This document shows, one piece after another, positions 1 to 32,293 of a stretch of 32,293 nt of DNA. The notes under the pieces are model-generated. The model had not been told where the DNA came from. It was given only the letters and a program-made list of their open reading frames with translations, and made no database searches. Made by a program: the position numbers and the translations under genes. Source of the DNA: a virus; IMG/VR virus record IMGVR_UViG_3300011416_000027, positions 1 to 32,293 of that record, one strand, 5' to 3'. How positions within the stretch are numbered: the first letter of the stretch is position 1; every line of letters starts with the position of its first letter.

Positions 1-368
1 GCGCTATAGTAAACAGTAACGGTATGGTTCGTTACCGCGTCTGTATATTCATGCGGCGGGTAATCATAGGGAAGCACCGGAAAAGTAACGGCAGGGCCGC
101 GGTTTGCCAGTCCTATCGTTTCTAATCCTGTAACGGGATCAAATATACTTTCTAATGTTTGTTGCGTCCCATCGCCATAATCAACTAAAATACTTGCCCG
201 TGAAGAAAAACGCAATCGCAATGATCCCACTGAGCCGCTCGTCACCCATAGGGGAAAGAACGTTTGGTCAACCATGAACGACATACTATTAGCGGAGTTG
301 AGCATCCGCGTGCCGTTCTTCTTAAGGCGGCGTTTTATGCCGCCGCCTGTAGTGCTTTTAAATATCAT
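1..368 (-). CDS. Partial phage surface/tail protein with PKD-like start
   Basis: The frame is open from the ATG at 368 to the left window edge, about 122 residues, so the C-terminus is missing. Its ATG overlaps the TAA of the upstream gene by one base (TAATG), the usual spacing of translationally coupled phage genes. The protein starts MIFKSTTGGGIKRRLKKNG and contains ILVDYGDGTQQTLE, which looks like the YGDGT strand of PKD or other immunoglobulin-like surface domains. It is the last visible gene of the tail operon, after a fibre-like protein. A host-recognition or tail-tip role is inferred from position and fold hint only. Confidence 0.6.
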   Translation of the reverse strand, partial: MIFKSTTGGGIKRRLKKNGTRMLNSANSMSFMVDQTFFPLWVTSGSVGSLRLRFSSRASILVDYGDGTQQTLESIFDPVTGLETIGLANRGPAVTFPVLPYDYPPHEYTDAVTNHTVTVYYS

Positions 369-1075
369 TATCCTAAAGGTATTCGTGTTGCTGTATTGTC
401 ATCCCATGCGATGTACATATAAAATGCCTGTTTGCAGCGCTGCCCCTTATAAAACGTGACGCCCGGACCGGGTGAAATAACCGAAGTAAACCCGTTGCCA
501 CTGTTATAGGTTCCCGCATTACAGGCATTAATTATAGTTATATCGGTTACTATCTCCTCAATAAGATCATAAACCCCCGAAAGCCCGCCCGCTGTTCCTG
601 CTGTTACTACCCGCTCCGTCGCCCCTGCAAGTGTTGTATTGCTTACCGAAGTAATGATACTTTCTTCTGCTGTCTTATATACCTTATAATTACCGCTGGC
701 ATGCCACATATGCCCCGATGCCGGTGTAGTCGGAACGTCGCCGGTTAGTTTGATAAAAGCAAACCGCCATTCCGCTGTTATGGTTTGGATATTCTGCTTT
801 ATCCACGCGAACCAGTTGAATATCTTTAACCGGCTCGATACCTTGCCATCTTCAGCGACAGCGGCGGTAATCTGCATTTCCGCATCGGTTGCCAGTTCAA
901 CCATGCCCGGCACCGTTTCAGTTGCAGGGATTGTTCCCAGGCCGTTTTTTAGCTGCGTTTCGGTCGCCTTCTTTGCTATCCCGGTAGCCTCATCAGAAAT
1001 AACAAAAAGGCTGTTAATATCAACGGCGGTCGCCGCTGGCAGTTCATTTATCTTTAGTCCGGTTAAATCAGGCAT
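368..1075 (-). CDS. Tail fibre-like structural protein (235 aa)
   Basis: Residues near 50-65 (ETVPGMVELATDAEMQ) match the short repeat typical of phage tail fibre and collar proteins (G-x-V-x-L-A-T). The N-terminus (LTGLKINELPAATAVD) resembles the fibre start found in many Bacteroidetes phages, where a 'GLKI..LP.A' segment precedes the shaft. The C-terminal half is Gly/Thr/Asn-rich and ends TATRIPLG. It lies downstream of the large tail-tip gene and just upstream of the PKD-like gene. A receptor-binding or fibre role is inferred. The fibre motif is seen in the sequence, but no receptor-binding domain is recognised. Confidence 0.6.
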   Translation of the reverse strand: MPDLTGLKINELPAATAVDINSLFVISDEATGIAKKATETQLKNGLGTIPATETVPGMVELATDAEMQITAAVAEDGKVSSRLKIFNWFAWIKQNIQTITAEWRFAFIKLTGDVPTTPASGHMWHASGNYKVYKTAEESIITSVSNTTLAGATERVVTAGTAGGLSGVYDLIEEIVTDITIINACNAGTYNSGNGFTSVISPGPGVTFYKGQRCKQAFYMYIAWDDNTATRIPLG

Positions 1076-1085
1076 ATGTTTTTAT

Positions 1086-1586
1086 TTAATTGTAAAGTAA
1101 TGGGTTCCCAAATCCGTCGCCAACATCTATATAAGCGCTTTCGCTCGCAAGGATCGCATTAATAATATTTATTCGCGCAAGTATGATATTCAATACCCCT
1201 GTTCCCTGTCCGTCCATGCTATATTCAAAGTTGGCGTTATATGTCGAAGGCGTGTTTATTGTTGTAATAATAAAACTGCCGGTATATCTTTCATAATTCC
1301 CCAGGTCGTCGGTTCCGAAAAAATCAAAATTAAGCGGTAATAAAAGGACCTGTTGCTGCCGTAATACGGCAATAGAATAATTCATATCAAAGGAAACCAG
1401 CCCCGCCGCAGAAAGATTATAGGACATCTTCAGTCCTTTAAATGTCTTCCATTTGCCTGTTGCCAGTGTTGACGTCTCCCCTATGTCCGCGCTGGTAGTT
1501 ATCGAAGCGGTGCGGGCGCAACATATCGGTTTCATGGTGCCGCCGTCATTAACGGTAAATAATACGTCTCTGCCTTTTACTATCAT
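1086..1586 (-). CDS. Tail tube-like protein (166 aa)
   Basis: The pattern resembles phage major tail/tube proteins: an N-terminal KGRDVLFTVNDGG segment, a central stretch with ISxxxD-type strands (ASITTSADIGETST), and a C-terminal FIITTINTPSTYNANFEYSMD followed by GQGTG. This is the 'anti-symmetric strand then G-x-G' ending common in tube proteins. The start ATG overlaps the stop of the 689-aa tail gene by 4 nt (ATGA). A more convincing major tail protein sits at 6206-6637, so this copy beyond the tape measure is probably a tail-tip or baseplate component built on the tube fold. This assignment is inferred. Confidence 0.5.
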   Translation of the reverse strand: MIVKGRDVLFTVNDGGTMKPICCARTASITTSADIGETSTLATGKWKTFKGLKMSYNLSAAGLVSFDMNYSIAVLRQQQVLLLPLNFDFFGTDDLGNYERYTGSFIITTINTPSTYNANFEYSMDGQGTGVLNIILARINIINAILASESAYIDVGDGFGNPLLYN

Positions 1587-3652
1587 TGTATTGGTTCCTT
1601 TATATAGTCAAACTTATAAACCGGTTCGGCGTCGGTTTCCCCGGTTTCGTATATTTCCCAAAGCTTCAGGCTGCACATTGCCGCACCGTAATTTATTTCC
1701 ATTACGCCCGGTATTAAATTAAGATCCGGCAGCGTATCAACCTGGAATACATTTAGCGGCGTCGGTATATCCGTAAAGTGAATCGTTCCCTCAACGATTG
1801 CCCGCGGCTTGCTTTGTATCTGCGAGCGCTCCAGTGTTGCTATTTCCCCCAGCCGCCGCGCTTCGGCAAGGTCGCCACGGTGCCAAAAAAGTGTTTTGGT
1901 AAAATGAATGTTGCCAATTGTTTCCGCGAAATTTGTTAACGCTGAGGTAAACAGGGTGCCGGCCAAAACATTAACCGGTGAATCATCCATTAATATATCT
2001 TTTTCCAGTTTATTTTTTGGGTTATTATTCAGCGTTTGTAAATGCTTTTGTCCTGTCAATACCGCGGTACTGCCGGCCTGTAAAACATTTTCAAATTCAA
2101 TTTTAATATTTTTTATTTCCAGCATCGGATCGTCCGCGGGGCCGTGTTCCATGCGGCTAAAATCAATTAATAAAAGCCCGTCGGCCGGAATATCCGGCAA
2201 TAAGGTATTTGGCCGTATAAAATTCTCAAGGTTAAAGTGTCCCGTTTGCGGAAACGGGGGATTATCAATGTCCCAAACTACGGCCGATATACCAAAAATT
2301 ACTTCGTGTGTAGCCGCGGGAATAGGTGTTGAATATGGCCCCAGCCATTGCAAAAATGTTGATACGGTGCCGTCCGGGTCAATTACACCGGCCATTGCAT
2401 AATATTGCCCGCCGGGAGTAAGTAATATAAACCGCGTATGAAAATTATTATTACTATCGTGCCGTGTCCATAATAAGGTTAAATCACAGGAAAAGTTAAA
2501 CCGGCTACCCGCCACAACTTCAATCGGGTTAAAACGTAAAAACCTATAACCATCATCAAGTGTATTGAGTATAAGATACCGCCGCACTACGGCGCCCTCA
2601 TCGTTGGTTATTGCAGCGATATACACATATCCGGGAAGGCCGTTTATAATAGTCCATTCATCGGTTATTTCATACCATTCCGTAAGGCCAACAACGGCCC
2701 CGTGTCTCGTAAAGGCGGTATTAAATATCAGTTCCGGCGGGAGGACGAACTCAAAAAAATGCAGGACACTTTTAAGCGGCCTTAATATACTGCGTTGCGC
2801 GTCGGCATTAATAAAAACATTATCACTATCAATGGCAACCGGGAAAACAGGATCCAGCGCTACCGCTAAGGGCGCGGCAAAATCAGGATCGTAAGAGGTG
2901 CCCGGTATTGCATTAGAAAACAATTTAAATTCCGTTTGCCGGATAATAACCCATTTACCGCCGGCCTGTAAGAACGTGGCGTTAAGGGGCTTTAAAATTG
3001 TTTCCAGCACATAATATAAATCTTTCCATGTGCCATTCTCATTTAAAAAAGTATTATTATACAGGTATTCAGTTTGAAACATGTCCGCCGTTCCGAAGGG
3101 GCCGCGGTCTGTTTCCGTATTTTCGTAAAGGTTGGAATATATTTCAACGGGTAATAATATTCCGGTATTGAAAAAGGCAATTTTAAAATAATCAATAAGC
3201 GGCATTTTTTTTATCGTTACCTCTTCAGCATAAAGATTTTTATATCCTTCATCAAATTGAATGTCTTTTAACAGTCCTATATTGTCCGTGGCCCGCAGTG
3301 TTACAAGATATGGCGCATCCTGTAGCGCTTCTGTGCAGCTATCCTGCACGATAAAGCCCGTCCAAATTAAAACACTTGTCAGGTATTCATAAAACTGCAC
3401 TTTCCACGCCTGATCATCCTCGCTGTAAAATTCAGCAATCCCCGGCGGGCTATAGAATTGTATCGTTGCCTCGCTTGCCCGTATCGCGTTTATTATTTCA
3501 TCATCACCGCTCTGATAATTAAGGACAAAAGGATCCGGCCCGGCTTCCAATAACGGGGCGCTGCCGCTATAGTCCTTCAATGATAAATGCAGGGTGTAAC
3601 GGATATTCGTTTGCGAGTAAAAGGTGATAATATATTTTACGCCGTATGCCAA
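1583..3652 (-). CDS. Large tail-tip/hub-like protein (689 aa)
   Basis: This is the largest tail gene after the tape measure, and it sits where siphophages encode distal-tail and hub proteins. The N-terminus (YIITFYSQTNIRYTLHLSLKDYSG) and the segment ending IRASEATIQFYS are of the type seen in the tail protein that follows the tape measure in Bacteroidetes phages. The middle contains beta-rich, carbohydrate-module-like sequence around residues 340-480. The end returns to a tail-hub-like region (VNVLAGTLFTSALTNFAETI). No catalytic motif is recognised. The product is probably structural and may carry a host-contact domain; this role is inferred from position. An AT-rich repeat lies three bases upstream of its ATG. 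Confidence 0.6.
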   Translation of the reverse strand: MAYGVKYIITFYSQTNIRYTLHLSLKDYSGSAPLLEAGPDPFVLNYQSGDDEIINAIRASEATIQFYSPPGIAEFYSEDDQAWKVQFYEYLTSVLIWTGFIVQDSCTEALQDAPYLVTLRATDNIGLLKDIQFDEGYKNLYAEEVTIKKMPLIDYFKIAFFNTGILLPVEIYSNLYENTETDRGPFGTADMFQTEYLYNNTFLNENGTWKDLYYVLETILKPLNATFLQAGGKWVIIRQTEFKLFSNAIPGTSYDPDFAAPLAVALDPVFPVAIDSDNVFINADAQRSILRPLKSVLHFFEFVLPPELIFNTAFTRHGAVVGLTEWYEITDEWTIINGLPGYVYIAAITNDEGAVVRRYLILNTLDDGYRFLRFNPIEVVAGSRFNFSCDLTLLWTRHDSNNNFHTRFILLTPGGQYYAMAGVIDPDGTVSTFLQWLGPYSTPIPAATHEVIFGISAVVWDIDNPPFPQTGHFNLENFIRPNTLLPDIPADGLLLIDFSRMEHGPADDPMLEIKNIKIEFENVLQAGSTAVLTGQKHLQTLNNNPKNKLEKDILMDDSPVNVLAGTLFTSALTNFAETIGNIHFTKTLFWHRGDLAEARRLGEIATLERSQIQSKPRAIVEGTIHFTDIPTPLNVFQVDTLPDLNLIPGVMEINYGAAMCSLKLWEIYETGETDAEPVYKFDYIKEPIQ

Positions 3653-3655
3653 TTA

Positions 3656-3685
3656 TTTGATATTAGGTATTAGATATTTGATATT
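3656..3685. repeat. AT-rich GATATT repeat, copy 1
   Basis: This 30-base sequence recurs without a mismatch at 5489-5518. It is built from GATATT/TATTAG units and ends three bases from the start codon of the large tail gene (ATG at 3652). Further degenerate AATATC units lie at 3713-3755. Confidence 0.85.
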
Positions 3686-3721
3686 AATTGTTTGTTATTT
3701 GAAAGGCAAATAGAATATCGA

Positions 3722-3737
3722 TCCGCCAACTGGCGGA
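3722..3737. repeat. GC-rich inverted repeat (7-bp arms)
   Basis: TCCGCCA-AC-TGGCGGA forms a 7-bp stem with a 2-nt spacer in the gap between the tape measure and large tail gene. AATATC repeat units flank it. It has no T-run, so it is not a canonical terminator. A related palindrome (TCCGCC-TACC-GGCGGA) lies at 13594-13609 upstream of the protease gene. Confidence 0.65.
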
Positions 3738-3758
3738 CCAATATCCTAAATATCCGCG

Positions 3759-5483
3759 TTAATAAGCTCTCCCCCTTCGCGCTGCCGTCCGTGAATTAAT
3801 TAAATAAAGATCGTCGCCGCGTACTCTTGTTTCCAGCACTACCACCTGCGAACTGCCGCCGGTCATAAATTCGCGCAGGCGGTCAAGCGGCAAAACGACT
3901 TCCGGCCCTTTCTCGCCCATCAGCGCCATTGTCGGGCCGGTAATGATACCGCCGTGTTGAAAGCCAAGCAACCCCTTGAATATCCCGGCAAAACCGCCCA
4001 AAGTCTTTACCTGCCCGCCCGGCAAGAACGCGGATATTAACGCCGCCGCTGCCGCTGCTGAAGCAAGTTTTATTATTAGTTGCTCTATTGATTTTATTAA
4101 TGATTGTATGGAAAGCTGCCCGGTCTGCGCAAGGTTGGTGAATATGCCGGAAAATACATTTTCCAGTGCCCCGGCTGCTTTCATAATATTAGCCAAATCT
4201 TCGGCCTCTTTCTTTTTGCGCTCATCCCTTTTTTTATCCAAATCCTCAAACATGCTTTCCGGTAAAATAGCTTTTGATGCCGTTAATTTATCCTGCCCTG
4301 CTTTAATATCCAAAAACATCTTTTTAAAGTTGTCGCCAATACCAAGCGGCACTTTTTCAAGATTCGTCAGGAAATCTATAAACTGAATTTCCGTTGCAAT
4401 AAGCCTGTCGAATGCCTCTTTTGTTTTATCAACTTCAACTTTTACGGCCTTTATTTTTTCGGGTTTCAATCCTGCGAAGTCGCCCCCCTTCGCCTGCTCC
4501 GCTATTACCAAACCGAATTGTGTTCTTAGTTTTTTAAGTTGCTCCTCTAATCCTGTCACCACTTCGGCCTGATCTTCCAGTCCGCCGGTAATAACATTAA
4601 CGCCGGATCCGGCACCGCCAAAACTTTTTAATACGGCCAATGCGCCGTCTAAAAATTCTATGTTGGTGCCTATTGCCTGATTTTGTGCATTAAATAACTC
4701 TTCTGTTTTTTTGCTGATTAAATTGCTTAATGCCGCCGCTTCAGCTTTGCGTAGTAAAGCGCCGGTTAATAAATTCATCGCCTTTTCCGTTTCTTTGGTA
4801 TGCAATGTTTCCAAAGAAAGGTTTGCTAAATAACCCGGATATTCTTTTTGCAGTTCCTTTATTGCGTTGGTTCGGGTTTGGCTGCTTTCGCCTACATCAC
4901 TTGCCACCTGCACGAGTGCATATATTTTTGTTATTTCGGTTTGTGCACCCGCTACATTGGCTGCCATTGCCGCCGTTAATTCATTTAATTGCTCTTCGGA
5001 TTTACCCATTCCCCGCGTCCAGGCGCCGAAGCCTACCGTCGCGAATGTTATGGCCGCCGTTACAGCACTTACCGCCAGGCCAAGCCCACCCGCCGCCGGT
5101 AACAGTTGCGTAATATTATTCTGAATACCCTGAAAGCCAAACGGCAAATCTTGTATTACCCGCGAAAGGTTGGTGAAATCCGTACCCGCTTTTTTTGCCG
5201 CTGTGCCTGCTCCCCCCAATGCGGGTGCAATTCCTATGCTTTTTATCGGTTTCGCCTCATCTTCCAGCCCCTTTAATGCTATATTTAGTTTCGTGATCTC
5301 CGCGGTGCTGGTGCTGTTCTTAATGGCAGGCCGCAATGTTTCCATTGCTTTATCGAGCTGGTTAATAGAAGTAACCCCACCCTTTGCAAGCTGCGCCAGT
5401 TCGGTAGATAGGTGTTCCAACCCCTGTATTGCACCCTGCACATTGGCTCCGATCACTATGTCCATCGCGGCGATTTCAGCCAT
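3759..5483 (-). CDS. Tail tape measure protein (574 aa)
   Basis: The tape measure protein sets tail length and is threaded through the tail tube. The N-terminus is a long helical region (LEHLSTELAQLAKGGVTS). Hydrophobic Ala/Gly-rich segments lie near residues 125-155 (AAGGLGLAVSAVTAAITFAT) and 470-490. The C-terminus has the hallmark GGIITGPTMALMGEKGPEVVLPL. It lies directly downstream of the frameshifted tail chaperone pair, the canonical position. At 574 residues it is short; using the usual 1.5 angstrom per residue, a tail of roughly 85 nm would be expected (inference). The start codon is five bases from a copy of the AT-rich repeat. Confidence 0.93.
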   Translation of the reverse strand: MAEIAAMDIVIGANVQGAIQGLEHLSTELAQLAKGGVTSINQLDKAMETLRPAIKNSTSTAEITKLNIALKGLEDEAKPIKSIGIAPALGGAGTAAKKAGTDFTNLSRVIQDLPFGFQGIQNNITQLLPAAGGLGLAVSAVTAAITFATVGFGAWTRGMGKSEEQLNELTAAMAANVAGAQTEITKIYALVQVASDVGESSQTRTNAIKELQKEYPGYLANLSLETLHTKETEKAMNLLTGALLRKAEAAALSNLISKKTEELFNAQNQAIGTNIEFLDGALAVLKSFGGAGSGVNVITGGLEDQAEVVTGLEEQLKKLRTQFGLVIAEQAKGGDFAGLKPEKIKAVKVEVDKTKEAFDRLIATEIQFIDFLTNLEKVPLGIGDNFKKMFLDIKAGQDKLTASKAILPESMFEDLDKKRDERKKKEAEDLANIMKAAGALENVFSGIFTNLAQTGQLSIQSLIKSIEQLIIKLASAAAAAALISAFLPGGQVKTLGGFAGIFKGLLGFQHGGIITGPTMALMGEKGPEVVLPLDRLREFMTGGSSQVVVLETRVRGDDLYLINSRTAARRGRAY

Positions 5484-5488
5484 AACTT

Positions 5489-5518
5489 TTTGATATTAGG
5501 TATTAGATATTTGATATT
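5489..5518. repeat. AT-rich GATATT repeat, copy 2
   Basis: Identical over 30 bases to the copy at 3656-3685. It ends five bases upstream of the tape measure ATG (5483). It also supplies the last codons and stop of the upstream chaperone frame, whose C-terminus (ISNI) is encoded by the repeat. Confidence 0.85.
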
Positions 5519-5880
5519 TTTTTTGCCTCTTCACCTTGTTTTATGTTATGCCTCTTTAAAATCTTGTTCCATAGTTCGGCATCTATAACGGGCATTTCCT
5601 TTACTTCGTCATCAGGCACCCGGTCCCCCTGCAACGGCCAAAAGTCCCGGTTAAACTTATCCAAACTCACATCCTTCGTAAACGGCAGAATAGAAAGGAA
5701 TGCGGCATGCCTCTTTTCGCAGCTTAGTTTATATTGCTTCGCCCGGTAGCCTTCCGCCATGCTGCTTAATTCATGCGGCAGGAGCATATAATAGTCGCGT
5801 GGCAAGATCCCGATTTCACCAAAGACGAATGCGTGAACAGCGGCGTAATCTAAGGGCTCGTTATCGCCGGAATGTCCTTT
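5503..5880 (-). CDS. Tail assembly chaperone T-part, made by -1 frameshift
   Basis: This frame is open from the A-run at 5878-5886 to the stop at 5503. It reads GHSGDNEPLDYAAVHAFVFG then EIGILPRDYYMLLPHELSSM. The only start inside it is a weak TTG at 5805, so it is best read as the downstream half of a fusion. A -1 slip at the A9 run gives a 235-residue product: 111 residues of the G part plus 124 from this frame. In lambda-like siphophages the G and GT proteins coat the tape measure during tail assembly. The gene order (major tail protein, G, GT, tape measure) agrees. Confidence 0.85.
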   Translation of the reverse strand, partial: KGHSGDNEPLDYAAVHAFVFGEIGILPRDYYMLLPHELSSMAEGYRAKQYKLSCEKRHAAFLSILPFTKDVSLDKFNRDFWPLQGDRVPDDEVKEMPVIDAELWNKILKRHNIKQGEEAKKISNI

Positions 5881-6209
5881 TTTTTTGCCTCACCATTGCC
5901 TTTACCCGTTAAGCGGATATAAGCATTTGACTTTAAAAAGGTATCAGCCACCGCGTTAAGCGTTCCGCCCGGATCGCCTTCGAATATCTGCGCCTCGACC
6001 CATTCGTTTACGTCGCCGAACGATACCGCCGGCTCCGATTGCTTTGCGAAACAATCACCAAGCAGCCCGGCATACACTATTGTTGTTAAGTTCTTAGTGT
6101 ATGAATTATTGCCCTTCACGCTGTCGAATTGCTCAATCGCATACATATTAAAGCGCAGGCCCACCGGCTTACCGCCGATCTCAATTTCTATATACCCGTT
6201 GCCCGTCAT
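5850..6209 (-). CDS. Tail assembly chaperone, G-like (119 aa)
   Basis: The short unshifted chaperone begins MTGNGYIEIEIGGKPVGLRF and has the 'MYAIEQF' helix typical of tail assembly chaperones of Gram-negative siphophages. Its ATG overlaps the major tail protein stop by 4 nt (6206-6209). The zero frame passes through GCA AAA AAA AAG (codons 108-111), then ends eight residues later in DIPAITSP. The balance between this product and the frameshifted fusion is normally essential for tail assembly in related phages. Confidence 0.85.
   Translation of the reverse strand: MTGNGYIEIEIGGKPVGLRFNMYAIEQFDSVKGNNSYTKNLTTIVYAGLLGDCFAKQSEPAVSFGDVNEWVEAQIFEGDPGGTLNAVADTFLKSNAYIRLTGKGNGEAKKKDIPAITSP
5877..5889 (-). 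promoter_or_regulatory. Programmed -1 frameshift site (A9 run)
   Basis: On the minus strand the sequence is GGCAAAAAAAAAG. The zero frame reads GCA AAA AAA AAG. Slipping back one base gives AAA AAA AAA GGA and enters the open T frame without meeting a stop. A9 includes the heptamer A AAA AAA recognised by -1 frameshifting; transcriptional slippage would reach the same frame if one base were added. No strong downstream stem-loop was worked out by eye. Confidence 0.85.
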
Positions 6210-6637
6210 ACCGTGATAGTTTGCGTTACTTCGCCGCTTACTGTTATCGTGCCGCTGAACTGCCCAAACTGGCCCTCATCATAGCTTTCCCCGTAGGCCG
6301 AAAAATAGCCCATGCCGGTTTTCACCATGTCGCCGCTGGTAGGTGTGGCCGGGCCTATTTCCCACGAAAACACTGTCTTGTCCTGCCACAGCGTGAATAT
6401 ATCGGGCGCTGAAGTGTGTCCGGTATCGGCCACCAACATCGTTACTGCTGTAAGTGCAATACTAGACGATACCGTGCCGGGCGAAGAGTCCGGCCCGCAG
6501 AAGGTACTCGAATCGTTTGTTTCGGTCGTGCCCGAAAAACTGTGATTAAGCAGGCAAACGATATTATCGTAAGCGGTGCCGCCCGCCCCATCAATGGAAA
6601 GTAAATAACTGTTGGCTGTGATTTTTCTTTCTGCCAT
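6206..6637 (-). CDS. Major tail protein (tail tube, 143 aa)
   Basis: This is the main tube subunit by position, immediately before the G/GT chaperones. Sequence features fit a tube protein: an N-terminal SYLLSIDG segment, then NHSFSGTTETNDSSTF and a C-terminal strand-rich GQFGQFSGTITVSGEVTQTI. The length is in the normal 130-200 range. No extra Ig-like domain is visible at the C-terminus. It starts 12 bases after the stop of the tail completion gene upstream. Confidence 0.8.
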   Translation of the reverse strand: MAERKITANSYLLSIDGAGGTAYDNIVCLLNHSFSGTTETNDSSTFCGPDSSPGTVSSSIALTAVTMLVADTGHTSAPDIFTLWQDKTVFSWEIGPATPTSGDMVKTGMGYFSAYGESYDEGQFGQFSGTITVSGEVTQTITV

Positions 6638-6648
6638 TGTATTAAAAT

Positions 6649-7410
6649 TTAAGTGTGAATAATTGTTACGATTCCGCTTGCAAAATCTTCCCCTAATACA
6701 ATAATCCCGTAATTGCCGCCGCCATCCGTGGTCTGGAATATCCTGCCCGGTGTAAATACATTGCCCTTATTATATAAGTCCGTCTGTATATCTAACGTGT
6801 TCCATCCCGCCTCAACGGTTGAGGAAATGAAATACGGTATATGCAGCCCGGCAGGCGTTGTGTTTAGCTGGTAATTAAAATTGACAATATCCCCCGCTGC
6901 CGGATCGCCAGCCATATAAAAATTAAATTGCGCCGGGTTGGCGTTGCCCTGTGAGACGATCCTTAACGTCGTTGTTGTTGCCGCGCCGGGGAAATGGAAA
7001 ATATTAAACCGGAATGTCAAAAAGCGGTTTATAAAAATGAAATTATTGGCCTGCAGCGCGTCCTGCTCAATATCGTTTACGAGTTCAATAGACGTATTCT
7101 GAAACCCTGGCGACAAGTCTAAAACCGTTTGCTGGTTCGGATAGATAGCGGCATAAACGGCGCTCGCTACATCGTTAAGCAGTTCGCCGGGGTTGCCCTG
7201 CCGTTCCTTGCTGTAAATACCCACTATCACGCTGGCGTCCGTATCGCTGCTTTGCATCGTGCTTACATCGGTTTGCGAAACGGTATTAAGCGAAACATAA
7301 ATATTGCTTGCGATCGTCGCCGGCAGGTACTTATAATAAACCGGGCAATTAACCACCGGGCTTATTAAGTCGTAAATCTTTTGCAGCAATATGGTGTTTA
7401 CGTTTTTCAA
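6649..7410 (-). CDS. Tail completion protein (DUF3168-like) with C-terminal extension
   Basis: Residues about 10-95 (LQKIYDLISPVVNCPVYYKY to SAVYAAIYP) fit DUF3168-type tail completion proteins, which cap the tail end that joins the neck. About 120 further residues (from FIFINRFLTF to the end) form a beta-rich extension outside the usual family length. The frame is open up to 7524, but the part above 7410 lies inside the preceding gene. A TTG at 7410 overlaps that gene's TGA (TTGA) and is the best start, giving 253 aa. No ATG is available near it, so the start is uncertain. Confidence 0.7.
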   Translation of the reverse strand: MKNVNTILLQKIYDLISPVVNCPVYYKYLPATIASNIYVSLNTVSQTDVSTMQSSDTDASVIVGIYSKERQGNPGELLNDVASAVYAAIYPNQQTVLDLSPGFQNTSIELVNDIEQDALQANNFIFINRFLTFRFNIFHFPGAATTTTLRIVSQGNANPAQFNFYMAGDPAAGDIVNFNYQLNTTPAGLHIPYFISSTVEAGWNTLDIQTDLYNKGNVFTPGRIFQTTDGGGNYGIIVLGEDFASGIVTIIHT

Positions 7411-8003
7411 ATAAAGCGTTTTATTACTGTTGCCACTCCTGTCTTTATCTTTTCCCGTTGCTGCGCATAAGCGGGGTATAAAAAGGGCTGTGATCGGATC
7501 CCTTTTTTTATAATAGAAAGACACATCATGTAAGCTATCGCCGTTGCCTGCGCTTCGGCCTTCTTGCCCGTTTTACTCCTGCCGCTTGCCGTGACCCCGT
7601 GTATGCCTTTGCGCTTCACCCATGCTATCATTTTTATAAAGAAGTCGTAAAAATCACCTTCGCCTTTTTTGCCCCTATAGCCTGCCGCGAAAGCCTGCCA
7701 ATCGGCGGGCAATGTGCCAACTCTTTGCGCTGCAAACTTGCCCGTCCCAAATTCGATGAAGGGGGCATAAAAGGCATTTACTGTGATATGCTTTTTTAGC
7801 GGTTCATTTATTACTGTATTTATCGACGCCCGTAAGCCGCCCATATCTACGGCCGTTATATTGCCTTTTGCATTTAGTTCTATTTCCTGCACCTGCTTAT
7901 TTAACTCGTCGTTTAATTCCTGCACCAAAAGCACCGGCAAAGTCTTTAACTTTTCCACGCCCTTTAACAGCGAACTAACATCTATCGTTAAGGCATAAGC
8001 CAT
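7407..8003 (-). CDS. HK97 gp10-like neck/tail completion protein (198 aa)
   Basis: Family signs are MGGLRASINT near residue 54, then NAFYAPFIEFGTGKF near residues 75-90 and QPFLYPAY near the C-terminus. This is the 'Y-ax-vEfGT ... QPFl.PA' pattern of HK97 gp10-like proteins, which form part of the connector between head and tail. Residues about 110-160 carry a basic insert (VKRKGIHGVTASGRSKTGKK). The gene follows the head-tail joining protein, in the canonical connector order. Confidence 0.85.
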   Translation of the reverse strand: MAYALTIDVSSLLKGVEKLKTLPVLLVQELNDELNKQVQEIELNAKGNITAVDMGGLRASINTVINEPLKKHITVNAFYAPFIEFGTGKFAAQRVGTLPADWQAFAAGYRGKKGEGDFYDFFIKMIAWVKRKGIHGVTASGRSKTGKKAEAQATAIAYMMCLSIIKKGIRSQPFLYPAYAQQREKIKTGVATVIKRFI

Positions 8004-8040
8004 GAGTATTAGATATTATGATATTAGATATTGGAATATT
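8004..8040. repeat. AT-rich GATATT repeat, copy 3 (diverged)
   Basis: This stretch of TATTAGATATT/GATATTAG units fills the whole gap between the gp10-like gene start (8003) and the end of the joining protein (8042). It is related to, but not identical with, the copies at 3656 and 5489. Confidence 0.75.
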
Positions 8041-8041
8041 G

Positions 8042-8722
8042 TTATCCATAAATAATCACTTTATTATTTTGCTCCAGTGCCGGCACTAACCGGGTCCATA
8101 CATACCGGAAATTATCTATAACAATCGTGTCATCGAATACCTGGTCGGGCATCGTGCCGCTGTTGGCCATCGAATTAAACCAGGTTGTTTTTTCACTGAA
8201 GGTGTCCGGGTATTTCAGCACCAAATAATTGCCCACACTGGCCGCAGTATAATCGGCATTGATATTACCAGTGAGCGCGAAATCCGCCTGCCGCTGGTAA
8301 GTAAAGGCTTCGACATTGCCCGCATCAAACGGCGTAAGGCTCCAGCCCCAGTAAACAGTAGATCCCGTTACCGGCGGCGGTATGTAAGGCTCCGCACCCT
8401 CGTTTGTTGTGTAAGTATCCATTATCAAAAAATTAACCCGGCCTTCCGCCTCGCGGGTAATGCTGTTTACAATTAAAACATTCCCTAAATAAACAACCTC
8501 GTCGGTATTGAACAGCGGCCGCGAAACTTCCGCGCGTACCGTTATGCGAAATGTCTTTGAATAATTGATCTGCGCCTGGTCGAGTGATCTATTCCCCGCC
8601 GTCGGTTCCACCTTCGCCCACAATTGCCACGATAGTACAGGCGCCGCAATATTGCCGCCATAAGAATTTTGTTGAAATTCATAACGGTTAATAGTTATGC
8701 GGCGATTAAATTCAGCTATCAT
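8042..8722 (-). CDS. Head-tail joining protein (SPP1 gp16-like) with extra domain
   Basis: Residues 1-110 fit the phage head-tail joining family: an N-terminal NRRITINRYEF strand, WAKVEPTAGNRSLDQAQINY, TFRITVRAE and a C-terminal GNVLIVNSITREAEGRVNFL. After residue about 115 (PPPVTGSTVYWGWSLTPFD) a second domain of about 110 residues follows. It has a YWG start, a central YLVLKYPDTF and a final NNKVIIYG. This is the look of a small beta domain found on other phage tail and collar proteins. An exposed neck appendage is inferred. Confidence 0.8.
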   Translation of the reverse strand: MIAEFNRRITINRYEFQQNSYGGNIAAPVLSWQLWAKVEPTAGNRSLDQAQINYSKTFRITVRAEVSRPLFNTDEVVYLGNVLIVNSITREAEGRVNFLIMDTYTTNEGAEPYIPPPVTGSTVYWGWSLTPFDAGNVEAFTYQRQADFALTGNINADYTAASVGNYLVLKYPDTFSEKTTWFNSMANSGTMPDQVFDDTIVIDNFRYVWTRLVPALEQNNKVIIYG

Positions 8723-8730
8723 TTTAATTG

Positions 8731-8820
8731 TATCTTTGGTGTGTCTTATATGGGTTCACAAATGTTAATAAGGGGTTTAAAATTCTCGCCGCCGCGTTTT
8801 TACGTAGCGGCTTTTTTTCT
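8731..8820 (+). ncRNA. Possible small plus-strand transcript
   Basis: A perfect Bacteroidetes -7 box (TATCTTTG, 8731-8738) is followed at 8791-8818 by a hairpin (GCCGC...GCGGC) and a run of seven T on the plus strand. Together they could make an RNA of roughly 70-80 nt, antisense to nothing coding and opposed to the operon. No convincing -33 box is seen, so this is a weak prediction. Confidence 0.3.
8791..8818 (+). terminator. Plus-oriented hairpin with T7 run
   Basis: GCCGC and GCGGC pair around an 11-nt loop (8791-8811), followed by seven T. The T-run is on the plus strand only, so it would stop transcription opposing the phage operon. Confidence 0.6.
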
Positions 8821-8823
8821 TTG

Positions 8824-8899
8824 GGTATTAGATATTTGATATTGGATATTTTTTTTATCCGCGCAATATCTAATATCGAATATCCAATATCCAATATCC
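8824..8899. repeat. AT-rich GATATT repeat, copy 4, as large inverted repeat
   Basis: GATATT units at 8824-8850 are followed by AATATC units at 8865-8899. The two blocks are approximate reverse complements and could fold into a long imperfect hairpin with a GC-containing loop. The right arm ends beside the stop of the gp6-like gene. Confidence 0.75.
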
Positions 8900-9411
8900 T
8901 ACGTCACCCTGCGGTGCGGCTTCAACTGCCTCATCACTTCCGGCGACAGGCTGCTGGTCGCGTCGGTATCATCGCCGCGGTGCTCATACTGCCAGGCGGT
9001 TTGCTTCAGTATCGCCGTTTTAAAATGCCGCGGAAGATTGCCGTTAAACCCGGCTTCATACACCACTTTTATTTCCGTGATAGGATCTATTGCCTTAAAG
9101 CTTTCGTATTTCATAATAAAACTTTCGATCACGGTCACGCCATCAATAGAGGTCACGGCGGTAACTTCTTTTACAGGCCCATAAGGCAATCGCATCTCTT
9201 CCAGGCCTATCTGCAAAAAGGCCGTTACGGTGCGCTCAATAAGGGAAATGTTTAAGTAGGCTTCACAGTCCTGCCGGGCCGTGGTAATAAGCTCCGTTAA
9301 TAGCGCATCATCGTCGGTAACATCAATCTTTAGCCAGCCCTTTACATCGAGCAGCGTAACCGGTTCGGCGCCTTCATTGGTGAATGTGGTATCTAATACA
9401 AGGTTATCCAT
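8899..9411 (-). CDS. Head-tail connector protein, HK97 gp6-like (170 aa)
   Basis: The protein has the usual plan of gp6-like connectors: TLLDVKGWLKIDVTDDDALL near residues 18-37, a helix with ARQDCEAYLNISLIERT, and a C-terminal helix LPRHFKTAILKQTAWQYEHR. Connectors of this type form a ring beneath the portal. It is the first of the connector genes in transcription order after the glycosyltransferase, and its ATG overlaps that gene's stop by 8 nt. Confidence 0.88.
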   Translation of the reverse strand: MDNLVLDTTFTNEGAEPVTLLDVKGWLKIDVTDDDALLTELITTARQDCEAYLNISLIERTVTAFLQIGLEEMRLPYGPVKEVTAVTSIDGVTVIESFIMKYESFKAIDPITEIKVVYEAGFNGNLPRHFKTAILKQTAWQYEHRGDDTDATSSLSPEVMRQLKPHRRVT

Positions 9412-10498
9412 TAGCTAATTTTTTTTTATGCGACCGCTTTACAGTGCCGGGCTTTTCAATAACCTTTTTTTCTTTGCCAGGAAACACTTCGTGTTTCTCC
9501 TTTACGGGTTCAATGATTTGTTTTTCCAGTGGGGTGTGCAGTGCTTCAATATAGGCCTTGCCCGTTTCCATAAATTGTAATAATGTTTTTAAATTATTGT
9601 ATTTGTTGCGCTTCTTGCCGCGCCTTACAGCCAACGCATACGTTGGCTCTACGTTTAACGATTCAATTGCATTGCGGTAGCCCGCCACATCCTGCCCCGT
9701 TACATATATCGCCGCATCGCCGCAATTTTCGCGCAGGCCCGGCGTATCGGAACAAATAACGGGTATGCCTGAAGCCATCGCTTCCGAGGCCACCATTCCC
9801 CAGGATTCATATACCGAAGGCATTATTAAGATCCGGGTGCGGTCGTATATGGTTTTCATATCCGCCTGTGTGGGCATAAACTGTATGTTTCGCGTCTGCG
9901 GGTTCTCAATTATCTGCGTCCCATAGCCGCCATGCACCCCCATAAAGCGCGTGCCGGGCATCGCTGGCGCTAACTGCCGCGCCATAAACCCGCCGCCTTT
10001 TTCATACGTGCAATTAACCAGCGTTACGTATTCATTGTAAAAATGGTCGGTGTCATTATTCCAGTGATCCGTATCAATAGGCGGGCGGCATACAATAAAG
10101 GGTAGAGACAACGCATGCGTTGTCTTTATCTCATCCCGTAAGGCCACGCTGTTATAAATAACAAAGTTTTGCGGTGGCGCCTGTAACAAGGCTTCCGGCA
10201 GCATATTGTTATGAAGCAAATGGTAAACGGGTTTGTTATGAAACCACCCTAAATTTATCGCGGCATCCTCATTGAGTAAATGCGTTATTACCTTATCGGC
10301 CCACTGATACCGCGCGGCGATATTGCGCTGGTTACTTATTACCTTAATGCCTTCAAAAGTGTATTCGTGATCCTCGTCAATGCTTACGATAACATCGTGC
10401 CCGTTATCCTGTAAGTAAATGGCTATCTCATGCAAAAACTTTTCCGCCCCGGCTAAAGTGCGGGGTAAATAGTAGTGTGCATGGATAAAGATTTTCAT
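9404..10498 (-). CDS. GT4-type glycosyltransferase (364 aa)
   Basis: It is a GT-B fold glycosyltransferase. The N-terminal Rossmann half starts MKIFIHAHYYLPRTLAGAEK. The C-terminal nucleotide-sugar half carries the E-x7-E motif in YESWGMVASEAMASGIPVI. ATG 10498 is chosen because it overlaps the previous stop (ATGA); an upstream extension is less likely. Two palindromic coding repeats lie inside it, near residues 125-131 and 284-290. It sits between head and tail genes in the late operon, so glycosylation of a virion protein is plausible but inferred. The acceptor and sugar are unknown. Confidence 0.88.
   Translation of the reverse strand: MKIFIHAHYYLPRTLAGAEKFLHEIAIYLQDNGHDVIVSIDEDHEYTFEGIKVISNQRNIAARYQWADKVITHLLNEDAAINLGWFHNKPVYHLLHNNMLPEALLQAPPQNFVIYNSVALRDEIKTTHALSLPFIVCRPPIDTDHWNNDTDHFYNEYVTLVNCTYEKGGGFMARQLAPAMPGTRFMGVHGGYGTQIIENPQTRNIQFMPTQADMKTIYDRTRILIMPSVYESWGMVASEAMASGIPVICSDTPGLRENCGDAAIYVTGQDVAGYRNAIESLNVEPTYALAVRRGKKRNKYNNLKTLLQFMETGKAYIEALHTPLEKQIIEPVKEKHEVFPGKEKKVIEKPGTVKRSHKKKLANG
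9629..9648. repeat. Coding palindrome, copy a (imperfect)
   Basis: AGCCAACGCATACGTTGGCT has 8-bp perfect arms and one mismatched pair beside the centre. On the minus strand it encodes VEPTYALAV in the glycosyltransferase. CTAC follows it on the plus strand, as with copy c. Confidence 0.85.
10106..10125. repeat. Coding palindrome, copy b (perfect 20 bp)
   Basis: AGACAACGCATGCGTTGTCT reads identically on both strands. It encodes IKTTHALSL in the glycosyltransferase, near residues 125-131, in the same phase as the other copies. Its GTAG flank is on the opposite side, as if inserted in the other orientation. Confidence 0.92.
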
Positions 10499-10743
10499 TT
10501 GTTGTTCCTTATTATAAAAAACCCTGTCAATAAAACCGCCGCGCTTATCACGTACCAAACCAGCGGCTTTAAACTGTATTCTGAAGCATGTGTTATTCTT
10601 ACTGTTCTGTTATGGTACGTCACCCCGCTATCAATATGCATGCTGTCGCGCGTTACTATCGTGCTGTCAATCGTTCCGCCCGGTCGCCTTATTACGGCAC
10701 AGGAGGCGAATAATAACAGCACTATTACAATTAATTTTTTCAA
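10495..10743 (-). CDS. Small lipoprotein with C-terminal TM, u-spanin candidate (82 aa)
   Basis: The N-terminus MKKLIVIVLLLFASC is a lipoprotein signal with a lipobox (LFASC, Cys15). The C-terminus has one membrane segment at about residues 61-78 (LVWYVISAAVLLTGFFII) followed by RNNK. A lipid anchor at one end and a membrane span at the other is the architecture of unimolecular spanins such as T1 gp11, which fuse inner and outer membrane in the last step of lysis. It is shorter than T1 gp11. No endolysin is next to it, so this is a moderate inference. The start overlaps the DUF3820 gene by 4 nt. Confidence 0.6.
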   Translation of the reverse strand: MKKLIVIVLLLFASCAVIRRPGGTIDSTIVTRDSMHIDSGVTYHNRTVRITHASEYSLKPLVWYVISAAVLLTGFFIIRNNK

Positions 10744-10970
10744 TCATCTTTATTAATTTGATCCACCAACCTTTTAACTATTTCCGTTTTGCGCTTTTCG
10801 TGTTGCAATTGCTCGCGCAATTGCGCTTCATGCTCCATCAGGTATATAAGCAGATCGCGCCGCCTGCCCCATCGCCTGTTATCGAATATCCAAAGCAGGT
10901 AATTAGCGGGTATATCCGCCATCCTTTTGCCCTGGTGTTTGCCCGTGGGCATTATGCTATGTTCATTCAT
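10740..10970 (-). CDS. DUF3820 family protein (76 aa)
   Basis: The conserved core is PTGKHQGKRMADIPANYLLW, the 'M-P-x-G-K-y-k-G-k ... dlP.-YL-x-W' pattern of DUF3820. These small proteins are common in phages and their function is not established. The C-terminal third is a charged helix (HEAQLREQLQHEKRKTEIVK). The ATG at 10970 is preferred; it overlaps the methyltransferase end by 8 nt. An earlier ATG at 10982 is possible. Confidence 0.75.
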   Translation of the reverse strand: MNEHSIMPTGKHQGKRMADIPANYLLWIFDNRRWGRRRDLLIYLMEHEAQLREQLQHEKRKTEIVKRLVDQINKDD

Positions 10971-11532
10971 TATGTAGGACACTGTTCGTAAATTTTGCGA
11001 CGGTCATCTTTTGGTTAAACTGGTCCTTTATATGCCCGTCCTTTAGTATTACAAAACCCATTCGCATGAAGTCCAATGGCTCGTAAAAGGCGCGGTGTGT
11101 CTCTAACTCGTTGCCGTATTCCGCCTTTTGCGGCACCCATTCGCCGGGAGTGCTAATTAGCAGGATACCGCCGGGTGTTAAGTGCTTTACCAGTTCAATT
11201 ACTATCTCAAAGCCTTCGGCCCGGCTCATGTGCTCTATAACGTCCAAAAACAATATGCAATCGTATAAAGAGCTTCGCGCGTAGTCCTCTAAATGTGCCC
11301 TTATGGGCCGCACCCAAACCATGTTATAATGCCGCCAGTTGGCATTTTTATAATCTACAAATGGTTCTATGCCTTCGAGCTTCGTTTTTTCACCGACGCC
11401 CATATCTACGTACTGCCTCACCACTGCGCCATAAAACCCGCTGCCGCAGCCTACATCCAAAACGGTCGCCGGGTTGCGGCTGTTTAACTCGCAGGCGATA
11501 AGGGAAACGATTGAGAAACTGGAAATTGGCAT
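10963..11532 (-). CDS. Class I SAM-dependent methyltransferase (189 aa)
   Basis: Motif I is VLDVGCGSGFYG at residues 24-35, followed by LEGIEPF and the post-motif LFLDVIEHM, then LTPGGILLISTPG. This is the profile of small-molecule or protein/sugar methyltransferases of the Methyltransf_11/23 type, not of a DNA methyltransferase (no DPPY/NPPY). The start is set at ATG 11532. The longer reading frame would run through a terminator hairpin at 11537-11565. With the nearby glycosyltransferase it may modify a virion or surface glycan; the target is unknown. Confidence 0.82.
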   Translation of the reverse strand: MPISSFSIVSLIACELNSRNPATVLDVGCGSGFYGAVVRQYVDMGVGEKTKLEGIEPFVDYKNANWRHYNMVWVRPIRAHLEDYARSSLYDCILFLDVIEHMSRAEGFEIVIELVKHLTPGGILLISTPGEWVPQKAEYGNELETHRAFYEPLDFMRMGFVILKDGHIKDQFNQKMTVAKFTNSVLHNE

Positions 11533-11536
11533 ATTG

Positions 11537-11565
11537 AAAAACGCCCGACCGATCAGGGCCGGGCG
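11537..11565 (-). terminator. Rho-independent terminator after capsid gene
   Basis: On the minus strand CGCCCG pairs with CGGGCG around a GC-rich loop, followed by TTTTT. It lies between the capsid stop (11591) and the methyltransferase ATG (11532). It would cut expression of downstream genes relative to capsid. Confidence 0.8.
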
Positions 11566-11590
11566 CTCCATAATAAAAATTAAAAAAACA

Positions 11591-12817
11591 CTAAGCGAAA
11601 ATGAACGCGCCAGGCTGCTCAACTACAAGGACCTCACGTGCTTCCACGCGCACGGTAATCATGTTTTTGATCACATTATCTTGATCCTGTTCGAAGAATT
11701 CAACTTTAAGCGTATCAGCCACGGCTATCGCCGCCTGTGTAAAGTCGCCGACAATGGTCTTACCGGTTGCCACCCAATTGGCTGGCCTTACGGGTATGCC
11801 GGCAATGCGGATCGTGCCATCAGGAGCAGCAACAACGCCACCCGGTAAAGTGTAACCGGCTGCGCTCGTGCTCTTCAGCAAGGTCGCCCACTGCGCAAAC
11901 GTAGTGATGATTGCATTGGCCGCGAAATTGGCGGCGCCCAGGTTGGCGATATAATCAATCAGCTTCTCCGCATACGTAGCGCCCGGTGCGGTGGTGCTGC
12001 CCGTTGCAACAGCGGTGAGGTCGGTGTAAAACTGTAAGTTTTCGGCCTTGTAGAATTCGCGTAAAAGAATGCGCGGCAGCCATGTTTGTAAGAATTGTAA
12101 GTCCTGAAGCATTTGCTTACTCACGCGGGCATAACCGGCAATGTAATCGGCGGTATAATTCACCATAGTGAACTTGGCCTCAATCTGCGGTTTTGCGGTG
12201 TTTTCTGTTGGCACCCTGCTTGCGCTGCCTGTAGGCGCGGTTTCACGCGGCAAAACAATAAGCCCGGTGCTGGTTTGCACTATTTCCACCAGGTCGCGGA
12301 AGTTGAATATTTGATTGGGTAATATAGCGGGCTGCAACTGCTGGCGGGCCATGCTGCCGGTAATACTGCCGGTGGTGGTCATGTCGCCTTTGATATTGAA
12401 CGCCTGTGAATATCCTGTGCGCACCTGCTTAATGGCGGAATGGTTTTCCTGAAGCACGCTTTTAAGCTGCCCGGCAAATCCGCCGCCGTACTCATCAGGC
12501 AAATAAATGGTATTGGCTTTTTTTATCAGGTCATCGAGTGCCTTTTGGTTGGCCTCATCGCGCGTATCCTTTGTGGCCTGCCAGTCGGCAAAGGCTTTTT
12601 GCGAGGCTTCAAAATCGGTTTTCATTTTATCCTGTTCGGCCTTTATTTCGTCGGCCGATTTCTGAATTTTCTTAATGCCGTCCTCAGTGGGTTTCAGCAT
12701 ATTTTTAAGGTCCTCATCGCCGTCGGGTGCATCGGATTTATAACAGGCGAAACCAAAGCGGGTAACCCTGCCGGGCAATTTTGCCAGGTGCGCAGGGGCG
12801 AAAAATGTTTTTTTCAT
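11591..12817 (-). CDS. Major capsid protein, HK97 fold (408 aa)
   Basis: The N-terminal third (residues about 35-105) is a long charged coiled coil (DGIKKIQKSADEIKAEQDKM), the delta/scaffold domain normally removed by the prohead protease. The fold proper begins about residue 105, with the helix and E-loop region (KTSTGLIVLPRETAPT-like stretch). A typical C-terminal AIAVADTLKVEFFEQDQDNV is followed by TVRVEAREVLVVEQPGAF. The gene follows the protease directly and precedes a strong terminator. About 300 residues would remain after cleavage, the usual size. Confidence 0.95.
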   Translation of the reverse strand: MKKTFFAPAHLAKLPGRVTRFGFACYKSDAPDGDEDLKNMLKPTEDGIKKIQKSADEIKAEQDKMKTDFEASQKAFADWQATKDTRDEANQKALDDLIKKANTIYLPDEYGGGFAGQLKSVLQENHSAIKQVRTGYSQAFNIKGDMTTTGSITGSMARQQLQPAILPNQIFNFRDLVEIVQTSTGLIVLPRETAPTGSASRVPTENTAKPQIEAKFTMVNYTADYIAGYARVSKQMLQDLQFLQTWLPRILLREFYKAENLQFYTDLTAVATGSTTAPGATYAEKLIDYIANLGAANFAANAIITTFAQWATLLKSTSAAGYTLPGGVVAAPDGTIRIAGIPVRPANWVATGKTIVGDFTQAAIAVADTLKVEFFEQDQDNVIKNMITVRVEAREVLVVEQPGAFIFA

Positions 12818-12822
12818 TTTTG

Positions 12823-13566
12823 TCAGTTGTGAATGAATAATGAATTTAGACGCGTTGCAATTACTTCCGCCTTGCGTTTGTTATCCGGCGGGGTGGCTGC
12901 ACCTGGAGCCGGTCCCGTGGTTTCGTTTGAAAGAGAAATTATTGCTTGAAAAAGTTGTTTATTGTAGAGTAATAAGCTTTCAATTGTTTCGTCGCAAATA
13001 TCCGCGGCGGCGCAAAAGCGCTCAATTGCGGCATGCTTTAGTAAAAGGGTTTCGGTCATCGTCTTACCGGCCTTTTGCTTAAGGCCCGTTAAGGGTGTTT
13101 CTGAATTAGCACCCCAGCCGGTGAGCGATGAGCCTTCCCAAAGTTGCAAAGAAGTTAAAAGGGTAACGTCTTTATTCGTGGCTTCCGGCTTTGAATCTAA
13201 TACCTTATAGCCTATTGAATGTTCCGTGATAAGATCCGATTCTACCATCTTTATAAACTCTTTCCCCGCGGTATGATTGCCCACCTTGCTTTCGTAATAA
13301 AGCCCGGTAGCATCTTCTTTTAGTACCATTATTTTACCGAGCGGCTGCTCAGGCCGGTGATTAAGTAAGTGCTTAATCCGTGGCTGTTTGCTGTCCGGGC
13401 CGCGGTCTATTATCGTCTTTGCAAAGGCGCCCGGCATCACTATGTCGCCATCCGAATCCACATTGCCGAAGGCGGAAAAATAGCCGGTAACAATGCCCGT
13501 TTTCAGGTCGGCATCTTTAAAGCTGGCCGGAATTACAGCGGTTTTGTAATTGTATATATTTTCCAT
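12823..13566 (-). CDS. Prohead protease, HK97 family (247 aa)
   Basis: This serine protease matures the prohead by removing the capsid delta domain. The motifs are GYFSAFGNVDSDGDIVMPGA (residues 28-47), His70 in HLLNHRPEQPLG and Ser117 in EHSIGY, the expected catalytic His and Ser. The C-terminal part beyond about residue 165 is helical and hydrophilic, in line with a self-cleaved tail. ATG 13566 is chosen over a TTG at 13620, because a promoter box lies just upstream of 13620. The coding block here has its own promoter, separated from the packaging genes by an opposed cassette. Confidence 0.92.
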   Translation of the reverse strand: MENIYNYKTAVIPASFKDADLKTGIVTGYFSAFGNVDSDGDIVMPGAFAKTIIDRGPDSKQPRIKHLLNHRPEQPLGKIMVLKEDATGLYYESKVGNHTAGKEFIKMVESDLITEHSIGYKVLDSKPEATNKDVTLLTSLQLWEGSSLTGWGANSETPLTGLKQKAGKTMTETLLLKHAAIERFCAAADICDETIESLLLYNKQLFQAIISLSNETTGPAPGAATPPDNKRKAEVIATRLNSLFIHN

Positions 13567-13593
13567 GCGGGGGAAAGGCCGTTTTTGAACGTG

Positions 13594-13609
13594 TCCGCCT
13601 ACCGGCGGA
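13594..13609. repeat. GC-rich inverted repeat (6-bp arms)
   Basis: TCCGCC-TACC-GGCGGA lies in the leader of the protease gene and is similar to the repeat at 3722-3737. It has no T-run. Confidence 0.55.
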
Positions 13610-13617
13610 AGGCATTT

Positions 13618-13625
13618 CAAAATTA
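13618..13625 (-). promoter_or_regulatory. Bacteroidetes -7 box (TAATTTTG) for protease/capsid operon
   Basis: On the minus strand TAATTTTG matches TAnnTTTG. It is part of a 16-base sequence (ATTTGTACTAATTTTG) repeated exactly on the plus strand at the cI promoter (29922-29937). It would start the protease-capsid transcript, about 45-55 bases from the ATG. An inverted repeat (TTAGTAC-N6-GTACTAA, 13623-13642) overlaps it and may be an operator. Confidence 0.65.
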
Positions 13626-13670
13626 GTACAAATAAGTACTAAAAGCACTAATTTATTAAAAGGCACTTAA

Positions 13671-13700
13671 ATGGTAAGATATATTTTACCATGTGGTAAA
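13671..13700. promoter_or_regulatory. Overlapping inverted repeats, possible operator
   Basis: ATGGTAA (13671-13677) pairs with TTACCAT (13686-13692). TTTACCA (13685-13691) pairs with TGGTAAA (13694-13700). The three half-sites lie just upstream of a near-match -7 box (TTACTTTG, 13708-13715) and of the plus-strand cassette start, as expected for a repressor target. Confidence 0.5.
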
Positions 13701-13735
13701 GTATTATTTACTTTGTGGAACAATAGCAGAAAGAT

Positions 13736-13975
13736 ATGAAAACGAATAAGGGGAAAATAGTGATCGAAAAAATAAACTACTTCGGCGGTGAAGATTTTAA
13801 CGCGAAAGCACTTTACAGAAAAAACGGGAAGCTTTATTTGTGTCATATCCATATTGATTTTTTCAACCTAAAAATTTATGCCGAACGCCAACAACCAAAA
13901 GAATGTAAAGTTTTGACCGGGTTTGAGGCTGCCGTCAATGCCTATGCAAAAGAAACAAACTGGTTGTTCGCTTAA
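13736..13975 (+). CDS. Hypothetical protein, plus-strand cassette (79 aa)
   Basis: This is the first gene of a four-gene block facing the opposite way to the head genes. No family is recognised. It is a small mixed alpha/beta protein with a basic N-terminus (MKTNKGKIVIEKINYFGGED) and a KECKVLTGFEAAVNAYAKE C-terminus. It ends two bases before the next start, so the genes are an operon. An operator-like inverted repeat lies upstream. Opposite orientation, own promoter and terminator fit a moron (an accessory gene expressed from the prophage), which is an inference. Confidence 0.7.
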   Translation: MKTNKGKIVIEKINYFGGEDFNAKALYRKNGKLYLCHIHIDFFNLKIYAERQQPKECKVLTGFEAAVNAYAKETNWLFA

Positions 13976-13977
13976 AT

Positions 13978-14247
13978 ATGAAAACACTTTTAGAAATATT
14001 TTACAAGGATTTAGATAACGAGCCAAACATCTTAAACATTGAGCCAATGAAGGATATTTTAAAGCCCCTTAATGCCCGCGTATTCTTTACGCTGTATTGC
14101 CCGCAGGTCGGCAATTACACCCACAAAATGAGGGGCAGGGACGGCCACGGCAGGCCTTTACAGTTCACGCCGGAAGATAAACAACTCATTGCGGCGGCGC
14201 TAAAGCAAATGGCCGCGGAAATTAGTAAACAATTAAAAAACATATAG
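13978..14247 (+). CDS. Hypothetical protein, plus-strand cassette (89 aa)
   Basis: No family is recognised. The protein has a central GNYTHKMRGRDGHGRPLQFT segment, Gly/Arg/His-rich, followed by a C-terminal amphipathic helix (DKQLIAAALKQMAAEISKQL). It is cytosolic by composition, with no signal or membrane segment. It is two bases downstream of the preceding gene and one base upstream of the secreted-protein gene. Confidence 0.65.
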   Translation: MKTLLEIFYKDLDNEPNILNIEPMKDILKPLNARVFFTLYCPQVGNYTHKMRGRDGHGRPLQFTPEDKQLIAAALKQMAAEISKQLKNI

Positions 14248-14248
14248 T

Positions 14249-14659
14249 ATGAAAAAATCAATCCTTGCCCTCGCGATTGCAGTGTCTTTAACTTTTAGCG
14301 CATCAGCGCAAACATGGCCGAAACCACAATTAACTAAAGCCTCTGCCGCTTATGGTAAGTGGATAAATATGGAAGGCGTTACCATGAAACTAAATAAGCT
14401 CTCCCCCGTAGCAATCAAAGAAGCGGTTACAGAAGTAAAGGAACTGCTTAAATTAATTGATGCGGATTATTATTCGCCGACAGTTGATAACTCCCTTTTC
14501 TATTTAAACGAAACGGAAGAGGATTACGCTAAATTCTATGTAAATGCCTCAATTGACTTTTCAAAGGTTGAAAAAGCATGGAAGGGGCTTTATAATGGTA
14601 AGCAATATCTGATAACATTGGCTACTACCAAAGAAACTATTTCAATTTGCTTTCGATAA
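14249..14659 (+). CDS. Secreted protein with signal peptide (136 aa)
   Basis: MKKSILALAIAVSLTFSASA is a clear Sec signal peptide with cleavage expected after ASA, before QTWPKPQ. The mature part (about 116 aa) is a mixed-charge domain containing TEVKELLKLIDADYYSPTVD and ends in ISICFR. No catalytic motif or lipobox is seen. Export to the periplasm from a phage cassette with its own terminator suggests an accessory function in the lysogen, such as surface change or superinfection exclusion. This is inferred. Confidence 0.75.
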   Translation: MKKSILALAIAVSLTFSASAQTWPKPQLTKASAAYGKWINMEGVTMKLNKLSPVAIKEAVTEVKELLKLIDADYYSPTVDNSLFYLNETEEDYAKFYVNASIDFSKVEKAWKGLYNGKQYLITLATTKETISICFR

Positions 14660-14666
14660 ACAACGT

Positions 14667-14689
14667 AAGCCCCTTAACGGGGCTTTTTT
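14667..14689 (+). terminator. Rho-independent terminator after cassette gene 3
   Basis: GCCCC (14669-14673) pairs with GGGGC (14679-14683), followed by six T. It lies eight bases after the stop of the secreted-protein gene and closes the first part of the plus-strand cassette. Confidence 0.85.
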
Positions 14690-14710
14690 ATTTTCTTTAC
14701 CTTCGCCTTT

Positions 14711-14926
14711 ATGATTAATCCTTCCGACCTCGCCACGCCTGTCATCATCAAAACAAACGACGATTCCGGCCATATTATCGAAACCGTTACCGGCGGCTTC
14801 ACCAAACGCGAAGTAATTATTTACGCCTTTATGCAGTCCGTGATTGAAACGGAGAACGAGCATGATCCGGCACAGGTAGCGATAAAGGCGGCTGCACTGG
14901 CCGAAGCGTATTTTAATGCGGGGTAA
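14711..14926 (+). CDS. Small phage protein, 'GFxKRE' family (71 aa)
   Basis: The core GGFTKREVIIYAFMQS then AAALAEAYFNAG matches a common small phage family ('GLTKREYFA ... YADALI'). A second, distant member lies at 26906-27124 (GFNKREEALLRFM). The gene is downstream of a terminator, so it needs its own promoter. Its last base (14926) abuts the stop of the opposing nuclease gene (14927) with no gap. The function of this family is not known. Confidence 0.7.
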   Translation: MINPSDLATPVIIKTNDDSGHIIETVTGGFTKREVIIYAFMQSVIETENEHDPAQVAIKAAALAEAYFNAG

Positions 14927-15472
14927 CTATAAAAGATGTTCAAATCTTTGCATGGAAGCAACTTTAGCTGCCCTCTTCAATCGTTCTATATCACATTTAT
15001 TGCCATATGCGTTTATATCATAAGAACATTTAGGGCAGCAGTCATTATTTTCATCTGCAAAATCTATTTTGGCTGTTCCGCATCCTTCACAAATCCATAA
15101 ATACATGTTTAAATCCCACCACCCTTCCCCCCTAATACATAATTGATAGCCGCCTTCTTCATGCCAATTACCCCAAATATTTTTTATTGGTAAGTCCCGA
15201 AAAAGAACAAGGTTATCGGTAAACCATTTAGATGCCGGTATATCAGCGGCTTCATAAAAACCGGGCTTTATTTCAACATATACACCCTTACTTTTTCGCA
15301 AATAAACATCAGGTAAATAGAAGTCCGGCAAATAACATTCTCCTTCATCGCTTTTAAACCCCTCTTGTTCATACAAATATTTAATTCGTGCATAGTCAAA
15401 AAATACCGCCCATTTAGCCTCTAAACGTGACCGGTAATAATTGCCATTGAAAAGTGTATTAATTGGTTCCAT
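14927..15472 (-). CDS. PD-(D/E)XK nuclease-like protein with zinc ribbon (181 aa)
   Basis: RSRLEAKWAVFFD (residues 14-26) is followed by CYLPDFYLPD (Asp50) and VYVEIKPG (Glu67, Lys69). This arrangement (E, D, ExK) is that of a small PD-(D/E)XK nuclease family widespread in phages. A zinc ribbon follows at residues 128-149 (CEGC and CPKC). It lies between the MuF-like gene and the plus-strand cassette. A resolvase-like or packaging-related cutting role is possible; the substrate is unknown. Confidence 0.78.
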   Translation of the reverse strand: MEPINTLFNGNYYRSRLEAKWAVFFDYARIKYLYEQEGFKSDEGECYLPDFYLPDVYLRKSKGVYVEIKPGFYEAADIPASKWFTDNLVLFRDLPIKNIWGNWHEEGGYQLCIRGEGWWDLNMYLWICEGCGTAKIDFADENNDCCPKCSYDINAYGNKCDIERLKRAAKVASMQRFEHLL

Positions 15473-15477
15473 ATTCT

Positions 15478-16404
15478 TTAATGCGCATTAAACGCCGGCA
15501 GCGGCAGCCTTTCTGCATCCAGCCTCACCGGCATCCCATTGGCATCACGCACCACATTAAAGCCCACGGTACAACGGCATTGTATCACGTTAGCCGCTTC
15601 GCCCGTTTTTGGGTCGCCCGGCTGCATTATATCATCAACGCCGCCGTTTCTATTGGGTACATAAAACGGCTCATCCATTTTCGCCGTTACGCCGTGCATC
15701 GCGGCATGACTAAACTCATCGCGCGGTATGTGCCGCGTTCTGTGATCCCTGGCAGCGATCCAAAGTTTCTCCGTAAGCAATCCCGTCTTTTTAGCCCCCT
15801 GTACGGCCCCGAAGTTCGCGGCTTTGATTGTCTCCGTTCTGGCGATTACAATGGCTCTATTGGCGGGGAAATCGTCTTTAAGCATACTATCCGCCACCTG
15901 CTGAATGCTGCGCCCCTCTTCCTGCGCCCGGATTACCTGCTGCAGGATCCAGTCTTTCATAGTGTCGCTAATCGGCAGCACCGCCTCGTTAAGCAGGTTA
16001 AGCCGGAAGTAAGCGATTATTTCGGCCACCATTTCCTCATTGTAGCCGATAGGCATCAGGGCTTTCGTGACCATTGCTGATTGACCATTGACCATTGCCT
16101 TTTTGCCATTCTGCAAGGCATGCCTTGCAGCTACATCGCCTTGCTTTTTCACCATCTGGTAAACATGCCCACCCCAAACGCTGCCGGCATCGGTGTAAAT
16201 GTTTTGAATGGTGATAGCGATCCCGGAAGGCTTCAGCATGTTTTCATCCAGGTATCTTATCGCCGCCTGCGTGGTCGGCTCATCCGTGGCGTTAAGAATC
16301 ATTTGCTTTAAGTTCGCGTGGATCTTCGGGCGCCAGGCGTTTTGACGGCTTACAGTAAAGCGTTTATAAGCGGCGTAATGTTTGGAAATCTCGGCGGCGT
16401 TCAT
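15478..16404 (-). CDS. MuF-like minor head protein (308 aa)
   Basis: The C-terminal half has the MuF/SPP1 gp7 signature: IVIARTETIKAANFGAV, then KLWIAARDHRTRHIPRDEF, the HG segment, the DEPFYVPN loop, MQPGDPKT and ANVIQCRCTVGF. These are minor head proteins that act near the portal in head assembly. The gene follows portal at a short distance, as usual. One palindromic coding repeat lies within residues about 92-98 (VAARHALQN). The N-terminal 100 residues are helical and carry no recognised domain. Confidence 0.9.
   Translation of the reverse strand: MNAAEISKHYAAYKRFTVSRQNAWRPKIHANLKQMILNATDEPTTQAAIRYLDENMLKPSGIAITIQNIYTDAGSVWGGHVYQMVKKQGDVAARHALQNGKKAMVNGQSAMVTKALMPIGYNEEMVAEIIAYFRLNLLNEAVLPISDTMKDWILQQVIRAQEEGRSIQQVADSMLKDDFPANRAIVIARTETIKAANFGAVQGAKKTGLLTEKLWIAARDHRTRHIPRDEFSHAAMHGVTAKMDEPFYVPNRNGGVDDIMQPGDPKTGEAANVIQCRCTVGFNVVRDANGMPVRLDAERLPLPAFNAH
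16111..16130. repeat. Coding palindrome, copy c (perfect 20 bp)
   Basis: CTGCAAGGCATGCCTTGCAG reads identically on both strands. It encodes VAARHALQN in the MuF-like protein, in the same phase as the other five copies. CTAC follows on the plus strand. Confidence 0.9.
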
Positions 16405-16413
16405 AGTACGAAG

Positions 16414-16776
16414 TTAAGAAACTGCCTGCCTGCAAAGGGCTTTTAATTGCGGCAGCCACGGCCCATAATTGCCGGTGATAAGGTTTTGCCTCATGGCTGC
16501 CTTTACTGAATATTTGGCAGTCGTTTTTACTTTCAACTCCCGGTAATACTCTTTTCGCTCCGCGGCGAAATAACTTTTTTCACCTTCCAATATCCCGGCA
16601 AAAATAACCTTGTCGCCATCTTCGACCCACGCATGAGCGGAAGGCCTGCCGTCGGCATATACTATACCATGCACCAAATAAAGCCCCTTTTCGTTATCCG
16701 GGTGCTGCTTTATCACCTCGTAAATAAAATCCAGCGCATCGTCAAAGCATGTATGTGTCGGCAGAATATCGGGCAT
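16414..16776 (-). CDS. Papain/transglutaminase-like small protein (120 aa)
   Basis: CFDDALDFIYE (Cys10) is followed by GLYLVHGIV and SAHAWVEDGDKVI (His48, Asp53/55). Cys, then 'H-A-W-V-E' and an Asp is the layout of small papain- or transglutaminase-like domains seen in phages and plasmids. The second half (EYYRELKVKTTAKYSVKA) is basic. It is located between MuF and two small unknowns behind portal. Enzyme activity cannot be proven from this motif alone. Confidence 0.6.
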   Translation of the reverse strand: MPDILPTHTCFDDALDFIYEVIKQHPDNEKGLYLVHGIVYADGRPSAHAWVEDGDKVIFAGILEGEKSYFAAERKEYYRELKVKTTAKYSVKAAMRQNLITGNYGPWLPQLKALCRQAVS

Positions 16777-16779
16777 CCT

Positions 16780-16983
16780 CTAATTATTTATTCTCTTCAT
16801 AATTTCTTCCATATCCACGCTGATATGTAAGGCTTCAAAGTTTACGATCTCGCCGGCCTTATAGCGCTCGACCATTAGCCGCAATTTCTCCCGGCGGTAC
16901 ATTACCTTTTGCAGTTCTATCTTACATTTTTTGTGTTCCGGGGTAACGGGAAAGGCGAAGTCTAAAATTTCGTTTATGTTCAT
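16780..16983 (-). CDS. Hypothetical protein (67 aa)
   Basis: This is a small, highly helical charged protein (KCKIELQKVMYRREKLRLMV) of unknown family. It lies three bases from the gene downstream and 12 bases from the gene upstream, so it belongs to the same short operon started by the promoter at 17307. No membrane segment or DNA-binding motif is recognised. Confidence 0.65.
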   Translation of the reverse strand: MNINEILDFAFPVTPEHKKCKIELQKVMYRREKLRLMVERYKAGEIVNFEALHISVDMEEIMKRINN

Positions 16984-16995
16984 AGTGTAGGGGGT

Positions 16996-17268
16996 TTATT
17001 TTTTAAGCATGAAATATAAAAAGGCAAGTATAATACCTGTTTGCGTAGTTGTTGCGATCAAATACCATTTAACACAGGCGTTTTCAACTTTGCCTATTTT
17101 TTCAATAAGCTCAATCTTATCGTCTTTAGTCATAAATATTTCTTTCATATTTTCCACATTTCCCCGGCGGTTTTCTTCCATGTAATCGGTAATTGTCTTT
17201 ACATCTTTAGGGTTCGCATTCGGCGCAAGCTTAGTGAATGCTTCGAATACATCAATAGTTGAAGTCAT
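16996..17268 (-). CDS. Coiled-coil protein with C-terminal TM (90 aa)
   Basis: An N-terminal cytosolic region (MTSTIDVFEAFTKLAP) is followed by a helical stretch (RRGNVENMKEIFMTKDDKIE). One membrane span runs at about residues 67-88 (VKWYLIATTTQTGIILAFLY) with a MLKK end. The layout resembles small DUF1640-type coiled-coil membrane proteins. In a phage this could be a holin-like or superinfection-exclusion protein; the job is inferred. It is the first gene after the promoter at 17307-17314, so it leads an operon. Confidence 0.7.
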   Translation of the reverse strand: MTSTIDVFEAFTKLAPNANPKDVKTITDYMEENRRGNVENMKEIFMTKDDKIELIEKIGKVENACVKWYLIATTTQTGIILAFLYFMLKK

Positions 17269-17292
17269 GGGTAATTATTATTTCCTGCAAAA

Positions 17293-17306
17293 TACTAATA
17301 TTAGTA
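17293..17306. promoter_or_regulatory. Palindrome TACTAATATTAGTA, possible operator
   Basis: This perfect 14-bp palindrome begins right after the -7 box (on the minus strand) and contains two TTAGTA half-sites. Related TTAGTAC/GTACTAA sites occur at 13623-13642 and 29925-29931. Confidence 0.5.
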
Positions 17307-17314
17307 CAAAATTA
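17307..17314 (-). promoter_or_regulatory. Bacteroidetes -7 box (TAATTTTG) upstream of membrane-protein operon
   Basis: TAATTTTG on the minus strand matches TAnnTTTG. It sits about 40 bases from the ATG at 17268 and just after the portal gene, so the genes downstream of portal have their own promoter. Confidence 0.6.
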
Positions 17315-17334
17315 TAGATAAATTTATTAGAACG

Positions 17335-18780
17335 CTACACGATCGGCGCAGCAAACGAAAGTTCATCAATGAGGCTATAACCCTGCTTAACTAAGGGGAT
17401 ATTCATATTCTCGTTATCAATCGCATCAAATTTAAACATACCGCGCATTTCGTTGCCGGTGGGCGTTATGGGAAGGGCTGCCAGCACATTGGCAAGCTGA
17501 AGGAAATCGTCCTGTAGTTCTGTTATGCCGCTCACATCAACATCAATAAAGCGCTTTTTCTTGTCCGGGGACATTTCTTTGGAAAGCTCCGCGTTGAACT
17601 TATCGCGGAACGTATAAGCCAGCGGCAGGCAAACGCTGGTGTACATTTGTTTCACCATTTCCTTTACATTCGATTCCGTGGCCGCAACGTCGCTGTTAAA
17701 CAGTATCGTTGAAACCTTGTAGATATTGCACAGGCGCTTAAAGTCCATGTTTTGCAGCTCCACCAGTTCCATATCGGCCAGCTTCAGACCAATAGGCAAA
17801 TAACCTTTTTCGCCCGCGCTGAAAAACGGGGCGCCTTTATTGCCGGTGTTGCGGATATACGAGAAAAAGCGCTGCCGCATAAGATCAAGGCTTTCCTGGC
17901 TTATCTCTTCATTGCCGATCGTTTTATCATAAACGATCCCCGGAAGGCCACCGTTTTGCAACTGGCTCACCGCTGCATCGTCGGCACTTGTTAGCCGCGC
18001 AATCACTTTGCTGGCTGGTACCAGCGGGCTTAATCCGCGCCAGCGGGCATAATTCGTAATAGCGTCATAACCGTAAGTGTTATCCGGGTGAAATTTCTTT
18101 ATGTGGATAATATCCGAAGGCGGTATGTTTTTTATGGTGCTGTTGCCGTTTAAAGTAAGCTCGTAGTTAATTATTTTCTGCGGGTATTCGCTCGAAACGT
18201 GCACGATGATATTAGCCGGCGCCAGTATATGCAGCTCCGTTACCGCGCTGCCGTTGGCACCCACACCCGGCCGGTATTTAAAAATAAAACATTCGCCGGC
18301 AAGCAGGTGGTAACAAAATGCCGCTAAAAAGAATTCCTGTTGCGACTGGTAGGCGTTCGGCATCATCAGCAACTTATTCAGTGGATCCGTTTCCGGGGCG
18401 TCCTCTAACGCCTTTAATTGCGTTATGGCAATATCATACAATCCTTTATTGGTATAAAAAAGGCGGTTGGTAATCCCCTTTAACCGCCGCAGGTATTTTT
18501 CGTTGGTTTCATAGTAAACGTAGAACGGGATCAGGCTGGTCGTTTCCGCGATCTTATTCACAACGCTGTAAACGTGGTCGCTGTTTATGTAGCTGTTACT
18601 TGCGTTGGTGGTCGTTATGTTCGGGTATATCGGCGGCGCAGTGTTTGCCATATTGCCAAAAACGGTGCTGCTAAGTGTGGCCGTTAAGGCCGGCGCAAAG
18701 TATGTTTCAATGGCTTTAATTTGCAATGCCAGTTCATTGATCTTACGCCTTCCAAACAAATCGGGGAGCAATAATTTCAC
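17335..18780 (-). CDS. Portal protein, HK97 family (481 aa)
   Basis: The portal ring at one capsid vertex is the site of DNA entry and tail joining. Typical segments are SDHVYSVVNKIAETTSLIPF (residues about 67-86), then AFCYHLLAGECFIFKYRPG and IIHIKKFHPDNTYGY. The C-terminal motif is KRLCNIYKVSTILFNSDVAA followed by a TYSN-like ESNVKEMVKQMYTSVCLPLA. The length is normal for the family (400-500). The gene order TerL, portal, MuF, protease, capsid supports the call. Confidence 0.95.
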   Translation of the reverse strand: MKLLLPDLFGRRKINELALQIKAIETYFAPALTATLSSTVFGNMANTAPPIYPNITTTNASNSYINSDHVYSVVNKIAETTSLIPFYVYYETNEKYLRRLKGITNRLFYTNKGLYDIAITQLKALEDAPETDPLNKLLMMPNAYQSQQEFFLAAFCYHLLAGECFIFKYRPGVGANGSAVTELHILAPANIIVHVSSEYPQKIINYELTLNGNSTIKNIPPSDIIHIKKFHPDNTYGYDAITNYARWRGLSPLVPASKVIARLTSADDAAVSQLQNGGLPGIVYDKTIGNEEISQESLDLMRQRFFSYIRNTGNKGAPFFSAGEKGYLPIGLKLADMELVELQNMDFKRLCNIYKVSTILFNSDVAATESNVKEMVKQMYTSVCLPLAYTFRDKFNAELSKEMSPDKKKRFIDVDVSGITELQDDFLQLANVLAALPITPTGNEMRGMFKFDAIDNENMNIPLVKQGYSLIDELSFAAPIV

Positions 18781-18839
18781 ATCGGAAGATTAATTGTTTC
18801 ACGAAAATAGTTATTTTTTAAGGGGAGCGCGTAAATTAA

Positions 18840-19973
18840 TCATTCATTGCGCTTATACGCCGCTTTATACACGGCCTGCTGCGGGTTGTTAAGGTACTGC
18901 TTTATCTTGTTTTCATTGTCCGGCAGCTCTACTAATGACGTCATATATTCCAGTCCGCGGTTAAGTGTCGGGATAAGGTTATCTACGCCGCCCATGTTCG
19001 GAATGCTCGCCGTTTGGTTATATATCCGGCTGCCATACCGCACCCGCATTATGCGATAGTGTTGCTGAAGCTGCCACATATGCCCCTCTGGTGCCGCCCA
19101 TTTGTCGCCGTCCGGGGCATCGGTAGTACGCAGGCCGTTATTACCTAATACCGCCCGGCCTCTGTAGTTGCTGGCAAGGTGCTCGCCAAATTCCTTTGTC
19201 GTTTCTATTTCGCCAAAAGTGGGGTTCTCCATGTGCCAATACTTTGTCAAAGCAATGCCGATATTGGTACGCTGATACGCTGCCATCGCATCCATGCCGC
19301 TGATTATCGCGGCCCTTACGTTGGCCGAATTAGCGCCGCCTGCAATGTACTGATCCCGCCTTACTTCACCGCTGCCGTTGTTGGAAATGGCGAATTCCAT
19401 AGCTTCACCCGTTCCCGGACCGGTGGCACTCATCACTACCTCGTTAAAATATTTATCGTCGTCGAATTGATCGGAAAGCGCCTGCATCAGTTCGGCCCAT
19501 AATGCCAAGTATTCGTCACTCCAAAACTTTACGCAGTGCGTGCTCGCCTCTTCAAAGCCGGGCAGCCCTTCAAAGCCTTCCGAGGATAGCGGGAAGGATC
19601 CGCACTGCTGCCGCATCCACGCAGGCGCAAAGCATCCGCAAATAATCCGCAGCTTAAAGTGTATATCCAAGCCGTGCTGCTCCTGCATGCGCCTTGCCCA
19701 TGCCATCCAGTCGGTTATCACCGAGAAGTTAAAACGGTGCTCTTCCGGCCAAATGTTTTTAAGGTAAACGCGGATAACGATATTATTCACCCACCGCAAA
19801 AATGTGGTGTCGGGCGTATCGCTGTCAAACCAGGCATCCTGCCGCAGGCACAGGCCGCTTAACGGCGGCTTCGCGTTGTTCGTGTCCGGGCAATCGGTCG
19901 CGGTCGTTATATTGATATTGAAAAGCGGGCGGCCGCTGTAGGTGTGTGGTATATGGAAATTGTGCATTGTCAT
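18840..19973 (-). CDS. Glycosidase-like TIM-barrel protein, tentative (377 aa)
   Basis: The sequence pattern suggests a TIM-barrel hydrolase: WARRMQEQHGLDIHFKLRII, then GCFAPAWMRQQC ('G-x-x-a-P-x-W-M'). After that come EYLALWAELMQALSDQFDDD and YFNEVVMSATGPGTG. Similar segments are seen in GH5/GH42-like enzymes, but the family is not certain and no catalytic pair is fixed. There is no signal peptide. It lies between portal and a holin-like gene with tiny genes between, so a lysis or cell-wall/polysaccharide cutting role is possible. A structural spacer protein cannot be excluded. Confidence 0.5.
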   Translation of the reverse strand: MTMHNFHIPHTYSGRPLFNINITTATDCPDTNNAKPPLSGLCLRQDAWFDSDTPDTTFLRWVNNIVIRVYLKNIWPEEHRFNFSVITDWMAWARRMQEQHGLDIHFKLRIICGCFAPAWMRQQCGSFPLSSEGFEGLPGFEEASTHCVKFWSDEYLALWAELMQALSDQFDDDKYFNEVVMSATGPGTGEAMEFAISNNGSGEVRRDQYIAGGANSANVRAAIISGMDAMAAYQRTNIGIALTKYWHMENPTFGEIETTKEFGEHLASNYRGRAVLGNNGLRTTDAPDGDKWAAPEGHMWQLQQHYRIMRVRYGSRIYNQTASIPNMGGVDNLIPTLNRGLEYMTSLVELPDNENKIKQYLNNPQQAVYKAAYKRNE

Positions 19974-20101
19974 GTGTTTTGCGGCTTACGCTGCTTTTGC
20001 TTTTTGGCAATATCAACCAGCCGCCTTTTCTGTTCGGCCGCTTTCTTCTGCGGGCTGGTATTAAGCGCGGCTAATACCTGTTTGTTAAGTTGCGTCTTCA
20101 T
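19970..20101 (-). CDS. Very small basic protein (43 aa)
   Basis: An ATG at 20101 opens a 43-residue frame ending at 19970. It overlaps the start of the glycosidase-like gene by 4 nt (ATGA) and the end of the upstream gene by 17 nt, the pattern of coupled phage genes. It is almost all helix-forming Lys, Arg, Gln and Ala (KKAAEQKRRLVDIAKKQKQR). No function is recognised; a nucleic-acid-binding or scaffold-like role is possible. Confidence 0.6.
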   Translation of the reverse strand: MKTQLNKQVLAALNTSPQKKAAEQKRRLVDIAKKQKQRKPQNT

Positions 20102-20279
20102 ATAAAATCCATTTTAGTAAAATTATTTCCGCATCTGCCCGCTCCCACTTCTGTTCTAACCTTGTGCCCTGCCAGTCTTCCACCTGTTCTTTGGTAAGCA
20201 TTGTATAAGCCGCGTCAATTTCTTGTCGTTTGGCTTTTATTTCAATCAGTTTATTTTCTATTTCCCTTTGAGACTTCAT
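20085..20279 (-). CDS. Hypothetical coiled-coil protein (64 aa)
   Basis: ATG 20279 overlaps the stop of the upstream membrane-protein gene (ATGA), so it is preferred over an earlier start at 20306. The protein is a single charged helix, MKSQREIENKLIEIKAKRQE, followed by a Trp-containing half (VEDWQGTRLEQKWERADAEI). No domain is recognised. Position next to a holin-like gene hints at a small lysis accessory, but this is weak. Confidence 0.65.
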   Translation of the reverse strand: MKSQREIENKLIEIKAKRQEIDAAYTMLTKEQVEDWQGTRLEQKWERADAEIILLKWILYEDAT

Positions 20280-20464
20280 ACCACCCCGAACATTTTTAAC
20301 AGCCATATCACGAGCAGCAGCACCACCACGACGTTAAGTATCGTCTTCACAGGCTCCGCCATCGGCACATACTTGTTTATCAGGTAAAGCCCCACGCCGA
20401 CGATAACGAGCACTAACAGAATGTTTAATATCGGGAAGGTGGCGAGCAGGTAAAGTAGTTTCAT
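20276..20464 (-). CDS. Small two-TM membrane protein, Thivi_2564-like, holin candidate (62 aa)
   Basis: There are two membrane spans at about residues 12-29 and 42-60, joined by a short loop containing INKYVPMAEPVKTILN. This loop is the marker of Thivi_2564-type small membrane proteins found in many phages and bacteria. In a phage between terminase and portal such a protein may be a holin. It overlaps the HNH gene (20461-20464) and the next gene (20276-20279) by 4 nt each. Confidence 0.65.
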   Translation of the reverse strand: MKLLYLLATFPILNILLVLVIVGVGLYLINKYVPMAEPVKTILNVVVVLLLVIWLLKMFGVV

Positions 20465-21018
20465 GGTGTAAAGATTTTAATGTGTTTCCAATATCGGCCC
20501 TTTTTAATATCGCAGATAGTTGCATCATTAACCCCGTACATTTTTGCTATTTGCGTTTGTCTTACATTGCCGTAAGCAATAAGTTTTTTTATCTGTAACA
20601 CTTCAGCGTCTTTTAGCTTTGCGGCAGAATGTTTTTCGCCACGCGGAACTAACCCGGTATTATAAGCATGTAGTTCGTTTTCCGATCTCGTAGCCCATTC
20701 TAAGTTTACCAGCCTGTTATCGGTAGGTATTCCGTTAATGTGATTAATATCGCCCTTATTTTCCGGGTTATTAAGAAAGGCATTTGCAACCAGCCTATGT
20801 ACTAAATATCTTTTCCTATTTCTTGCAGAATCGTAAAGATCAACATATAGCCGCCCCTTATTGTTTTTATACACTTTCAATATCTTGCTTTTATAAAGCC
20901 CTTTACCGCCGCCGTAAACCCTGTCATAGGTCGCAACCCGGCCATGTGTGCTTATCTGGTATAAGCCCTCATACCCGGCGACATCTTGCCACATCTCAAA
21001 ATCTAAACTTAACTGCAT
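20461..21018 (-). CDS. HNH homing endonuclease with NUMOD4 domain (185 aa)
   Basis: The NUMOD4 start is MWQDVAGYEGLYQISTHGRV (from residue 9). The HNH part is LVHRLVANAFLNNPENKGDI, then NHINGIPTDNRLVNLEWAT. A C-terminal helix-turn-helix (QTQIAKMYGVNDATICDIKK) gives DNA binding. Such free-standing homing endonucleases insert beside conserved phage genes and cut phages that lack them. It lies directly after the large terminase gene (4-nt gap), a common insertion point. Either ATG (21018 or residue 9) could start it. Confidence 0.92.
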   Translation of the reverse strand: MQLSLDFEMWQDVAGYEGLYQISTHGRVATYDRVYGGGKGLYKSKILKVYKNNKGRLYVDLYDSARNRKRYLVHRLVANAFLNNPENKGDINHINGIPTDNRLVNLEWATRSENELHAYNTGLVPRGEKHSAAKLKDAEVLQIKKLIAYGNVRQTQIAKMYGVNDATICDIKKGRYWKHIKIFTP

Positions 21019-21021
21019 AAT

Positions 21022-22182
21022 TCAATAACTGTAAACAAGCACCTTTTTTTGCCTGCTGAATTCGGAAAATATACCATACCTAAACGAGTCGCAGGCATGG
21101 TCATTAAACTTTACCGGCTCATCCATCGTGCGCCCGTCCTTATCCGTTTTCCATTTATAGGATTTAATTTCTTTGATGAGGTTGGTACTATTACGGGTAA
21201 TGAATAACGGCATGGATTTACAAAACTGAATGCCATCATAAACGGCCTTATTCGCTGGTAAAGCATTTAAGCCCATCCTTCGAAGTTCCGCTATCGTGGC
21301 GGGTTCGCTGCTATCACAATAAATTTTACATGACTTTGTTAAGCCCAACATTTTCACCACGTCGCATAAATCCGAAGTGGTTAATTTACTCTCGTAAAGC
21401 AACTCTTCCACGTATAATTTTTTATCTGAAATGCCGCATTTAGTTAGCGCGGTCGGGTTATTGTAGCCGAAGTCACAAGAATACACCACCTGTTCACATT
21501 CGGGGAAATGGTCTATAATTTTCCAGTGTGTGTAAATCGTCTCCGCGCTGGTGCCGCGAAGGCCGAGGCCGTAAACCTTCCACAGGTTTTCATCGGCGTC
21601 GCGGAGCGATTCTATTTCGGCGACGATCTCAGCGGATAGCTGGTTTAAGTTGTTGCGGTAGGTGGAATGTATGATCCTGTTACCGGGCTTATCGGCCACA
21701 TCATACACCCAGCTAAACTCATCGGCCGGGTTATAATCTAAAAATATTGTTTTATTAGTCCTGATTGCCAATTGCCTGTACGTTTCAACGGGAATTAAAT
21801 TCGCTTCGTTGATCCAAAGAATATCGCGGCTCGGCCCATGAACTTTCGCGCCATCTTCCACGCCAAAGAATTCTACGTAGGATCCGTTTGGGTAGTGGTA
21901 AACCTGGTCGGTTTTGTTGAATAGTGCATCGCTATAAATGCCTGCGGCTTGCAGTGCATCAATGAAATCGCGCCGGGCACCGCGTTTAAGGTGCGGTAAG
22001 GAAGGGCTGCAAATGGAAATAGATTTTTTTTCTTTGATAGGGACGTAAAGGCTTAACAGTTGCGACAATGATACCGTTTTGCTGCTGCGGCTGCTGCCTT
22101 CGTTAGCGATAACGCGGTGCTTATGGCTTTCGTAAGCGCTCCGATTGGCGGCAAAAACGGGGGTGTAGATTAGTTCAGGCAT
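21022..22182 (-). CDS. terL: Terminase large subunit (386 aa)
   Basis: This is the packaging motor and nuclease. The ATPase half has Walker A GSSRSSKT (residues 29-36), Walker B ILWINEA (121-127) and coupling motif FLDYNPADEFSW (148-158). The nuclease half has CDFGYNNPTA (Asp237), YCDSSEPATI (Asp290) and DHACDSFRYG (Asp361/365), the expected acidic triad. It belongs to the PBSX/Terminase_3-type group. Its start overlaps the upstream gene by 8 nt. Confidence 0.96.
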   Translation of the reverse strand: MPELIYTPVFAANRSAYESHKHRVIANEGSSRSSKTVSLSQLLSLYVPIKEKKSISICSPSLPHLKRGARRDFIDALQAAGIYSDALFNKTDQVYHYPNGSYVEFFGVEDGAKVHGPSRDILWINEANLIPVETYRQLAIRTNKTIFLDYNPADEFSWVYDVADKPGNRIIHSTYRNNLNQLSAEIVAEIESLRDADENLWKVYGLGLRGTSAETIYTHWKIIDHFPECEQVVYSCDFGYNNPTALTKCGISDKKLYVEELLYESKLTTSDLCDVVKMLGLTKSCKIYCDSSEPATIAELRRMGLNALPANKAVYDGIQFCKSMPLFITRNSTNLIKEIKSYKWKTDKDGRTMDEPVKFNDHACDSFRYGIFSEFSRQKKVLVYSY

Positions 22183-22411
22183 ACTTAGGCGGGTGTCTTT
22201 CTGTTAAATCATTAACCATGCATTCCAGAATTGCATCTTCAAGTTGATTCATGCTTATTTTTTTATAAACTTCATCTTCATATTCCTGTACACTTTCGTG
22301 AATAGCGGCAAATCTTTTATCACGTTTATTTTCATCGTTTATAAATTCGCGACAAAATTTAACGATAGCCAAAGCGGTATATGGTCTTAATTCAAGATTT
22401 ACTTTTTTCAT
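22175..22411 (-). CDS. Hypothetical protein between terminase subunits (78 aa)
   Basis: No family is recognised. The protein is small and acidic in the middle (DENKRDKRFAAIHESVQEYE) with the C-terminal NDLTERHPPKYA. Its ATG overlaps the small terminase stop by 4 nt and its end overlaps terL by 8 nt. Translation of the three genes is therefore probably coupled, which suggests a packaging-associated role. Confidence 0.7.
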   Translation of the reverse strand: MKKVNLELRPYTALAIVKFCREFINDENKRDKRFAAIHESVQEYEDEVYKKISMNQLEDAILECMVNDLTERHPPKYA

Positions 22412-22806
22412 TTCAGCGGTTCGTCCTGTGACGGTTTAAAAAGTATGTTTACGTTGTTGCCCTCGTTATCGGTAAAGCCGATTTCCTGCTTGTCTTTCCA
22501 ACCCATTTGCTTCAGTGCAAAAATGTCTATTGTCTGCCCTGCTTTTTCGTATGAATGCTCAACAGTAAGTTTTGCCCTTTTTATTATGTCGGAAAACTCT
22601 TTTTCTCTTTTCGAGTAATCCAGCAATGAATCACGGGAAGAAAAGCCCAGAAATAAACAAAGCCCGGTAATGGTAGCCTTCTCTTTGTTGCGAAGGCAGT
22701 AGTCAAAAAATTCATCAACCCTTATTTGCAACTCTTCGGGTTTTTGGTAAAAGGCTGGTCTGCCGCCGTTATTACCTAAAGCATATTTATTCCCCTTCAT
22801 TGCCAT
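22408..22806 (-). CDS. terS: Terminase small subunit (132 aa)
   Basis: The protein has the form of the DNA-packaging gp3-like family: MKGNKYALGNNGGRPAFY at the start, then IRVDEFFDYCLRNKEKATIT with an HTH (GLCLFLGFSSRDSLLDYSKR). The C-terminal part holds IDIFALKQMGWKDKQEI, typical of proteins that recognise phage DNA for packaging. ATG 22806 (or 22800) is preferred over a longer start at 22836, which would overlap the preceding nuclease gene. It lies just before terL. Confidence 0.85.
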   Translation of the reverse strand: MAMKGNKYALGNNGGRPAFYQKPEELQIRVDEFFDYCLRNKEKATITGLCLFLGFSSRDSLLDYSKREKEFSDIIKRAKLTVEHSYEKAGQTIDIFALKQMGWKDKQEIGFTDNEGNNVNILFKPSQDEPLK

Positions 22807-22817
22807 TTGAATGCAAG

Positions 22818-23276
22818 TTACGATAAGTAAATACACCGGTTCCCATCAACCATTAAAAAGCAAATAGGTAAATCAAATCGCTTCTTAATCAGCAATAGAT
22901 TGCTATTTATTTCGGGTGAAGCTATAACAAGTCTCGGCATATTTTTCAATCTTGCTTCCATGTGTAAGCCATAAAATAAAACCTGTCCTATCGCTGTTAA
23001 TAAATCGTTTCGGTTCGTATTCGTTCTTTTAACTTCAATAGCGGTTCCCGTTCCGTCGGTATGCCAAATCATTATGTCCGCAATAATTCGGGTGTTTCCC
23101 AAAAACATTGTATAACCCCGTTTCACCCTTTCAATTTTGCCCCAGCCGCTGTTAAAAGATATTTCGTCTATGTTATCCAAAATATGCTCGACGATACCAT
23201 GCTCCTTACCGGTAAATTCAAATTTTGGTATCAAATCACTTTCTGAAATACCTGTCATTATTTCTAATATTTCCAT
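22818..23276 (-). CDS. PD-(D/E)XK nuclease-like protein (152 aa)
   Basis: RIIADIMIWHTDG (Asp67), then AIEVKRTNTN (Glu81, Lys83) and AIGQVLFYG (Gln98) form a complete PD-(D/E)XK motif series of the type seen in restriction-like and VRR-like nucleases. The substrate is unknown. It lies just upstream of the small terminase, followed by a 60-base gap to the next gene. It may serve in recombination or in defence. Confidence 0.75.
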   Translation of the reverse strand: MEILEIMTGISESDLIPKFEFTGKEHGIVEHILDNIDEISFNSGWGKIERVKRGYTMFLGNTRIIADIMIWHTDGTGTAIEVKRTNTNRNDLLTAIGQVLFYGLHMEARLKNMPRLVIASPEINSNLLLIKKRFDLPICFLMVDGNRCIYLS

Positions 23277-23336
23277 GCTGTAATTTACTATATATCATTA
23301 ATTATCAATCGTCTATAATCACTATTTAATGTAGAA

Positions 23337-23609
23337 TTAAACTACTTTAAATTCCGAAAAATTCATTTTTGAAGGCACATGATCCAGGAAGAAAACGGGC
23401 TTATCATTGCTTTCGCGGATCTTGTGGAAATGCTTTTTGCGGAGCTGGATAACCCAGGACATCAGCAGCGCTTCCCTATCGCTTACCGTGGGGCAGTGAT
23501 CGAAGTTGATAAGTGCCCGGTCAATCAGAATATCGCGTATGTACATTTCAAGAAACATGTTGTTTGCTAGAGACAGCGCATGCGCTGTCTGTACTCTAAA
23601 GCGGTTCAT
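23337..23609 (-). CDS. Hypothetical protein with palindrome-coded N-terminus (90 aa)
   Basis: No family is recognised. The N-terminus RVQTAHALSLAN is coded by the palindromic element at 23571-23590. A second ATG (23558) would avoid it, so whether the repeat is translated here depends on the start. The rest is a helix-rich protein (IRDILIDRALINFDHCPTVS). The first ATG overlaps the stop of the preceding gene by 14 nt, in favour of translation coupling from there. Confidence 0.65.
   Translation of the reverse strand: MNRFRVQTAHALSLANNMFLEMYIRDILIDRALINFDHCPTVSDREALLMSWVIQLRKKHFHKIRESNDKPVFFLDHVPSKMNFSEFKVV
23571..23590. repeat. Coding palindrome, copy d (perfect 20 bp)
   Basis: AGACAGCGCATGCGCTGTCT reads identically on both strands. 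It encodes VQTAHALSL at the N-terminus of the 90-aa protein, in the same phase as the other copies. TAG precedes and GTAC follows on the plus strand, as in copy e. Confidence 0.92.
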
Positions 23610-24303
23610 AAATGTGCGGCATATTCAGGCCCGCAAAGCGTTTAAAGCTGTATTCGATAGCAAGGCGGCGGCAAAGGTCTTCCAGCGAATTAGCGGGCGT
23701 TACCAGCGCCAGCAGCGGGCCTATAGCCATCGCTTCACGCGGCTGCTGCTCCACTTCCTTATCGCGGGCTGCAATAATTTTCTTAGCCTGTTCAACGAAT
23801 CGTTGCGGAAGTTCGTTCACTATGCCAAAATCCCGGCAAAGCGTTTTCCATGCGAAGCCGGGCAGCAGGTCGAAACAAAGCCTGTTCTCTAAAAACAGTT
23901 GGTACTTCGATTCCAGCATGGCGCGGGTGTCCTGAAGATCCTGCCAGCGGGAAGGCTTCGGCGTTACGGTAAGCGGCGGCAATTTATTGGAGCGTTCGGC
24001 GTAGTCCTGCGCCTGTGACAAGTTGGAAAAATAGCGTTGCATTACGCGGGCCACCAAAGCCACGTTAATCGTCTTGCCAAAATCCTGTTCGTCGGTGCCG
24101 TATTTGCGGAAAGCGTCTTCAATTTGCGGCGTAGTGATACCGGGGAAGTCTTCGGCAAGTTTCAGGCTTAGCTGGGTGCAAAGCGTTTCCAGTGCGGCCG
24201 GGTTCTTGTTAAGTTTCCAGCCGGTAATTACGGAAATCGTTATCAGCAGCTCAGGCAAGTCTTTTGAGAATTTCGGCGGCGGCTTGTTTTGGATCGCAAT
24301 CAT
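23596..24303 (-). CDS. Probable replication-region protein (235 aa)
   Basis: No known domain is firmly recognised. The N-terminal half is helical (LPELLITISVITGWKLNKNP) and contains ITTPQIEDAFRKYGTDEQDF, which resembles conserved proteins beside replication genes of Bacteroidetes phages. The C-terminal half has CFDLLPGFAWKTLCRDFGI. Its start overlaps the DUF4373 protein gene by 53 nt. A helicase-loader or replisome-organising role is an inference from place. Confidence 0.6.
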   Translation of the reverse strand: MIAIQNKPPPKFSKDLPELLITISVITGWKLNKNPAALETLCTQLSLKLAEDFPGITTPQIEDAFRKYGTDEQDFGKTINVALVARVMQRYFSNLSQAQDYAERSNKLPPLTVTPKPSRWQDLQDTRAMLESKYQLFLENRLCFDLLPGFAWKTLCRDFGIVNELPQRFVEQAKKIIAARDKEVEQQPREAMAIGPLLALVTPANSLEDLCRRLAIEYSFKRFAGLNMPHIYEPL

Positions 24304-24868
24304 AAAAATGTTTTTGGCTGTTCAAAGAAATATTTTTTAAATCATCCCCTGTTGTTTCCTCCGCGCTTTCCGGCTGCTCGCGCGTTTTATTTCCTTTTAT
24401 TTTATTTCCTTTTATTTCTTTTCTTTTTATTTGTGCACTTTTCTCCGTATTTACTGGCAGCCGGCCCGTAGTTTCCTCAGAGGAAATTAAATAGTACTCT
24501 GGAATAGTACTTTTGCGATGAAGTTGGTTTGCTATATTATTCATTCTGCGTTGAATACCTCTTGACGTTAATACGGCATGCTTTTCAAACATCTTCTTAT
24601 CAAAAAAGCTACGCTTTAGTAATTCCTGTATTATTCCGTGAATTTTCACCCGGGTGATTTTCCTGCCCAAAGAAGCGGCGAATAATATTTCGGCGTCTTC
24701 ATCCCATTTAATAAAACCGTTGTTTTTATAAATGCGGCATAGCAGGCGGATGATAATTGCTTCCGCATTCAGGCCATAGGCGGCCGTGGCATATCTTATT
24801 TTTTCATCCTCTGGAAAATCTATATCCAAAGGGAAATAGTCTAAACCATTTTTCGCAGGTCGCCCCAT
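24251..24868 (-). CDS. DUF4373/Lin1244-type replication protein (205 aa)
   Basis: The N-terminal part NGLDYFPLDIDFPEDEKI is the signature of DUF4373 (the N-terminal domain of Lin1244/Lin1753-type proteins), followed by LNAEAIIIRLLCRIYKNNGF. This winged-helix domain is found in phage replication initiators. The C-terminal region is a low-complexity charged linker (KRKEIKGNKIKGNKTREQPE) with no DnaD domain recognised. It shares base 24868 with the stop of the previous gene. Confidence 0.75.
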   Translation of the reverse strand: MGRPAKNGLDYFPLDIDFPEDEKIRYATAAYGLNAEAIIIRLLCRIYKNNGFIKWDEDAEILFAASLGRKITRVKIHGIIQELLKRSFFDKKMFEKHAVLTSRGIQRRMNNIANQLHRKSTIPEYYLISSEETTGRLPVNTEKSAQIKRKEIKGNKIKGNKTREQPESAEETTGDDLKNISLNSQKHFYDCDPKQAAAEILKRLA

Positions 24869-25215
24869 TACTTTATTATTTTAAGTTTTATAATCTCCTC
24901 AATTTCCTGCCGCAGATTGATGATAATATCAAAATTTGTTTGCGGCAGTTCGCTTATCACACGGTAACGGAAATCTTTGTATAAGTTAAGGGCCTCTCCA
25001 ATGGGCATGAATTCAATAAGGATCGCCAGGCTAAGCTGGTCGGGTTTATGGTATAACTTCCCCCAGTTAAAGCCATCACCCACGGCATTGGCGTCTAATA
25101 GCTGTTCTGAAAGCATAGGATCGAGCCACACATCATTTATCCAAATGTCGCCGGATTCGATAGCGCCGAGGATGTGGAGTGATTCGGGGAGCGCGGCAAG
25201 TTGTGAGGGGGTCAT
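24868..25215 (-). CDS. Hypothetical protein (115 aa)
   Basis: No family is recognised. The protein is rich in Leu and acidic residues (LPESLHILGAIESGDIWIND) and contains DGFNWGKLYHKPDQLSLAIL, with a charged helical C-terminus. It is joined without gap to both neighbours (one-base overlaps at 24868 and 25215). This shows an operon with the replication and nuclease genes. Confidence 0.65.
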   Translation of the reverse strand: MTPSQLAALPESLHILGAIESGDIWINDVWLDPMLSEQLLDANAVGDGFNWGKLYHKPDQLSLAILIEFMPIGEALNLYKDFRYRVISELPQTNFDIIINLRQEIEEIIKLKIIK

Positions 25216-25769
25216 CAGAATAAATTTAATTGTATCGGTTTTCCGTTCGTATTTAAATCATCAGGCGGCTTTATTAAAAAGAATAGGTGTTCTTTTATTA
25301 TTTCGCATGGGATCACCCTAAAAGCACTCCGCCAAACATTACCACGTAAATCATAACTAATGTCATTTCTTATTAATCGGTAATAGTTTTTTATTTTATT
25401 ATAATCATCTACAAGCTTTTTTGATCTTTTCATTCCAACAACATTTACAGTTTTTTTTGAAATAGAAACTATAACATCAGCCGTTGAAGTAAAAAACCAC
25501 CCAGGAATAAATTGATTTATTTCAGGTCGGTAATCCGACCAATCCTCAATAATGATCTCAAGATTATCCCTATAATTACCTTTGCATTCCCATTTATGCC
25601 CCAGTGAAGCAATAAAATCGGCACCAATTTTCTGATATTGTTTTATATTAGTTACATCTGCAACCTGTAAGCCAAACGGGGTTAAATAGTGATCACTAAA
25701 AAGCGCCTCACATATCTTACCTTCAGTAATACATTTTTCAAACGACACATATTTATTCGGATCTTTCAT
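25215..25769 (-). CDS. Restriction endonuclease-like PD-(D/E)XK protein (184 aa)
   Basis: KIGADFIASLGHKWECKGNY gives Asp51, Glu61 and Lys63 (D-x9-ExK), a complete nuclease motif, with a helper Glu near residues 16-21. The C-terminus ends IQLNLF. The ATG at 25769 overlaps the TGA of the MT-A70 methyltransferase (ATGA), and the two genes are tied together. This suggests a restriction-modification-like pair or a phage nuclease with DNA-protecting partner. Specificity is unknown. Confidence 0.72.
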   Translation of the reverse strand: MKDPNKYVSFEKCITEGKICEALFSDHYLTPFGLQVADVTNIKQYQKIGADFIASLGHKWECKGNYRDNLEIIIEDWSDYRPEINQFIPGWFFTSTADVIVSISKKTVNVVGMKRSKKLVDDYNKIKNYYRLIRNDISYDLRGNVWRSAFRVIPCEIIKEHLFFLIKPPDDLNTNGKPIQLNLF

Positions 25770-26812
25770 ATTCTGTTTCCCCAATTAAACCAGCCGTTAT
25801 CTTCATTGCTGCGGCTAAACAGTTCAATGCGCGGCAATGCCCCTACTAAATCCGTTATTAACTGGCGAATGATTGCAGGCTTTTCCGAATGCTCGCTTAC
25901 GGGTGCCTCAACTATTTGGCTAATGGCCGCGTTCATTCGTGTAACAGTTCCCTTTGTTGCAATGAGGCACAGTTCAACATTTGCCCGCGTCCACGATCCG
26001 TTACCAAAAAACCAACTATCAATATTTTTATTTTTCTTAAGCCATACAAAGCCGCAGGTAGAATAATTAAAGCCCCACGATTGTATTACTTCAAAGCATT
26101 CTTTTAATATTGGAAATGTTACCCAGATAAATAAAATACAATTGTCATCCGCGATATTTTGAACAGGCAACTTTTTAATGTCATCCATTGACATGGTAGG
26201 ATAATGCAGTGATTGGTTTTTAAATCCGCCTTCCCAATATTGCCATGGCGGATCCGCATAAATGATATTAAACTTTTGATCCGTGTTAAAAATATCTTCT
26301 GTGAAATCTTCAACGCCTTTAATGCTTTCCTGATATTTTCCTTCAGCTTCCGTTACGGTTTTCTTTTTAATGAAATGGGTAATTTTTTTTAAGGCTTCGG
26401 ATCTTGTTGGTAGGGTTTCTTTTTGCTTCGCTTCCGTTTTTATTAGTTCAATAATTTCAGGAAATGAAGCAAGCATTTCAAAGCGGTAAGCGTCATATTT
26501 ATCAAAGCCTAAACTTCTTAATTGCTCTAACTTAGTTGCACTATTGCTACTAAGTTCTAAATCATTTCGCTTGCCTTGTTTGGTATCCATGCTCTGCATT
26601 ATTCCGCCCAATTTTACCTCGGCATCTAAAAGATATTCAGCGCCTAAAATTGCCGTTTCTAATGCCTGTTTTCTGTCCGTTGATCCTTCCGGTAATGTTT
26701 TAATAAAAGCGCGTTGTGCCCATAATAATTCACGCCCCACCTTTATAAATTTTGCGAGGTCGTTAATATTAGCCGGTAAATTATTTTCAAATATTTTTAG
26801 TTGTTCTGTCAT
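25766..26812 (-). CDS. MT-A70 family DNA N6-adenine methyltransferase (348 aa)
   Basis: The catalytic motif DPPW is at residues 187-190 in NIIYADPPWQYWEG. It is followed by ILFIWVTFPILKECFEVIQS and WLKKNKNIDSWFFGNGSWTR, in the order seen in MT-A70 enzymes of phages. About 170 residues precede it (DLAKFIKVGRELLWAQRAFI ... LGGIM), a helical region found in similar phage proteins that may bind DNA. A terminator lies just upstream, so it probably heads a transcription unit with the nuclease. Confidence 0.9.
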   Translation of the reverse strand: MTEQLKIFENNLPANINDLAKFIKVGRELLWAQRAFIKTLPEGSTDRKQALETAILGAEYLLDAEVKLGGIMQSMDTKQGKRNDLELSSNSATKLEQLRSLGFDKYDAYRFEMLASFPEIIELIKTEAKQKETLPTRSEALKKITHFIKKKTVTEAEGKYQESIKGVEDFTEDIFNTDQKFNIIYADPPWQYWEGGFKNQSLHYPTMSMDDIKKLPVQNIADDNCILFIWVTFPILKECFEVIQSWGFNYSTCGFVWLKKNKNIDSWFFGNGSWTRANVELCLIATKGTVTRMNAAISQIVEAPVSEHSEKPAIIRQLITDLVGALPRIELFSRSNEDNGWFNWGNRI

Positions 26813-26821
26813 AAGCTAATT

Positions 26822-26858
26822 AAAAAAAGGCTGCCCCGCCCTCGCAGGAGACAGCCCC
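26822..26858 (-). terminator. Rho-independent terminator before the methyltransferase
   Basis: On the minus strand GGCTG (26856-26852) pairs with CAGCC (26833-26829) around a GC-rich centre, followed by seven T. It separates the 72-aa gene and earlier genes from the methyltransferase. Confidence 0.75.
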
Positions 26859-26905
26859 ACTGTTATAAAAAACCAAACGATATAATAAAAGGGTACATCA
26901 TTGCA

Positions 26906-27124
26906 TTATTTATTTAGTTCATTGAAATAGGCTGTTGCAAATATTGACGCTTGTTCTGCAATTCTTTTAGCGTGCGATTCGGCTATATCATTTCCCGAAT
27001 AAACATCTGGTGACATGAACCGACACATAAACCTTAGTAATGCTTCTTCCCGTTTATTGAAGCCCACTTCGGCAATAACAGAATCAGGATGAACGGGGTA
27101 AGCACTATCATTTGAATTTGTCAT
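26906..27124 (-). CDS. Small phage protein, 'GFxKRE' family (72 aa)
   Basis: Core GFNKREEALLRFMCRF, then RIAEQASIFATAYFNELNK. It is a distant paralogue of the protein at 14711-14926. The ATG overlaps the stop of the 60-aa gene by 4 nt. Function unknown, as for the family. The gene ends before the terminator at 26822-26858. Confidence 0.7.
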   Translation of the reverse strand: MTNSNDSAYPVHPDSVIAEVGFNKREEALLRFMCRFMSPDVYSGNDIAESHAKRIAEQASIFATAYFNELNK

Positions 27125-27303
27125 AATGTTTCTTTATAAATTAAATAAAGCGTTTCAATTGAAACCAGGCGCCGCCCCTGTTTCAGATTTATCCACCTGT
27201 CATTACCATCGTAAGGCTGCCAGCCGTTGCGGTCGGCCCATTTAACCAGCCCGCGCTTTGACTTGCGGGCCACGGTGAGGGGCATGTGTTTTAATTCAAT
27301 CAT
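27121..27303 (-). CDS. Small putative DNA-binding protein (60 aa)
   Basis: The sequence MPLTVARKSKRGLVKWADRN followed by GWQPYDGNDRWINLKQGRR and a YLIYKE end has the look of the Mu-type DNA-binding domain (helix-turn-helix with conserved Trp and 'R-x-V-s'). It is only as long as one such domain and has no other parts. A regulatory or excisionase-like role is possible, but this is not certain. Confidence 0.55.
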   Translation of the reverse strand: MIELKHMPLTVARKSKRGLVKWADRNGWQPYDGNDRWINLKQGRRLVSIETLYLIYKETL

Positions 27304-27308
27304 TGTAA

Positions 27309-28043
27309 TTAAATATTAGCCGGCACAGCCACCAGTTCCGCCAGGGTGCGCACCATGTTAGTTAATTCGGTTTCGGCCCTTGTAATGCGTTCTGCTAATT
27401 CCTTTAAATGCGCTTCATTGTAAGGTATTTCAATCACCTTTAACTGAAATTCAGCGATAGCAAAACGCGGATCATAGGAAACAAAATACCAATGTTTCGC
27501 GCCGGTAAATAACATATTGGCCATGCACTGCCAATAATATTTAGGGATCTCCGCGTAAAGCTCGGCGGCGTCTTTTATTAACAGGTGGCTTATATGCTCC
27601 GCACTATTATAGGGCGCCTTTATTTCCAGCCCTGCATCGGCCGAAATCATGCCATCAGGCGAGCCGCCGGCATATTCCGAATAATGAAAAAAGAAAGGGT
27701 TTGCTTTGCCAAAGTATTCGACTTTTAGATTGTAACGGGCCTCGAATGCTGCCACCGCATCCGGTTCCTGGGCGTTGCCCCACTCAATCGCGGCCAAGCC
27801 CGAAATATCCGGCCCGGCCGGTAAGTTGGTAAGCAGTTCGGCGGCCTTCATTTGTATGTAAGTCATGGCACCGTCGCCAAAATATTTATCTTTTGCGCGG
27901 CCTTTTTGCAGGATCTTGTGTATTTCGGAAGAGGTAAATTTTCCTATCCTTTCCTGTTTCCATTCAATCGTTTTTTCTAAATGGTTGTATTCTGTTTTTA
28001 GAGACAGGACATGTCCTGTCTGTACATTATTTTTATCAGGCAT
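27309..28043 (-). CDS. YqaJ/lambda-type 5'-3' exonuclease (244 aa)
   Basis: IEWKQERIGKFTSSEI (residues 26-41), WGNAQEPDAVAAFE near 88-101, SPDGM with Asp130, and GLEIKAPY with Glu140 and Lys142 fit the YqaJ family. It resects double-stranded DNA for recombination by the annealing protein. Its gene follows that of the Rad52/Sak-like annealer (8-nt overlap), a standard phage recombination pair. The N-terminus carries a palindrome-coded VQTGHVLSL at residues 7-15, ahead of the conserved core. Confidence 0.9.
   Translation of the reverse strand: MPDKNNVQTGHVLSLKTEYNHLEKTIEWKQERIGKFTSSEIHKILQKGRAKDKYFGDGAMTYIQMKAAELLTNLPAGPDISGLAAIEWGNAQEPDAVAAFEARYNLKVEYFGKANPFFFHYSEYAGGSPDGMISADAGLEIKAPYNSAEHISHLLIKDAAELYAEIPKYYWQCMANMLFTGAKHWYFVSYDPRFAIAEFQLKVIEIPYNEAHLKELAERITRAETELTNMVRTLAELVAVPANI
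28002..28021. repeat. Coding palindrome, copy e (perfect 20 bp)
   Basis: AGACAGGACATGTCCTGTCT reads identically on both strands. It encodes VQTGHVLSL at residues 7-15 of the exonuclease, same phase. TAG precedes and GTAC follows on the plus strand. Confidence 0.92.
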
Positions 28044-28764
28044 TTACGGGCGTGTTTAAAAGTTTTGCAATATTGTTTTGCACTTTGGAAAGGTTCTGTT
28101 CTTTTTTAGAAAGGTTATCGGCAAGGCTTACGGGCATATCCTTACGGTTTAAATCTTTACCGAACAGTTTACCCAATTTCTCCGCGGCGTCCTTAAAGGC
28201 GTATGTTTCCGCGGCCGGGGCGGCCATTTGAACGGCGGCGGTGTTTACCTGAGTAAAGTCCGTGGCGGCGGCGCCCTGCTTTGTTTGTATCGGGCTTGCA
28301 CCTATGCCGTCCTGCCAATCCCATTCACCACCCACCGGGTCCAAAACATAAAGGCGAACGGTTACGCAAACACTGTTGGCGATCACAGCACAATTTTTTA
28401 TTTCTACCCGCCATTTGGTATAAATCGAGGTGAGTAAGTATTCAATAATGTGAACAGGTATGTAACGGCTTCCGTTTGCGTATTGGTTTACTAAGATCCA
28501 TTCGGGCCGGGGCTCCTGGTTGAGCAGGATATTAAGATCATTATTGCGGGCGGCAAGTTCAACATTACCGTAAAGGCTGTTAATATCCGGCAGGTTGCGG
28601 CGGGCGGGCTGTTGAGCCAACGCATGCGTTGGCTGTACCTGCGGAGCTTGCGGTTCCGGCTGCTTTATTTCCGGGGCCTGTATATTAGCGGCGGCGCCTG
28701 TCATCTGCATCCGGGTTTGTTCGCGGGGGATCACCCTTGTTTTTGTTACTATATTACGGCTCAT
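28036..28764 (-). CDS. Rad52/Sak-like single-strand annealing protein (242 aa)
   Basis: The core region (residues about 84-200) contains EWILVNQYANGSRYIPVHII and YVLDPVGGEWDWQDGIGASP. It ends with AETYAFKDAAEKLGKLFGK, which resembles the C-terminal helix of Rad52/Sak annealers. Upstream is a Pro/Gln-rich linker (residues 25-55) that carries the palindrome-coded VQPTHALAQ. The YqaJ exonuclease directly downstream supports the role. The family call is by motif and place, not by search. Confidence 0.78.
   Translation of the reverse strand: MSRNIVTKTRVIPREQTRMQMTGAAANIQAPEIKQPEPQAPQVQPTHALAQQPARRNLPDINSLYGNVELAARNNDLNILLNQEPRPEWILVNQYANGSRYIPVHIIEYLLTSIYTKWRVEIKNCAVIANSVCVTVRLYVLDPVGGEWDWQDGIGASPIQTKQGAAATDFTQVNTAAVQMAAPAAETYAFKDAAEKLGKLFGKDLNRKDMPVSLADNLSKKEQNLSKVQNNIAKLLNTPVNA
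28615..28634. repeat. Coding palindrome, copy f (perfect 20 bp)
   Basis: AGCCAACGCATGCGTTGGCT reads identically on both strands. It encodes VQPTHALAQ at residues 43-51 of the annealing protein, in its low-complexity linker, same phase as the others. GTAC follows on the plus strand. Confidence 0.92.
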
Positions 28765-28949
28765 TAGTTACTTTGTTTTTTTGGTTTTACTTTGAATATT
28801 GCGACATCATAATCGGTTAATTTTTCTCTTTCCCATTTTGAATTAATGTAAAAAGTAATGTTATCATCAAAATAATTTGACTGTACTATTTCAAACTCCG
28901 GGTAGTTGCGCAAATAAAATTCACCGGCGTTTACGTTTTTAATTGTCAT
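28764..28949 (-). CDS. Hypothetical protein (61 aa)
   Basis: The start is put at ATG 28949, preceded by an A-rich leader typical of Bacteroidetes; an upstream reading frame exists to 29012 but lacks a good start context. The protein is mixed alpha/beta (MTIKNVNAGEFYLRNYPEFE) with a basic end (KVKPKKQSN). No family is recognised. It shares base 28764 with the start of the annealing-protein gene. Confidence 0.65.
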   Translation of the reverse strand: MTIKNVNAGEFYLRNYPEFEIVQSNYFDDNITFYINSKWEREKLTDYDVAIFKVKPKKQSN

Positions 28950-29022
28950 TTCTTTTTGTTTTTTGTTTTTGATTAAAAGCCCCGGCAGGAATACCAGGGC
29001 GCGGGATATCAAATCCCCCTAC

Positions 29023-29424
29023 CTATTTATTTATACAAGCATAGTGCTTTTGATCGTTAATAATTGTATCGGCCATTTCCTGCAAACGCTCTTCGCGCAT
29101 AAGCTCCGCGCCCAAACAAATGGCGTCGAACTGCGAGAATTGAAAGTTCATAACAAACATGTCGAATGCCATTTCATGCACCACGCTGTCCTCTTCGGTA
29201 ATGGCATAATCAAACTTTACCACCGGGCCGCGCCAGCTTTGGCGGTAATCTATAATCAGCCCGGTATCTTTAAACAGGCGGCAGGTTGCGGCGGGATCAA
29301 ATTCATAATACTTCTCTTCGCCCGATATTTCAAAGCATAATTCGAGGCCGCTGTTACCCAGCCAGCTTTCGCTTACCCGGATCAATTTTTTCAGATCCAT
29401 TGTGTTTACTACTTTTGTATTCAT
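29023..29424 (-). CDS. Hypothetical protein (133 aa)
   Basis: No family is recognised. The protein is acidic (LEDA-type helix content) and contains GEEKYYEFDPAATCRLFKDT, then SWRGPVVKFDYAITEEDSVV. It starts with an A-rich leader. The gene lies in the early operon between small unknowns and the annealing protein. A hairpin lies just upstream at 29440-29469. Confidence 0.6.
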   Translation of the reverse strand: MNTKVVNTMDLKKLIRVSESWLGNSGLELCFEISGEEKYYEFDPAATCRLFKDTGLIIDYRQSWRGPVVKFDYAITEEDSVVHEMAFDMFVMNFQFSQFDAICLGAELMREERLQEMADTIINDQKHYACINK

Positions 29425-29469
29425 TCTTTTTTGTTTTTTAAGCCCGTTGTTGATAGCAGCGGGCTTTTT
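29410..29469 (+). ncRNA. Possible short plus-strand transcript
   Basis: A TAnnTTTG box (TACTTTTG, 29410-29417) is followed at 29440-29469 by a hairpin (AAGCCCG/CGGGCTT) and T5 on the plus strand, as at 8731-8820. A transcript of only about 40 nt would result. The -7 box lies inside a gene of the opposite strand, so this is a weak prediction. Confidence 0.2.
29440..29469 (+). terminator. Plus-oriented hairpin with T run
   Basis: AAGCCCG (29440-29446) pairs with CGGGCTT (29460-29466); T5 follows on the plus strand. On the minus strand the stem is followed by A, not T, so it would not stop the early operon. Confidence 0.55.
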
Positions 29470-29471
29470 GT

Positions 29472-29681
29472 TTATAGTGATTGTTTAGAGACTTGTTTTA
29501 ATATCCGTTCTTTCCTTCGCTGTAATGTTGCCGCTGCTTTAGCGGCCCCGGATTGCTTTAACGTCAGTTTTCTTTTTTTCTCCGCTATATCAGGCACAAC
29601 TTTTTTGCGGTAGTTCTCTACCCGCAAAAGCAGGGCCTTCAATGCCGCTTCAATGTTTAATATATCTTCCGGTTGATTCAC
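29472..29681 (-). CDS. Hypothetical basic helical protein (69 aa)
   Basis: A mostly helical, strongly basic protein with IEAALKALLLRVENYRKKVV, then EKKRKLTLKQSGAAKAAATL and a KER-rich end. It follows the Cro-like gene (4-nt overlap) and resembles in size and charge small early-gene products. No family is recognised. Confidence 0.65.
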   Translation of the reverse strand: MNQPEDILNIEAALKALLLRVENYRKKVVPDIAEKKRKLTLKQSGAAKAAATLQRRKERILKQVSKQSL

Positions 29682-29911
29682 GCTTCAGAAGTTGCCAGGT
29701 CGGTCACCAGTTCGTAAAGATCACTTTCGGCGAGCCCGGTGTATTTGCTGATAGTTTCCAGCACCTTTTTTTGGGTAAGGTCCTCGCCATTGCGGCGCAG
29801 TGTCATAGCGAAGGACGGCCCCGTTACATTGGTAATATGGGCCAGTTCGCCATATAAGCGGGGATTGTCGCCAATCATTTTTATTACCGCTTGTTTTAGC
29901 CTGTATTTCAT
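29678..29911 (-). CDS. Cro-like HTH regulator (77 aa)
   Basis: This is a small helix-turn-helix protein in the lambda-Cro position, divergent from the CI-like repressor. The HTH runs through about residues 18-45 (LYGELAHITNVTGPSFAMTL). It would start the early leftward operon. The promoter (-7 box TACATTTG, 29956-29949) is buried in an operator palindrome. Its assignment is by position and HTH pattern, with no family name certain. Confidence 0.75.
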   Translation of the reverse strand: MKYRLKQAVIKMIGDNPRLYGELAHITNVTGPSFAMTLRRNGEDLTQKKVLETISKYTGLAESDLYELVTDLATSEA

Positions 29912-29929
29912 AGTTGTAATTATTTGTAC

Positions 29930-29937
29930 TAATTTTG
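29930..29937 (+). promoter_or_regulatory. -7 box (TAATTTTG) for the cI-like gene
   Basis: TAATTTTG matches TAnnTTTG on the plus strand. The 16-base sequence ATTTGTACTAATTTTG (29922-29937) is identical to that upstream of the protease gene on the other strand. The leader to ATG 30039 is about 95 bases. Confidence 0.6.
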
Positions 29938-29939
29938 TA

Positions 29940-29957
29940 TTACATTTACAAATGTAA
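29940..29957. promoter_or_regulatory. Operator palindrome between cro-like and cI-like genes
   Basis: TTACATTT-AC-AAATGTAA has perfect 8-bp arms. It contains the minus-strand -7 box TACATTTG (29956-29949) of the early operon, so a repressor bound here would block it. Confidence 0.65.
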
Positions 29958-30038
29958 GTCTATTTAATTCTAATAAGAACAATTTAGAACTAAAAAGTAT
30001 AAATTTAGAAAACCTCTAATAAAACCCCTTTTTATTGA

Positions 30039-30434
30039 ATGAAGGCACATGAAAGGCTAAAAACAGCCATAGATTTTTTACAGAAAGCTGATCCAAACCT
30101 GCGCCACCGCCATATAATGCAGCGGGTTCACTATGCCAGCCCGCAATATTTAAGCGATATGTTACGGGGAGAAAAGAATCTTTCCGAAAGATTTTTAGAT
30201 CGCCTGGAAAGCGAATTCTTTGTAAGTAAGCAGTGGATAAAAACAGGCAAGGGGGTAATGATGAAGCATACCAATGTAGTAAGCGGCATCATTTCAAATA
30301 ATACGCTGCCTGTAAAGGATAGGGATAAGGCAATTAAAGTACTGGTACAAATAATAGCCCGGCATGAAGCAAAATTGACAGAACGCCCTTTTGACGATTG
30401 CCTGGCGGAAATTTTAAAGCAAATAGAATTCTAA
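30039..30434 (+). CDS. CI-like repressor, HTH protein (131 aa)
   Basis: The N-terminal 75 residues form an HTH of the phage repressor type: IMQRVHYASPQYLSDMLRGE and ERFLDRLESEFFVSKQWIKT, followed by GKGVMMK. The gene is divergent from the cro-like gene and has an operator between them. It is short and lacks the LexA-type peptidase domain of CI proteins, so induction cannot use self-cleavage of that kind. The C-terminal part may serve in oligomer formation. Confidence 0.78.
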   Translation: MKAHERLKTAIDFLQKADPNLRHRHIMQRVHYASPQYLSDMLRGEKNLSERFLDRLESEFFVSKQWIKTGKGVMMKHTNVVSGIISNNTLPVKDRDKAIKVLVQIIARHEAKLTERPFDDCLAEILKQIEF

Positions 30435-30900
30435 TGTTTGTTAGCTGTTGCTTTTCCGCCTCTTTTTTCAGGTGTTTTCTTTTGCGGTTGTTCTTTGGTT
30501 TGGTCGGTGCTTTATTCAGTTTCATAACAATCGCGGCGGCCCTTAAACCGGAGCTTTTCCATGTTAAATAATAACGAGGATACGGATAAAAAACGGAGCA
30601 GGGACGCAATGTAAAGCTGATACCATTCGACCGGTAGTTCATTACAAAGCTAATCCCTGCTTTATCAACAAATCGCATGAACTTAAAGTGTCGAATTTCT
30701 CAGCTTACGATCTATATGTCTTTTTGTTTTCAACTAACGGATAACCGGCGGCTTTTCAATGAGTGGATTTATGTATCAAAAAATAAAACAAGGCGATAAA
30801 ATTATAACAATGATTTCTAACATAACAAAATATTTAAGCATTTATTTTTTCACATTTCCGGCGGGTATTAAAGCCGGCTTAAAATCCGGTGGCCGGGACG
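30435..30900. other. Non-coding stretch between repressor and att
   Basis: No convincing gene is seen. A minus-strand open frame (30334-30678) exists but overlaps the end of the repressor gene antisense by 100 bases and has no recognised domain. The stretch is AT-rich toward 30840. It probably holds the left part of attP with accessory-protein sites. Confidence 0.4.
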
Positions 30901-30933
30901 GTGTCCGAAATAGTGCCCAAAGTGTCCAAAATA
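30901..30933 (+). repeat. Putative integrase arm sites, left arm
   Basis: GTGTCCGAAATA (30901-30912) and GTGTCCAAAATA (30922-30933) flank a degenerate GTGCCCAAA (30913-30921). A further inverted copy, GTGTCCG on the minus strand, lies at 30945-30951. Similar direct repeats lie on the other side of the core. Confidence 0.7.
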
Positions 30934-31002
30934 ACGGCCCAAAACGGACACTTTTCAATATATCACTGCTTACACATGGCCAGCTAAAGCCGCTGCCAGT
31001 AA

Positions 31003-31104
31003 GGCTTTCAGCGGTATTGCAACAACGTTATAAAAGTGAAGGGTATTCATTCGTAACGAAAAGGCCGCGGGTTCAAATCCCGCAGTTGGCTCCCCCTGAA
31101 AGCC
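31003..31104. repeat. 9-bp inverted repeat flanking the core
   Basis: GGCTTTCAG (31003-31011) and CTGAAAGCC (31096-31104) are perfect reverse complements placed on each side of the tRNA-derived core. Confidence 0.6.
31050..31093 (+). other. attP core: 3' half of tRNA-Thr(CGT)
   Basis: The piece starts with an anticodon loop TTCGTAA (31050-31056, anticodon CGT), then stem half CGAAA and a 5-nt variable loop. The T-stem/loop is GCGGG-TTCAAAT-CCCGC (31067-31083), followed by acceptor half AGTTGGC and discriminator T (31091). No D-arm and no acceptor 5' half are present, so it is not a working tRNA. Identity to a tRNA fades just upstream of the loop, as expected where a tyrosine integrase crosses over. 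Confidence 0.85.
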
Positions 31105-31163
31105 GCCACCACAAAGGGTTTCAGTAAAAAGGCAAAAAGCGCAAAAAGTAGAAAAACCGGAAA

Positions 31164-31187
31164 GTGTCCGAAATAGTGTCCGAAATA
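31164..31187 (+). repeat. Putative integrase arm sites, right arm (tandem)
   Basis: GTGTCCGAAATA is present twice back to back (31164-31175, 31176-31187), identical to the site at 30901. Placement on both sides of the core fits the P and P' arms of lambda-like attP. Confidence 0.72.
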
Positions 31188-31232
31188 GCAACTGATTATC
31201 AACTATATACAACTTAAAAACAGCTTAAAAAC

Positions 31233-32293
31233 ATGGCAGAAATCACACAATTGCCCGGCAATTGCCGGTACGGAAAGATCACCGTTACCCCTGCAAATTG
31301 GGACACCAAAGCCGCCGATCCAGCCGGGACCTGGCTTATCCAATACCGCTTTTACGACGATAATACGGGAAAGGAAAAACGCGAGCGTTTAAAGGAAAGC
31401 AAGATCAAAAACTTAACAGAAAAACAGGCCCATATAAGAAAGACAATTGAGGGCATAATAGAGGACCTAAAGGCCGGGTTTAACCCGATCACCGGCAGCA
31501 CAGCCACTGCTGCACCGTTGGATTTTATCGCCGCCGCTAAACAGGAACGGAAAAACATTACCATAAGCGCGGCCCTGCAATATGCCTACACCAAATTAAA
31601 CGCCACCGATAGTTATAAAAGCGTTACCCGTTCCATGCTCCGCGACGTAACCGCAACAATAAAGAAACACAATTTGCAGGCTACGCCTGCCGCCGAATTC
31701 GACGAGCTATATATAAAAAACGTATTGGAGCTTACCGGAAAGGAAAAGATAAAGGCCCGTGCAGCCATGCCGCCGGATGAAAGGAAAAAGGCAAAGGGCG
31801 AAGCCTGGAACAATAACCGTTACAATCATTACCGGGCTCTGCTTAATTCGCTTTACTTAATACTCGAAGAAGAAAAGATTGTGCCGCGCGTCTTTACCCG
31901 CGGCGTAAAAATGCTAAAGGTAACAAAGCCGAAGCGGACCGTTATGACGCAAACCGAGCGCGAAACCTTAAACAATAAGGCCAATAAAATACCTGCGGAA
32001 TTCTGGGCCTTTATTCAAATATTTTACCACAGCGGCCGCCGCACCACCGAACTTATGGCAATGAAAAAAGAAGATCTTAATTTAGCCGCCAGCACCGGGA
32101 CGGTCTTAATGAAAAAGGGCCGAAGCAATAAGTATGTGGATTTCACCATTAAGGATATTGTGGCGCCGTTATGGGCCGCAATAAACGACGCGGCCGCACC
32201 GGGGCAATACTTATTCAGTAAGAATTTGCAACCCGGCGCGCAAGCTATAAACCCCCGGCAGATTACCCGGCGCTTTAACCGCTGGTTTAAACA
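31233..32293 (+). CDS. int: Tyrosine integrase, cut by window end
   Basis: The frame is open from ATG 31233 to the right edge, 353 residues so far. The N-terminal region (MAEITQLPGNCRYGKITVTP) is followed by a SAM-like core-binding domain (residues about 110-230) with ISAALQYAYTKLNATDSYKS. The catalytic domain starts with FWAFIQIFYHSGRRTTELMA, where Arg270 is the first catalytic residue (GxRxxE). The beta-hairpin Lys is in LMKKGRSNKYV (Lys294/295). The His-x-x-Arg and Tyr lie beyond the window. It is adjacent to attP and codes away from it. Confidence 0.95.
   Translation, partial: MAEITQLPGNCRYGKITVTPANWDTKAADPAGTWLIQYRFYDDNTGKEKRERLKESKIKNLTEKQAHIRKTIEGIIEDLKAGFNPITGSTATAAPLDFIAAAKQERKNITISAALQYAYTKLNATDSYKSVTRSMLRDVTATIKKHNLQATPAAEFDELYIKNVLELTGKEKIKARAAMPPDERKKAKGEAWNNNRYNHYRALLNSLYLILEEEKIVPRVFTRGVKMLKVTKPKRTVMTQTERETLNNKANKIPAEFWAFIQIFYHSGRRTTELMAMKKEDLNLAASTGTVLMKKGRSNKYVDFTIKDIVAPLWAAINDAAAPGQYLFSKNLQPGAQAINPRQITRRFNRWFK

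What the first reader, a model, noticed from the sequence alone, without database searches (positions are those of the whole stretch)
9629..28634. Six 20-bp palindromes inserted in-frame in unrelated phage genes
Five perfect 20-bp palindromes (10106, 16111, 23571, 28002, 28615) and one imperfect one (9629) lie in minus-strand genes of unrelated function: a glycosyltransferase (twice), MuF-like head protein, a 90-aa unknown, the exonuclease and the annealing protein. All six are read in the same phase, with the central CAT as a whole codon (TAT in the imperfect copy). They give VEPTYALAV, IKTTHALSL, VAARHALQN, VQTAHALSL, VQTGHVLSL and VQPTHALAQ. The arms differ in sequence between copies yet stay self-complementary, which shows selection on pairing or exchange of arms. 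The other two phases of several copies are also free of stops, so phase is not simply forced by stop avoidance. This resembles Rickettsia palindromic elements. Whether a similar coding element is described in Bacteroidetes phages is not known to me.
Basis: partly seen in the sequence, partly recalled or inferred. Interest (0 to 1): 0.88.

Follow-up and report, generated by a model that had tools for sequence, protein, structure and literature searches.

The report
Host REP hairpins inside phage genes
Six short DNA hairpins of a known bacterial repeat family (REPs, linked to the RAYT transposase) sit in frame inside the genes of a Bacteroidota-type phage; the family is already known, but finding so many of them within phage genes, partly overwriting gene sequence rather than simply adding to it, was not in the papers I could search.

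Summary
In detail: five perfect 20-bp palindromes (about 0.03 expected by chance) plus one with a single mismatch, all in coding DNA and all read with the centre as one codon. They are not a new element. The same GTAC/GTAG-footed hairpin (8-bp stem, CATG loop, varying but self-complementary arms) occurs in 1–141 copies in each of 19 genomes checked, mostly Bacteroidota. It lies inside and beside a REP-associated tyrosine transposase (RAYT/TnpA_REP), always in the same reading phase. That matches the published subclass 2.4 'double-foot' REPs. The phage encodes no RAYT, so mobilisation in trans by a host RAYT is the likeliest source (inferred). The 'imperfect' copy is intact as a hairpin: its only mismatch is in the loop, at a tyrosine invariant among eight related glycosyltransferases. 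At three interior window sites the net gain is 0, 4 and 2 residues; at three comparable sites in other phages it is 4, 6 and 6. So the hairpins partly overwrite native codons or use sequence already there. New member of a known kind; the overwrite pattern is the interesting lead.

The parts
9629..9652 (-). REP hairpin in the glycosyltransferase gene (VEPTYALAV): GTAG foot (+ strand ctac 9649-9652), stem AGCCAACG/CGTTGGCT, loop TATG; no net length change versus relatives
   Evidence: loop codon TAT = Tyr291 of the alignment, invariant in 8 glycosyltransferases; lies in a predicted helix
10102..10125 (+). REP hairpin in the same glycosyltransferase gene (IKTTHALSL, read on the minus strand): GTAG foot 10102-10105 on the + strand, stem AGACAACG, loop CATG; net +4 residues versus relatives
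16111..16134 (-). REP-like hairpin in the MuF-like head protein gene (VAARHALQN): GTAG foot, stem CTGCAAGG, loop CATG; also in L153 (about 91% identical DNA), absent from L223 and L154
23571..23594 (-). REP hairpin near the start of a 90-aa ORF (VQTAHALSL): GTAC foot, stem AGACAGCG, loop CATG
28002..28025 (-). REP hairpin near the N-terminus of the YqaJ-like exonuclease (VQTGHVLSL), in a stretch absent from relatives L229/L230: GTAC foot, stem AGACAGGA, loop CATG
28615..28638 (-). REP hairpin in an N-terminal extension, absent from relatives, of the annealing-protein-like ORF (VQPTHALAQ): GTAC foot, stem AGCCAACG, loop CATG
9404..10558 (-). carrier: GT4-type glycosyltransferase
   Evidence: (PF13692, PF00534)
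15478..16404 (-). carrier: Phage_Mu_F-like head morphogenesis protein
   Evidence: (PF04233)
23337..23609 (-). carrier: 90-aa ORF without known relatives
27309..28043 (-). carrier: YqaJ-type recombination exonuclease
   Evidence: PF09588
28036..28764 (-). carrier: putative single-strand annealing protein; relatives in phages are hypothetical proteins, and the function is inferred from its position beside the exonuclease
   Evidence: (phrog_15333)

Best explanation
The six palindromes are copies of a REP family: 8-bp hairpins with a CATG-type tetraloop and GTAG/GTAC feet. They belong with the TnpA_REP (RAYT) transposases of published subclass 2.4, which are abundant in Bacteroidota and Cyanobacteria and carry the same hairpin in frame inside their own gene. 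Shown here: family identity, association with that RAYT, arm covariation, and absence of a RAYT from the phage record. Inferred: during lysogeny or infection, a RAYT of the bacterial host acted on single-stranded phage DNA (probably at replication forks) and placed host REPs there. Copies that broke a gene were lost. Those in the benign V(E/Q)TxHALS reading phase, in linkers, N-terminal tails or tolerant helix ends, remained. The hairpin does nothing for the phage protein; it is tolerated DNA. Suggested but not proven: the copies do not enter as clean 24-28 bp insertions, but overlay part of the native sequence or use existing microhomology, as in template-switch or single-strand annealing events.
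For: Exact-pattern scans find the hairpin across Bacteroidota, Cyanobacteria and others and in other phage contigs; 1-141 copies per genome in 19 genomes, reversed-pattern control 0-1. 17 of 19 such genomes encode a relative of one RAYT, which hits NCBIfam REP-associated tyrosine transposase NF047646 below its cut-off. About 30 RAYT loci carry the hairpin inside the gene between the HUH and Tyr motifs, always in the CAT/VET phase, often with flanking copies. This is the published subclass 2.4 description: motifs NH[IFV]H, WQ, YIxNNP, double-foot REPs, REPs in frame inside tnpA_REP (PMC6006769). Arms covary. Window copies share the feet, arms and phase. In one search, phage carriers with recognisable interior domains (portal L025, GH108 lysozyme L327, primase L337, head-type L329) are all in CAT phase. 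No Y1_Tnp in the record. Net length changes at interior sites are 0 to +6 residues.
Against: The bacterial host is unknown and no RAYT from it was examined. The window arms AGCCAACG and CTGCAAGG were not found as an abundant family in any sampled genome. The viral record may be a fragment, so a phage-borne RAYT cannot be fully excluded. REP transposition in vivo by any RAYT rests on inference in the literature. The overwrite reading rests on relatives only about 45-70% identical, in variable linkers, where insertion followed by deletion could look the same.
Confidence: 0.87

Rival explanations
1. The palindromes formed in place from imperfect native palindromes by template-switched (quasi-palindrome) repair, without any mobile element.
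For: Little or no net insertion at 9629, 10106 and 16111; native codons resemble part of the arms (MuF native CGG CAG GCT versus AGG CAT GCC; glycosyltransferase native Tyr TAT at the loop). Perfect complementarity with varying arms.
Against: The feet, CATG loop and arm motif AGAC(A/G) are shared with many unrelated genomes and with RAYT genes; independent origin of the same 24-mer motif is not credible. It may still act as a later homogenising step.
Confidence: 0.06
2. They are binding sites of a phage or host regulator (operators or 'stoperators') that happen to lie in genes.
For: Perfect 20-bp palindromes, several per phage genome.
Against: The arms differ at most positions between copies while pairing is kept, unlike a protein operator; the same motif is scattered in non-phage genomes and lies inside transposase genes.
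Confidence: 0.03
3. A coding palindromic element in the manner of Rickettsia RPE, spread because its peptide is tolerated and its phase is selected.
For: In-frame copies in unrelated genes, one preferred phase.
Against: Different tag (GTAG/GTAC instead of CGTC), different size (24-28 bp), mostly outside long ORFs in bacteria (35 of 206 copies in long ORFs), and a dedicated RAYT. It works like an RPE in being tolerated in frame, but is not one.
Confidence: 0.03

Closest known systems
Double-foot REPs of TnpA_REP (RAYT) subclass 2.4 / Bertels group 4 (PMC6006769)
   Same: GTAG-type foot with complementary foot at the other end, hairpin stem of 7-20 nt and loop of 2-5 nt, many copies per genome, RAYT motifs NH[IFV]H / WQ / YIxNNP, copies in frame inside the RAYT gene between HuH and Y, Bacteroidetes and Cyanobacteria
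   Different: Here the copies lie in phage genes, in a phage record that encodes no RAYT; some window copies have degenerate second feet and arms (AGCC, CTGC) outside the common AGAC set
Intragenic GTAG REPs of Proteobacteria and others (PMC3733652)
   Same: GTAG tag, REPs entirely inside ORFs of unrelated function, read in frame
   Different: That survey lists GTAG repeats in Proteobacteria, Cyanobacteria, Chloroflexi and PVC, and only CGTC repeats in Bacteroidetes; the passages I read describe bacterial genes, none phage
Rickettsia palindromic elements (RPE)
   Same: Palindromic repeats in frame in unrelated genes
   Different: CGTC tag (PMC3733652); larger elements (from general knowledge); no sequence relation to the hairpins here was seen

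Membership tests
TnpA_REP subclass 2.4 double-foot REP | Short hairpin, fully paired stem 7-20 nt, loop 2-5 nt | tested here: met
   All six window copies: 8-bp perfect stem, 4-nt loop
TnpA_REP subclass 2.4 double-foot REP | GT[AG]G guide at the 5' foot, complementary C[TC]AC at the 3' foot | tested here: inconclusive
   GTAG foot in three window copies (10106, 9629, 16111); the other three have GTAC on one side and CTAG/CTAA/CAAC on the other. Bacterial copies are most often GTAC/GTAG, and GTAG/GTAG is common
TnpA_REP subclass 2.4 double-foot REP | Many dispersed copies in the host genome | tested here: inconclusive
   Met for the family in other genomes: 1-141 copies. This phage's own host was not identified
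TnpA_REP subclass 2.4 double-foot REP | Cognate RAYT with NH[IFV]H, WQ, YIxNNP in the same genomes, containing or flanked by the REP | tested here: met
   17 of 19 genomes; hairpin inside or beside the RAYT gene in most loci. Tested for the family, not for this phage's host
TnpA_REP subclass 2.4 double-foot REP | Cleavage or binding of the single-stranded hairpin by the cognate RAYT | not testable with these tools
   Needs purified protein
Rickettsia palindromic element (RPE-1) | CGTC tag at one end (PMC3733652) | tested here: not met
   Feet are GTAG/GTAC in all six
Operator-type palindrome | Constant recognition sequence in the arms | tested here: not met
   Arms differ: AGACAACG, AGACAGCG, AGACAGGA, AGCCAACG, CTGCAAGG

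The most novel reading that the evidence does not exclude
REPs of this family spread by in-register replacement rather than insertion: single-stranded REP DNA (or a template switch onto a REP) overwrites 6 to 28 bp of a target that already resembles part of the hairpin foot, loop or arm. This would explain gains of only 0-6 residues, the fixed V(E/Q)T phase, and the retained native tyrosine at the loop. The phage's own exonuclease/annealing-protein pair might raise the rate.
Probability: 0.25. Interest if true: 0.75.

Novelty: new member of a known kind. Interest (0 to 1): 0.45.

Why it matters
To my knowledge, REP movement has not been watched directly. A phage with six copies in about 32 kb of nearly all-coding DNA, whose more distant relatives lack them, is a record of REP arrival in a foreign replicon, and it can be tested by sequencing close relatives. 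It also shows that host REPs can enter phage structural and recombination proteins as tolerated peptides, a source of protein length and sequence change, and it gives annotators a simple signature (V[EQ]TxHALS) for REP-derived peptides in Bacteroidota proteins.

Tried and rejected
A codon-usage score to call intragenic copies was too strict (2 of 196) and was replaced by ORF criteria, which still include some spurious long ORFs and 5' leader regions; the 24 of 35 CAT-phase count is therefore supporting evidence only. RAYT loci picked by the best Pfam PF01797 scores were not flanked by the hairpin; those are other Y1 transposases, and the cognate ones were found with a subclass 2.4 protein query. 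The AlphaFold model of the MuF protein was poor (pLDDT 37) and is not used. Chitinophagaceae genomes gave only 38-39% MuF relatives, so the host was not found. A search of phage records with the 90-aa ORF found nothing. A short tandem repeat beside the MuF copy was considered as part of the element and set aside as a separate expansion. An alignment of Flavobacterium RAYT genes and their downstream copies was too variable to show the size of an empty site.

Full report
Observation. The six palindromes are real and at the stated places. Five perfect 20-bp palindromes compare with 0.03 expected and at most 2 in 60 simulations. All lie in minus-strand ORFs and all are read with the central CAT or TAT as a codon. 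Seen as single-stranded hairpins, all six have a perfect 8-bp stem and a 4-base loop; the 'imperfect' copy at 9629 differs only in the loop (TATG for CATG). The carriers are a GT4 glycosyltransferase (two copies), a Mu F-like head protein, a 90-aa ORF, a YqaJ exonuclease and a putative annealing protein. Near-identical contigs from other IMG/VR records carry five of the six.

The family. In 144 distinct bacterial instances the three free positions of each arm were fully complementary in 130; shuffling gives 56, at most 70. The commonest feet are GTAC and GTAG. Nineteen genomes hold 1-141 copies of AGACNNNNCATGNNNNGTCT, against 0-1 for the reversed pattern.

The transposase. Four carrier ORFs in the first sample turned out to be a Y1/HUH transposase with the palindrome in the reading frame. 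A query with that protein, the palindrome peptide removed, found relatives in 17 of the 19 genomes; a query that still carried the peptide found them in 45 of 299 Flavobacterium genomes at E 1e-30 or better. In about 30 of these loci the hairpin sits inside the RAYT gene between the HUH motif and the WQ/Tyr region, always in the same phase, whatever the arm sequence, and further copies often flank the gene (a few genomes appear under two locus ids). The proteins hit NCBIfam REP_Tyr_transpos below its cut-off. PMC6006769 describes exactly this as TnpA_REP subclass 2.4: Cyanobacteria and Bacteroidetes, motifs NH[IFV]H, WQ, YIxNNP, double-foot REPs, and REPs inserted inside tnpA_REP without breaking the frame, between HuH and Y. 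Intragenic REPs in unrelated genes were also known (PMC3733652). The window palindromes are therefore members of a known kind of element. The phage record has no Y1 transposase.

Reading phase. All six window copies, all RAYT-internal copies, and the phage copies with recognisable interior domains (portal L025, GH108 lysozyme L327, primase L337, head-type L329) are in the phase that reads V(E/Q)TxHALS. In bacterial genes it is the majority but not universal: two genes of a type I restriction operon in L110 use the phase with a cysteine. If two or three phases are open, six of six has a probability of roughly 1 in 300 by chance, and less extreme where flanking stops close other phases. The phase is best explained by which copies proteins tolerate: the other phases bring cysteine or, in the GTAG orientation, a TAG stop.

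Not clean insertions. Relatives lacking the palindrome do not show that at interior sites. At 9629 there is no net change against L157 and L158, and the loop codon TAT encodes a tyrosine that is invariant in all eight aligned glycosyltransferases, in a predicted helix. At 10106 the gain is four residues, near the end of a predicted helix. In the MuF protein, L223 (68% identical) reads GDLLTRQA-EGKK where the window reads GDVAARHALQNGKK, a gain of two, besides a separate 12-residue repeat. In other phages the portal gains four against Porphyromonas phages; the GH108 lysozyme gains six against two of three relatives (none against L356), and the primase gains six directly after native V-E. Some primase relatives have GTAGAA or GTCGAGACA at that point, close to the foot GTAGAGACA of the element. 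The three remaining window copies lie at the start of an ORF without relatives (23571) or in N-terminal stretches absent from relatives (28002, 28615). These comparisons use distant relatives in variable regions, so insertion followed by deletion remains possible; I hold the overwrite reading at about one in four.

Mechanism. Most likely a host RAYT acted on single-stranded phage DNA, and selection kept the copies that proteins tolerate. Biochemistry on other RAYT groups shows single-strand hairpin recognition and that changing the GTAG guide to GTAC shifts the cleavage dinucleotide (PMC8266576), so the GTAC feet seen here are compatible with guide function; this was not tested for this subclass. 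Host, transposition and timing are inferred.

Literature limit. No paper in the searched library was seen to join RAYT REPs with phage coding genes, but subscription papers are missing from it and only the leading results were read.

Noticed in passing
window 16060-16110 (minus strand): Beside the MuF copy, a tandem-like stretch (AATGGTCAATGGTCAATCAGCAATGGTC) adds about 12 residues (KAMVNGQSAMVT) absent from relatives L223 and L154; it looks like a separate short-repeat expansion.
   Followed up: partly
L110 (Cytophagales MAG) 1675-5825: A type I restriction operon (HsdM, HsdS, HsdR) and a neighbouring RAYT gene are crowded with REP copies, including a tandem array of 33-bp period just before the HsdS ORF.
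   Followed up: no
L077 (Bacteroidales MAG) 5543 and 7462-7516: Two histidine kinases carry tandemly expanded REP peptides (VQTRHALSQTETRRALS...) in what looks like the same loop of the ATPase domain.
   Followed up: no
L247-L262 (Flavobacterium RAYT loci): RAYTs of neighbouring branches carry peptides such as VETRHCLVS, VETLQCNVS and VETRLIAS at the same linker, apparently from REPs with other loops or odd lengths, in the same V-E-T frame.
   Followed up: partly
L036, L055, L062, L064, L118: The same REP appears in Cyanobacteria, Caenarcanales, Spirochaetes and Saganbacteria, which suggests horizontal spread of RAYT and REP between phyla.
   Followed up: no
L153 (phage contig, MuF ORF 2778 onward): The MuF-like protein of this close relative continues into a long C-terminal extension that the window protein lacks.
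   Followed up: no
window 28590-28764 (minus strand): The annealing-protein-like ORF has a roughly 46-residue N-terminal extension absent from relatives; a TTG inside the palindrome could serve as an alternative start.
   Followed up: no
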